A DNA stretch of 64,000 nt. Source: Dacryopinax spathularia (taxonomy: Eukaryota; Basidiomycota; Dacrymycetes; Dacrymycetales; Dacrymycetaceae). A model generated the notes under the pieces. The model had not been told where the DNA came from and ran no database searches. It saw only the letters and a list, made by a program, of their open reading frames with translations. The translations under genes and the position numbers were made by a program. How positions within the stretch are numbered: position 1 is the stretch's first letter; the number at the start of each line of letters is the position of its first letter. Positions 1-64,000 of the stretch are shown one piece after another. The stretch covers positions 1,550,001-1,614,000 of the forward strand of contig JBBPFI010000002.1 of the NCBI GenBank assembly GCA_037974965.1, written 5' to 3'.

Positions 1-535
1 GGAATGACGGACGCACTAGCGCTCTGGCATATTGTTGTTTTACTATGTAGAACCACGCGAAAAAGATTGTCTTCCATAGAGTTAGCGGAAATCGAGGTCG
101 GTGTCTGCAACGTGAGACTTTCTTTCCAAGTCCACCGCAGGGTCACATATCATGGGAAAGCCTTGGCGGCCTAAATTTAGGTTCAGAAGCATTCCAGGCG
201 ATTTCATTGTTCACTCAACCCGCTTAGTCATCAATGCTTGCATAAGAGAGACAGACGCCTTCCCGCCGTTCTGCGCATACGCGTACGTTCGGCATGTCCC
301 TTCCCCGTCCATAAGGTCCTGTTCTCCGTTCCGCTGTTTCGATGACGACGCGAGACGGCGAAATGTCGAGCAATGCTAGAAAGAATACCTGTGGCTGGGA
401 CTTGTGGATGGCTGGCTCACAAGACAGTCTCTTATAAGTGAAGAGGGCCTCCCCAGCAGCGGGACCCTTCGAAGAGATCTCTCTCTCTCCTCGATCTGCA
501 TATCTTGCTTGGCATTCAAGACTGGCCTGGGCGAC
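1..535. other. 5' flank of the first MFS gene; no gene recognised
   Basis: No open frame here has a recognisable product. An open frame runs from 404 into the first coding exon of the MFS gene, but the paralogue at 34-36 kb begins with an aligned M-(N/D)-x-E-L-R-R-L, which places the start at 536. This stretch is therefore probably promoter and 5' leader. Confidence 0.5.
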
Positions 536-2527
536 ATGGACGTCGAATTAAGGCGGTTGGAATCGCACAAGAGCACATCAGTAAGTTTGTAAAGGTATAA
601 TACTGCGATGCTACTGCTGACGGTCCTGTAGCAGCAGGAGCTCGCCTCTCCTGAGCATGCCGGCTCTTCAAATCAAGCGACACACCAAAATGTTGAACAG
701 GCACAGACGACCGCCGAGATCGAGGCTAGCCGGACGACTACCAAGACTGCGGTCGAAAATGCGGCAGATGGTCCACAGCAACAGCCTGATGCAGTTCCCG
801 TGATGAACAAGGTTCAGCTCATATCGACCTTCGTCGCGTTCGTATGCCCTTCTAGAGATACCCGCGATGTACTAAGTCCAGGATCAGCTTGTCCGTCGTC
901 GGATTCTTGACCAATCTGGACACATTCATCGTCGCCACAGCCATGCCTCAGATCGCCTCGGAGTTCGGCTCGCTTGACCAACAGGCGTGGATCGCGCTTT
1001 CCTACATGCTGACATTCACGGTCTTCCAGCCGATGGCGGGTCGCGCTACCGATCTGTTTGGCAGCAGAGCTGTCTTGTTCGCCTCTATCTTCGTCTTCGA
1101 GCTGGGAAGCCTACTCTGTGCATTAGCAAAGACCTTCATCTGGCTTTGCTGTGCCCGTGCTGTTGCTGGTTTGGGAGGCGCGGGAATTTTCGTGGTCGTC
1201 ATGGTTATCGCCTCTCAGATTGTGCCACTGAGGGACAGGGGCCGGTACATGGGTATTATGTATGCCAGGATCGCTTTCGCTACTGTCATTGGGCCTGTGA
1301 GTCTTGATCACTCGCGTTCAACTCCTGTGCTCACAGTCGCTCCAGCTTGTCGGCGGTCTCATCGTGGCTTGGGATTGGCGATGGTGCTTCTGGCTGAACC
1401 TTGTAGGTGTATTCTTTCACCACGTAGTGTTTTGCTAAGTTCGTGCAGGTTGTGGCCGCACCAACAGTACCACTACTCCTGCTGGTAATGAAGAAGCTAC
1501 CGGCCGCAACGAAGCCCGGATTCAGCTGGCGCGACCTCGACTACGGCGGCATGATCATCTGCGGCATCTCCGTCGTCTCTCTCTGCCTAGCCTTCAACTG
1601 GGGTGGAGTGGTATACGAATGGGATAGCAAAGTCGTCATCGCACTCCTTGTAGTCGGCTTCGCCCTCGTCCCGATCTTCGTGGTGTGGGAGATCAAGGTG
1701 CCAAGCTTCCCGCTCATTCCTATGAGCATGTTCCGCTTCAGGAACGTCACCACGACCTCCATCAACAACTTCTTCAGCGCGTCGGCATTGCAAGGCGTGG
1801 TTTTCTATCTCCCCTCCTACTATCAGATCGTCCGGCACGATAAGCAAGTGATATCGGGCTTGGAAGTCTTGCCATAGTAAGGTATAAATTGCTCGTGACG
1901 GACTTGTAGCTGAGGCAATACCCAGTATCGTCCCTTTGCTCATTACGAGCACGATCTCCGGAATCATCATCTCTCGTACCGGCTCGGTACATATGGTCCT
2001 CTGGATAGGAGGCTTCACCAACCTTGCCGGAATCGCTCTCCTCATCATGCTAGACGGGAAGTTCCCGCGAGCAGTAGAATACGTCATCCTGGTCCTGACT
2101 GGTCTTGGAGGAGGGTTCCTGATGCAAGCGAGCCTTCTGAGCGCGCAGAGTCAAGTCACACGAGATCTGCTGGCGACTGTGACAACTATGGCGCTTTGGA
2201 GTAGGAGCCTTGGCGCTATTATTGGAGTAGCCATGCAAGGCAGTATCATCACGAACATTTTCAAGCGAAGTATCCTGAACAATCCTGCCGCAGCACCTGT
2301 AAGTTTCTCCATGATATCCCTTTTCCAGTCGCCCCTAGCTGATGGCATTACAGTATGTCGCCCAGCTTCTTGCATCCCAGAATGTCACCGGCCTTCCGGC
2401 TGACGTGCAGGTCGTTGCTGCGCGTTCATACGGTATGGCTTTCCAGATGATGATGGTCGCAACAACCGCATTCTGTACGCCTGGCTTCTTGGTGTCGCTT
2501 GTCGCTAAGAAGCAGAAGTTGAGCTAG
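536..2527 (+). CDS. MFS drug:H+ antiporter-like transporter (DHA2 type, 14 TM)
   Basis: Polytopic membrane transporter expected to export drugs or small metabolites in exchange for protons. Exons read 536-580, 632-837, 882-1296, 1346-1402, 1449-1876, 1926-2298 and 2354-2527, which add up to 565 codons plus stop. After a hydrophilic N-terminus of about 75 residues comes the first helix (GFLTNLDTFIVATAMP). The loop 2-3 motif A reads GRATDLFGSR and WDWRWCFWLN is the typical mid-protein segment. The second intron uses a GTTCGT donor. Acceptor choices at 1345 and 1925 were settled by alignment with the intact paralogue at 34295-36380, which also fixes the start codon. The gene looks whole. Substrate is unknown; vacuolar amino-acid transporters of the Fnx1 type are an alternative in the same superfamily. 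Confidence 0.9.
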
Positions 2528-2921
2528 ATGTCTATGGATTATGTTTTCGGACTTTAGTCATATGGATTAGTTCCAACGATGTCTCCTGAAACAATCGAGT
2601 GACAGTAATGACTGATATTGGCCAATCACGTGATCTGCGTCACCATAGAGCGCGCCTCGTTGCTAGTCGTCCCGTGGAATGCAGCATACAGCCCAGTGAC
2701 AATCGCACAACTAGAGCTTGCGACCCACCGCACGAACAGGAAGTCATCCTTGTAGTTGTACTTGCCTCTGAGGGCCTCTCCATCCAGCCGAACACCTGTA
2801 ACAGTGCGCTTGCGGCACAGCATTCTGCGACGCCGCTGCTTCGACTGCGGAGAGCCTTGCCATACTACTACCAATTCTTCGCTCCTCGCGCAATCCCCAT
2901 CCTGCTTTCTTCTAAGCAACC
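2528..2921. other. Intergenic region between MFS gene and AIP1
   Basis: Holds the 3' flank of the MFS gene and the promoter and 5' leader of AIP1. Open frames cross it but none resembles a protein family. The last 40 bases before the AIP1 start are pyrimidine-rich, as is common upstream of fungal start codons. Confidence 0.5.
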
Positions 2922-5342
2922 ATGTCCTACACCAAAGGTGAGCACGCAAGATAGCGACCATGACGGTGTACTGATGGCAGAGGAGGCAAACTGTGGCCTT
3001 GCAACCCGAAGACGACGAGGTACGCACTGCGCCTATAATGCGGGAAGGTCGTTGCTCAGGGAGCCGTGTAGGGGCGAGTCTACGAAGCTGAGCTCGAGCG
3101 GCAGCAAGATCATCTATACCAATGGGAAGATCGTAGTGGTACGTCCCCTCTCACGGCTCACTGGACCTCGCGATGACGTCCTGGCTAGATCCGCGACCTG
3201 GCCGATCCGGGCAACAACAGCACGTACTCTGGACATGTTCAGCCCACGAATGTTGCTCGCTTCTCCCCGACAGGATACTATTGTGCCTCCGGGGATATTG
3301 CTGGAAATGGTGCGCCGTACGATCTCGGTACTCGTATTCGCATGTGCTCACGATGAGCTGCAGTTCGCATATGGGATACGGTTGGAGAGGAGAAGATCCT
3401 AAAGAATGAGGTCAAAGTCGGGTTCAAGATGTGCGTATCTGCTACAGTAAAGGGAAGTAACGCTAATGCTGTGGAACCAGAAACGACCTGGAATGGGATG
3501 GGGAAAGCAAGAGGATAATCGCAGTCGGGGATGGCAAGAGCAGGTGCGAGTTATGCTTGACTCCTGCGGCGAGATGCTGACCCGAAAGCCAGGCATGGCG
3601 CTGTGTTCACGTTTGATACGGGGAACTCCGCGGGCGAGATTATGGGTCATGCAAAGGTGCGCTGGTGCAAATCCAGGTCAAACTCAAATAGCCAACTTCG
3701 TCCAGCCCATCAACGCCGTATCGATCCGCCATCAACGACCGTTCCGTGCTGCCACTGGTTCCGACGACACGCACGTAGCGTTCTTCCAGGGCGCTCCATA
3801 CAAGTATGTGAAGACTGTCCGAACGCATGAACGATTCGTGCAGGACGTCCGTTATGCACCATCAGGCGATCTCTTCGCCAGTGCGGGGTCGGACGGCAAG
3901 GTTTTCTTGTATGATGGGAAGACGGGGGACGTGGTTGCGGAGCTCACAGAGGGAGCACATACGAGCTCTGTGGTCAGTACGAGTACATTCTTTGCCTGAG
4001 CATAGCTCATTTCTGCAGATGGCGTGCAGCTGGAGCGCGGACTCGAAGTCTCTCGTCACATCATCAACGGACTGCACCGTCAAGCTCTGTAAGTAATCGT
4101 TCAAGCGCGGGACTTCATGTATTGATCAGGCCCAGGGGACGTGGAGAGCAGAAAAGTGGTCAACACTTGGACCCTCGGCTCTGACATCAACAATCAACAA
4201 GTCGGCAATACTTGGGCGAAGGACGACATCGTTAGCTTGTCCCTTTCGGGTGATCTCAGCGTGTTCGACCGGCGAGAGACGAGCAAACCCCGTCAGATCC
4301 TCTATGTGAAGCTTCTCGCGACCTTTCCTTTGAGCGGCTTGTTGACACATGGACAGGGCGCTTCACGATCCATCACCGCCTTTACCGCTGCACCGTCTGG
4401 TACGCTATATGCTGGCTCACCCGACGGGCGCGTGGTATCCTTCTCGGATAACGGCCCTGAGGCTGTTCAGGGTGATGGTCATAGCTCCCAAGTGACCGCC
4501 TTGACTGCATCCGACCAAAAAGTCTTCTCCACTGGCTTTGACGATTGCGTACGAGAGATCGACCTGGCGAAGGGCGCCTTCACGTGCGTATACGTACATT
4601 GTGTCATGGACGCTTTACTGAATCTCGCTTAGGTCTGCATCGACAGGCACAAATGGCCAACCGAAGGGCGCAGCCTCTATTGGTGACGAGGTTTACGTCG
4701 TGACGAACAGAGGTCTGGACGGCATCAAAGACGGCAAGGTCGTGACCAAGCTGTCGCTAAGTTACGGTCCCTCTGCTGTTGCCGCGTCGACGAAGTACAT
4801 CGCTGTTGGTGGCGAGGTGCTCAACTATATTTACATCTCTGTGAAGAAGCTTACCCTTTGTGGCAGGATCAGAAGGTTTATCTCTATGAGAAAGGCGCAG
4901 AGCCGAAGGAGGTTGGCAAGCTGGAGAACAACAAGGGCATGGTAACCGCACTTGCCTTCTCACCCGACGGGACCCTCCTGGCTTCCGGTGACGTGAGCTT
5001 GTTCGTCTGTCTTGTTGCTGCCCCAGCTAAATATATGCGCAGTCTGTTGGCCGCGTCGTGCTGTACGACGTCGAGAAGAAGGAGGTCAAAGAATCCCGGT
5101 GGACCTTCCACTCAGGACGTATCTCGTCCATCGCATGGACCGCCGACGGGAAGCACCTCGCTTCCGGCTCACTGGACACGCATATCTATATATGGAGCGT
5201 CGAGAAGCCGATCAAGAACATCCCGATTAAGAATGCCGCCGCTGGTGGTGTTTCCGGAGTAGCATGGGTGAGGGATAACATACTGGCCAGCGCCGGTGCG
5301 GATGGATGTGTAAGAACATGGGAGATCAAGTTCCATCAGTGA
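2922..5342 (+). CDS. AIP1: Actin-interacting protein 1 (WD40 repeat protein)
   Basis: AIP1/WDR1 binds actin filaments with cofilin and promotes their disassembly and barbed-end capping in cortical patches. The N-terminus MSYTKE..WPCNPKTTR followed by SKIIYTNGKIVVIRDL is the family signature. WD40 blades follow throughout, for example ATGSDDTHVAFFQG, FASAGSDGKVFLYDG, VTSSTDCTVKLWDVE, LASGSLDTHIYIW and LASAGADGCVRTWE, consistent with the two seven-bladed propellers of AIP1. The first exon is only 16 nt (2922-2937) and many short introns interrupt the rest; the stop is at 5340-5342. The predicted length of about 600 residues fits the family. No damage was seen. The identification is firm; the exact placement of a few central introns is less certain. 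Confidence 0.94.
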
Positions 5343-5512
5343 GCGCAGACATACTGGAGGATGTAGAACTAAACTAGAGAAGGAGAATGAGACAAGAAGA
5401 TATCGTTCGGTGATGTTCCAAAAAGCTTCCGAAAATTCCGGTTTACCATGTTCCTGGTTCGGCATGGCGGCGATCACGCTTCCTTGCTTCTTGCCATCGT
5501 GACGTTTGAGAT

Positions 5513-6755
5513 ATGACCCGCAAAGCGAACAGCTGGAAGACGAAGGAAGACGTCTTCGCTGAGGGCCTGTCGAATGGGCCGTGGACTGTCTGGTTCGAAA
5601 GAGAGGGGAAAGGAGTGAAGACTTGGCCTGAGCGCGTTCCTTCGACTACCAACGACGAGGACGCATACCCAGAGGTGCAGGGGTACATCGAGACGGCCCA
5701 TGACCAGGTAACGAGCTGCTCCATATCAGCGTTGGACGGTGTTTGCTGATTATGTTTGTATATAGGAGTTCACCATCCTCATCCATGGACCTACAAACTC
5801 TGATATCCAGGTGGAAGTTGCGGTCGATGGGATGCCGGTTGTCTGCCTCCAAATCGCTGCCGGAAAGAGAGAGTCCACCTTCGAAATCAACGGAGCGTGT
5901 GACAGAACGGGGATCAAGCGCGCGTTCACGTTCAAGGAGATCCTGCCCGACGGTTCGTTTCCCCTTTCGGCCACGGCCGCGGAGCTAATGAAGCGCATAC
6001 ATGCAGGTCTTGCAGAAGAAAACCGACGCGCGTTTTATGGAGAAGTCCAGGTTATGATCGAAGTTGGGAGGTTTGGAGCTCCTGTGGTTCGCCGCGATGC
6101 TCCGAGCAAGATATATGCGCCTCAACCGGAGCGCACTGTCGAGAAGGTCAAGGCGATGCATGATCACTGTGTGCAGTAAGCTTAGAACGCGGTCATGTGT
6201 GTTGGTCGTTCCTACCATGGTCGCGTCAGACTGGGAAGGGAACTTCCGGTCCAGGACTTTCTCGAGCAGGAGAATGTCTGGATAAGCCAGCATGGCTATT
6301 GTTTCTTCTTCAAGTACAATACTCGAGGTACGCTCGTTTCCCTCTAACTATGCATCATCCCTTTGGCTGATGTTCTGCTGTCAGAACTGTTGGTAGCTAA
6401 TAGCAACGGTTCAGTCCGTGAGTGCGCTCGTCCCCGCCCATCATGCGGGACTCCCATCCTGGTCTGTCAGCCTCCCGGCTCGAAGAAGAGAACGCCCAGC
6501 TCAGAGCGCAACTGGAGAAGCTCAAGCAGGTGTGCAGATCCGCTCGCGATGCCCACGGTCCTTTCGTGTCGCTTCCAACAGTATGGTCCTGACTTGTGTG
6601 CTCAGATGGGACGTCGCAGGAAAAGCAAGACGAAAGATGCGCGATCCAGCACCCAAGCTGGACGGAAGAAGACGAATGCGGATGGTCGGCGTACGGTCTC
6701 TTCACCTTACACCCTCCGCTCCAGCCGTTCATCAAACAGTGTTGAGCCGCGTTGA
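5513..6755 (+). CDS. DUF7918-like basidiomycete protein with C-terminal coiled coil
   Basis: Conserved basidiomycete protein of unknown function. The N-terminal part (FTILIHGP, then FEINGACDRTGIKRAFTF and FYGEVQVMIEVGRFG) has the beta-rich layout of DUF7918 proteins. A later exon encodes SRLEEENAQLRAQLEKLKQ, a short coiled coil, and the last exon a basic tail (MGRRRKSKTKDARSS) that could bind nucleic acid or act as a nuclear signal. Introns were placed at 5708-5766, about 5951-6004 (GTTCGT donor; 54 nt and free of stops, so it could be read through), 6177-6232, 6332-6388, 6421-6473 and 6531-6604. Start at 5513 is the first ATG in frame. Family assignment rests on recalled pattern, not on a search. 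Confidence 0.7.
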
Positions 6756-6965
6756 CCGAATCAACGCACATCCCAAAGCGGTGGTCACCGATTCGTTTTG
6801 TTCCATCGTCCAGAGTACCTGTGTAACCTCATACCAGGCTCTTCGCCACAGGACGGTTCAGGGAAGATGAAGGGGTATAATAGCAATGCATGAAGTTCGT
6901 AAAGATGCTCTAATGATACATTTTCTATCGTCCGCTGCACATCGGCCCCAACACGTTCAGAACGC

Positions 6966-9388
6966 TCAATCAATAAGCGCTAATCTCCTATCCCACCCAC
7001 CCCTCGCGCGTGCCTCCAACACTGCTCCGCCTACAGCGCTCATCGCGTGCCCATAGAAGAACGCGCCCCGTGCAAGCAGCTCGTGTTCCAACACGGCCTG
7101 CACGTCACGGAGCATCAGGAACTGGCCGAGATTGAGATTTCCGGAGGCCAGCGAGGCACGATCGGCAGGCGTGAGGAGATCAGAGAGCAGGACCAGCCCG
7201 CCCGAATGTAAGAGCTTGGTAGACGTCTCGTCCAGTGCGTCCGTAGCCAAGAAGATTCTACGCAATTCTATCAGCATCCCTCCATTCACGAAATATTGGT
7301 AGAATGAACGCACTTATCGTGCTCCAAAGGCGGCGACACTTCCAGAATATCCCTGTTCACTGGCACGCCAGGAACCTCGTACGGCTGGACGTGCCCGCTT
7401 TCCCTCACTTCCCTGATCGTCTGGAGCGCTTTCTTGAGCCGTTCTTTGATCCGGTTCATGTGGTTCGGGAGGGAGCCTTCCATTACCCATCCAAGGCTGA
7501 CCACTAGGCGCGTCGTCAGTTAATATGATCCAGGCAACGAAAAGGAGAGAGGAAAGAGGAAACTTACTGTCTCTCCGGCGCATATGGCCCGCCATCCATA
7601 GCCTACCCTGGTTCATAGCCCGCATCCGCGAGTCCAGCTTCGCCGCGAGTGAGATATACGCCATGGGCGGCCTAACGTCCCAGACTGCCGTTCGCTGGTA
7701 GTCTTCCATCGCTTCGCGCGTCGTGAACCTGATTCCTCCCTGTGCATATCTCGTCAGCACCCCCCATGACCGCACGGAACGGATACTAAATGGAGGCACA
7801 GCGGAGGACGAGGAGGGCAAGAAAGGTGACGAGACGTACCGATTTTCGGGATAAGTGCAGCTCGCCCTCCATATGCAGCACGTCCTCCCATACATGGCCA
7901 AAGTCGTCCACGAACCCTCTTAACGCAGACGAAAAGCCCACTTGTTTCGTGGGATGCACAACGGACTTGACAAAGTCCATCCCGAGTCTACATATCGACG
8001 GTCAGATAACGTTGAAGAGAAGGGATGAGAGACGGAGGGAAGGGGCACTCACTCGCCCTTGAAGGAATAGACGACCTCGCAGCCTGCTTCGTTCAATGCT
8101 TTTTCGATCTCGGAGTCGTAGCGCGTATCGATCGGGCCTCCGCTCAGGTGAATCTGCGCATATAGTCAGCACTCCCGTCATTTCTCATCATAAGGAACAC
8201 TCGGCTGAAGAAAGAAGACGAAGCAGGAAGCAGGAAGAGAAGAAGAAGGGAACAGCCCGGAGGCAGGCGAGAAACACACCTTCACATCATCCCAATCCAT
8301 AGCCCCGCCCTCCTCGCCCATCCTCTCCCTCATCCTCTTCCTAACCTTCTCCCCCAGCTCGCTCCCGCCCTCCCACTTCCCCGGCTGCCTGATGAGCCTA
8401 TCAACACGCATCATATTCGGCGGGTCGAACTGATGTGCCCCGACTGTATGGATCGACAGCCCCGTCCCATGGAGGGAGAGGCGGGGGAATGTGCCGCTGG
8501 GGTTTTCTAGGGAGGGGGGGAGGGAGAGGAGGTGGTAGAATTCTGAGGCTAGGAGGACGGGGTGACGGCTGCGCAGGTGGGGGAGGTCGATCATTACCTA
8601 CAGGCGGCCGGGGCATTAGCACATTCGTCTCGAAAGAGGGGAAAAGTATGTACGCCAAGCGGGATCTTCCACCCATCTCTGCCGGTATGCCCGCCATGGC
8701 CGAGGGTTCCTTCTCGGTCGATATACTCCGCGAAGGCGGAACATGCGGCTCTTTAGGCTGTTCAGAAGGGTAGGCGGGGTGGGGGCGGAAGAAGAGGACG
8801 TACGGCTCGAACTCGCATTCCCGAGCATATACGTAGCTCGGCAGCACCAGGGTGCGGTTCAGCAAGTCCGCTTGTAGGATCGCGCTTTGTATGATGAACC
8901 GCATCTATGCTCTCTTATCAGTTTCGCCCAACGCACAAGGGCACCTAAGCGCCTAAGCGCCTAATGGCGCAAGCAAGCGGACACACCTGACTCCAGCCCA
9001 GCCCTAAACTCCAGTCCCGGACATAAAACCCCTTTGTCCGCGCAACCATCTCCCGCATCTCCCTCTCCCCCCAAGGTCCATACTCCGACCTCTGCTCCTG
9101 TGGGATCGCGCATCCCTTCTCCTCCCCATCCTCAAGTCCGTACCCTCCAGAAGGCGGGTACACGCTCTCCGGCGGTCGCCAGTTTCTTGTATACCCCGTA
9201 CCCACCGACGCGGCAGATCCGGCCTTCGCACCCACATAGGCGAATAGGAAGACGAAAGTGATGCATCCCGAGATAAGCACCAGTCGACGGGTGAGCCCGC
9301 CACCGAGCCGAAAGCGGTTACGGGATGTTGTATGCTCCGAGAGCCTGTCGAGTGCGCGGAGCGGTTTTGGAGGTTGGCCCTCCTCCAT
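6966..9388 (-). CDS. Type II membrane protein, O-fucosyltransferase-like
   Basis: Probable Golgi-type glycosyltransferase-like protein. It starts at 9388 with a cytosolic basic segment, then one membrane helix (VLISGCITFVFLFAYVG, about residues 36-52) and a luminal domain. The segment QADLLNRTLVLPSYVYARECEF is the pattern seen in fungal proteins with a GDP-fucose protein O-fucosyltransferase-like fold. Further exons encode a conserved luminal part (IHLSGGPIDTRYD, VVHPTKQVGFSSALR, GGIRFTTREAMEDYQRTAVWD) and finish with a segment listing surface-display elements (IFLATDALDETS, GQFLMLRDVQAVLEHELL) like the last part of NodZ/POFUT folds. Several short introns; stop at 6968-6966. Donor sugar and acceptor are not known. 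Confidence 0.62.
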
Positions 9389-9765
9389 CTTCTCCTCTCC
9401 CTAGTCCAGACAGGTAAGAGTGAAGCTAGGTCGGATAAGAAGTATGTAAATGGATTGTTTAAATGAGTTGGTGCGGTTGTGTCGTTAGTGCATATTATTT
9501 CTGCTGCTGCTGCGGTGGTATCGGAGGTTACTGTGATGAGATGCTGCGCGGCGTGTGCCGTTGACGCGCTCTGTAAAACGTAATGGTCCCTGGCACAGCC
9601 ACAGCCACCTATTTTGGCTCTCACCCGCCGGCAACAACAACTGCAAACTCAGCTGAAGACGACAGCTTGTTGAGAGCGTATCGTCCTTTTGTGCTGTAGG
9701 AGGACATTGGGAAGGTGCGTGCATACATTCAATGTATGCGCTCGACTTGCTGACTGCGAAGTAGG
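9389..9765. promoter_or_regulatory. Divergent promoter region (membrane protein / HCNGP-like)
   Basis: The 377-bp gap between two head-to-head genes. It must hold both promoters. Short CTG/CAG-like runs occur near 9498-9512. No certain TATA box or operator was identified. Confidence 0.5.
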
Positions 9766-10988
9766 ATGGGTCTCGTACACTATAGCGACGAAGACTCCAC
9801 CTCCCCAACAACATCACAACGTTCCACCACGCGCCGTTCCCCTCCTCGTGCCATCGGGCAAGCGCAAAGCAGTAGCACAAACGGCTCCCATAGCCGAAGC
9901 ACAAGCACAATAAGGACAACAGACGTGAGCGACCTTCCATTCTAGCGGGATAAGAATGCGCATGGCCATCCTTCTGGGGTTTTGGGGTATAGGTCTTCGG
10001 GTTGCGTGATGCTCGAGGGAGAGAACGGGAGTTGGGTACGTGCATCTCTATCGGTTGTCTTCGCTTGACGAGCTAATACATTTAGGAGGACAACCTTCTT
10101 CATCTGCCTCTCGATTAATGGAGGCTGGACCGTCAACTTCTCGGCCGTCGCGATCAATAGCATCCACGTCACGCTCTCCAGAAAGACCGCGACTCTCCAC
10201 CTCACGCGCTCCCGCTGAACCGGAGGACGACGAAGCCCGCCTCTCCGTCCTCCTCGCTCCGCCCCCAATCCCAGGAGTCGAGAACTGGGGCATCCCACCC
10301 CGTCCCACCGCCCCACCAGACCCAGCGCTCGTCGTACGTCCTCCGCCTTCCTCCCTCCGTTCTTCCATCTCCTCCCGCCGAGACGAAAAGCTGACGTGGG
10401 GAACAGGCCAAACTCGCCAAGTTCCACGAACTAAAACGCCGCGGAACGCACTTCAACGACACCCTCATGTCCAACAAGTCATTCCGCAACCCGCACATCT
10501 ACGAGCGTCTCGTGCAGTGGGTCGAGGTAAACGAACGCGGTACGAACTTCCCCAAAGACGTCTGGGACCCGTGGGACTTCAGGCCGGAGTGGAAGGCCGC
10601 CGCTCTTGGTACGTCTTCTTCTTTTATTTGTTTGGGCTGGCCGAGGGCGGTGGTTTGGGGTTTGTGGGATTTTGGGATGAGGGCTGATGGTTGTGTAGCG
10701 GAGGAACAGAGGAAACGGTCGGAGGCGCTGGAGGCGGCGCAGGCTAGGGGGAAGAGGTCGGAGATCGCGTTCACTTCTGCTAAGTCGGGCGACGAGAGAC
10801 CTGCCCACCGGGAGCGTGAGCGAGATCGGGACAGAGACCGAACACGCGACCGCGACAGGGAAAGAGGAAAGGATCGGTATGAACCTTACCCACCGCCCCG
10901 AGGCAAGGAAAGGGAAAGAGAAGAAAAGCGGAGTCGATGGGACGTCCGCCCGCCTCCTCGGGACAAGCGTGAGAACGGCCGAAGATAG
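9766..10988 (+). CDS. HCNGP-like protein (SAP30BP family, spliceosome-associated)
   Basis: HCNGP/SAP30BP proteins associate with the spliceosome and with transcription regulators in the nucleus. The start MGLVHYSDEDS matches the family's usual M-x-L-V-x-Y-x-x-D/S-D-E opening. The core domain follows near residues 150-220: AKFHELKRRGTHFNDTL, NKSFRNPHIYERLV and ERGTNFPKDVWDP are the HCNGP signatures. The C-terminus is an Arg/Asp/Glu repeat tail (RERERDRDRDRTRDRDRE), as in many splicing proteins. Exons 9766-9924, 9993-10035, 10086-10333, 10407-10608 and 10699-10988 total 313 codons plus stop. The middle of the protein is Ser/Pro-rich and probably disordered. It shares its 5' region with the divergent membrane-protein gene. 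Confidence 0.88.
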
Positions 10989-11023
10989 CCTGCGTATTAT
11001 GTATGTTGCTATGCACATCGATG

Positions 11024-12630
11024 CTAATACATCGGGAATGTCGGATCGACCTCCTTTGACCAAGCCCTTAACCCTCCCACCACGTCTTTCACCTGCTCTG
11101 CTTTCTCTCCGAGGGCGCTACGGAGTGCATGGGCGGCGACTTGGGAGTCGTTACCCAGCTTGCAGACGACGTATGTCTCCTTGTCTTGCGGTAAGTGAGA
11201 GAATGGGTCGCGCAATAAGGTCTTGAGCGGGACATCTAGCAGCATACATATGAGCACGATTCAAACAGCGAGTGAAAGGAAAGAAAAACGCACTCCTCGC
11301 CCCCGGCAAATGACAAATTGAAAACTCCTGCTCAGACCTCACATCAAGCACTTCCACCTCCCCCTCCGTCCTCTTCTGCTCAAGCTCCCTCACGCCCACT
11401 CTCCCCTCCTTCCGCCTCCGCCCACTAACCTCCAGGTCCTCCCTCTCCCCACCACAAAAAGCCACATACTCCCCCCTCTCTACCAGCTCCCTCGCCCCTC
11501 CCGCCCTAGAGCAAGCCAGACAGTCCCTCCTCCTTCCCCTAAGCTTCAGAGTCCTAAACATCGGCTCTCCCAACGCGGAGAAAGTGAGCATGGTCGGTCT
11601 TGCTCCTGCTCCTGCTCCTGCTCCGTCCCCGGCGGAAGGGGAGTATGGCCCGAGGCCGGTGAGGAGCTGGATAGCCGTTTGGGCTTGGAGTGTCCCGATT
11701 ACGCCCGTTACGGTGCCGAGGACGCCGAGTTCTTCGCAGGTGCCTGTTTGGGCTGGTAGGGGTGGAGTGGGCCAGAGACAGCGGTAGCATGGGCCTCTTT
11801 CTCCCTCTCTCTCCCCCTCCTTTCTCCCCACATCGGCTTCCGATTTCGAGCTACCTTCCTGGCTGGACTGGGAGGTTGACGGGGAAGAGGGAGGAGGGGG
11901 AAGGTTGTACACGCATAACTGGCCGTCGTATCCTATTGCTGCGCCTGAAACGAGCACCTTTCCCTCCGCTACGCATGCGTCGGAGATGAGGTACCTCGTA
12001 GCCGGGTTGTCCGTACAGTCTAGTACAAGGTCATAGGCCCCAACAAGGGCAAGCGCGTTCGTCGAGTCGAGAGCTGTGACGTGGGGGACGATATCGATGC
12101 TAGGATTGAGGCTGCCCTATCGTCAGCACTAGTCGTACGAGACAGGCAGAGGAGTAGACGCACGCTTCGAGAGCCGCTTTGGCTGACAGCGCTTTGGGCC
12201 AACCGATACGAGTAGTAGTATGAAGGATCTGCCGATGGAGGTTTGAGAGGTCGACCGTGTCTGCGTCTACTACCCCGAGGGTGCCTACGCCAGAGGCGGC
12301 GAGGTACTGCAGTGCTGGGCATCCTAGTCCACCGGCACCGACGACTAGTACACGTGCCGAACGTAGTTTGAGCTGCGCTACATCCTGTATCAGCAGAGGA
12401 CGGGAGAGACGAGGTGAGGATGGCTCACCAGGCAGGCCGAAGTCTTCGAGGATCATCTGTCGCCCATAGCGCTTGTAGTCCTCCAACGGCATAGGCAGGT
12501 CAGCATCTTGTATCGTCGACCCTTCTGCGACTCCGGAGGATTGGGCATTGGCAAGTTTCTGCTCTGCTCGTGCGAGAGCTTCTTTGAGGTATGTTATCTC
12601 ATCTTGTAAAGCGGAGGTGTTGGTGTCCAT
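11024..12630 (-). CDS. UBA4: UBA4: E1-like adenylyltransferase / sulfurtransferase for Urm1
   Basis: Activates the ubiquitin-like Urm1 (and by homology MoaD-type proteins) for tRNA wobble-uridine thiolation. The MoeB/ThiF domain shows the nucleotide-binding loop [15 protein letters not shown] and the charged VDLSNLHRQ segment. The catalytic-loop cysteine lies in [10 protein letters not shown], and zinc cysteines occur in CYRC and CLAC. A C-terminal rhodanese domain carries the persulfide cysteine in [10 protein letters not shown]. An N-terminal coiled coil ([18 protein letters not shown]) is normal for the family. A Ser/Glu/Arg-rich insert of about 40 residues sits between the FDG/YDGQ strand and the first CxxC and is probably a surface loop. 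Four exons are apparent, from the start at 12630 to the stop at 11026-11024; the gene looks intact. Confidence 0.93.
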
Positions 12631-13002
12631 TGGTTGAAGACATTTCGGTCCCTGGACTGGCTGTTCACGCTGGATGGAATAATCGGCGATCGCTGCTTTG
12701 AGTCGGGCATTACACTCGTGATCGGCATTCCTAATGTTGCAACAGTCTCTGAAACGAAGTATGAACTATGATATGGTAGAGACTATAAGCCGCTTGTGCT
12801 TCAAGTCGTCAATGTACAATCCAACAGAGACAGACTAAACCGATGTAGTTGAAACCATCGAGATCAACGTCGGATTCAATGGAGACGCGTCGGTCGCTTC
12901 TTCATCGCCACAAGAAGGAACGTGATGGCAACGCGTCCCGATGCCTATGAGCTGCGCGGTCCAACGGGGGCTGCTTTAACCAACCTCTACCAACTACCCA
13001 AA
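12631..13002. promoter_or_regulatory. Divergent promoter UBA4 / M13 protease with two ACGCGT sites
   Basis: Two ACGCGT motifs (12885-12890 and 12931-12936) lie in the 372-bp head-to-head gap. ACGCGT is the MluI cell-cycle box bound by MBF-type factors in fungi; whether it works here is inference. Confidence 0.4.
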
Positions 13003-16000
13003 ATGGCTGAGGACGGTGTCCCCAGACCGTCGGTGGACGATGGTGAGTAGTCTTCCTGCAGGTGACTTGACTGCTTTGTCTGACGCATCATGCCAGAGTC
13101 TGCACCGCTGCTGGCCAACGACGCTCCTGCCGAGCCGACCCTGGTGCAACGGCTGACGGCGGCAACAAGCGAGCTCACGCCGCTCAGCAAGCTGCTAGCG
13201 CTTCTTGCACTACTGCTGCTCATCCTCTCATCTGTCTTTATTGGTCTGTTCGCTGGAGTCCAGCATAGGCTGAACGACGTCCTACATGCCCCCACCCCAA
13301 CGGTAACGACGACCCAGACGGAGGTGAGGACCGAAACGCACATTGTGACGAAGACGGCCATCGAGGATCATACCCAGACATGGACGGCCACTCAGACATG
13401 GGGGACGACTGTCACCGCTACGAGGACTGCAACTGTCACTGCAAGTCCTCCGGAGAAGACGCCGGACAAGGGAGATGCAAGCATGGTTTTTCTCAGCGTT
13501 CCATTGACCACACTGACGGGACGACAGGCCATATGCATCTCCACAGACTGTATCAAGCTGTCAGCCTCGATCCTCTCCAATATAGATCCGAGCGCGGATC
13601 CCTGCGAGGACTTCTTCCAGTTTGCGAGTACGTCTGTCCTTGTGGACCTCTTGTCGACGCACTAACGGGTTGCACAGGTGGTGGCTGGGTCAAGGAGCAC
13701 CCTTTACCTGCGGACAAAGGTACGCCCCTAGCCTTATATGTCCATCTCATTCTGAGCTGCTTCAGGCATTCTCACCAGCTTCGACCTCCTCTCGATCCAG
13801 AACAAGCGTATCATCGAGCAAATCCTGACCGATCCTCCGCTCATCGCACCTTCACCTGCCGATTCTGTCACACTCACGAAGCTGCAGACGTTGTACAGCA
13901 GCTGCATGGATGAAGAATTCCTGAAGGAGAGAGGGGAGGAACCTCTCGTCTCGATGGTTCGCGAGTTGAAGACGATCTTCGAGGGTGAGGTCGGAGAGAA
14001 TGCCATGCCCTCGGATCAGCAGAAGGTCATGAAGGAGCTCCCTCCTAAAGGCTTGACGGCTGCACTGGCATGGTTACACTCGAAAGGTGGGAATCGTAGC
14101 CAACCGTACACTTCACCGCTGACAACGATCGCAGGTGTCGAGACTTTATTCTCGTTCGCTATCGACGGCGATGCTGGGGTGGATCCGGATGCGATGACCG
14201 TCTGGTTCTCCCAGCCCGAACTCGGCCTGCCATCAAAGGAATACTACGAAGAGGAGGACATCCTAGAGCTCTACACCTCTGTACTTGCACGCATATTCCT
14301 GGAGCTCTCACCACAGCCAACTACTCCGCCTCCCGCACCTTCACCTACTCAATCCCCATGGCCGTGGCCGTGGCCGCGACCCACACCATGCGTTTGCCCG
14401 GGTGACGAGCCAGAACTGCCTCCTGCCCAGAACCACACCATCCAAGCGCGCAAGCTTGCCGAACGGGTCGTCGAGCTTGAACAAGCCATCGCACGTGCGG
14501 GAGCCGACCTCGATTTCCTGCAGGGCGATCCGCTGGGCACCTACAACCCTGTTCCCTTCTCGAACCTGACCGATTGCTTGCCAAGCATCTCGTGGGGCAC
14601 ATTCTTCTCCGCATTTGCCCTGCGTAGCTTCCCAGAGCGCATCATCGTCACGTACCCGCCATACCTCAAAGACCTGAAGGAGATCCTTGACTATACCTCT
14701 CCCCAGGTCCTACTGGGTCATTTCACCGCCCGCCTTGTCCTTTCATACACCAACTACCTCTCCCCAACAACAGAGCTCTGGAAGGCCAATCGCAAATTGA
14801 CAGAAGTGCTCTCCGGCATCAAGCCAGGAAGCATGACAGAGCGAAGCGAATGGTGTCTGGACGTCATCGAGTCTTCCCTGGGCTTCGCAGCCGGCCGATA
14901 CTTCGTCCAGCGGACATTTGCAGGAAGCTCGAGGGACAAGGGAACGAAAGTCATCACGGACGTCATCGAGGCTTTCAAGCATCGGCTTCCGGATCTTACC
15001 TGGATGGACAGGAAGAGCGCGAAGGCTGCTGCGGAGAAGGCGGATGCCATTCGCGTCAAGGTTGGGTACCCGCTGAGTCCGAACACGACGGACGACGTTA
15101 GTATCGCGAGGTATTACAGCATGGTCCCGATCAAGAACGATACGTTCTTCGAGAATGTGCTCGGTTCTGAGTGGGTGCATATCAATTAGGCCAGGAAGAT
15201 ATGCTTACGGTACTTCCAGGGTTGCGGATGTGATGCGAAAGTGGGCAACAGTTGGCAGGAGGAGGGACAAGGAGTCTTGGGAAATGATCCCTTCCGAGGT
15301 GTGATGGTCCCCTCCCATCTCCTTCCATATAACCAGCTGATCTCCGGTCAGGTCAACGCGTACTTCAACCCGCCAGCAAATGAGGTACCATAGGCTGTCT
15401 TTGGTTGGTTCACACGTTAACCCTATATCCAGATCGTCTTCCCTGCTGGTATCCTCAGACCGCCTTTCTTCTCGGCTGATTGGCCTTCTTACCTCTCCTA
15501 CGGAGCCTTTGGCAGCGTGGCTGCTCATGAGCTGACAGTATGTATATGCCCTCGTACCTTTACAATGGAACTAATAGTTGGTTGTAGCATGCATTCGACA
15601 GCGCTGGCCGAATGTACAACCAGCAGGGCAAGCTGGAGGAATGGTGGACGAATGCGACGAGCGACGCATATGATGAGCGAGTCAAGTGCATATCAGATCA
15701 ATATTCGAGTAAGTCGGCTTATAGCCCATATTGCTTAGGATGTATGCTTATAGTGTATTCTTCCTTCAGAATACTGGGTTGATGATGGAAAGGGTGGCAA
15801 GGCATACGTTAATGTGAGTTCCAGTCGTTGTCTTAGCATGTTCATTGCTGATAGCTCTCCTAGGGCAACCTCACATCCGGCGAGAACATCGGAGATGCCG
15901 GCATTGCGCTCTCCTACCGCGCCTGGCAGGCCCAGTACAACTCGTCCTTCGCCTCCGGGGGTGAATACCTCCTTCCCGGCCTGAACTACACCCGCGAGCA

Positions 16001-16313
16001 GCTGTTCTTCATCTCTTTCGCAAGAACGTGGAGCTCGAACGTCAAGCCAGCTACAGCGGTAAGGTCCAGACCCGCTTTTGAGCGCATACATGCTCATATT
16101 CCTCCTAGCTTCAACGCGTTCGAACCGATCCTCATTCTCCACCGAAGTTCAGGACCAATGTACGCCCTGTCTGCCCACTCATGCCTGTGTCCATTCCTTA
16201 TTTCATTCTTGTAGGGACCATTGTCCAATCTTCCCGAATTCGCAAAAGCATTCAAGTGCTCTGACGGAACCCCATTGAACCCGCCTCCGGAGAAGCAATG
16301 CCACTTGTGGTGA
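13003..16313 (+). CDS. M13-family zinc metalloendopeptidase (neprilysin/ECE-like)
   Basis: Type II membrane metalloprotease. A cytosolic tail of about 45 residues ([19 protein letters not shown]) is followed by one membrane helix ([16 protein letters not shown]) and a Thr-rich stalk ([14 protein letters not shown]). The luminal domain opens with the family pattern C-x6-C-IKLSASIL..[18 protein letters not shown]. The zinc site is HELTH, split by an intron after the Thr codon (15540-15588), and the third ligand is the Glu of ENIGD. The protein ends PEKQCHLW, matching the family's C-x-x-W end. Several introns are short; the one at 14087-14134 is 48 nt and stop-free, and a possible GC-AG intron lies at about 13477-13527. 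N-glycosylation sequons are common. Substrates are unknown. Confidence 0.92.
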
Positions 16314-16351
16314 TCACATTCAAGAATAGGCACTGTGGTGATCACATTCAA
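16307..16351 (+). repeat. 17-bp direct repeat spanning the M13 stop codon
   Basis: GTGGTGATCACATTCAA occurs at 16307-16323 and again at 16335-16351. The first copy contains the last Trp codon and the TGA stop; the second lies in the 3' untranslated region. Confidence 0.9.
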
Positions 16352-16701
16352 AGAGAGGCATGGACATGGCAATCATAGCATATATCCAACTCATGATGTA
16401 TTAGTAGTACTGTGCAACCTGCATGCGTGCCAAGAGCGTGTTGTGACTCATTGAGCCACGCTATATTTAGTACGCGCGGCATACTTCGGCGCGCGTCGCA
16501 TCTCTTTCCTGGACCACCATCTCTTCTCCCAACCACCACCATCATCTGGCTTGAGCCTATCAAGTTTATCCGTTCTGGCTGAGGAATCAAGACAGACTGC
16601 ACATATATCAAGCCTTGCTCGAGATCAAGTCTATCTCTACGGTACAACTGTCAACATTTGTCGTTTGCACAAGCCATCGCCAGCCCCATCGATCGCCCGT
16701 C
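16314..16701. other. Intergenic region between M13 protease and leucine-rich protein gene
   Basis: Contains the 3' flank of the M13 gene and the promoter and leader of the next gene. An in-frame upstream ATG exists at 16615. No other gene was recognised. Confidence 0.5.
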
Positions 16702-18753
16702 ATGTCATTGCTATCCCAAAGCTTTGCCCTACAATCTTTGTCGCAGCCTCCGAGGTCTAGCCTAGATGCTGGCAGCACACAAGCATCCTTTCCAAGCTCG
16801 CGGCAGCCACTCGCACCACCATCATCACTTGCACCATATCCTTCACTTGCACCATCAACCCCAATCGTACCGAAACCAAAGGCACCACCCAAGCTCCCTC
16901 CCCAGCTTCTAGCATTGCTCAACCAACCACTTTTGCCGCGTCCTTCCTTCCCAGAAGTGGTCGATCTGACCGAGTCTACGCACTTGACTGTATGTCACTC
17001 ACCTAATCGGTACATCCTCCTCTCTGATACTTGCATCCTCAAGTCTGAGCCGGCGAAGAATGCGCTACTGCTTCCAGCAGACGACAGGTACGCATGGTCC
17101 TTTGCACATATATGCGTACTAATGCGTTGCTATAGTGAATTACTCGCTCAATCTGGTTACACGCGTGCAGAACTGCTTGACTTGAAGCAACTCGTTCGCA
17201 TCCTGACTGCTGAAACTTTGCAAACAACCGTTTATTCCATCGTGCTTGACCCTGCTCACCCCTTTAGCGAGACCGAGGAAGACCATTTCCCGCCAGAGAA
17301 GCTAGCGAGGCTAGAACTCGTTAGTAGGCAAGTGGAGACTGTCAAGATCGACACGTCGCAAGATCCTCAAGACAAAATGCTCTTTTACCTTCAAGACCTC
17401 TCTGATGTTATTTATCCTCGACGACCTCTGTTTGCGGGACTGAAAGCTCTAGACGTCACGATCACCAAACCTGGTCAGCTGGACTACTTCAAGGAACTGC
17501 TCTTCCCTGCTGTCCGTTCCGTGAGGCTTTCTTGTCAACGCGCAATTACGTCGAACGAATGGGACTACGCATTGGCCATATTCCTCTCCTGGCTATCTAG
17601 GATATGGTCTGTCAAAGAAGAAGAAGCTGCTACTCTTGTGCTTGAGAAACTGCCTGTTCTTCACTGGTCTGACTTCTTGATCAAGCTGGCAAATCCACTC
17701 CCTGCTCTGACAACCTTGAAGACGGACGACAGTATCTTTTCTCCTGGGCTATTCCGGGCGCTCACGGCTTCTCCTCAACTTACAGACTTCTCTGCCGAGA
17801 TATTGTACTCCCAAGCTGCAAATCGCTTGATGAAGACCCCAGCCATTTTGCTATCGCATTCTTTCTATGCACTGAAGAAGCTCGACCTCATCGCGGATGT
17901 TCATCCTATCAAGGTCATCTTCGAACAACTCGGCAACGCAGTCGAGTCTATCCATCTGACAACGAAGTGTGAAAACATCGATTTTGACCTCCTTGATGGC
18001 CTAATCGCAGACGATTCCCGCTGGTTAACCTCCTTGCTCGAGACTTTCTCCTGGTCGATCGAAGAGACGAATAGAGACCTGTTCAACTTTGCGATGTACG
18101 ACCGCACCACACTCGACGAAGACATCCACAAAATGCGGGCGGCAGGAGAGCTTCCCATTCCCAAGGGCTTGCGATCTTTCCTCTGGCGGACTCTGAAGCC
18201 GTTGTATCGCTGCCAAGCACTCGCACACTTCTCGTTCAAGTTCAAATCCTTCAACCGACTCGCACTTACAGATGCGGATCTGATCGAGCTGTCTGAGAAC
18301 TGCAAGCTTCTGGAGTCGCTCTCGATCGAGTGGGAGAGACGCTCCTTCTGGCCTGGGTTCCCCGTTAGCGGACTAGAGGACGAGGGTGCACTAACTCTCG
18401 CGCCCCTGAGGAGCATATCGAAGAACATGATGTTCCTTCGTTCACTCAAGCTTTCCTCGCTGGACGCTTTCAAGCCCGTTCCCATCCCTCCTCCTTCTCA
18501 CAACCTCGTGGCCCGACCTGGAAAAGACAAAGGCAAGGAGAAGGAACGAGCCAGAAGGACGCAGGCGATCCTGGTCGATCTAGGGCACGCGAGGCTGAAG
18601 TATGACCTGAGTGGAGCGGATTGTGCGAGGATCGCGGCGTTCTTTGATGAGCTATGGCCGAATATTACGCTTAAGGTGGATCTGGGGAACTGGCATAGGC
18701 TGGCGTGGGAGAAGGTGGTGGATGGGATTATCGCACTGAGGTGGGATTTGTAG
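16702..18753 (+). CDS. Leucine-rich, F-box-like hypothetical protein
   Basis: Leucine-rich protein resembling the F-box/LRR-like proteins common in basidiomycetes; no clear F-box was seen. The N-terminal 90 residues are Ser/Pro-rich (APPSSLAPYPSLAPS). The body repeats short beta-strand/helix units such as LKALDVTITKPGQ, VRSVRLSC, LKKLDLIADVHP and LESLSIEW, typical of irregular leucine-rich repeats. The frame is open throughout, but two typical introns are embedded: 16990-17043 (54 nt) and 17088-17135 (48 nt, with a TACTAAT branch site). Both are multiples of three and free of stops; removing them gives THLT-SEPAKN and DDSELLAQ. The start at 16702 (MSLLSQSF) is preferred over the in-frame ATG at 16615, but this is not certain. 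A role as a substrate adaptor would be inference. Confidence 0.75.
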   Translation: MSLLSQSFALQSLSQPPRSSLDAGSTQASFPSSRQPLAPPSSLAPYPSLAPSTPIVPKPKAPPKLPPQLLALLNQPLLPRPSFPEVVDLTESTHLTVCHSPNRYILLSDTCILKSEPAKNALLLPADDRYAWSFAHICVLMRCYSELLAQSGYTRAELLDLKQLVRILTAETLQTTVYSIVLDPAHPFSETEEDHFPPEKLARLELVSRQVETVKIDTSQDPQDKMLFYLQDLSDVIYPRRPLFAGLKALDVTITKPGQLDYFKELLFPAVRSVRLSCQRAITSNEWDYALAIFLSWLSRIWSVKEEEAATLVLEKLPVLHWSDFLIKLANPLPALTTLKTDDSIFSPGLFRALTASPQLTDFSAEILYSQAANRLMKTPAILLSHSFYALKKLDLIADVHPIKVIFEQLGNAVESIHLTTKCENIDFDLLDGLIADDSRWLTSLLETFSWSIEETNRDLFNFAMYDRTTLDEDIHKMRAAGELPIPKGLRSFLWRTLKPLYRCQALAHFSFKFKSFNRLALTDADLIELSENCKLLESLSIEWERRSFWPGFPVSGLEDEGALTLAPLRSISKNMMFLRSLKLSSLDAFKPVPIPPPSHNLVARPGKDKGKEKERARRTQAILVDLGHARLKYDLSGADCARIAAFFDELWPNITLKVDLGNWHRLAWEKVVDGIIALRWDL

Positions 18754-18989
18754 AGGCGGACGGTCGACAGGATGAGGGGGTGGAAGGAAATAGCGACGGA
18801 CATGGGGCAAGGACAATGTGGAGGGTTTCAACATGGACGAATGAGGATGGAACGGAACCGAGTCGATGGACGACTAATGAAAAATGAACGAAACTTGACG
18901 GGCAGGTATGGGACATGCAAGTAAATGGTATCACAATGAATCAGTCTATATCGTACAACGTCCCTCTCTGCCCCGTTCTACGGGCAACG

Positions 18990-20865
18990 CTAGCTGAGAA
19001 CAACCCTCCAAGCTACCAACCCGAGCACGACTCCAGCCGCGCCCCAAGCCCTCAGTGTCGGGCCTCCCCCAACGCCGAGCAGAGACCCCCTGAGTGGCTC
19101 GTTCAAGCTGTACAACCCGTCTGCGGCGGTAGGCAGAGGATTAAGAACAACGCGTTCGCTCCTCGCTTCTTTCCTCCCCTCCGGTCCCGGCATCGGAACA
19201 TCATGCTCCTGCACCTGCTCGTCCGCCCCAGCTGCGCTCGCCTGCTCGTATAGGACTTTCACTTCATCAGCCTCGGCGGTTTCCGTCCCCGTCTCCATCA
19301 TACCGGCCTCCTCCGCCCCGCCAACCCCCATCATCTCAGTTTCCTCGGACGGTACGCCGTCGACCACGCTCACCGCACCGAGGAAATCTGTGATCCTGAC
19401 TTTGTCCAGTGGTCGAGTGAAGAGATCGGAGCGGACGCCGGCGTGGGACTTTATTAGGGCTGGGTCGTACGTCTCGAACTGCCGTGCGCGTGCGTCAGCA
19501 TAGATCTGCGACATGCAGGGAGGAGGCGCGCGGAGTCGGAGGAGTCGCAGGGTAAGAGGGAAGGAAGGGTAAGCGGAAGGCGAGGGTGCAAGGCGATGGT
19601 AGGTGGGAAGGAGGGGCGAGATGAGATGGGAGATAAGCGAGGGAAGGGAGATGAAAGGCATAGGATGGGAAGATGAGGAGGGGGAGGAGAGGACGATGGT
19701 GTGGTCTGGGATGGGATGGGATGGGATGGGATGAGAGAATGGGAGGGACGTACGAGATCTTGTAGCGTCGCTTTGGACGTCTTGTTCTGTCCTTCCATGT
19801 ACTGTAGGATGTAGTGCGTGAAGCTGTCTATTACTGCTACGCCTATGTCGGGGTCGTTGTGGTGCTGTTCCCGGGGTTAGCGCTGTTGCTCTGGGTATTT
19901 CAGGAGTCGGAGGATAGTGGAAAGCCGGAGGCGAGAAGAAGGAAGGGTAGAAAGCAAAAGGGGTCGAAAAGCAGACGACGAGAAGGCGTAACGCCCTACA
20001 GGGTAAGGCTCGCAAGGATGAGGACGAGGAGCGTAGAGGCCCCACTCACAGAATACGAATTCTCCCCCTCCTCCGAGCTCCCCGTCGCGACCACGCCGGG
20101 AGAATAAACCCTGCCATACATCGTATTCGCCTGACACGTATCGACCATCAGCAGCATCTCGTTATATCGTCTCTTCTCCCACATCTGCGCTATGGCATCG
20201 GCGATGTCGAACGCGCTGATTTCCTCGTTGTCCTGGAATTTGAGGAATTCGGAGCCGCCGTGCCCGGTGAGGTAGAGGAAGATGTTGGAGCGGGAGTCGG
20301 TGAGGAGCCGTTTGCTGCGGGGGAGGGTGGGCGAGACGCGGCCTGTGGGCGGTGGGGGAGCGTGAGCGACTCGCCCAAGGAGGATCAAGGAGAGCCAGGA
20401 GACGGAGAGAAGCTGAGATAAGGTGGAGACAAACGCACCAGTCAACAGCCTTATAAAGTTCTCCACCGTGACCTCATACCCCCTATAATCCACCTCGATA
20501 TCCTCCCCATACAAATCCAGCCTCCGATCCTTATTCGCAAACACCGTCGCGGGAAACCGATTCCTAGCGTTGCACGCCACGTCGTCCGCAAGCATAAGGA
20601 TGATGTTGCTGTCTGGGATCCCGAGCCGCTTGACGGTCCTGTACATGCCGAGGGTGTTGGCCATGTGGCGGTAGTTGAACCAGTAGCGGGAGGCGCAGAC
20701 GAGGACGGCCCAGTTGTTTGTGTGCGTTTGGGTGGGGGGGAAGAAGGAGGTGAGTTGGTCTTCGGGGGTTGGGGTGGCATCAGCGAGGACATGCTGCGTC
20801 CGGGTTGTAGTGGACAGCAGTAGCAGTAACAATGCGAGCAAGCTTGAGGGTATTCGAGGTAACAT
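18990..20865 (-). CDS. GPI8: GPI8: catalytic subunit of GPI transamidase (C13 cysteine protease)
   Basis: Cleaves the C-terminal signal of precursor proteins in the endoplasmic reticulum and joins them to GPI anchors. The start at 20865 begins a signal peptide ([18 protein letters not shown]). The mature domain opens [20 protein letters not shown], as in all Gpi8 proteins. The catalytic His is in FLYLTGHGG and the catalytic Cys in [27 protein letters not shown] and [12 protein letters not shown] are further signatures. A long acidic, disordered luminal stretch ([17 protein letters not shown]) precedes a C-terminal membrane helix ([13 protein letters not shown]), as in other fungal Gpi8. Introns interrupt it, one holding five GGGAT copies (19708-19732). 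It is head-to-head with SmD1. Confidence 0.94.
19708..19732 (+). repeat. GGGAT microsatellite (5 copies)
   Basis: Five perfect tandem GGGAT units inside an intron of GPI8. Confidence 0.9.
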
Positions 20866-21146
20866 ATTGGCCACTTCTCCTGCTGAGTATATGCAGTCCA
20901 CTTCGGTCACTGCCAACGAGCGCCCATGAACGACGACGCGCTCATTCCCAGCGGAATCAAAGCACAGCCCCTCAATGGAATTAAACTCAACCTCCAGGGT
21001 TGGTGACTTTCTTCCTCGCCACCCGCGCGCTCCTCCCTCATCGTCGCTGCCCATCCTCGAGCAGCAGCCCCAACTCGCCACAGCGCGTCCTATCAACCCG
21101 ACACGCACCAACTTCTATCAGTTCACGCCGGTTGGAAAGAGCAAAG

Positions 21147-22099
21147 ATGAAGTTGGTCAGGTGAATAATCTTTCTCTTTTCTCGCGTCGCGTATCCTCCT
21201 TCCTGCCCCCTCGTCTTCGAGGAAGGGTGTTGCACTTTGGCAACGGGAGGACGTGACTGCGAGCTGTGTATTTTATACGATGTCGGCCGTTTACCTGCCA
21301 GCTGGGCGCGACTCCTTTGGGTACGCCCTGGCGGAGAATGCGGTATTTCCTACCTAGGTCGTCTTTGGACGACTCGCTCCTCATCCTTCTGTCGTCTTTC
21401 GGCGGCAACCTTCATTGTTCTCCTCGTCCTTTGACGATAACCTATTACTCTCTCGTCTTTTGACGATCCCCCCTTATTCATCATCATCTTCGGACGACCC
21501 GGCCCCAAATATACCAACGCGCCCAGCTGGTAGACAAAGACGGCTGAGTACCCCTCCGCCGTTCCCTCGTGCTGATACATCGTGCGCAGGTTCCTGATGA
21601 AGTTGAACAACGAGACGGTCACGATCGAGCTCAAGAACGGGTCCGTCGTGCACGGTACCATAACCGGTCAGTCCGCTCTCCCTCATTCCATCCCTATCTT
21701 CCCCGTCTCTCCTCTCCCTTCTTCCGCCTCTCGGTCATGAAGCGAAGCGAGGAGGGGGAAGGCGAGGAAGGAGTAAACAGGAATGAAGTAACGAAGCCGG
21801 AGCTAACCCCCGGCGTAGGCGTCGACGTCCAAATGAACACCCACCTCAAAACAGTCAAGCTCTCCTCCCGTAACCGCGAGCCCGCGACACTCGACACACT
21901 CAGCATAAGGGGCAACAACATCCGGTACTTCATCCTGCCCGATTCCTTGCCGCTGGATACGCTGCTGGTGGACGATGCGCCGAAGCCGAAGGGGAAGAGG
22001 AAGGATGCGGAGCGTGGTGGGCGGGGAGGGGCGAGGGGGAGGGGGGATAGGGGGAGGGGGAGGGGGAGGGGAGGGGGGAGAGGGAGGGGGAGGTTCTGA
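21147..22099 (+). CDS. SMD1: Small nuclear ribonucleoprotein Sm D1
   Basis: Core Sm-ring protein of the spliceosomal snRNPs. Exons 21147-21160, 21590-21666 and 21819-22099 give 123 codons plus stop. Exon 1 encodes only MKLV and part of Arg; joined to exon 2 it reads [20 protein letters not shown], the family's opening. The Sm fold follows ([34 protein letters not shown]) with the Sm2 motif IRGNNIRY. The tail is Arg/Gly-rich ([16 protein letters not shown]), the target of arginine dimethylation in this family. The first intron (21161-21589, 429 nt) is far longer than its neighbours and holds a spaced hairpin array. The gene is convergent with the tRNA synthetase. Confidence 0.96.
21358..21497 (+). 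repeat. Array of five mini-hairpins inside SmD1 intron 1
   Basis: Five short inverted repeats with 4-nt loops start at 21358, 21391, 21424, 21453 and 21484, a spacing of 29-33 nt. Examples are GTCGTC-TTTG-GACGAC (21358-21373), TCGTC-CTTT-GACGA (21424-21437) and TCGTC-TTTT-GACGA (21453-21466). The second needs G-U pairs and the fifth (loop TTCG) has one mismatch. The stretches between them differ and are mostly pyrimidine-rich. Confidence 0.85.
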
Positions 22100-22374
22100 G
22101 TGGGCCTGGGTGCTTGGAGCTTTCGCCCAATGTCGGCTTCGGGCCTGGCTTCAACCTCTGCTCGTCTTCACCTCTGCTTGCCTTTACCCTTGGGCCCACT
22201 CATCGCTGGTTATGCCCCTCGTACGAAAGCCTGCTAAGGTGTTCCTGCGCGAGCACGCAAGTGTAGGGGGAGCGACTGTATTATATACCAAAAATTCTAG
22301 GCTATATGCTCTAGTCTATACTCCCTTCCCTTACGTGCGTTCCGCACGATATCTCCACCTAGCCAAAGCTACGG

Positions 22375-24677
22375 CTAAAGAACCATATTCCCCGCCCACC
22401 TGGGAAAAGGAATACAATCCCTCACACTCTCCACGCCCGTAACCCAGCTCACCAGCCTCTCCCAGCCCAAACCATACCCACCCGTCGGCACCCCACCATA
22501 GCGTCGTAAATCCAAGTACCAATTATACTCCTCCTCACTTAGCCCGTGCTTTCGTAGCGAGGCGAGCAGGTGAGGGAGGCGATCCTCGCGGAGGGACCCG
22601 CCGGCTAGCTCGCCGATGGAGGGGACGAGCAGGTCAAAGCATTCTACCGTCTCTCTCCCCTCCTCTACTGCTCCGTCTCCTTCGCCAACTCCGTCCACCC
22701 CTGAGGAAGACGAAGGACCGGAGGGTCGGAGCGAAGGCGGAGTAGCGCGCATATAAAAAGGCTTCAACCCCCCCGGATACCGGCCCACAAACACGGGCCC
22801 ATCCCGGGCAAGCCACTTCTCATGCTCGCTCTGCAGCCCCGCACCCCAAAACGGCTCAAACTCCCACTTGGCCTCGCCTCGCGCCTGAGCGTCTCTTAAG
22901 AGCTGGATTGCGCGAGTGTAGGTTATGCGCGGCCAGGGGGTGGTGGTGTAGTGCGAGAGGAGGGGGAGGGGGGCTTGCAGGAGAGAGAGGTTGGAGTGCA
23001 GTTGGGAGGAGGGCGAGGAGGGGGAGGGGGAGGTGCAGGCGTGCAGGAGGTGGCGTAGGGAGAGCTCGAGGATGTCCATCACTTTTCCCAGCCCGCCCCA
23101 CTTGACTTCATCCCCCTGCGTAAGACCTTCCCCAGATAGCTCTGACCCGCCCGCACTTGCACTCCCTGCTCCAGTCGTATTCTCCGCCCGCTTGCGCTCG
23201 GCCGGCCCCCCGGACGAGGCTGACGGGCCGGACTCGGCTGCCCCCCCGGACTCGGCTCCCGCCTCGTCCTCCGCGCCAACCCACCCAACCTCAACCTCCA
23301 ACATCCAAAACTCGCTCAAATGCCTGCTTGTCAAACTCGGTTCGGCCCTAAACACCGGGCTCAACGTATAAACGCGCGAGAGGGAGGAAGCGAGGGACTC
23401 GAGGTGGAGTTGGCCGGAGACGGTGAGGTAGGCGGGGCGGGAGAAGAAGTGCCGCGGGTGGGAGTTGGGGGAGGGGGAGAGGATGGAGTGGGGTTTGGAG
23501 GGGGTTGGGGCTTTCGTCGACGCGGCGGAGGAGGCGGAGGAGGTTGGGGAGGTCGTCCCGGGCTGGGCGGGGGAAGAGGAGGGCTCGGCCGTTTGGGCTG
23601 AGGGGGTAGATAGGGGAGCTTCAGAGGTAGAGGCTTCTTGCTCTTTCGACGATGGAGATGAGGCCGAAGCTGCGCTCCGGCCCAGAACGGCATCAGGCTG
23701 CACCACAAACACCTCCCCGGCGCCTTCACAGTCGCTCCCAGTAATAATAGGCACCGTAACATTAAAGAAGTCATTTTCCTGCGCACCCGATCAGCTTCTT
23801 TCCGAGCGAATGGGTAGAGGGCGAGGGAAACGTACCTCGAACCAACCCCTCATCACCCTTTCCAGTTCTGCCCTCACGCGTAACACCGCTGCGGGCTGGG
23901 CTAAGCGGGATCGGAGATGGGCGTTTTCGCGCAGGGTTTCGGGGCGGATTTGTTTGTTTTGGAGTGGGTAGGTCTGTGCGTGTGTTGGCATATCTTTTCA
24001 ATTTCCGCTCTGGAGCAGCGAGGGAAGAAGAAGAGGCAGGGTGACGCAGAAGCACTGTGATGGATAGATAGCAGAGAGATAAATAGATGGAGATGGGAAG
24101 AGAACACAAGTTTGAGGAAACGGAAAAGGGAAGAACAGCGCACATGAACGTCCAACCCCCCCAACACCCTCACCCCCCCTCTCCCAACGCTCATCTCCCA
24201 CTCCTGCCCCCCTCCCAAACTCCTCACCAACACACCCTCAAGCCTGACACTAGCTCCCACCGTCAAGCCATCGCAGTCTTCGGGCGCTAGGACAGCCTGG
24301 AGGGGCTGCGGGGATGACCCGTCGCTGAGGTGGAGGAAGGCGGTTCGTTTGGATTTGCGTAGGGAGATGATGTGCCCGTGGGCTGTTATTTTTTGAGGTT
24401 TGGGTGGTGAGGCTGCCTGGGCCGCGTTGGTGGAGGGGGCTGCGTCGCCTGAGGAGCCTGAGGAGCCTGAGGAGCCGGAGGAGTCAAGTGGGAGAGGGGC
24501 AGCAAGACGGGGAGCATCAGCGAGTATCTGCCTAATAGTCGGGGGCAACGACAAGCTCGCCACTCCTCTTCCCTTCCCCCTCCCTACAGAGGACAGAAGA
24601 GTTCGAGGTGCTAAGACATGTCTCCTCCTCGAGAGAGCGTGTCGTGCGCCTGCTATGAACAGCGGAGGAGGACGCAT
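22375..24677 (-). CDS. SLM5: Mitochondrial asparaginyl-tRNA synthetase
   Basis: Class II aminoacyl-tRNA synthetase charging mitochondrial tRNA-Asn. It starts at 24677 with an Arg-rich presequence (MRPPPLFIAGARHALSRRR) fitting import into mitochondria. An OB-fold anticodon domain follows (ITAHGHIISLRKSKRTAFLH, with VRLEGVLVRS). The catalytic core shows YTLSPVFRAE, TSRHLSEFWMLEVE and motif 3 in GGYGLGWERLVSWVTG, then IPFPR. Asn specificity is favoured over Asp by the EFWMLE pattern. Two unusual low-complexity inserts are present: SSGSSGSSGSSG after the presequence and a Ser/Pro/Thr-rich run of about 60 residues between VFVVQPD and HFFSRPAYLTVSGQL. Several introns; the frame looks intact. The symbol follows the yeast gene. 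Confidence 0.9.
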
Positions 24678-25187
24678 CGACGTGCCTTAGCAGAGACAGA
24701 CAACAGATGGGTGGGTGGCGATGCCGATTTTGGAATGCACCAAAAGTCGAGGTACGGGCGCTTACTCTGGCCAGTCACGTGAGCCCAGCCTTGTCGTTCA
24801 TAACCGCCCATCTGGTTCACCCCCCCTCAGAGGATCGACTCTCCCGTCAAAAAGGCTCTGAAATGGAAGATCCCTGCGCTCGATCATCGATCGTACTGTA
24901 GGCTCCACCACTATGGCTGAAATCCAGGCCGAGTCCGGCAGAAGCCTCGATCTCTGCTGAGCTTGTCATACCTCTTGTCGCGTGCGCCTGAGCGAGTGCT
25001 CTGACGTCAGGCAGCTCCAAATGTCGTCTTCCCCTTTCTTTGCCTGTCTCTCGCTCACGACTCAGAGGGATATAAATCAGCCTCTACTCTCCCAGTCCGT
25101 ACTTCCCAAAAGCAACGCTTTCCCTCTATCGTATTCACCGAGACTCAAAGTAAAGCGAACTACTAACCGCTAGTAATCAACACGACC
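24678..25187. promoter_or_regulatory. Intergenic promoter with CRE, E-box and TATA box
   Basis: A perfect TGACGTCA palindrome (CRE/ATF site) is at 25002-25009, a TCACGTGA palindrome near 24775-24782 and TATAAAT at 25071-25077, 117 nt before the start of the small hydrophilic protein gene. The layout suggests a TATA-driven, bZIP-responsive promoter for that gene; this is inference from motif and position. Confidence 0.6.
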
Positions 25188-25785
25188 ATGTCCGCCAGCC
25201 GCGAAGAAAACCTCGAAATAGCCTACGAGGCCGAACGGTCCCTCAACGACCCGCGCAAGATCAACCCCCCCGCCTCAGGCCACTCTGGGACAGAGCTGGC
25301 CGACACGTCCGGTGTGACCGATGCGGAGGTGAACCGTTTCCCCGGTGGGACGGTGCAGAGCGGGAGGACGGGTGTGTCGGGGGGAGGGGCCAACGAGCAG
25401 ACTATCCCGGCTGAGGAAGGAGGGGATGAGGGGGTTGGGTCCAGGAGTGGGGAATTCGAGGGTCGGGGTACGTCCCCAATCTCCCTCTTCTGACCGTTCC
25501 CTTCTTCTTCTTCACTTCTTATGTTCTTTGCGCTTTGCTCGAATGAGAGAACAGCGTGCTGATAGGTCTCCTGTGTAGGTAACCAAACAGACACCCTCCT
25601 AACCCGCGCCGAACAAGCCCCCGGCTCCGTAAACCTCACAAACAAGCAACGCGAGCCCGTCCCCGCCGTGAACCACGATCCGGCCCAGGAGAGGGAGAGG
25701 AATTTGTTGCCTGTTGGGGAGGCTGGGCCGGGGAGACGGTTTGGCGAGGATGACCAAAGGGACCGCCTGGGGAATACGCAGTGAG
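25188..25785 (+). CDS. Small hydrophilic, probably disordered protein
   Basis: Unrecognised protein of 164 residues from two exons (25188-25467, 25579-25785). It is rich in Glu, Gly, Arg, Asn and Asp, has no hydrophobic segment and contains no Cys: MSASREENLEIAYEAERSL, then GHSGTELADTSGVTD, then GEAGPGRRFGEDDQRDR. This composition resembles stress-induced hydrophilins, and the promoter has a TATA box and a CRE, both common on stress genes. There is no domain to support a function. The intron starts GTACGT and ends TGTGTAG; the joined codon reads Gly, and the frame continues to TGA at 25783-25785. Confidence 0.72.
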
Positions 25786-26291
25786 GGTCGTGAGGTCGTT
25801 TTGAGAGCGTTAGGTCCGATGAGGGAGTGAGACAATGTAGCAATTAGTAAAAAAAGAAATGAGACGATCGATCAGTCAACAGCTAATATGCGTAGCCTGC
25901 CCGTTTAAAGAAAGAAAAGAGACAATTTCACCGAATTGATCTCCAGGGCGGTCCTGAGACCGCGGTCCATGCCACCCGGGCCGGTCTTAGTCGTTCAGTT
26001 TGAGCGCGGAGAAATGATTGCTCTTCCGTCGTTGGATGACTGGAATGATCGCCCGGACCAGCGAATGAGAATGAACGCGCAGATCGCATTACTATGATAT
26101 AGCCCACCCAACGGGCGCATACAAGATAGAACAAGCTCTCCTCCCCTCCCCTCTCCTCTCCCCTTCCTCCTCCCGCCGCCAATCGCCTAGACTACTGACA
26201 CACCCCGTGGCCGTCTCGCCTCACCCGCCACAGCCAGCTCCCACAGCCTCGCGCCTAGCATGTGCAGCTCGCCCACGCCCAGCTCGCTCGC
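25786..26291. other. Intergenic region, convergent genes
   Basis: Lies between the 3' ends of the hydrophilic protein gene and CBF5. An A-rich stretch near 25850 (AGTAAAAAAAGAAATG-like) could belong to the 3' processing region. No gene was seen. Confidence 0.5.
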
Positions 26292-27990
26292 CTACTCCTC
26301 CTCCTCAGCCTTCTTCTCCTTCTTCTTCTTTTTCTTCGGTGTCTCCCCGTTCATACCCTCCGTCGCTGCGGCGGCAGAAACCATGCTCACGTCCCCTGTT
26401 GCGCCCTCTCCATCGTCAGCATGCTTCTTCTTTTTCTTTTTCTTCTTCTCTGGTTCTTCTGTTCCATCACCTTCTGCAGCTGCTGGGGCAGGGTTAGCGC
26501 CCTCGGCGGCGACGGTGGACTCCCGCTTTCGTTTCTTCTCTTTCTTTCCTTCTGCCGGTGCTGGCGTCGCCTCCTCCGCCGACGCAGCGGGCTGAGTCGA
26601 GATAGTCGCCGGCGCGGGGACAGCAGGCGCCCCAACGACCTTCAACTCCCCCTCCTCGCCCCTCGTAAAATCCCTATACTCCTCCGTCCATTTCTTGGGT
26701 GTAACACCGTCAATCACCCGTCCATGCTTGTCCAACAGCCCATCCTTGACCATCTTCTTCTTCTCTACTGCTTTTGGACCAAGCCCCCAGCGCCGGGGGT
26801 AGAGATCGCGTTCCATGATGCAGCGCTTGACTTTGGCGACGACGCCGTGGTCGCATGTGGCTAGTTCGACGGTGGACATGAGCGCTATGCCGAGGGCGAT
26901 GGCTTCGCCTTTTGTGGTCATGAGGACGACTTCTTCGTGCACTTCGATGTCCGCTTCTGCAGCGTGGGTCAGATGGCCTGAGGTCGCGAGAGGAGGGAAG
27001 GGGAAGGGGACAAACCGTAGCGCAGGAGACCGGGGATCATCAGTTTTGCTCCGTAGCAGACGGCGGTGACGGCGCTGTCTTTGACTACTATGCGCTTGTA
27101 CCCCGTGAGGAGGCATTCTAGCGGTCGAATTACTCGTCGGAGGTATGATTCTGACACACAGGTTAGTCTTAAGGGAGGGAGCAAGGCTAGTTGGAAGACC
27201 CACCATCCCGCGTGTTGTCGTACACCCATTGCGCATCAAGCACATCGTGCATGGTCACAATATCGTCGTTCTCGCTCAGCGCCCCACTCCTCACTCGTCT
27301 CAGCTCCTCCATATGCCCCCCCACACCAAGCAGCAACCCCAAGTGCACACATAATGTTCGGATATACGTCCCCGCCTCGCAGCTCACCCAGAACACAGCC
27401 AGATTCCTCTGGTTGTCAAATTCCAACAACCTCGACTCGTGGATAGTTCGAATACGCAGTTGTCGCTTGACGGCGGAGATGAGTGGCGGCCGCTGGAAGA
27501 GCGCGCCGGTGAGAGTTTCGAGTGCTCGCGGGAGGGCTTTTTCTGATTGGAGAGCAGAGTGCAAGCGGAGGACGCAGACGTATTCCTTCCCTGCGCCTTG
27601 TTGTGACTTCACAAGTCGGGTCGCACGGTCGATACAGACGATCAAGCACCCAGTGACCTTCGGGTCAAGTGTACCTGAATGACCCGTCTTCTCGACCCGC
27701 AGTATCCTCCTAAGCCAAGCGACGACCTCGTGCGACGACGGGTTGGATGGTTTGTCCAGGTTGATCACGCCTGACTTGATGTATGACTGTAAGTCGCGCT
27801 TGAGCGGGCTGGAGCCTGATGGAATAGGGGTAAAGTGGGCAGAGCGGACAAGCAGCTTGTCGTAGTTCTTGAGCAGGAGCGGCCATTGGGACGTGTCGAG
27901 TTTTGGCAGCGCGGGCTCGGGCTTGAGAGCGTAGTCGCCTTGTTGTTGCACTGAGGCAACCTCGGCTTTTGAGAGGTCGGCGGTGGGCAT
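26292..27990 (-). CDS. CBF5: CBF5/dyskerin: H/ACA snoRNP pseudouridine synthase
   Basis: Nucleolar rRNA pseudouridine synthase guided by H/ACA snoRNAs. Start at 27990 ([15 protein letters not shown]). The dyskerin-like N-terminus is followed by the TruB domain with the catalytic Asp in [12 protein letters not shown], then [20 protein letters not shown] and [19 protein letters not shown]. The PUA domain follows ([49 protein letters not shown]). The C-terminal tail alternates Lys runs with Ala/Glu ([27 protein letters not shown]), the usual nucleolar tail. Introns are few and short. CBF5 is head-to-head with RPL22 across 442 bp, so two ribosome-production genes share an upstream region. Confidence 0.96.
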
Positions 27991-28432
27991 CGCTGAAGAC
28001 GACGTCGACGAGGAGAGGAGAACGAAAGGAGAGAAGTGAAGAGATGGAGGAGGGGGAGAGGAGAGTATATGCGCCTTGGCTGTTGTCGGTTGGGCGCTCT
28101 GCTCTCTTTCTCTCTCCAAAGTGGCTCACGGGACGTTTCGTTTCTTCACAGTCGACAAATTCACCGTTCAACCTTTTGCTCCCGCTTAGGCTTCTCTGAC
28201 TCCGCTTCACCGCCACTAACGGTCCAAAGCTTCCGTTTTTGGAAGCTCGCTCGAGCCGACCCTGAGTAAACCGGTGCTGTACAGTTCCAAACTTCCCTTT
28301 CTCGCCGCCTTGCTACCCTGACATTCCAAGCTCACTCACAAGCCCGTCGTCGCCGGCAACCGACCCATCCTCATCTTCCTCGACCTCGCCCTCCTTATAT
28401 CCCCTCCTTCTCCCCTCGCTTTACTAACCAAA
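27991..28432. promoter_or_regulatory. Shared upstream region of CBF5 and RPL22
   Basis: A perfect inverted repeat, AGCTTCC (28228-28234) and GGAAGCT (28241-28247) around GTTTTT, lies mid-way between the two start codons. The proximal RPL22 part (28321-28432) is pyrimidine-rich and is the only part shared with the decayed RPL22 copy at 58 kb. Confidence 0.6.
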
Positions 28433-28976
28433 ATGGTACGCCCGCTTTGCTGAGTTCCCTTCTCAGTAGGCTGAGGCTCCATTCTTTTCTCCGTTCTCGT
28501 GTGATCTTCTAGCCCAAGGCAGTCAAGCCCGTTGCGTCCAAGCACAAGTTCGTCATCGACTACTCCAAGCCAGCTGGGGACGGTGTCTTCGATGGCGCGC
28601 TGTACGAGAAGTTCCTCCGTGACCGCATAAAGGTCGACGGCAAGCCTGGTCAGCTGGGCGAGAACGTCAAGATTACCAAGGAGGGTGCGTCCACTTTCTC
28701 CTCCTTTCTCATAAGCCTTGTTGTTGACCGCGCGCGTAGGCTCGAACAAGCTCGCCGTCCAGGCCAACATCCCCTTCTCCAAGCGCTACCTCAAGTACCT
28801 CACCAAGAAGTTCCTGAAGAAGAACCAGCTGCGCGACTGGATCCGGTGCGTTCCCTATCCTTCCCTTCACCGCATGCATGTCTGCTGACATTTTGTCAAG
28901 CGTCGTCGCTACCGAGAAGGACAGGTACGAGCTGCGGTTCTACAACATCGCCGAGGACGCGGAGGACGAGGAGTAG
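28433..28976 (+). CDS. RPL22: 60S ribosomal protein eL22
   Basis: Structural protein of the large ribosomal subunit. Exon 1 is the start codon alone (28433-28435, then GTACGC); exon 2 begins at 28513 and the protein reads [21 protein letters not shown], then [36 protein letters not shown] and KNQLRDWIR, ending in the acidic tail [10 protein letters not shown], all typical of eL22. Four exons, all joints in frame; stop at 28974-28976. It sits head-to-head with CBF5. A second copy at 58001-58547 is a pseudogene, so this is the working copy in the window. Confidence 0.97.
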
Positions 28977-30022
28977 ATTAGTCGTCGTTGCTAGTCTGCG
29001 TTGGTCGTCGTCGTCCGTTGTCGTTGGGATGTCTGTCTGTCAGTCTTGGGGGTCGTGCTCGCCCATGAGGGCCGCACTCGCACTTGTACGCTACGCATTG
29101 AATGGATCATGGTCTAATGCAATTACGCCAAGTGCTTCCTCACCTTCTGCCGTTCGTGTCGTATGGGTGTCTTTGTCGCTTCCGCCTTCGTCCATTCGTA
29201 CCCCGAAACGCAGTCGTCGGTCCGCACATGAATAGGAACACATTCACCCTCCGCCCAGATCGGATCGGAGGGCGCTGCCACAACCCACATCCCACAATTA
29301 CTGTAAGATTAGTTAGCCTGGCGGGCGCTGCCACCTCCTGAGCGGCTGCGCACCTTACAATAGTCTTTACGTGTTAGCGGCTGCGCGACTTAGATACACC
29401 GTAATGGTATTGCTGAGCGGCTTATTGGATCTAAAGCGATTCTAATGCGGCGATCAGCACATGTAACTTGTAAGAAGTAGATATTGATAGTGTCGTTGCC
29501 ATCGCCGTCGTCATCGCCGAGCTATCCGATCCAAAGATCTGTTAATGATAAGGAATCGTTTTTGTGTGTTTCATCGGTCGATATGCATTCGAGAGTAGTA
29601 TAAAGCAGTCGCTGCATCGCTAGCATGTACGAAAGTTGTACTTACCTTATTTGTGCACCTCAGCTGAGCGATATATGGGACGACAAGAATATGAGACAAT
29701 GGCCATGCAATGAGGTTGCACGACCTCGTTGTGTGTGCTTCATTTCATTCTTCATTGTTTTTGGACTTTACAGGTGTAAGAGCACAACAGGAATGGGACA
29801 AGGGGAAAGCAGCAGTACAACCAGCCAGACAAGGAAAAGGGAAAGGAACAGCAAGTGCTGTGGCTGATGGTGTTGATGGGTGTGCGTGGTGATTGAGCAG
29901 ACCCATCGCAACAAAAGTTTGCCCTGTTTTGAGCGCTTGTTAGTGATCGAAATAAATCCTTGGGGGGATACTACTCACTTTGTTTGGTATTACGGCAGCT
30001 CAATTTCTTCTCGAGTGTATCG
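28977..30022. other. Intergenic region with repeated GC-rich 19-mers
   Basis: Lies between RPL22 and the HSP20-like gene and is homologous to 56909-58000 in inverted order. It contains spaced copies of a motif that reads TAAGTCGCGCAGCCGCTAA on the minus strand (29377-29395), with related sequence at about 29338-29357 and 29424-29436. No protein-coding gene was recognised. Confidence 0.6.
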
Positions 30023-30366
30023 CTAGGTGCTGGATGTGGCCGGGAGGGTTGCATCAGGCATCGCAGGTGCGAATACCGTTAGCAGGGTGGCACCCCGGTT
30101 GATGGTCGCATTGGCCTTCTTACGGTCTGCTCCTGGGGGAAAGGTTATCCTAAATAACCTATCTGCGGAAAATATTAATGTTGGTTGATAGAGTGAGAAA
30201 GCGAATGACACTTACTGAAGCCACCACGGTCAAAGCACTGAGCGACAACGATGTCATCGCCCTCGATAACAGTGGGCCAAAAGGGGTTCTGGTAGATGCC
30301 ATCATTGGGATCCAGCTCGATCAGGCACGTGAAGCAAGAACCAGTCCAAGATGCGGTATAAGACAT
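30023..30366 (-). CDS. Small HSP20/alpha-crystallin-like protein (left copy)
   Basis: Small protein of 96-97 residues, two exons (30366-30216, 30162-30023) with a GT-AG intron. The N-terminal half (SYTASWTGSCFTCLIELD) is beta-rich. The C-terminal half, LFRITFPPGADRKKANATI followed by ATLLTVFAPA, resembles the strand pattern of HSP20 or CS-domain proteins (x-F-x-L/F-P, then K-A-x-x, then G-x-L-T-V-x-x-P). That assignment is tentative. A TATATAAA box (minus strand; 30488-30495) is about 120 nt upstream and is kept in the right copy. The paralogue at 56552-56908 is only about half identical in protein, although nearby intergenic DNA is far more alike. Both copies look whole. Confidence 0.68.
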
Positions 30367-31465
30367 CGTGCGATCAAGAGGGTCGGTGCAGTTGGGCGGG
30401 CGGCAGCGAGTGCAGCAGGAGTAAGAACAGCTAGCGGCGAGCGATTGCGAGCAGGTGTTGGCAGGTATGTTTAGCGATTCGAGCGAGTTTATATAGACCT
30501 ATGCTCCTCCATTGCTGTAAGAGTTGCGCATATTCGGCGGAGGTTGAACAGGTAGCCAGGAGAGCCGGTCAAAGTGCCGGACCCGCTCTCCGTAAGAAAC
30601 AGTCACAGCGAATGAATGTAAGAAAGCAAGAGAAGTTCCCAGGCACGACAATGCGGCGAGCTGTCAGAGAGCAGACATGGGTGCTGAATTATTTCGGCAC
30701 AGGGGCTGCTCTGCGGTTCGCATCCGGAACCCGTCCACCTGACTTGCCAGATCCTGAATTGCGCGCGGGACGCAAGGCAACTTCCAACTTCATTCAGCCT
30801 AAGAAGCAGTAAAGGCGGCACAATGACAGATTTGTAGCCAGCTCATCAACTGGGCGGCGTTCAGCTTGCGTCAGCTGGTGTGCAATGCAAGGGTGTGGGA
30901 AAACCAGTTGCGCTATCAATTCAGTCATGAGAGAACGGCAGTTGCCTAACGCCGCACCTGAAGTGTGATACTGCCAAAGACAGAAATTACGGGAAGCACT
31001 GCGGTGCATGATGTTCCGAGGAGAATGAACTACAAGCCTCCATATCATTGTCTCACTCACACCAAATCGGGACGTTCCGGCTTGATATCGGCCCTTCCAT
31101 CGCTCCGCACCGTGCGGGAGAACGTGCACCGCGGTAGTCTAAACAAAAGGGTCTGTGCTGCTGGCAGCACCTCGACAGTGCGATATTCTAGCGGGAAGCA
31201 TGTCGGAGTGATAATGACGAGTTCAGGTGATCATGCCATCTGCAGCCATCGATCATCGCCTCCGGACTCCCCACAGTCTACAGATACTCTTCCATTGTTC
31301 GAGGAGGTTGTTAACAATGCCCGCAGATACAAGGTGCCGTTTGATTAAGGTCCAACTCAGTCAAGGCTGTAAGCTCATAATCATGCATTGTGCGGAACAA
31401 CAGTTGTAGTAAGACGGGACAAAACGCGTGTCAGAATACAAAGGACGAGTAAGGAAGAATATTGG
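30367..31465. other. Intergenic region strongly conserved in the inverted copy
   Basis: Part of this stretch (about 30940-31465) is nearly identical by eye to 55375-55890 on the other strand, more so than the adjacent HSP20-like genes. No convincing open frame is shared between the two copies. The promoter and leader of the HSP20-like gene occupy the left end. Confidence 0.6.
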
Positions 31466-34140
31466 TTAATTCACGGAAGCTTCTGGGAAATCATTGGGGT
31501 TACTAGTGTCAGGGGTAATCTGGCCGGTATTGAATGACACATCAACGAGCGGCACGCGGTCCGATCGGCTGATGGGTGCGATCGATATCTTCGCCGGGAT
31601 CGTTCCGCCGGTGGGGAGTGGGGAATCAGCGTCTGCATAGGACACCTCTGCGGGGGGGACGATGGGCCGGCTATTGTTGCTCTTGCGCTTCTTGTGCCCC
31701 TGGGCGGCACGGGCGGCGGGTGAGCCCTTTGCATACTCGAGCGTTATCGCGGTAATGGAGCCGAATACGTCTCGCTTGAGAGTCGGAATTGCGTGGTTTT
31801 CGCTGTCGTCCGCCTCATCCACAGTCGCTGTTCGGTTGCGCTTCAGCTTGGCCGCAGGGGCCAGGAACGAGGGGGGTGGGGCGGCTTTGAAATTCCCTCC
31901 GGCTCGGGCGGCACGTTCCCGCTTGGGACTGGAGTGGCTTCCCTTGTTCCAGCACACTCTGTACTTCGTCGATCCTGCATGTGGCCTGCAATAACTTAGG
32001 GCCATCTCCCAATCAAGATCAGATCGTTTACGTACCGCACCTGGAGCTGTAAGAAGCTCCAGGTGCGGTACGTAACGGAGCGGGCGCCGATAGGACTCGA
32101 GAGACTTGTCAAGATAGCCCTTGGATATATCAAGTAATTTGCTAAGTCCGACATCCCAACGACTTGAATGAATGGAAGGAAATGGGTGGAGACGTACTGG
32201 TCTTGCGCGGCACGGGCCAGGGCTACGAGGGCCTGTGCGACCTTCTTGTTCCCATCCGGGGACAAGATCTCGCTCACGCTGTGTTCTTCCCCTGTCCGGC
32301 GCTCGTCAGCGCCGCACTATGACACGCCGTTCACTCGTCAGCAGACTGTTTGGTATCGCAAGGGTATGTGAAATGGGACGCACTTGATTCGCTCCAGCTC
32401 GTCGACCTTGGCACGGAGGAGACACACTTCCGTCCGCTTCGCCTCGAACACCGCCTTCTCCCCCTCCCGCTCGAGCTCCCGTTCCGCCCTCTCGCGCTCC
32501 AACTGGTGGACGATCCGGCCCACTTCCTGCTCGACGGACTCTTTGATCCGGTGCTCGATCATTTCCTCCCGCTCTTCGTCTTCGTTTTGCGGCCCAAGCT
32601 GTCGGATGGGCGCGAGAGTAGGAACGTGCGGTGGGCAGAATGACCCTGAGATACCCGGAAGGCCCGACGGACGCCTTCGTTGTCCGACCGGCGGCCGAGC
32701 GGTAGGTGCTGGGGGAGTGGGGAGCATGGATGTGCGAGGGTGACGTGGTTGGGCCAGTTTGGAGCCTTGGGTAGAAGGAGGCGTAGGGAGCATGCTCATT
32801 CGGGGTCGGGGCAGCTCTGAGTAGCGGAGCTCTGTGAACCCCCCCCTCGTCAGTTCGGGAATGCGGCGACGCCCCACTATAGGACGGTGGTACTCACGAT
32901 GCCCTCCTCCCTCAATCGCCTTCATCGTCGCCGCAGTCCTCACAGGCCGATTCTCCAACTCCAAGTTCAACGTATTCAGCTTATCCTTGCCGACCCTTGC
33001 CCAGGAGCCACATTGCATATCGACAAACTCATCTCGTTCCCGCGCAGGAAAGGTTGCAGGATCCGACTGGGCTTGACATCTCTGTACGGGACACGGGAGA
33101 GGTTGCGGTTGAGCGCATCGACTACTTGCCGCAGGACGGAGAAGGCACACTTGATGGCGCTGGACTCGGCCATCCGGGAGGGGTCGTTCCCCGTGAGTTT
33201 GTTGTTCTCGCTGCTGCCGAGGTCGATGGGGTTGATCTTGCCTTCCGTTGCTACCTCTTGGTCAGTCATGAGCAGGAAGAGATATACGAAGGTAGGTACG
33301 TACTGCTTACATCCTTGCGGGTGAGCCTGATGCGAATCGCCAGAATCGCATGCGAGCGAGATGAAGCGCGATTGAGCAACGTCGCACCTGTCGACCGACT
33401 CCCACAAGCAAGACTCAACAGCTGCTCAATTTGCTGAATCGTCTTAAACGGCGTCTATTGTCACCCCTGTACCTTAGCTCTTTCCTCCCGTAGCATGCAC
33501 GATCGCTTACCTCAGTAAGGTTGGCAAGGAAGATCGCCCCTTCGGCTTCCCTCAGCCGTAGCTTGGGCCTCCGCCTGCTGAACAAGTAGGCCGTACGCCT
33601 CACCTTTGTATATCTCCACATAGCTTATGAACCCTTGTACGCCAGAATGGTGTTCTCCATGCCCCAGCTAGAGGAAATGGCCTACGACGCGCGGGGATGT
33701 TTCCGGGGTCGGGGGAAGAGCCGTGCCTGGTGTGGGTTTTGCCGGAGGAGGCGATGCCGTAGCAGGAGATTCAGGCGACCCGGCCTTCCTCGTCAGCGAG
33801 CAGGTGAGACGGAGGAGGGAGGGAGGACGTACCTAGCCCAGGAGGACTCGCTCGAGGTAGGCCTCACGTCCCGGTCAAATATCACCTCTTACGTGTGCGT
33901 ATCGTCGCAACATCCCCTCGACCAGCAACCCACAAGATCAAGAAGCGGCAGTAAGGAAACCGAAACCTCTCCTGGCATCTCTGGGGTCCGTAACACTCAC
34001 GAACGCTTGTCCCCCTGGCTGAGAATCATGTTGCTCCACTCCACGACACTATAACACTGCTTCCACTGGGCATGCCACAGTCCTGCGGAACGACTCGTAT
34101 CTTCCACAAGATAGCAGAATCTAGCCGCCGATGGTTTGGA
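31466..34140 (-). pseudogene. Decayed kinesin gene (left copy)
   Basis: Host gene copy matching the intact kinesin at 52633-55374. The tail is well preserved ([15 protein letters not shown], then [20 protein letters not shown], ending NDFPEASVN). The motor is damaged: the P-loop region reads as a GIASSGKTHTRHG-like sequence in a broken frame, switch II is PIDLGSSE instead of LIDLAGSE, and PYRDVKPSRILQPFL replaces [15 protein letters not shown]. The exon before the final one has become a perfect hairpin (32028-32075). The region just upstream of the presumed start does not match the SOS7-shared promoter of the intact copy. This is very likely non-functional. Confidence 0.85.
32028..32075. repeat. 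Perfect 21-bp inverted repeat with 6-nt loop
   Basis: TTACGTACCGCACCTGGAGC plus T (32028-32048) and its exact reverse complement (32055-32075) flank the loop GTAAGA. It sits at an exon of the decayed kinesin. In the intact copy the same place (about 54769-54808) is only a weak palindrome with outer arms of nine bases. Confidence 0.95.
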
Positions 34141-34294
34141 CATCATCTCAAACTTCTAAGCACAATATATTAGTCCGACTCTATCAGAATAATAGTCCTC
34201 AACCCGCCGATCCGTTGTACATACGAGAAAAGTCCATATCGAACGCAACTCATCGACATCGTCCATCGGCGCCGCATCCCCTCACCTCATCAAC

Positions 34295-36380
34295 TCAGCT
34301 GAGCTTCTGCTTCTTTGCAGCGAGCGACCAGAGGAAACCAGGCACGCAGAAGACAGTCGTGGCGACCATCATCATCCTGAACGCTTGGCCGTAGGACTGT
34401 GCAGCGACTGCTTGTACGTCCGCAGGTAGGGAGGGGATGTTGTCGGCTTGGAGAAGCTGGGTGACATACTAGATCATAGCACAGCAGCATATGTTAGCGA
34501 CAGTCGGATTCAGACGGAGAAAGGGCGCGTACTGGGGCAGAATTGGAGTCCGCTAAGATGCCGCGCTTGAAGATGTTACTGATGATGCTGCCTTGCATCG
34601 CCGCACTCAGAATATTGCCCAGGCGTCGACTCCAGAGTGTCATAGTAGTAACAGTCGCAATGAGGTCCTTGCTGACCTCGCTCTGCGCGCTCAAGGTGAT
34701 AGTCTGCATCAGGAATCCCGCACCGACGCCGCTGAAGAAGAGGAGTACGTATTCGGCCGCACGAGGGTATTGCCCGTTCATGAGCGTGAGGAGGGCCGTT
34801 CCGGCTAGGTTAATCAGCCCGCCGAGCCAGAGCCAACCACGGACGTTGCCGGTCTTGGAGATCCACCAGCCGCTGGCAGTGGAGACAAGTAAGACGGGAA
34901 TGGCGCTGTATACCATATCAGACCTGACCGCCTATCAAGAGATGGATCCGTACTATGGCAGGATGTCGAGCCCAGACACAATCTGCGAGTCCTTTCGTAC
35001 GATCTGATAATACGATGGGAGGTAGAGGAACAAGCCTTGAAGCGAGCTATTTCCGGGTGTAAGCCAACTATACGTACGCAGGTAAGAGACAGGACTCACA
35101 CACTGGAGAAGAAATTGTTCGCCACGCCGGCTGTCACATTCCTGTACTTGAACATATCCATCGGAATGAGCGGGAGCGGGGCGACCTTCACCTCCCAGTA
35201 CACGAATGCCGGAATGAGGACGAAGCCGACAACCATGAGGGCGATGATGAGCGGGCTATTCCAGGCGTATACGACGCCGCCCCAGTTGAACGCTAGTGCA
35301 AGGGCGACGGTGAATGCGGCTACAAGGCAGATCCCGCCTGCGTCTACGTCTCGCCAGGAGACATCGGGTTTGGTGCGGTGCGGGAGCTTGCGAGCAAAGG
35401 CGAGGAGGATCCCCACTGCGGGGACGGCGATGATGAGGTTTATCCAGAAGCACCAGCGCCAGTCCCACTGCACGAGGCCGCCGCCGATCAGCTGCAAGAT
35501 ATTGGTCAGCACTCAGCGCGCGGAACAGACGTGGGAAGGTGAACGGCTTACAGGACCAAAGACGGTGGAGACCACCAGGCGCGCATACATGATCCCCATG
35601 TATCGTCCTCGCTCGCGAAGGGGAACGATCTGGCTAACGATGACCATTATCACCACGGTCAAGCCGCCCGAGCCCATCCCCGCGACCGCGCGAGCACAAC
35701 ACAGCCAGACAAAGTTCTGCGCGACGGCGCATAGCAGACTTCCGAGTTCAAACAGCAACACGCTGGCGAATAGAACGATACGTGAGCCGAATAAGTCTGT
35801 CGCTCGGCCGAAGAGAGGCTGGAAGACGGTCGAGGTGAGCAGGTAGGCGAGCGCAATCCATTGTTGTTGCGATAGGTTGTTGAACTGCGATGCGATGGTT
35901 GGCATGGCCGTGACGATGATGGAGCCATCGAGAGAGGACAGGAAGCCCGTCACCGAAAGTCTGCCATGTCTATCAGTCATGTTCCCTGCTAAAGGGTGAA
36001 AGTAGGTCGACCCACGACATGAAGGTGAGCTGCAGCTCGAGCTTGCTCATAGGAGGCACATCCTCTCGCTCTCTGGTTCCTCCATCTTCAGCTCGAGCGG
36101 CCTGCTCTTGGGGCTCTTCATGCTGTCGTGTAGGAGGGGACTCTGGTTGGTTCTCGTTCGACCTTGCGCCCGCTTGGAGTGTCTGCGTGGTACTGGCCCG
36201 ACTCCCCACAGCTTGTAACGCATGTTCTTCCCCTTGTCTGCTTGAAGTCGAGGTGCTCGACAGAGCCCGTGTCGAGAATCCAGCAGCAGGAGCAGGAGCG
36301 CTCGACTCCCTCCCAGTGGCAGTCGCTCGCGAGCCAGGCGTATGTCGGCCCAAAAACAGCCTACGCAGCTCGAAGTTCAT
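34295..36380 (-). CDS. MFS drug:H+ antiporter-like transporter (second intact paralogue)
   Basis: Paralogue of the transporter at 536-2527 with the same intron positions. The start at 36380 gives MNFELRRLFLGRHTPG and a longer, Ser/Glu-rich cytosolic N-terminus of about 110 residues. TM1 is GFLSSLDGSIIVTAMP; motif A is GRATDLFGSR; motif C-like VFGPLIGGGL and WDWRWCFWIN follow. The protein ends FLWSLAAKKQKLS, stop at 34297-34295. All joints are in frame, e.g. donor GTGGGT after FMS and donor GTGAGT after NNFFSSV. A 16-bp palindrome with a TGACGTCA core lies 185 bp upstream. Two decayed relatives exist at 42.4-44.2 and 59.6-60.5 kb. Substrate is unknown. Confidence 0.9.
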
Positions 36381-38045
36381 CCTTCGGTATCGACAAGAGC
36401 TTTCCAACTAAGGGAAAGTCATCCCAGGCGGCAGCAGCAGCAATGTAGAGCTGATATATGCGTGAGTCTCCATCCTGCGGTATGAACAGCTCGGTAGTTG
36501 CGCACCTCTGGGACCGGATCCATGACCGACCCTATCGTGGACATTTCCGGGGTTTGGTCAGGGACCGTTGACGTCAACGGCCGGTGCTGCTCCTTCGGAA
36601 CTGCCGGCGGGCGTTGTGAAGTGTACAGCGAGTCCGTCGGTCATAAAGGCTTTGGAGGTAAGGAGCTCGGGCGATGGTGATGGTGGTAGAAAGGTACGTG
36701 TATGCACCCAGAGTCGTGCACCCAAGTAGTTGGGCAAGACAAACGCGTCGCGCCTTTCCAACGATCATGATCACGTGGTCTTCTTCAGTTCAGTTACATC
36801 GTAGCAGAGACATGACGACACGATCGAGCCCCGACCATACCTGGCGGGTGCGATCACCATCTGCACCATGATAGAAGCCGAATGAGCCAGAGACAGAGAG
36901 CCTGCATGCCGTTGATCCCGGATTCTTGGCTGTCTGTAGTAGATCGGGACCTGCGGTGCAAGCAACTACACTCCCTGTGGCGGCTGTCTCGAACATGACA
37001 CATGACACATGCCATGGCACACGGTATCGGTATCAACCAGACCATCCATTACTCTCATTCCCAAGATCAGGCTCATACACGATACGGAAGAGACGAGAAA
37101 GCAACAACAAGAACAAAGGAGACAAAACGAGACAAGCAAACAAAGCAGCGATAATGAGTACGGTACGGGAAGCCTGTTCTCAGACGCGTGCAGGATGGGC
37201 AAGAAGATGGTACAGCGTACATCCACAAAACTGACCGGATGGTTACCGTACAACCCCACTCAAAATCCAACAACAGCAGCGCGCACAAAGGGATGAACGA
37301 ACGAAAGAAGCACAACAGCAACACCAGAAACACACCTCCCATCCTTCTAGCCGTATAGTAGGCTGAGCAAGGTGGGGGAGTTTCATGCAGCGCGGAGATG
37401 TCCAGCGCTTACGAATTGAGATAGATGAGAACTTGAGGAAGTGAAGGGTGTAACGGTAACGAGCGACAGCGGTAAGCGAGAATGAGCGGACGGAAAGACG
37501 TCGAGCGAGCGAGCAGAGCAAGAGGGTGCGTCGAGCGATACTGGATGCTGGATGCTGGCTGGGTGTCGTTTCCTGCAGAGAGTCGAAGAGGGAGTAAGGG
37601 AGAGATTGAGTTCCGGTTTGATAAGAGTGAGATTTGGTTGGGCTGGCTCGAAGAGACGAGATCCGACGAGACACTGAGACTGAGACGGAGACTGAGACTG
37701 AGCAAGAGGCGAGAGATGCAAGAAATATTGTTCCGGGTAGGACGGGCGAGATCAGGATTTGGCTTCAGCTCGATCTCAGAGCTAGACGATTCGAGGCGAG
37801 GCGAGGCGTGGACAGGAACTTGAAGGATGCAAGTAATGGGCGGCGGTTGCGGTCGAGCAGTGGAGCCGAGTTGGAAAGCAGGCCGGCGATGGGTCGATTT
37901 TTATGAGAGGTGCGAGAGAGCGGACCCAGCCGTGAAAACTCCAAACTTGACTCGTCCGGGTCCCAGTGGCGAATTAGGTAGAGGTGGGAGGCGTTGAGTG
38001 AGTTAAGTAGGGTAGGGGGGCCGGGGAATGCCTTGATGGAGCGTA
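36381..38045. other. Large intergenic region, MFS promoter side
   Basis: Contains the MFS promoter at the left and the 3' flank of the Ser/Thr-rich membrane protein at the right. A purine-rich run of GAGACT/GAGACG-like hexamers lies at about 37660-37705. Open frames occur on both strands but none looks like a protein family; no further gene is supported. Confidence 0.5.
36565..36580. promoter_or_regulatory. 16-bp palindrome with TGACGTCA core upstream of MFS gene
   Basis: CCGTTGACGTCAACGG is a perfect 16-bp palindrome, 185 bp before the MFS start codon. TGACGTCA is the CRE/ATF-type bZIP site; the extended symmetry suggests a dimeric regulator. Confidence 0.65.
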
Positions 38046-40197
38046 TTAGGCATTAGCGACCCTCAACCCCCCCCTCCCACCCCCATACTCATCAACCACA
38101 CTCCCCACATCACTCTTCGTCCTCCCCACCTCCCCCAGCGCCTGCGGCCTCTCCAGCCCCTGCGCCAGCCCCTGCCCATGACTCTCATACCCTCCCACTC
38201 CTCCCGCACCATAACCCGCAGCAGGGGCAGCCCCGTACCCCGCCTCGGCGCCATACCCCCCAGTACTGGTATACTGGGTAGGAGCGCCGGCATACCCATA
38301 CTGCGCATACTGAGGACTCAGCATCCCAGCATTCTGGACCTGCACCGCCTGAGGCTGCGCTCCCCACCCCCACTGAGAGCTGTCGGGCGCGAGGTTGGAA
38401 GGGTCGTACCCGTACGCTTGGGGGTTCGCGCCGATGGCGGTGGTGGTGGTGGATTGGGGTGCGATCGGCTGGGAGTCGTAGTTGTAGTAACTTGGGACTC
38501 GGCCGCTGGTACGTTCCCCGTTTGGGTTCAGGTTCCCGGCGGCGGAGGAGGAGGAGGAATTGTGGAGGTCGGACATCTCGTACCCCCCTTGGCCCTGATA
38601 GCCGTACGCCCCCGCCGAATGAGCGCCCGAGCTGGTCCCCGAGCCAGTAGTCAGACTCGGCGCGCCGTGCGAGCCCGAGCTGGTCGTGTCCTGCGCCTGT
38701 GCTTGAGGAGGGTAGGAATACACCTGTCCGCTCGTTGGGTCGGTGTAGTACCCGTTGGTGTATTGCGCTTGTTGGGCCGCGTAGGCCGAGTAGTCGTAGG
38801 CCTGCCCGGTGGGGTCTTCGACCGTTACGAGTGGTTGTTGGCCGTGCTGGGTCTCGTCGGCTCCCGAACCGGCTGCGGCTCCGCCGACAGCGGTTGCGAA
38901 TGCCGTGCCAGCGCCGAAGCCTGCGATGCCTGGTGCTTGGCTTGCTCGGACGCCTCCGGCTGCGTCGGCGCCGTTGTTCCCTGCGGCGGCGGCGGCGGCG
39001 GCGGCTGCGTCTGCGGCTTGTTGTGCACGCATTGAGGGAGTCGTGTAGTGCGGTGTGGTCTTGTTCATTGGCCGAGTGGAAGAGAAGCTCTTGTCGTCGT
39101 CCAGGTCGTCGTACCGCTTGCGTCTGGCGCTTGCGGCTGCCGCATGAGCTGCTGCGGCTACCTCACTACAAACGAACGCTTGTCAGCATAATGCTCTTCT
39201 TAGGAGCAGGGCTGGAGGAGCATGGAAGAAGATTGGAGCGTGGCAAAGAAGAGGCTGAAGTGTAACGGTGGGAAGTGAAGAAGCAGGTAAATCGCACGCA
39301 CCGATCAAACGCCCTCGCCCGACTCCTCCTCCTGCACCAAACAATCCCAAACAACACCATAGCAGCCACGGCAATCCCAACCACCACAAACACACCGGCC
39401 ACCGCGCCCTTATTATTAAAGAACGCGCTCACGCTCCCTGACGCGCTCCCATCCGTCGGGTTCAAAATCTGCGTAAGAGTGATCACATGTCCGTTCGAGG
39501 TCGTCTGCGTCACAATGGTGCTCCCGCCATTGCCGGCGACGCTCCCGCTCGGCACGGTAGGGCGCGACGTGGGCGAAGTGAGCGAGTTGGTGGCCGTGTT
39601 GGGGAGGTTGAGCGTCGACCCGGTGTTGGTGGGCTGGGAGGCGGAGGAGGTCGTTTGCGTGGGCGTGGACTGGGTGGGTGAAGTGAGCGATTGGGACGAG
39701 CTGGTGGACTGAGATGTCTGGCTTGTGGTGGAGGTGCTTGTTCCCCTGTTTTTTGGTCTGCTTAGTTACGCGTGTTTTGGTTGTTGAGATGAAGGAAGAG
39801 ACGCACGAATCCGACGCGCTCGAGCTGGTCGTACCAGATGCACTCGCACTGGCCGAGTCGCTCGAGCTTCCGCTCTGGCTCGCTGACCCGCTCGGAGAAA
39901 CAGGCGAGTTACTGGCGCTCACCGAGCTGCCCGACGTGGTTGGTGGTGGTGCGTCAGATGTAGGTGGAGATGTGGGTGGAGGGGAGGAAGGAGCGGAGCT
40001 ATCCGTCAGCTGGAGCTGGGTTTGCCTGGAGAGGAAAGGTGGACATACTCTGTAGGTGTGGGCGTTGGGCTTGCGCTGGCGGAGGGAGAGGGAGAGTCTG
40101 CGGGTGATGAAGCGGCTGGAGTAGAGGAGAGAGGTAAGGATGTGGGAGTTGAGAGGGTGGGAGTAGGGAGAGACGCGCCTTGGGAGGAGGACGACAT
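38046..40197 (-). CDS. Ser/Thr-rich single-pass membrane protein (Wsc/Mid2-like layout)
   Basis: Unrecognised protein with the layout of a cell-wall stress sensor. The start at 40197 (MSSSSQGASLPTPTLS) opens a Ser/Thr/Pro-rich outer region (SGSASQSGSSSDSASASAS) likely to be O-mannosylated. Then come VTLTQILNPTDGSASGS-like sequence and one membrane helix (AVAGVFVVVGIAVAAMVLFG) followed by the basic stop-transfer CRRRSRARAFD. The cytosolic part of about 370 residues is Ala/Gly/Tyr/Gln-rich with many Tyr-containing short repeats (YDYSAYAAQQAQYTNGYY, then AGYGAAPAAGYGAGGVGG). No cleavable signal peptide is obvious. The exact exon joints in the outer region are approximate. Stop at 38048-38046. 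Confidence 0.72.
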
Positions 40198-42359
40198 CGT
40201 TCCTTTCTCTCACAATGGTCGTGGTGGGTTGGATGCAAGGAGCGAGAAAGACGAGGAGCGAGCGTGAGAGGGCAGTAATGAGCGAAGATTGATGTCTTGC
40301 GAGCTGTGAGACACGCTGTGCTCTGAGCGCGAAGCAGTCGGACAAGATCAGCGATGCGGCGGTTGTAGTTGCTGATGGTCGAGGACGCGACGCAGAGTGA
40401 GACCACGGTCGACAGTAGTGAACGAGCGAAGGCAAGGAGGCTGGCAGGTACGGCCGAGCGCGAAGGAGGTCTGAGAGAGAGAGAGGAAAGAAGGGAAGGA
40501 GTGTGATGCGCCCGAATGTCGCGGGGCTGAGTGATCCGAGTGCCGGGCGTTCGCAAGTTGGACGCGATGAGCGATGTCGCAGTCCGAGTACAGCAGCGAG
40601 TGGTGAGAGGGGAGGGAGGGAGAGTGATCTAACCTAACCCAACCTTGGTCGCAAACAAACAACCTTGGGGACTGGAATGCGACCCGCGTAATGAACGACG
40701 ACCACGACGAGGGAGGGGAAGAGGGGGATGGGGGGAAAAGCCAACAGGAGCCGGGGGGAGGCGCGAAGATCGCCTTCCCTTTGGAACACACAACGCGCGA
40801 AGCCGGCCGCGTCGGACATGTCACTCCGCTCGGCGATTGGTCCGGATACAATTCAGCGCGCGTCGGGGGTCTCATCTAACGAGAAGGTGAATGGGTGGCA
40901 CGGCAACCGGGTGCTTTTGGGGACCCTGACTTGTCCGGTGGGTCGGGCTTGGCAGAAGACTGCAGACCAGCGATTTAATTATTGGAAGCGAGGCGAGATG
41001 AGCTGCTGAGGATGATGGGAAGACGCGTCATACTCTCACATTTGGAGGACCACCTCCTGGGTTCTGGTAAATACACCAGGCAAATGGCGTAGATCCAGCT
41101 TCGAGGCTCAATCCGAAGTCCAACGAACAAGAGCGAAACCATCGACCGCGCCGAACGAGCACCTAAGAAGAACCCCGAAAAAACGCAACTGAATGAACCC
41201 TCACCCTTTCAGGCACACCTTTCCCTTCCTCCCCGCGGGCTGACACCGCCCACCGCCCCGAACGACGCCGCCTCCACGTCCTCGTGCAGCTCGCACCCTT
41301 CTCCCGTCAGTTTCATCTGCCACTGGTCATGGTCGTTTTTCGCAGATGCAGCCGGCGCATACTGTAGCACAGTGCCCGGTGCACGCGAGATTCCCCAGCC
41401 CACCCCGATCGAAACATCGACACACAGCTCAGTTCAGGGTAATCTGGAACTCCTCGCTGTCTCATCGTCTCAATCAGTTCTTCAACTAAGCAGGCATTCC
41501 GATCGCCCCATCCCGATCCCCAGCTTCCCCTTCCAGCTAGGGTCACGTGATCTTGCTTTTGGGACGCGTTTGTCTCATGCGAAGAAACGGCAAGAGCATG
41601 AGCTCCGTCTGGATGCATATACTCAGCTTTCAATCATCATCAACATCAACATCGTCCTTCGCAACATTCTTCTAGAGCACTCGCGAGAAGCGGTATGCTG
41701 CGGATAGACGATCTACCCTCTGCCGATTCTAGCGGGCCTGAGGTACTCAAAGACTACCTATCATGGATGAGCCATACGGCCCCTTATCAACTTCGGGATG
41801 TCCGGCGAGGGAAGGATGATGCATCCATCCATCCTATGTAGCCTTAGAGGTGCGTATGGATGACGTGTTCTGTACATATCTGAACAAGGGTCACTCATGT
41901 ATAGGTGTACTAGCGTCACTTCCTTGAGCGCCTGTTTCACTGGCACTCTCATGCTGCTGCTGCTCTGTATGCCGCCTCGCGCTTTGACCGCATGACTACG
42001 ATCCCAAGGAGGAAAGAACGATATCGATATCGATACCGATACCGCAACGTTACCCCAGAGCCGGGCGGACCAACCGTGAGTTTTGAGTTGGGCAGGCTCT
42101 GTCTTGGTCGAGCCAACTTGGGCGCGAAGTTACAGAGGGCCGATCGGGCTCTTGTGCGGCGCCTTTCTGCCGCCCTCGGCTTGCCGTTCCTCAGGAAAGG
42201 CTCGGTCCGAGGGCGAAGGATCAGGCAGCGTCTTGCCTTCTACGAACAAGCTGGAGGAGGAGCTAAAGCACATCTGTCGTACGTGCAACCCCAATCTTAA
42301 CTTGATCTGCAAGTATGTCACGTCTGACTCGGATACTGTGGATCTAGGACACACTCCGT
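40198..42359. other. Intergenic region; start of direct duplication at about 41.4 kb
   Basis: Holds the promoter of the Ser/Thr-rich protein. From about 41400 the sequence matches 58770 onward on the same strand, including TCACGTGATC-like and GGGACGCGTTTGTCT segments shared near 41541-41578 and 58900-58930. A short hexamer run of CGATAT/CGATAC units lies at about 42018-42043. No intact gene was recognised. Confidence 0.55.
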
Positions 42360-44170
42360 GACTGGCATTGGCTTCCCATTCTCGCTCGCTCGGTGGCTCT
42401 ATTATCGTCACGGAAACGCGGGCCATCGTGTCTGGTCTCGGCTGCGCGACCGCAGCATCGATCGGTATTACGATTGCCTATCGGCTCATATCCGGCGTCT
42501 TCGAACCTTTCTTCGGACGAGCTCTCGACCTGTCCGGCTCGCCTAGCGTGGTGTTCGCCAGTATGTATGCTCCTATTCGAGCTGAACATTCCTTGGGGCG
42601 CGTTTGGCAGGACCTCGTCTGGCTATGCTATGTGCATGCTGTCGCGCGAATGGGATCTGGCGGGCTGGGATGGGAGTGGTCGTAATGGTCATCCCGAGCC
42701 TGCTCGTACCCTTGCGCGAGTAAGGCCGATACAGGGCTATCATGTATGCGCGGTTGATGGCCTCCACCGCCTTCGCTCCAGTATTCCCTCCAGTAAGGCG
42801 TCCATCTTCCTACGTCTATGTCGCGTGCTGCGTGCTGAACAATCACCGCAGCCGATCGGTGGTGGCTTCGTATGCTAGCGGGACTGGCCTTCAGGCTCGT
42901 GCAGCATCTCCAATATTGCCGTCCCGGCCATCGGGATCCTTCTTGCCTTCGCCTGCAAGTTGCCGCACCGTGCGAAACCCGACGCCTCATTCTCCTGGCG
43001 AGACGTCCACCCGGTCGAATGTGCCCGGTTGGAGCATCCCACCGTCGCCGTGGCCTTCTCAGTCACCCTGGGAAGGTGCTGTGTATGCTTGGAATAGCTC
43101 GCCCATCATCGCCCTCCCAGTCGTTGGGTCCGTGCTCGTACCTGCGTTGGGTCTGTGCTCGTACCTGTCTTCGCATACTGGAAAACGAAGGTCGCGCCAT
43201 TCCCACCTATCCCCATGGATATCACCAAGTAACGGAATATGACCGCAGGCATCCCGAACACCTTTCTTCTCGAGCGTGTACGTCCTGTCCCCGTACCCCC
43301 GGGCATACCCTAGCTTACTAGCGAAATATCTTGCTGCGGGGGAGTTGGTCTTCTGCCTCCCTTCGTACTACGAGGTCGTACGAAAGGACTCACGGGTCCT
43401 GCCCGGACTCTGTGTTCTCGAATGTGTGAGTCCCGTCTCTTATCTCCCCGCATCTACCCAGCTTACATGCGGAAATAGAATAGTTCGCTTCAAGACCTGG
43501 TCCACTACCTCCCATCGTATCATCAGATCGTACGAAAGGACTCGCAGATCGTGTCTGGGCTCGACGTACTGCGTGCCATAGTAGGTACTGTAGTCCGTCT
43601 CTTGTGAGGCGATGAGGTCTGATATTGTGTATAGCGCCTTGCCCGTCTTATACGTCCCAACGGCCAGCGGCTGGTGGAACTCCAAGACTGGCAACGTGCG
43701 CGGTTGGATCTGGCTCGGCGGGCTGATCAATCCAGCCGGAACGGCCATCCTCACACTCATAAACCGTGGATACCTGCACGGTTGAATATGTGGTCTTCTT
43801 CTTCAGCGGTTTCGGCGCGGGGTTCTTGATGCAGGCCATCACGCTCAACGCGCACGCAGCATCATCAGCAATGTCTTCAAATGCGGTACCTTAGCGGACG
43901 CCGATGCTGCACCAGTACGCTCCTTTTTAGGTTATTGCTTGCTGTTGGCTAACGTATGCTGCTGTCTCGTGCAATATCTAGTACGTCACCCAACCCGTGC
44001 GAGCGGAGAATATCGTTTTTTTACCTGCGGATGTGCAGGCGGTGGCTGCGCGGTCATATGCCCATGACGCCTGCAACGGATTATAGAATGATGATGGTGG
44101 CCAAGGATCCGTTTTGCCTTTCTCGGTTCCTGTGGTGGCCGGCTGCAAAGCAGAACCTATATTTCTCAGG
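42360..44170 (+). pseudogene. Decayed MFS transporter gene (copy A)
   Basis: Relic of the DHA2-type transporter. Recognisable pieces in order are GGSIIVTETRAIVSGL, FEPFFGRALDLSGSPSVVF, LVWLCYVHAVARMGSGG, a later segment with YEVVRKDSRVLPGL, a segment near 43690-43750 matching KTGNVRGWLWLGGLINLAG of the intact paralogue, and a last piece near 44030 (FLPADVQAVAARSYAH). The pieces lie in different frames with stops and small deletions, and part of the 5' side around YLPSYYQIV looks duplicated. It has lost coding ability. Closest relative in the window is the intact gene at 34295-36380. Confidence 0.85.
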
Positions 44171-44573
44171 TATGTACGACCGGCGATCGCGGGATGCTAC
44201 TGTCAGATTGATCGTGTCGATTTGACATACAAAAGTATCTAGACGTTTACGATGCGCATCAATCGAGCAGGTGGCAGTGGGCCGTAGTTTTACGTGGAAG
44301 ACGCCAGGCCTTTTGCCTTTTTACGGCGCCAAGCGGAAGCAATTTGACGTGTTCGTGGAGTCTCTCCCCTGGAAGGCGCAGGCGCCGTGCACTGAACTAC
44401 TGCCATTATTCTTCTCCTCCATCTCTGTAGTCTTGGGTGCAGCCGTCTCCTGTGCCATTCTCTTGCGGCCTCTACGTTGTTTGACTGCCCCTGGATACCG
44501 ATCTAGGACCTGCACATCCTCTCCTAGTCCAATTGGAATTTGAAGAAGTACCTGTCTGACGACGAACATTAAC
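44171..44573. other. Promoter region of first F-box gene (copy A)
   Basis: Matches about 60550-60938 in copy B. No gene was recognised. Confidence 0.5.
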
Positions 44574-45737
44574 ATGGTAAGGTGCTTCTCTCGTTTGTCC
44601 ACCGCCATCTGTTGACTCTGTCTACAGAGCAATCTTCAATCCCTACCCCGCGAAATCTATATCGCCATATTCGAGCACGTAGAGGTAAAAAAGGACATTC
44701 TCTCAATCGTCCATGCCAGCCGGACCTTTCACGATCTTGCGCTTCCGCTTCTCTACCGCAACATCGAGACGCGAAGGCTGAATACACCCCGTCTGCTAAC
44801 ATTGCTGCACCGATTGGCATCCGATCAGCGACTTTCCCGGTCCGTGAAGAGCTTTCATTTGGTACACGGAGCCTCGCATGGCTTTCTAACTGGTGACCTG
44901 GCTCTGGACACGGAAATTGTCGCTCTGGTCCTCTTGTCAACTGTGAACCTGGTCGAACTAGAGATCAGAATACCGGAAAGGCTGCCATGGGACACACTAT
45001 GTCGATGTGTATTTCGACTACGCAAATTCTCGTTCGAGGGAACCCAGGTGGACTTGGACTCGTTGCTCCGGTTCCTTCAAGTGCAAGGCTCGCTCGTCGA
45101 GCTGGATATACCATCCTATCTCTCCGGGATGGAATTGTCCGAACCCATTTTACCCAATGTGCGACGGTTCCGAGGCTCGGCCATGACCGCTCAGTGGTTC
45201 TGGCGTTCATCGCCTCACATACCCGATGACATCTGCTGCACCGATTCGGACGGATCAGCCGTCTTCCCATGGCTGGAACGCATCCAAGATGGCCGCCGCA
45301 TCCGAAAGCTCTCTGTAATACTCAGTATTCCACAGATGTTGGCTCAGGCGGTTGAAACAGAAGTCAGCTGCCTGGACTCACTAGTCGTCGTAAGCGGCGA
45401 GCTGCCCGAATTCGTACGTCCGTTATACCTCACGCGCCCCGCCACACAACCTCACAATTTCCCCGCACAGGTCTACATGAGCATGCCCCGGCCCTCCCTA
45501 GCAAAATTCAAGAACCTTCGCTCCTTTACACTCGAAGGCAGGCTCACCGCGAACCCTTATGTAGCTCCGTCAGGCTCAGGGCCGCCAGCAGTCATCCAAA
45601 CGGAAGCGATGTACCTCCAATCTATTGTGGAGATGTGGAGAGAGTGTCCGTCTCTCGAGCGAGTGTCGCTGCCAAAGTATGCCCAACCGAACTGGGTGTT
45701 CTGCAGGAGTGGAGACCAGTGGTCCCGCTGCTCGTAG
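44574..45737 (+). CDS. F-box/leucine-rich protein 1 (copy A)
   Basis: Likely substrate adaptor of SCF-type ubiquitin ligases. The start codon forms its own exon (44574-44576, then GTAAGG). Exon 2 begins at 44628 and gives M-SNLQSLPREIYIAIFEHV; the F-box spans about residues 5-45 and includes SRTFHDLALPLLYR. Leucine-rich units follow (VNLVELEIRIPERLPW, FRLRKFSFEG, SLVELDIPS, LPNVRRFRG). An intron at 45414-45470 (57 nt) matches an intron in copy B that must be spliced; here it is stop-free and a multiple of three, so retention would add 19 residues. Conserved end: CPSLERVSLPKYAQPNWVF. The frame is intact. Confidence 0.8.
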
Positions 45738-46413
45738 GTGAATGAACCATTACAGCTTTCGGACTTCCTTGTGCACCGTAGGTCCCGCCGCACACCTAAA
45801 TGCGTGTGCCGTCGTCCTGAATGATGATAGCATGTCTTCCCGTCCGACTTCCAAGCTGGACCAACGTTGCTTGATTGTCTAGATTAGGACGCGGGCTTGG
45901 CCCAGCGGTGTTTACAAAAAAGGTCGGAAGTCGCCGGTCATTGATGATGACCAGATGACTGGTTGAGACATGCCAACATAGCAGTCTTCGAAATCCTGGC
46001 CGGTTCTTTCCCTGTAACCATTCGTCCGCCCCAAATGCGTACAGATGCATATTCCTCCCGAAATCTACAACCGCGCCCAGCTGGAAAAGGGGCCGTCGTC
46101 ATAGACACCGGGTTAGATTTTGTTAGCAGCAGGATGAGTCATGGCGGGGGCAATGCACTTGTCTTCCTGTGTCGCGACGACGCATCCAGCTTCCCCTTCG
46201 AACCATTCGTCACACTCTTTTCGTTCACTTCGAACTTGTATTCAGGTCTGCGTCGCAAGCAGACAAGTACGAAGGAGCTGACCAGAGTAGCTTGTATCTT
46301 CACATTCTCTTTTCGACCGAATCGACTCGGCAATACGGTCCCCCGGCCATCCAAAGGGGCCCCGTACGTTCGAAACGCCGTGGGTTGTGTACGAAAATTG
46401 CAGCAAGAGAAGC
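45738..46413. other. Intergenic region between the two F-box genes (copy A)
   Basis: Aligns in patches with 62088-62676 of copy B. No shared intact open frame was seen. Confidence 0.5.
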
Positions 46414-47716
46414 ATGGTAAGCCGGACCTGCTCAAAATGCTAAGAAAGGGTCATAGTTTCGTTAGATGGCATCAACCGGCCCTATGATCCCAGTTGAGAT
46501 CTACCTTGAGATAATCGGGTACATCAAGACACCGAAGGACCTGCTATCGATCGCTCTGGTTAACCGGACGCTCCATAATCTGGCTCTTCCCCTTCTCTAT
46601 CGTAACCTCGGCAAATTTTACCTTAATCCTAAGTATATGGTCTCACTGCTACAGCGACTCGAGCACAATGAGCAGCTCGCCCGGGCCGTGCGGTCTCTTC
46701 GATGCGTCGTGCCTAATAATTCCACCCACAGGTTGGCGTTCCGGCCTCATATTCTCCACCTTGCCCTTTCCGCTACCGTGAACCTGTCTGCACTGGAGAT
46801 CGCCGTAGGAGCTGGAATCCCCTGGGATACGTTATGTAGTTGTCCATTTCGGCTACGCGAGCTCAAGTTGTCATGGGCGGAACATGATGGCCGCGGCCTC
46901 CTTCGATTCTTGGAGACGCAAGACTCGCTTATCCGGCTGGAGCTACAGAAAGGAACCGCTAATATCCATCCAACTAAACCTATCCTCCCAAACTTGCGTC
47001 AATTTCGTGGTCGTACAAGGACGGCGAAGCAACTATGGTCGCATTCCAAGTCTCGCCTCCCGGACGAGATGTACATCACCGATAGCGTGGGCATGGAGGC
47101 TTTGGACTGGCTCGCGGGTCACCCGACGGAGCAACCCATATCCCTTTATATCGAAGATCCGCAACTCTCCGACATGCAGTTTTGGACTGAGCAGGAATGC
47201 AAGTGTGTGGAGTCCCTGGTCATCTTCTTTAGCGAGTTGCAAGAACGGGTTAGTGCGAACGCCAGGGTTACAGCTTCCTCGTTTGTCGCTCACATCCCAT
47301 TCTGCCAGACATTCATGGCCTCTCGCTGTCGCGTCCCGCTAGCGAGCTTCAAGAACCTACGTACGCTCATGTTTAAGGGGCTTCTCTGGCCTAGGGAGTA
47401 TGAACCCCACGGAGAGGCGGGCTTCAGTCGGGCGAAGGCGTTTTACCTCTATGCGGTCCGCGAGATGTGGGAGGACTGCCCGTCCCTCGAACAAGCCTCC
47501 TTTCCCAAGCGCGCAGACCGCGACTGGGTGTTCTATAGGACAGGCGATCAGTGGCCCTTGTGCTGGTTTGTGAACGAGCGACGTTACTGGCCCGCAGAGG
47601 ACGAACAGCTTGAGAATGAGGAGTTTCGCCGTGGCGCAAGGTTTCCTCCGCACCCGTACAAATCGTTCTTCATCGTGGGCTATGATAGATTCGGCATTGA
47701 TCCGTATGCTGACTAG
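46414..47716 (+). CDS. F-box/leucine-rich protein 2 (copy A)
   Basis: Second F-box gene of the pair. An ATG-only exon (46414-46416, GTAAGC donor) is followed by exon 2 from 46466, which itself starts with ATG (MASTGPMIPVEIYLEIIGYI), so the first exon is inferred from copy B. The F-box continues DLLSIALVNRTLHNLALPLL. Leucine-rich units include LSALEIAVGAGIPWDTL, FRLRELKLSW and LPNLRQFRG. An intron at 47249-47308 (60 nt) corresponds to the obligatory intron of copy B but is stop-free here. The C-terminus (HPYKSFFIVGYDRFGIDPYA) is highly conserved in copy B. The frame is intact. Confidence 0.8.
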
Positions 47717-48689
47717 TAGCGCTGGATCCTGGTTGCTTAGGCTCGTATTGTAGTATGCATAATGCAGCCCTCTTTCGTATTTGTCCGCAATTACCCAAGA
47801 CGGTTTCCTCCGCTAGGAAAAGCACCATTTCCTGGGAACATGGATATCAGAGCGGATGATGCGCTGTCGAGTTCTCCATCCTAGGTATAAAGCCAATCAT
47901 CTCCAATCGAGGACGACACAAACCGAGAACACCGAGAGATAAAGCCAAAATTCGAACTCAACGGCTTCTGTAGGTAGCGCAGCATGTTGACGGCGAATAG
48001 GACGAGAATGACGACCGCGCGCATGAGTCGGTAGAACAGTGAGGGTTTCAATCTTGGGCAGTGTTGTTTCTGCTGTCGATCCAGAATCGCCAACTCCTAC
48101 CACTGAAAGCCGACACATAGCCTTCCATGAGCTGAAAAACAAAAGTGGTGTTTCAGTAGTCTAAGTAGATAGAAGAAAGGCTGGCTCACAGGATAGGGAT
48201 TCAAATCATGCAAACCCGGATCACACGTACATGATGCCCCATTCACTTAGATTCCCGTTTCGATCTGGGAAGTACGTTCGGCTGTGCCTCAGGGTTGGAC
48301 GGTTGACACAAGGTAGTCCTCGTGCTTCGACGACTCTGGTAGACCGGGAGCACAGAAAGCCCAGGCAAAGCTCAAGTTCGTCGTCGCCGCTCCAGGAGGC
48401 TACCGAGCTTAAATCTGAATATCAGGCTGTAGAGGGGCTGGGGCTGCCAAAAAGATCCGTCTTTTGCCCGAAAAAGAGGTCTGAAGATCGTCGGAGATTC
48501 AAAGTGAGTGGATAGGGCAGCATAAATCCCAAGTCGTGGATTTCTGATGAGAGCTGAAATTGAAGTCGATACTGCAAGGCGAAGGTAGGCGTGAGTTCGT
48601 AGTATGTTGATATGGAGATAAGAAGGCAGGGAGCCTGTTGCTGGATCAGCGGTATGATACTGAGTAAGATAGGCATAGACGGACCAGGT

Positions 48690-48926
48690 GAAGAATAGGT
48701 GAAAGTTAGAAGCTACAGCTTCGTGATCCGGGGTACCTCATGCGTTCATGTCCCATTTGAACATATGAAGCTGGAGGCGAGATACGCCGTCTGCGCCTAC
48801 CACCTCCATCCGCTGGCAGGTGTACAGCAAGAGTGCCCGACTCTCGAGGGTGTGTCGCTTCACGTATGGCCGACGAACTGGGTGTCTCCTGGTGAGCACC
48901 CATTAGCCGGTCTGCCCCGCTTGTAG
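48690..48926 (+). pseudogene. 3' remnant of an F-box gene
   Basis: The segment reading QQECPTLEGVSLHVWPTNWV aligns with WRECPSLERVSLPKYAQPNWV at the end of the F-box protein at 44574-45737, and the DNA matches over about 60 bases. The F-box and the leucine-rich body are absent nearby. It is an isolated C-terminal relic, evidence of a further F-box copy lost here. Confidence 0.6.
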
Positions 48927-49636
48927 ATGCAGAGATGTATGATCATCACGTACATCTCATCCTTGCCCTGCTCCATCATATTCAGCCTAGGCTGGTACCC
49001 AGCTCTCCCTCCAGTTTATGCAGTAGTGGTCTTGCCTTTCTTCAACTGCTGTTCAGGACGGTTGGGATGCAGAACGCGCTGTTGCTGCTGCGCGTCATGT
49101 GCCGAGCCTGACCCCGCAGCAGTTTGGCTCCCAGATTCGCAAGTTATAGGGAAGCAGACATGCTAAGCAGAGCGGCTTCGAGTACTAGTTAACGGTTGAG
49201 CGTGCTGGTGGTCAACAACAGATCAATATCCTGAAGTGGTTGACGTTCGTTCGCCTCAAGGGCTTTCACATGCCCTTACACATGCTTCCCACGTAAGCGC
49301 GTCATCCCAACTTGTTCCTATCGGCCTTAACCTGAATTCAGTCAAAATCGTACGACCCTCCCCGTCCAACAAACTAATATCAAACCCATACACTCCTCTC
49401 CCCGTCTCAGTTAACCTCGTTCTAATTGTCTGATGACACGCATTACAAACGAAGCGTGGATTTCTCACCTTGTCAGCCTAGGTCTGAGCAATATTAATGG
49501 GAGGAAGTTGTTGTCTAATCGCCGACCCTACGCGACTACGCGCAAGTACTCTGACGTCGTCCAACCTTTCGGATCGATGACGGCCGCCGTGGAGTTTGAT
49601 GCGCGCATATATCTACCCACACACCCAACATCCACA

Positions 49637-49699
49637 ATGCTCTCCTCGCCTCTCACGCACACACTCTCGCCGCTGTCGCTCTCTTCAAACTTGTACTAG
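49637..49699 (+). promoter_or_regulatory. Upstream open reading frame before MAPEG gene
   Basis: A 20-codon frame (MLSSPLTHTLSPLSLSSNLY, then TAG) ends nine bases before the MAPEG start at 49709. Its ATG is preceded by ACA, an acceptable context. Whether it is in the mRNA depends on the transcription start. Confidence 0.55.
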
Positions 49700-49708
49700 G
49701 GTAGAACG

Positions 49709-50526
49709 ATGTCCTTCCTCTCACAGCTGAAAATCGACACGCCGGGGCTGGCGATCTACTCCATCCCCGTAGCGTTCTTCGTCGGGCTAGCGCCGCACGT
49801 CAACAAGCTCATGCGTATGTCCCCCATCTCTCCCCCTACCCTCCTCATCCTCGCCCTTCCTCTCCCTCCCCATCCCCCGCCCTCACTCCCCTCTTTCTGA
49901 AGGCCCCCACCTTTCCCGTCCCCGTAGCCGACATAAAGCTAACCCTCTCAAATTTAGTACTCGAATCCTCCGGCATAAAAGTAGACAACCGTTCCCCCCG
50001 GCTCGCAACCGACCAAGCCGAAAAAAAAGGCGTCCCCTCCCCCGTCCTCTCAAAGATTCACAGGCTAGGAGCAGCGCACCAGAATGCCATCGAGAACTTC
50101 CCCGTCTTTGCGGCTGCTGTGCTTGCAGCGGTCGGGGCGGGGCTGCCGGCTGGGAAGGTTAATGTTTTTGCTGGGGGGTAGTGAGTCTCTCTTTTTTTTC
50201 TTTCTTTTTTTGTTGGTGTGGGCGGATGTTGTACTTGGGCGGACGGTCGGGGCAGGAGGTGGCGGATGGCGGATGGTGCAAGCTTGTGGGTTGTGGGACG
50301 AGGCTGACGGGTTTGGGGCAGCGTGGCCCTGAGGGTGCTGTATAACTACGCCTATGCGAACCAGACGACCCAGGCGCTCGCGGCCGTTCGGTCGATCTCT
50401 TTCTGGGCTGGGACTGGTGCGTCCCCTTCTCCATCTTTCGCAGTCAAGGCTGACAACCGGGTAGGATGGGCGATCTATATCCTGATCTCAGCCGGGAACT
50501 GGATGGTCAGTAAGAGTACGTTCTAA
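49709..50526 (+). CDS. MAPEG-family membrane protein (microsomal GST-like)
   Basis: Small integral membrane protein of the eicosanoid and glutathione metabolism family. Exons: 49709-49814, from 49958, from about 50321 and a last short exon to 50526. It reads MSFLSQLKIDTPGLAIYSIP then FFVGLAPHVNKLM, a loop rich in charged residues, then AAHQNAIENFPVFAAAVLAA, then VLYNYAYANQTTQALAAVRS. The E-N-F-P-x-F and Y-N-x-x-Y-A patterns are MAPEG hallmarks, and four membrane helices fit the hydrophobic segments. The second intron carries a T-rich run. Length (about 150 residues) suits the family. The enzyme reaction is not established. Confidence 0.85.
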
Positions 50527-50768
50527 ATCGCCGACGTTGTGGAGGTTGGAGAACCTGTGGACTTGGTTGGCAGAGGGAAATGCGAGAGGATGTAGAATAG
50601 GTTGTACCGTACCAAAATGTATGCACCATCTTGCTCCTCTACGCCGGCAAAAGGCGTTGGTGTATGTATCGCGCAATACATGTCATTATACAATACAACC
50701 AGTCCTACCCTCACTCATCCAAAACGCCCAAACGTATCTTACACCCCCTCGCACCTGCGCTCAACAGT

Positions 50769-52310
50769 CTACGCCCGACTCCGAAGGACCGCCAGGACTC
50801 GCCTGACCAAGTAGGGCACGTCGTTCCCCGCTACGGCTAGGTCGACCGCTTCCGAGAGGTCGAGCTTCTCTTCCAGTACCTATGGGTAGCCGTATCAGCA
50901 TCAGCACACTTACAACGCTCATACACCCGTCCGTCCGACAGTCCATCCACCCGGGCCCAGCAGCCCAGCAGCCCTAGCTCGCCGGAGCAGGAGCAGGAGC
51001 AGGAGCGGGGGTAGGAGCAGAGGTAGGAGCAGGAAGAGAGAAAACGTACCCTCGCGTCGCCCAGCCTCCCCGTACCGGGCTCGAAGATCAGACAGAGCGT
51101 CCTGTCCCCCCTCGGGGTGGTGTAAACTACGCGGAGCTCGTTTTCCGTGTGTGCTGTTAGGGATGTGATGCCCATTAGGTCTTTGTATCCTGCGATGGCG
51201 TTCGTATACCTGAGAGGGCGGTCAGTGTCCGTACATGCACACATGTGGCGGAGCAGCGACGGCCCGGGTCAGAGGTGGGAGGAGTGGGACGAGTGCTCCA
51301 GAAAGAAGAGAGAGCAGTGGGAAACGCGCAGAGGAATGGGAGAAGGATGAAAAGCCGTTAGTGGAAGAAAGACGCACCATGAAACGAGCCTTTCGACGCT
51401 CCCGTCCCTCCCCTCGCTCGCCCGCTTCGCCTCCATCAGCCTCGCCTCCGCATTGATCCTCTCCACCTCCACCCTCTCCAGTTCCTTCCCCTTCGCCTGC
51501 AACACCGCTTTCTTCTGGCTCAACCCCTGCGTCCGGGTATGCAGTTCCCCTGTCAGAGCCTGCAGCGTCTCGACCTGCTCGTCCAATATCTGCGTAGCGC
51601 GAGAGATGGTCATCCTTGACTCGGGCGGGTGCTGGGCGCGCAGGCGGGCGAGCTCCAGCTCCATCTCGCGCACTTCTTTGGCGAGTTGGAGGGCGGTGGC
51701 TGCGTCTGCTGAGGCTTGGGCGTGGGCGGACTCGACTTGAGGTGCGAGGGTGCGCAGTTGGGAGATGGAGGATTCTAGTGCGAGCTTGGAGGTCTTGAGG
51801 GATGTCTTGAGGGCCGTGTTGGATTGTTCTGCTCTATCATCAGCTAGCTGTTCGTCCGGGGAGCATGATGAGAGAAAAGGACAAAAGCAGAGCAAGGGGG
51901 CGGAGGCAAGAGAAGGGACGAGTGGAGAGGAGGGACGCACCAAGCTGCAAATTATGCGCCGCCCTCAAACTCGGCGGGTCTTCCCTCAAGATATACCTCA
52001 AGAACCTCTCCTTGCTCTCCTGCTCCAGGTACTTGAACTTGATCTTCGTAAAGTAGTCCTTATGGTCCGCTACATCCCTGTCGATCAGGCTTGGGTTGAG
52101 CGGCTGGAGGGAGATGAGCGAGTCGGAGAGGGTGGGTAGGTCGGAGGTGGCGCGTTCGAGGTAGGAGGCGTGTAGCGCTGTGAGGTGTAGTTGGTGGTCG
52201 GTGTATTCTTGCGCGAGTCTGTCATTGTCTTTAGCATCTATCATAACGCATACGAAATAGCAGGTGCACTTCTTGATACCATCCAAATCAAGTTCGCTCG
52301 TCGAAGCCAT
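50769..52310 (-). CDS. SOS7: Kinetochore protein Sos7 (KNL1-binding coiled coil)
   Basis: Fungal Sos7/Kre28 partners KNL1 (Spc105) at the outer kinetochore. The start at 52310 gives MASTSELDLDDAKDNDRLAQ after removal of a 42-nt intron. The signature block follows: LHASYLERATSDLPTLSDSL, then DHKDYFTKIKFKYLEQESKE and RFLRYILREDPPSL. A long coiled coil comes next (ALKTSLKTSKLALESSISQL ... EVREMELELARLRAQ ... KELERVEVERINAEARLMEA). A C-terminal RWD-like part carries YTNAIAGYKDLMGITSL and CLIFEPGTGRLGDARV. The gene ends at 50769. It is head-to-head with the intact kinesin, pairing two genes likely to act in mitosis. Confidence 0.8.
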
Positions 52311-52317
52311 TACAGAA

Positions 52318-52348
<31 letters not shown>

Positions 52349-52632
52349 AAACGCAAGTACACCTCCCGCGCCGCGTCACGCGCATTGCTTTCTCAATCAC
52401 GTGACCCCTTCCCCGCGTCGTCCACCCAACCCGTGAAGGCGCGTCCAAGTTCCTCCGCCAAAGTTCACATTCCGGCAATCGGTGTCTCATTCATCGATCA
52501 ACCAGTGGGCTTTGTATTCTGAAACATTGGCTTGAAGGTGGGCTTTGACGATATTCCCCTTCACTTCGACAAGTACTCTGCATACACTTTCGTTTTATAC
52601 CTCTTTGGCAATATATCACAATCAACAGCAAC
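52311..52632. promoter_or_regulatory. Divergent promoter SOS7 / kinesin, with TCG repeat and E-box
   Basis: A TCG microsatellite of eight units lies at 52322-52347 and a TCACGTGA palindrome at 52398-52405. The region is not part of the inverted duplication, so the decayed kinesin copy lacks it. Confidence 0.6.
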
Positions 52633-55374
52633 ATGACGACACATACGACGACGGCCAAGGTCAACCTCTCCATCCGATGCAGGCCGTTCCTGCCACATGA
52701 AGAGCAGGACGATACTGTCCGCGTTCATCGACACGATTCTCAGCTGGATGGGGAGGGGGAGGGGCAGGGGGCGTTCGTGAGCGTTACGAACCCCAGGGAT
52801 ACCCGGGAGAGGTTCAGGTTTCCGTACGTCCGATTCATACACCTGTTCGAGGGACTGAGCGAGGGGTCGGGTTGCTAATGCGGGATGCAGGTTCAGGAGC
52901 TGCTGGGATGAGACAAGCACGCAGGAAGCCATCTTTGATCGTGACGTTCGTCCCATTCTGGAGCAAGTCCTGCTCGGCTACGTACGTCCTTTCCCTGCCC
53001 TCTCGCTTCTGCTCGCTCATGACCACCGACAGAACGCCTGCATATTCTGCTACGGCGTCACCTCCTCCGGTAAAACCCACACCATGCAAGGCTCTCCCTC
53101 CGCACCCGGGATAATCCCCCGCGTCGTGCGCTACTTCCTCTATGCGGGACATGGAGAAGGCACAGCCGGCGTGCACGTCTCCATTAGCTATATGGAGATA
53201 TACAAAGATGAGGTGTATGACTTGCTTGTCCAGCGGGCTGAGGCTCCTAAGCTGCCGGTGAGGGAAGCGGGAGGGGAGATCTTTGTGGCTAACTTGACTG
53301 AGGTCAGTCGCCTTCTTAAGTCTGAAGGGGTGGAGCTGACCTGGAGCGGGTAGACTCCGGTTAAGACGATTCAGCAGTTTGAGGAGATTTTTAGCGTTGC
53401 TTGTGGGAGTCGGTCGACCGGTGCGACGTTGCTTAACCGGGCTTCGTCAAGATCGCATGCGATCCTGGCTATCCGGGTCAGACTCACTCGTACAGATGGG
53501 AGCAGTACGTCCTCCCCTCGTATTCTCACTAGTCCAGGACGTGCTGACCCATAGGCAGCAACCGAAGGCAAGATCAACCTCATAGACCTCGCCGGCTCAG
53601 AAAACAACAAACTAACAGGCAACGACCCCTCCCGTATGGCCGAGTCCAGCGCCATCAACAGATCCCTCTCCGTCCTCGGCCAAGTAGTCGACGCGCTCAA
53701 CCGCAACCTCTCCCGCGTCCCATACAGGGACAGCAAGCTCACTCGGATCTTGCAGCCTTTCCTGGGTGGAAGTGGGATGAGCTTGTTGATATGCAATATC
53801 GCTCCTGGAGCCAAGTTCGGCAAGGACACGCTGAATACGCTGAACTTTGCGAATAGGAGCATGGAGGTGGAGAATCGGCCGGTGAGGGCTGCGGCGACCA
53901 TGGCTGAGGGGGCAGTGGGAGGGCATCGTGAGTGCTCCTGCAGTGGGGCGCCGCCGCATTCCAAACTGACGAGCGGGGAAAAACAGAGCGACGCTATTCA
54001 GAGCTCCCCCGACCCCGAACGAGCATGCTCCCTGCCCCACCCTCGACCCTCGCCTCCAAAGTCCCCCAACCGCCTCGTCCCCGCACTTCCATGCTCCCCT
54101 CCGCTCCATCCCTCGGTCCATCAACCACCGCTCGGCCGCCGGTCGGACAGCGAAGGCGTCCGTCCGGCCTTCCGGGTATCTCAGGGTCGTTTTCCGCACC
54201 GCACGTTCCCACCCTCGCGCCCATCCGACAGCTTGGGCCGCAAAACGAAGCCGAAGCCGAAGCCGAAGAACGGGAGGAAATGATCGAGTGCCGGATCAAA
54301 CAGGCCGTCGAGCGGGAAGTGGCCCGGATCGTCCACCAGCTGGAGAGCGAAAGGGCGGAACGGGAGCTCGAGTGGGAGAGGGAGAAGGCGGTGTTGCAGG
54401 CGAAGGTTGCGGAAATGGATGTCCTCCGTGCTAAGGTCGAAGAGCTGGAACGAATCAAGTGCGTCCTGTTACTCATTGTGCGTACCCTGGGCATATTGAA
54501 TAGTATGCTGACCGGGGAACGGTGTGTCACAGTGCGGCACTCATGAGCGCCGGACAGGGGGAAGAACACAGCATGAGCCAAATCTTGTCCCCGGATGGGA
54601 ACAAGAAGGTGGCACAGGCCCTCGTGGCCATGGCCCGCGCCGCCCAGGACAAGTGCGTCTCCACCCCTTTCCTTTCCATTCAGTTCAGCCGTCGGACCTA
54701 ACGAATTACCTCATATATCCAGGGGCCATCTTGACAAGGCACTCGAGTCCTATCGGCGCGCGCTCCGTTACGTACCAGCCAATAGGAAGCTCCAGCTGCG
54801 GTACGTAAACGATCTGATCTTGATCGGGAGATAGCCCTGAGTTATTGCGGCTGCACACAGGATTGAGGAAGTGCAGAGCGCGCTGGAGCAAGGGAAGTCC
54901 TTGCGCGAATTCAAGCGAGAACGTGCCGCCCGAGCCGGAGGGAATTTCAAAGCCGCCCCACCCCCTCCCCCGTTCCTGGCCCCTGCGGCCAAGCTGAAGC
55001 GCAACCGAACAGCGACCGTGAACGAGGGGGACGACAGCGAAAACAACGCACTTCCGACTCTCAAGCGAGACGTATTCGGCTCTATTACCGCGATAACGCT
55101 CGAGTATGCAAAGGGCTCACCCGCCGCCCGCGCCGCCCAGGGGCACAAGAAGCGCAAGAGCAACAATGGCCGGCCCATCGTTCCCCCCGCAGAGGCGTTC
55201 TACGCAGACGCTGATTCCCCACTCCCCACCGGCGGAAAGATCCCGGGCGGGACATCGATCGCACCCATCAGCCGATCACGCCGCGTGCCGCTCGTTGATG
55301 TGTCATTCAATACCGGCCAGATTACCCCTGACACCAGTAACGCCAATGATTTCCCAGAAGCTTCCGTGAATTAA
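52633..55374 (+). CDS. Kinesin motor protein, kinesin-10 (Kid)-like
   Basis: N-terminal motor kinesin, plausibly a chromokinesin. The motor opens [23 protein letters not shown]-binding P-loop: [15 protein letters not shown]. Switch [16 protein letters not shown]. Switch [15 protein letters not shown]. Neck region: [19 protein letters not shown], a pattern closest to kinesin-10. A Pro-rich linker ([14 protein letters not shown]) precedes a coiled coil ([20 protein letters not shown] ... [20 protein letters not shown]). Then comes a TPR-like helix pair ([18 protein letters not shown]) and a basic tail with [12 protein letters not shown], a likely nuclear signal. About ten short introns, all joints in frame; the stop is at 55372-55374. 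It shares its upstream region with SOS7. Subfamily is an inference. Confidence 0.85.
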
Positions 55375-56551
55375 CCAATATTCTTCCTTACTCGTCCTTT
55401 GTATTCTGACACGCGTTTTGTCCCGTCTAACTACAACTGTCGTTCCCGCACAATGCAACGTTATGAACTTTCGACCTTGACGGAGCTAGACCTTAAGTGA
55501 AGCATAAGTAAGATCAGTGGAACATCGTTTACAATCTGTCCGAGACTCCTCGTCGGACGCGGAGCTGGTGATCGATGGTTGTAGATGGAATGATCACCTG
55601 AACGCGCCATTATCACTCCGACATGCTTCCCGCTAGAATATCGCACTGTCGATGCACTGCCGGACCCAGAGACCCTTTTGTTTAGACTACCGCGGTGCAC
55701 GTTCTCCCGCACGATGCGGAGGGATGGAAGGGCCGATATCAAGCCGGACCCTCCCGATTTGGTGCGAGTGAGACAATGATATGGAGGCTTGTAGTTCATT
55801 CTCCTCGGAACATCACGCACCGCATTGCTTCCCGTATTTTCTGTCTTTGGGCACATCACACTGCAGGTGCGGCGTTAGGAGATTGCCGTTCCTTGCACAA
55901 TTGAATTGATAATGCATCTTATTTTCCCACACCCTTCCATCGCGCACCAGCTGACGCAAGCTGAACGTCACCCACTTGGTGAGCTGGCAGCAGTATCTGT
56001 CATCGTGTCGCCTCGCCGCTGCTTCTCGGGCTGAATGAAGTTGGAAGTTCCCCTGCGCCTCGCGCGCAATCCGGGATCTAACAAGTCAGGTGGACGAATT
56101 CCAGGACGCGAAGCGCGCAGGTTAGTCCCTGTGCCGGTTTCTCCTCCCAATCCGACGTCACATCTTTGAGCCATCCGACAACATCTATGGAAAGATATCG
56201 CTTGATCTGCCAAGTAACTTCCCTATCACCTCCGACGGCTTGCCGCATTCTTGTGCCTGGGAACTAAGTTCTCGCTCGCTTTCTTGCATTCATCTCCTAT
56301 GACTGTTTTCTATGGAGAACGGGCCCGGCACTTTGACCGGCACTTCCGGCTGCCGCAACCTGCTATTCAACCTCTGCCATGTACTGGGGGCTCGTCCAGC
56401 GATGGAGGGCTCTGGTCCATATAAACTGGTTCAACCTGTCGATCTCTGCCTGCCCACATCCGCACACATTTGGTCACCGCCCCTGCTGCCATTACTTCGG
56501 TGACTCGGTCTATCTCCGTTGCGCTCACCTCCACAACAAGCTTATCTCGCA
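55375..56551. other. Intergenic region conserved in the inverted copy
   Basis: The first 500 bp match 30940-31465 on the opposite strand almost base for base. A TATAAA box at 56420-56425 lies 127 nt before the HSP20-like start and matches the box of the left copy. No gene was recognised. Confidence 0.6.
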
Positions 56552-56908
56552 ATGGCTACGACCTATAGCGCAGTGTGGGATGGGTCATACTTCACCTGCA
56601 AGATTGCGCTGGATCCTGCCGACAAGGTGTACCCAAATTACCTATACCCTACCGTAAATGGCTATGGCGAGCGTGAAATAATTGCACAGGGGTACGACAT
56701 CAACGGCTATGGCAAGCAACACTCTTTCTCTCATTCTCACCGATCATTGATACTGATACTGCTACCAGATAAGTTGTTCCCGGTGACGTTCCCCGTTGGT
56801 GCCGATCGCAGTCAAGTGAAGGCCATCATCAGCCCCGACAAGACACTGCTGACGGTGTACGCTCCTGCCCTGGCCAATACAAACCTTTCCACCCCATCCA
56901 GCACCTAG
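56552..56908 (+). CDS. Small HSP20/alpha-crystallin-like protein (right copy)
   Basis: Paralogue of the gene at 30023-30366. It starts MATTYSAVWDGSYFTCKIAL and ends LLTVYAPALANTNLSTPSST. The intron at the conserved place (57 nt, about 56712-56768) has a GC donor (GCAAGC) where the left copy has GT. It is also a multiple of three without a stop, so a read-through form 19 residues longer is possible. The protein differs from the left copy at about half its positions, mostly conservatively, and keeps the FPVTFPVGADRSQVKAIIS strand pattern. No domain call is certain. Confidence 0.66.
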   Translation: MATTYSAVWDGSYFTCKIALDPADKVYPNYLYPTVNGYGEREIIAQGYDINGYGKQHSFSHSHRSLILILLPDKLFPVTFPVGADRSQVKAIISPDKTLLTVYAPALANTNLSTPSST

Positions 56909-58000
56909 CGATTCGAGCTCGACAGAGAATTGGGTTTGCCGAATGTGAGTCGTCCATCCCAAGAGATTTTTTTCGGGCCGCTAACGAATCATCGAACGTG
57001 GAAAAGATTTGCAACGACAGGCCTGGGATCTGCAACGATCGGTCTTTCACTCGCTCTCCCTTCTTTCGCTGGTTGTACTGCTCTCTTTTAGTGGTTTGTT
57101 TCTGTTGTTTGCTCAGATGTAAACCTCAGTAGTATAGGAATGGATGAATCGAATTGGTGATGAGGTCGCAAATGCAACCTCATTGCATAGCTGTTGTCTT
57201 TTCCATCCCGTCGTCCCATATACGCTTGGCATAGGTGTCCGAATCGGGAAACAACAACCTTCGGACGTGCATATCTCTTTTTCTTTGAACAACAGCAAGC
57301 GAAGCAGCGATTGTCTTATTTTACTCTCGAACACATTTTGATCGGTACGACACACAAAACAAATTGATTATCATTCGGATCGGACAGCCCGGCGACGACG
57401 ACGGCGATGGCAACGGCGCTATGCACTCCTGTCTCTTACATGTGATGATCGCTGACGTACAATCACTCAGACGCAATAGGCTGCTTGCTGAGATGATCAC
57501 GGTGTATTAAGTCGCGCCGCCGCTAAGATCTAGACTGTATTCCGTATACTAATATGCATGCAGCCGTGAGCACGTATAATCTATTATAAGTCGCGCAGCC
57601 GCTTAGGACGCGGCAGCGCGGGTTGGCTGAGCTGACGTGGTGTGTGTGGCAGCGCCGTCCGATCTCATCTGGGCGGAGGGCAAATGCGTTCGTGTCTGTG
57701 TACGAGCACCGACAACGGTGTTCGGGGTACGAGTTGACGAATGAGGGCACCCTTACGATACGTAATTGCATTAGACCATGATCAATTCAATCGTATAGCG
57801 TACAAGTGCAGGTGCTGCCCTCCCGGGCGAGCACGACCTCATACATAGACAGACGGCATCCGGACGACGAACGACGAACGACGAACGACGAACGACGAAC
57901 GACGAACGACGGCGGCCAACGCAGACTGAGGGCATCCCAACGATGACCACTACCGACGACCGACGAGCACGAACACAGCAGACTAGCAACGACGACGCAT
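56909..58000. other. Intergenic region with GC-rich repeats and a heptamer minisatellite
   Basis: Counterpart of 28977-30022. Two related elements, TTAAGTCGCGCCGCCGCTAA at about 57506-57525 and TAAGTCGCGCAGCCGCTTAG at about 57588-57607, recur with similar spacing in the left copy. GACGAAC is repeated six times at 57866-57907, an expansion missing from the left copy. No gene was seen. Confidence 0.65.
57866..57907 (+). repeat. GACGAAC minisatellite, six perfect units
   Basis: Six perfect head-to-tail heptamers with partial units on each side, in the 3' flank of the decayed RPL22 copy. The matching place in the left copy is a plain GTC-rich stretch. Confidence 0.95.
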
Positions 58001-58547
58001 CTACTCCTCGTCCTCCACATCGTCGGCGATGTTGCAGAACCACAGCTTGCACCGATTCTTCTCGATAGCAACGACGCTAAACAAGATGTCAGCATACATG
58101 TATGCGCTGAAAGGAGGATACGGGACGCACCGGATCCACTCGCCCAGCTGGTTCTTCTTCAGGCATTTCTTGGTCAGGTACTTGAGGAAGCGCTGGAGAA
58201 GGGGATGTTGGTCTGTACCGCGAGCTTGTTGGAGCCTGCGTACGAGGTCAACGACAGGGCCGGACGACGAAGAGCAGAAAGCGGACGCACCCTCCTTGGC
58301 CAGCTTGAGGTTCCCGCCCAGCTAGGCCGGGCTTGCCATCGACCTGTATGCGGCCACTGAGGAACTTCTCGTACAGTGCTGCATGGAAGACACGGTCTCC
58401 GGCCGACTTGGAGTAGTCGATGACGAGCTTGCTTGAACGCGCCAAGCTTGACAGTCTTGGCTAGGAGGTCATACGAACAGCGAGAGAGACAGTTGGAGCG
58501 AGCCCTCGCCCTCCTGAGAAGGGAACTCAGCAAAGCGGGCATGCCAT
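58001..58547 (-). pseudogene. Decayed RPL22 (eL22) copy
   Basis: Matches RPL22 at 28433-28976 including its introns. The start ATG is present, but the donor next to it is GC instead of GT. Three indels break the frame: two bases are missing near the CACAAG/CAAG position after the first 20 codons, one base is extra before GGGCGGGAAC (near 58320) and one base is missing in the TTCTCCA-GCGC segment (near 58190). Substitutions include KK to KC (LTKKCLKKNQLGEW). Only the proximal 110 bp of promoter were copied; the CBF5-side region with the AGCTTCC palindrome is absent. Clearly non-functional for eL22. Confidence 0.9.
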
Positions 58548-59599
58548 TTTGACTAGGAAAGGCGAGCGAGCAGGGGGTTAGATAAGGAGTTGGAGGAGGG
58601 CGAGGAGGATGAGTTGGGTGCCGGCGACGACGGGCTGGTGAGTGAGCTTGGAATGTGGAACTGGCGATTGATGCGGATGCTATTGGTTGTCCCCTCGTTC
58701 GGGACCATCGTTCTTCGAGGAGACACTCCCATACGACACGCTCCCGCATCCTCAATCGCCCAGTTCAACCGATTCCCGGACACAGACCGCACGCAGCTCA
58801 TGCGAATCTCGAACAGCTCATTGTCTCGTCGTCTCAGTTGGTCGCGAACCAATCAGCATTCCGATCACGATCTCAACCTTGCTCTGAGGCACAGAGGACA
58901 CGTGATCGCGTTTCTGGGACGCGTTTGTCTTACAAGGCTGGCGAGCCAAGAGCACCGTCTTTGGGCGCATATACTCGTCTTTCAACCATCATCAACATCG
59001 TCCGTAGTCCCACCTTTCCGGCGATCTCTCGCGACAAATGGACTGTTGCGGGGTAGCGAGTTACTCTTTTTCGATGCTGGCGACGATGAAGTCAAGGGAC
59101 AGCAATGGACGGCATCATGACAGTGGCTTCTGATTGAAGCTGGAGATACCTACGACGACGTTATCCATGAGTCGGTCAGTAAGCACTACCGTTGAGCCGT
59201 ACATAGGCAGACCAAAGCTGACGCCTATATCAGTTCCACCTCCAAGCCCCCTGCTGATAGCCAGGATGCCTTTTCGCCGTACTTACGACCATCTGCAGGA
59301 AGGAACGAGCCTCGTCTCTCAGCCGGCCACGCTCTCCGGACTCGATGCACACCCACTTCGTTCGCAGATACCGATGCGGACGTACCCCCACCGCTGGTAG
59401 TCTTTACTGTCGGATTGCACCCGTGCACATGTAAGCTTCGAGCACGAACAAGAGCATCTGCGATTGAGCCGGCTCCGAGCAAGCTCAAACTGCGGGCTCA
59501 CCGTTCTGTCGTGCTTACAATCGAACTTTCGCCTCAGGACAAATAAGACCTGACTGACGTACTTGGCAGGATCTCAGTACCTCGCTTGCTATGCCCCTC
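58548..59599. other. Junction of the inverted and direct duplications
   Basis: The inverted block ends at about 58662 and the direct duplication copy B begins at about 58770. The roughly 100 bp between them match neither with confidence. No gene was recognised; the segment to 59600 aligns in patches with 41400-42400. Confidence 0.6.
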
Positions 59600-60550
59600 C
59601 GAGGGTTCATCATCCTGACAGCGATACCGCCCGCCCAACGCCTCTCATTTCGACAACATCTCGCAACGACATGGTATCGCGCTCGCCTACCTCCTTATCT
59701 GCACCCACGGTCTTTCGGCCTTTATTTGGCCGAGCGAAAGGCTTGATCGGCTTGCGTGTCGTCCTCTCCGTCGGCGTGTTCCTATGCCTGGCGAGACGTA
59801 GACGCAGGCGCAGTCCCCCGTCATAGCTGCATTCACCCTCGCCCTCGCACGGGCGTTCAACCCAGGCGGGTTTGCATATGCGTCGAACAACCCGCTCCTC
59901 GTCGCTCTCCTGGTTTTCGGCTTCGTCCTCCTCCCCGCGTTCGTGTACTGGAACATGAAAGTAGCGCCGTTCCCTCACATGCCGACGGATCTGTTCAAGT
60001 GCCGGAACTAGACCGAGGGCGCGGCGCGCAAATTATTCTTCTCGAGCGTGTAAGTCCTCTTACTTATCTCCAAGCATATACTCAACTTACAAGGAAATAT
60101 GTCGCTACAAAGCCCGCCCCTGTACATCCTGTCGAACCATCACATCCTACGGAAACACGAAAGCGGTATCTGGGCTCTATACATCGCCATAGTAAGCCAG
60201 TTCTCTTCTCGCGGACCTCGGATCTGATATGAGCGACCAGACGAGGCGCCAAACCTAGCCTAGCCGCTGCACCGCCAGGGACTATTGGCTCTTTAGAACG
60301 GGCAACGTGCGCGCCTGGCTCTGGCTCGATCCCCCGATCAGCCTCGCTCGTATGGCCTCCTCACCCTAATAAGCCTATCCTCGCGTGGCCGAATATATGG
60401 TCGTCGAGCGGCAATTCAAGGCACAGTCACGAGCAACGTCTTAAACGCGGCATCTTTGAGAACAGGCGTTCAGGATGACGTTGGTCTGGTCTATATTCTG
60501 GCTGCCTGGCTTTCGATGTTCATTGGCTGCCAAAGCAGAAGCCCAGCTAA
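59600..60550 (+). pseudogene. Decayed MFS transporter gene (copy B)
   Basis: Shorter and more damaged than copy A. Recognisable parts are a first segment covering the TM1-TM3 region around TVFRPLFGRAKGLIGLRVVL, a direct jump to sequence matching AGGICLVAAFTVALALAFNWGG of the intact gene, then NPLLVALLVFGFVLLPAFVY and a segment like KVAPFPHMPTDLFKCRN. The middle of the transporter (TM4-TM6) is deleted and stops and frame changes follow. A last trace of the C-terminal region lies near 60420-60540. Confidence 0.85.
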
Positions 60551-60938
60551 AGAGTTATATTTTTTCAGGTAGATGCGACCCCAGGATCCAGGCGTGCTGC
60601 TATCGCATTGATCGTGTCCAGCTGATATATACCAGTATATAGACGTTCATGATACGCATGGATCGATCGGACGGTAGTTGGGTGGGTGTACGCGGGAGAC
60701 CCGAGGTGTTTTGCCTTTCACCCAAGCGGAAGCAATGCTGACGTGTTCGTGCGGTCTCATACCTTTTCAAGTCGCGTGCCCTTCCGATTCGTCTCCAACT
60801 ACTGTAGTTTCGGGTGTAGCCGTCTCCTGTGCCCTTCTCTTGCCGGCTGTGCGTTGTCGAATCGCCCTGGAGACCCATCAGGAAACGGACACCCTCCCTG
60901 GTCCCATCCAAGTCTCTGTCCGATGACCAATCATTAAC
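60551..60938. other. Promoter region of F-box gene 1 (copy B)
   Basis: Aligns with 44171-44573 of copy A, with small differences. No gene was recognised. Confidence 0.5.
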
Positions 60939-62087
60939 ATGGTGGTCTGCTTCTCTCGCTCCTCCCACCGTCATTTGTTGACCCTGTTATAGATCCAATC
61001 CCTTCCCCACGAAATTTACCTCACCATATTCGAGCATGTCGAGTCCAAAAAGGACATTCTGTCGATTCTCCGTGCCAGCCGGACTTTCCACGACATTGCG
61101 CTTCCGCTCCTTTATCGCCGCATCGACACGGGACCGCTGAACACACGTCGTCTTGATTCACTGCTACAGCGGCTGGCATCCGATCAGCGTGTTGCCCGGT
61201 CTGTGCAGAGCTTTCATCTGGTGCACGCATGCTATACGGACACCGAGCTCGTCTCAGTGATACTTCTGTCGACTGTGAATCTGGTTGACCTGGAGATCGA
61301 GATACGTGAAGAATTCTTTATGGAACATGTTATGTCAGTGTGCATTCCGGTTGCGCAGATTCTCCTTCCGCGGAAACGGGATAGGCCAGGATTCGTTGCT
61401 CCGGTTGCTTAAAGTCCAAGACTCGCTGATCGAAGTGGATATACCGAGCATCAGCCTTATTATCGAACGTTATGAGGAACCGTCACTGCCCATTTTACCG
61501 AACTTGCGACGGTTTCGAGGTCCCGCCCAGACTGCTGAGCACTTACTGCGTTCATCGCCTCCTGTACTCGATGACATCTGCCTCACCGATGCGAGCGCGA
61601 GAGGCAAGTCCATCTACGCCTGGCTGAACCGCATTCAAGACGGCCGGCGCATTCGAAAGCTTTCAATAATGAACGGGTTTCCACAGAGCGGACGGGCGGA
61701 TGAAACAGAAGTAAGCTGTGTGGACTCATTAGTCCTCAGAATTGGCACCCTCACTGAAGCTGTGCGTCCGCTATTGTCTATCGCCCCAAACGAAGCACTT
61801 ACAACTTGCCCGTACAGGACTACCTGAGCATGCACCGTCCTTCGCTATCTAACTTCAAGGATCTTCGCTCCTTTACGCTCGAAGGCACAATTATGAGGGG
61901 CCCCGTTTCTGGACCGTTACGGCGCTCAGCACCACCAGCAGACCTCCAAACCGAAGCGATGTGCCTCGAGACGGTTGTGAAGATCTGGGAGGACTGCCCA
62001 TCTCTTGAGCGAGTGTCCCTGCCTAGAGCTCGCAAACCCAATTGGGTGTTTTGCAGGAGTGGAGAGCAGTGGTCGCGCTGCTCATAG
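60939..62087 (+). pseudogene. F-box/leucine-rich gene 1 (copy B), frameshifted
   Basis: ATG-only first exon (60939-60941), exon 2 from 60993: M-IQSLPHEIYLTIFEHVESK, F-box intact with SRTFHDIALPLLYR. One extra base near 61316, in the segment matching PERLPWDTL of copy A, shifts the frame. After it the leucine-rich part continues in another frame (FRLRRFSFRGNGIGQDSLLR, LPNLRRFRG). The second intron (about 61760-61815) is 56 nt here, so it must be spliced. The end (CPSLERVSLPRARKPNWVF) is intact. If only this base separates it from function it is a young pseudogene; a sequencing error is an alternative. Confidence 0.75.
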
Positions 62088-62676
62088 ATGGATAAACCAT
62101 TACGATTTTTCGGGCGTCCTTCTCGTCATAATTGATTGTACGATTAGAGACCGGTTGGTCCCAGCAGGGGGCACCAGGAAAGGCCGGAAGCTGTCGGTTA
62201 TGATGATCACCAGATGAAGGGATCAGACACCAGCAAAGTTCTGTACATATGAGCGGAGCTCTTTCTCGGGGCCAGTCGTCCATCATGAATGCATACCGAC
62301 GCGTGGTTTGCCGAAAGCTACAATGTCCAGTGTATTCACCCTTAGAAAGCCGGTGTCATGACTGATACTTGATTAGGTTTTGAGAGGTGCTGGATGAGTC
62401 TTAGCGGGAGCAATGGTTTCGTCTCCCCCTGTGTCGCGACGCCCGATCCCGCCTGCCTTCTAACCCTGCTCGACGTCCTTTCCATTCATTTCGAAAGCCC
62501 ATTCAGGTCAGCGTCGCGCTCATACAAGCACGAGGAAGCTCATCAGAGTAGTTCATGCCTTCGCGCCTCTCTTTTCGACTGGTTTGACTCGTCAAATAAT
62601 AGGTGGCCCGGGTTAGCCAGCGGCGTGTTCAGGGAAACTCAGTAGGTGCGATAATTGAGGTGCTTAGTGAGGCAAC
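62088..62676. other. Intergenic region between the two F-box genes (copy B)
   Basis: Aligns in patches with 45738-46413. No gene was recognised. Confidence 0.5.
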
Positions 62677-63977
62677 ATGGTAAGCTGCGTTCTGGATAAA
62701 ACCGTCAGAAGCAGTTATACCGTTGTTAGACTGCGTCGACCGTCTCCATACTCCCAGTCGAGCTCTATCAGGAGATAATCGGGTACATCAAGGATACGAA
62801 GGACTTGCTATCGATCGCTCTGGTTAATCGGACGTTTCACGATCTGGCCCTTCCACTTCTCTATCGTACGATCCGGAGGTTCCTCCATGATGACGAGCAC
62901 ATGGTGTCGTTGCTACAGCGCCTCGCGCAAGACGCGCAGCTCGCACGGGCTGTGCGGTCTCTCTATTGTCCTGTGCCCACGGAGTGCCTTACGAACATTT
63001 CGGGTTCGGACGTTCCTCTGCTCCAGGTTGCTCTGTCGGCAACCATAAACCTGTCTCAGCTGGAGATCGGAGTACGAGCAGGGATGCCTTGGGACGCACT
63101 ATGCCAGTGCTCCTTCCGGCTGCGCGAGCTCAAGTTGTTCTGGACGGAACCCGATGTCAGCGGCCTACTTCGGTTCTTAGAGGCGCAAGACTCGCTTATC
63201 CTGTTGGAGCTACCGAAAGACACCGCTGATATCCATCCCACCAAACCTATTCTTCCGAACTTGCGACATTTTCGCGGTCGTACAAGGATGGCCAAACAAT
63301 TATGGCGTCATTCGTCTCGTCTCCCGGAGGAGATGTACATCACCGACAGCGTGGGCGTGCAGGCTTTGGAATGGCTTGCAGATCACCCCACAGAGCAACT
63401 CATATCCCTTCATGTCGAGGATCGGCAACTCTGGGACATCAACGGTTGGACCGAGGGGGACTGCAATTGTCTGGAGACACTGGCCATCTGCTTCGGCTCG
63501 CTCCCTCAATGGGTGGGTCTCCCGTACCACGAATATTCCTCAGTTGCCACTCACATGACATAACTTCAGACTTTCATGGCGAGTAGCTGTCGGATCCCAG
63601 TGGGGCACTTCAAGAATCTACGAACGCTGATATTTAAGGGCCTTCTCTGGCCCAGCGACGGTGAGCCCTACGGAGAGGCTAGTAAAATCCGGGCTATGGC
63701 GTTCTACCTCAGGGCCATTGACGACATGTGGGAGGATTGCCCGTCCCTTGAACTAGTATCCTTTCCCAAGCGCTCCGAACCTGACTGGGTCTTCTGCAGG
63801 ACAGGCGAAGAGTGGTCGTTGTGTTGGTATGTTGATATCAGGGGGTATCACAGGCCCGCACCAAAAGAACGTCGAAAGGAGTTTCGACGTGACAGAAAGT
63901 TGTTTCCACATCCGTATAAATCCTTCTTCATCGCGGGCTATGATCAATACGACATGGATCCTTATGCTGGCTGGTAG
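62677..63977 (+). CDS. F-box/leucine-rich protein 2 (copy B)
   Basis: Exons 62677-62679 (ATG alone), 62730-63512 and 63570-63977. The joined start reads M-TASTVSILPVELYQEIIGY, with F-box KDTKDLLSIALVNRTFHDLA. Leucine-rich units: LSQLEIGVRAGMPWDAL, FRLRELKLFW, SLILLELPKD, LPNLRHFRG. The 57-nt intron at 63513-63569 contains an in-frame TAA, so splicing is needed to reach the conserved C-terminus (CPSLELVSFPKRSEPDWVF ... HPYKSFFIAGYDQYDMDPYA). No damage was seen. It is the counterpart of 46414-47716 and about 70 percent alike by eye. Confidence 0.82.
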
Positions 63978-64000
63978 TGTTGTATTAGTGTTGGTCAGAC

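Follow-up and report, generated by a model that had tools for sequence, protein, structure and literature searches.

Complementary decay of kinesin-10 and RPL22 in an inverted duplication of Dacryopinax spathularia

The window analysed here is a 64,000-nucleotide stretch of the D. spathularia genome (contig JBBPFI010000002.1, positions 1,550,001 to 1,614,000). Comparison of the window with itself showed that the segment 28321-34006 (weakly to 34086) matches 58656-52771 (to 52679) in the opposite orientation, with a spacing of 18.6-18.8 kb between the copies. The top BLASTN piece pairs 30695-33934 with 56136-52879 at 80.6% identity over 3313 columns (E=0). These results confirm that the block carrying RPL22, a middle gene and a kinesin gene is duplicated in inverted form about 18.5 kb apart, as had been claimed in an earlier, sequence-only reading of this DNA. 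Among the best-scoring candidates of a whole-genome search, RPL22, the middle gene and the KIF22-like kinesin have two copies each, both of them in the block, and the other kinesins of the genome match the KIF22-like kinesin at 45% or less. A mobile repeat was rejected as the source of the block, given that the DNA at 30500-31500 has only two genomic matches, the block copies themselves. The locus, thus, has DNA that is otherwise single-copy duplicated in inverted form at both ends of a segment, an arrangement expected of an inversion duplication generated by staggered breaks.

Table 1. Features of the duplicated locus (window coordinates).
Feature	Position	Strand	Description
CBF5/dyskerin-type pseudouridine synthase	26292..27990	-	Pfam DKCLD, TruB_N, TruB_C_2, PUA; ends from ORFs
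CBF5-RPL22 intergenic region	27989..28320	.	single genomic match; not found beside right copy
Left copy of duplicated block	28321..34086	+	strong to 34006, weak to 34086
RPL22 (eL22), intact, left copy	28433..28976	+	4 exons, 118 codons, open model
Orphan gene, left copy	30023..30366	-	2 exons, 96 codons, GT-AG intron
Youngest tract, proposed gene conversion	30961..31900	.	~89-94% identity except patch 31273-31371
Kinesin-10 pseudogene, left copy	31466..34086	-	stops, frameshifts
Left new junction, cut kinesin to MFS transporter gene	34087..34296	.	no significant match elsewhere in window
SOS7 kinetochore gene	50768..52310	-	Pfam Sos7 1.1e-12; ends approximate, start codon candidate
SOS7-kinesin upstream region and first 46 bp of kinesin CDS	52400..52678	.	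single genomic match; not found beside left copy
Kinesin-10 (KIF22-like), intact model, right copy	52633..55374	+	9 exons, 749 codons
Right copy of duplicated block, inverted	52679..58656	-	
Orphan gene, right copy	56552..56908	+	2 exons, 99 codons, GC-AG intron
RPL22, decaying right copy	58001..58547	-	intron 1 with GC donor; 4 indels, mutually compensating
Right new junction, block edge to second duplication	58657..58793	.	no significant match elsewhere in window

The divergent neighbour of the left RPL22 is CBF5, the start codon of which was located, and the divergent neighbour of the right kinesin is SOS7, for which a second Pfam result gave Sos7 at 0.0067, below the cut-off. Past the right new junction lies a second duplication, in direct orientation. 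The kinesin is of the kinesin-10/KIF22 type: its best PDB match is 6nje, KIF22 (E=2.4e-75), and several of the homologue matches listed are named KIF22. The left copy still has its CBF5 flank and the right copy its SOS7 flank, which fits the putative ancestral order CBF5-RPL22-middle gene-kinesin-SOS7 of the earlier reading. Related Agaricomycetes had been suggested as the comparison group; this is the wrong class, as the closest proteins among the matches listed are from Calocera and Dacryopinax. In 35/35 Agaricomycete species taken from the 120 best matches to each protein, the longest contig given for the kinesin cluster differs from that of the RPL22 cluster, and tight linkage of the two genes seems not to be conserved outside the Dacrymycetes.

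The middle gene had been labelled HSP20-like. The search against Pfam returned nothing at E≤10, none of three candidate proteins reached E≤1 in the homologue search, and the best PDB match was an unrelated enzyme (E=0.94). An HSP20/alpha-crystallin identity was, therefore, rejected, as no match to the HSP20 domain was obtained from Pfam, the candidate proteins or PDB, and the label is unsupported. Judged by these searches, the middle gene is an orphan with no relatives detected, and its two copies persist as a diverged pair.

The open models of the left RPL22 and the right kinesin, and the stops and frameshifts of the left kinesin, agree with the earlier description of two intact genes and one ruined gene. 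That description overlooked the missing 5' end of the left kinesin, which lacks any counterpart of the promoter side and of the initial 46 bp of the coding sequence. The right RPL22 had been assigned three frame-breaking indels and a lost GT donor. The donor is indeed changed, to GC, but the small indels number four (-1, -2, +1, -1) and cancel pairwise. If the GC donor is used, the three introns of the left copy can be retained and a 117-codon frame reads through to the original stop. We did not accept the open frame as proof of function, given that simulated random decay left it open in 9-14% of runs when the observed indel sizes were kept, and in 3-4% when four small indels were drawn at random; the frame, thus, proves neither function nor death. 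The Pfam Ribosomal_L22e score is 159 bits for the left RPL22 and 81 bits for the right product. Amino acid replacements were polarised with D. primogenitus as the outgroup, with codons set by the reading frame of whichever copy is intact and gapped codons skipped. For RPL22, 27 replacements fell on the right copy and none on the left, with 2 ambiguous; for the kinesin, 93 fell on the left and 11 on the right, with 54 ambiguous. These counts support reciprocal pseudogenisation of the linked pair, the direction of replacement being the sole indicator for the right RPL22, which we infer to be silent.

The losses coincide with the edges of the block. At the first edge, homology ends at 28321/58656, approximately 110 bp before the start codon of RPL22, and the right RPL22 shares only those ~110 bp of upstream sequence with the left copy. 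At the second edge, it ends near 34086/52679, 46 bp into the kinesin coding sequence. Each decaying gene is, therefore, the one without its 5' side. Reciprocal survival, as claimed earlier, is supported by the polarised replacements; independent decay of the two genes could still be the cause, but it accounts less well for losses that match the 5' cuts. In anchored comparisons, no hidden homology was found past either edge: six comparisons gave z values of -1.3 to 0.8, as against 4.9 to 13.8 for nine 100-bp control windows in the most diverged region of the block and 6.6 to 15.9 for six others, a contrast that favours the controls, since the alignment determined where their windows lay, and collinearity was assumed in placing those at the edges. 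In a genome search, the sole match of each lost upstream region was the region itself. Outside the first edge, a local match pairs 28023-28075 with about 58963-59018 and includes a common 13-base word; it was equalled in 0/200 plain shuffles, 3/1000 block shuffles and 1/81 other stretches of the window. This match could be a relic of longer homology, which would count against a single inversion as the cause of the present arrangement.

Divergence between the copies is mosaic. In noncoding DNA and kinesin third positions, K ranges from 0.06 to 0.59 inside the single block, and the extreme windows fall outside all 500 permutations. At low-constraint sites, the copies differ by ~20-40% over most of the block, and only the kinesin tail and the 3' end are near 6%. 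One explanation for the 94%-identical kinesin tail, functional constraint, was rejected because its differences are spread evenly over codon positions (8, 8 and 9 in 146 codons), so conversion is preferred. The low-divergence tracts are, thus, significant and unexplained by constraint, as in interlocus gene conversion, and the mosaic as a whole points to conversion between the copies. Of the scorable sites that separate the left RPL22 from that of D. primogenitus, 8/8 have the left state in the right RPL22; the RPL22 part, therefore, seems to have coalesced after the D. primogenitus split, and the motor part looks older. The same divergence bears on whether the two copies are diverged haplotypes of a dikaryon misjoined in one contig. 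The species paper (PMC11066560) gives 5.09% heterozygosity and describes haplotig purging, which speaks for such an error, but a difference of ~20-40% at little-constrained sites is far above 5%, the copies lie in opposite orientation with distinct flanks, and the published assembly, if it is the same one, was built on 319x HiFi reads and Omni-C. We consider an assembly artefact extremely improbable.

In the kinesin motor codons, position 3 has changed 2.43 times as often as positions 1 and 2 have on average, a ratio reached in 0/150 simulations of death at duplication at each of two omegas. Approximate Bayesian estimates suggest that the left kinesin motor was functional for 0.64 (0.29-0.87) of its divergence, the time since its death being 0.11 (0.05-0.17) substitutions per site per branch; for the right RPL22, this time is 0.11 (0.06-0.16) and the functional fraction 0.29 (0.01-0.67), a range in which RPL22 need not have been under constraint before the break. 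The simulation assumes one neutral spectrum, equal branch rates and omegas within a set range, and takes today's intact copy as the ancestor. The left kinesin was probably not dead on arrival. This bears on a one-step origin, in which offset breaks at either side of the block and end joining gave the inverted duplicate together with the inversion, and the cut genes were dead from the start. The motor codons taken whole oppose such an event, and a cut gene rescued after it would need an alternative start and promoter. The position-3 ratios of kinesin exons 1-5 are uneven, however (~1.2, 5.4, 1.7, 4.7 and 1.9), so that exons 1 and 3, taken by themselves, show no signal of purifying selection, as if dead from the beginning; RPL22 alone and kinesin exons 6-9a alone are also compatible with death from the start. 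On balance, we regard the one-step origin as distinctly unlikely.

The two death times agree, with wide intervals inside which two independent deaths could fit as well. One could envision, in line with the sequence-only reading, an inverted duplication that produced two full copies, after which, under relaxed selection, one copy lost its kinesin and the other its RPL22, at unrelated times. The constraint on the left kinesin during part of its history is in keeping with this scenario, as is the neutral appearance of both losses after their onset, but it leaves unexplained why each decaying gene is cut at its 5' side by a block edge, and why the death times agree, wide as their intervals are. 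We consider it somewhat unlikely.

The reading that we favour, with a probability of roughly 0.5, is a tandem duplication followed by a single inversion that broke the junction between the copies. The ancestral block of RPL22, the orphan gene and the kinesin-10 gene, lying between CBF5 and SOS7, would have been duplicated, presumably in tandem, and both kinesin copies would have remained under purifying selection for a while. A later inversion, probably a single event, would then have broken the junction between the copies, with loss of a stretch that comprised the 5' start of the first kinesin gene together with the DNA in front of the second RPL22, and would have moved the second copy and SOS7 beyond the 18.7-kb segment in reversed order. 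One break would, in this way, have silenced the left kinesin and the right RPL22, presumably through promoter loss, while the survivors stayed on their original divergent promoters (CBF5-RPL22 and SOS7-kinesin) and the internal orphan gene was left intact in both copies. Gene conversion between the copies has probably homogenised parts of the block, the kinesin tail most recently. Several points count against this reading. Besides the local match outside the first edge, the wide intervals of the death times, the uneven exon signal and the apparently late coalescence of RPL22, the kinesin gene may have been dead already when a deletion made its edge, and the frame of the right RPL22 is still open. 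A further reading, which we put forward tentatively and hold less likely than not, is that the junction of a tandem duplication brought the 5' ends of two different genes face to face, that a single inversion break there removed complementary genes from the two copies at once, and that the internal orphan pair, kept in both copies, stayed a divergent island amid gene conversion.

After duplication, nonfunctionalisation or reciprocal gene loss leaves one functional copy of each gene, and complementary loss is usually taken as slow chance decay. The Dacryopinax case differs from reciprocal gene loss in general in that it is confined to a single local segmental duplication and that the lost genes correspond to the edges of the block. 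If the favoured reading is true, one rearrangement can fix complementary gene loss without slow independent decay, and if the break chose the losers, reciprocal loss near rearrangements would be predictable from the promoter that each copy kept.

The kinds of event involved are already known, and the locus is a neat case of them. A literature search, judged by titles and the beginnings of abstracts, found no fungal paper on staggered inversions. Inversions 2h and 2q of Drosophila mojavensis have inverted duplications at the breakpoints (Guillen and Ruiz 2012, PMC3355041), and the common feature is single-copy genes duplicated in inverted form at both ends of an inverted segment. The 2h duplication seems to have an intact copy besides an eroded one, with one gene surviving, and the gene copied at 2q is missing exon 1 and the sequence upstream. 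The decay in Dacryopinax, in contrast, is reciprocal, and the kinesin codons suggest a working duplicate before the break. The same source places 4/14 breakpoints between pre-existing duplicated genes, such as Hsp68a and Hsp68b at 2r, with altered upstream regions; there, too, the break separates duplicates and cuts regulatory DNA. In Dacryopinax, by contrast, two different genes would have had their 5' sides at the junction, and one break would hit both. With the systems of interlocus gene conversion and divergence islands, as outlined in PMC3924837 and PMC3728101, the locus shares a mosaic in which the most diverged island lies at the doubly kept gene pair; the likeness of the orphan pair to those islands is in the pattern of divergence, and selection against conversion is no more than a possibility in Dacryopinax.

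The block of RPL22, a middle gene and a KIF22-like kinesin-10 is present twice in the window in inverted orientation, as the sequence-only reading had claimed. A BLASTN comparison of the window with itself paired 28321-33934, in inverse order, with 58656-52771, through repeats at 28321-29023, 28981-29624, 30486-30669 and 30695-33934 and smaller pieces. The left copy lies beside CBF5 and the right copy beside SOS7. The window is 1550001-1614000 of contig 2. When the genome (29,246,034 bases in 24 contigs) was searched with the three proteins, each had two copies among the best-scoring candidates, namely those of the window, and the remaining kinesin matches among these candidates were family members of no more than 45% identity. 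The DNA at 30500-31500 was considered as a dispersed repeat and rejected by genome search. The publication on the D. spathularia assembly gives 24 scaffolds with 29,247,333 bases (1,299 above the genome searched here), a heterozygosity of 5.09%, and HiFi (319x) and Omni-C reads as the data (PMC11066560).

A second duplication, which is direct (41430-47727 and 58794-63985, about 70% identity), carries an MFS-type transporter gene and, after it, two F-box genes. In the right copy of this duplication, which starts 138 bp past the inverted block's right end, the MFS gene is eroded. Four related MFS-type genes or remnants occur in the window (927-2525, 34297-35982, 42385-44153 and 59548-60548), assigned by Pfam for the gene at 34-36 kb and by DNA similarity for the other three.

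The right kinesin had been described as intact and the left one as ruined, and both descriptions hold: the former has 749 codons in 9 exons with GT-AG introns and a motor that, of the solved structures, is most like KIF22 (6nje, E=2.4e-75), and the latter carries stop codons, more than one frameshift and changed splice sites. Left RPL22 also proved intact, as had been read (118 codons in 4 exons). For right RPL22, three frame-breaking indels and a lost GT donor had been claimed; GC does replace GT in the first intron, but the indels are four (-1, -2, +1 and -1) and cancel in pairs, and a 117-codon frame runs to the original stop if that GC serves for GT. Under simulated neutral decay the frame survived in 9-14% of runs when the observed indel sizes were kept and in 3-4% when they were random, so that its being open here, though mildly unexpected, proves nothing. 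The right copy has GC instead of GT at two donor sites (56712-56768 and 58461-58544), where GC-AG introns may be in use.

Among the matches listed, the best protein match of the kinesin is from Calocera viscosa (62% identity across 96% of the query) and that of RPL22 from Dacryopinax primogenitus (91%). With these as outgroups, the decayed copy being read in its intact counterpart's frame and gapped codons skipped, kinesin replacements numbered 93 in the left copy and 11 in the right (54 ambiguous), and RPL22 replacements 27 in the right copy and 0 in the left (2 ambiguous); three other outgroups gave 19 to 21 against 0 to 3 for RPL22 (7 to 10 ambiguous). Of the 11 sites at which left RPL22 and D. 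primogenitus differ, 3 were dropped as gapped or in a third state, and at all 8 scored sites the right copy has the left state. This suggests that the RPL22 part of the copies coalesced after the split from D. primogenitus, unless all changes fell on the D. primogenitus branch.

The earlier pointer to Agaricomycetes named the wrong class, the organism being a Dacrymycete with its nearest proteins in the two species just named. The longest reported contigs with kinesin and with RPL22 differed in 35 of 35 Agaricomycete species among the matches listed, a non-exhaustive set from the best 120 matches for each protein, in which a cluster may represent more than one strain and short contigs occur. 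Amanita muscaria, outside the 35, appears in both lists, where its assemblies differ and so do the lengths given. Tight kinesin-RPL22 linkage may not be a general feature.

The middle gene had been labelled HSP20-like, a label that we dropped because Pfam gave no match at E<=10, none of three candidate proteins matched at E<=1 in a search needing shared short words, and PDB matches were insignificant. Its copies (30023-30366 and 56552-56908), which sit where the block is most diverged, share an intron position and encode proteins 49% identical, with 30, 30 and 57 differences at codon positions 1, 2 and 3 over 96 codons. Since dS is saturated (about 2.2, with dN 0.40), the dN/dS of 0.18 is only rough. 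We read the orphan, for which these searches detected no relative, as a real gene pair, apparently under purifying selection.

Divergence between copies (K, noncoding sites and kinesin third positions) along the block
Part	Coordinates	K
RPL22		0.28
Downstream of RPL22		0.29
Around orphan		0.59
Between orphan and kinesin		0.23, then 0.12
Kinesin 3' end and tail		0.07 and 0.06
Later and middle kinesin exons		0.25 and 0.24
Kinesin exons 4-5		0.42
Kinesin exons 1-3		0.55
81-column patch	31273-31371	0.59

The minimum and maximum window counts lay outside all 500 permutations, a test that takes each site as independent of the others, and the maxima may be too high through poor alignment. The patch has 59% identity within a tract of 89-94%. 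Since differences in the kinesin tail, the youngest tract, are even across codon positions (8, 8 and 9), conversion appears a better account of it than constraint.

Homology stops about 110 bp ahead of the RPL22 start at one end of the block (edge 1, 28321/58656) and 46 bp into the kinesin coding sequence at the other (near 34086/52679). Alignment z was 4.9 to 13.8 in nine 100-bp windows from the region of the block that is most diverged, 6.6 to 15.9 in six further in-block windows, 5.0 at 34007-34086 and -1.3 to 0.8 in six comparisons outside the edges. This comparison leans towards the in-block controls, since these were positioned from the alignment, whereas collinearity was assumed in positioning the edge windows. 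In a genome search, the two upstream stretches missing from the opposite copy each matched only themselves. These edges and single matches indicate that the left copy retains CBF5 and the RPL22 promoter side and lacks the kinesin start, and that the right copy, whose RPL22 has lost its upstream region, retains SOS7 and the kinesin promoter side. A local match outside edge 1, between 28023-28075 and about 58963-59018, speaks against so clean a picture: none of 200 plain shuffles equalled its score, while 3 block shuffles in 1000 and 1 other stretch of the window among 81 did. It contains a 13-base word, GAGTATATGCGCC, common to 28063 and 58964 and unique to these within the window, which is chance or a relic.

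Undoing one inversion bounded by the new junctions 34086/34087 and 58656/58657 brings the left kinesin's cut 5' end up against the cut upstream end of right RPL22 and gives a direct tandem of the block flanked by CBF5 and SOS7. The block would thus have stood in tandem between these genes, and a break at the tandem junction would have lost the junction DNA. A one-step staggered-break inversion yields the same map; it predicts a kinesin dead from the start. Death of the left kinesin at duplication should on average put position-3 changes at 1.5-1.6 times the mean of the other two codon positions, whereas the ratio in the motor is 2.43, a value that none of 150 simulations attained at either of the two omegas used. 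From exon 1 to exon 5 of the motor this ratio is uneven (about 1.2, 5.4, 1.7, 4.7 and 1.9), and the ratios of 1.57 in RPL22 and 1.74 in kinesin exons 6-9a are compatible with early death.

Approximate Bayesian fits put the time that right RPL22 has been dead, per branch, at 0.11 [0.06-0.16]; the corresponding values in the left kinesin were 0.11 [0.05-0.17] for the motor, 0.14 [0.04-0.22] for exons 1-3, 0.10 [0.04-0.16] for exons 4-5 and 0.10 [0.06-0.14] for exons 6-9a. Median total divergence per branch was 0.15 to 0.34 across the fitted parts, and the functional fraction was 0.64 [0.29-0.87] in the motor, against 0.29 [0.01-0.67] in RPL22. Both deaths are compatible with a single event postdating the duplication, the intervals being wide; independent decay of the two genes is possible. 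A junction break with loss would account for the orientation, the flanks, which gene died where and the agreeing death times. The staggered-break inversion is a process described from Drosophila (PMC3355041). The locus is real, well preserved and instructive, and the processes involved are already known.
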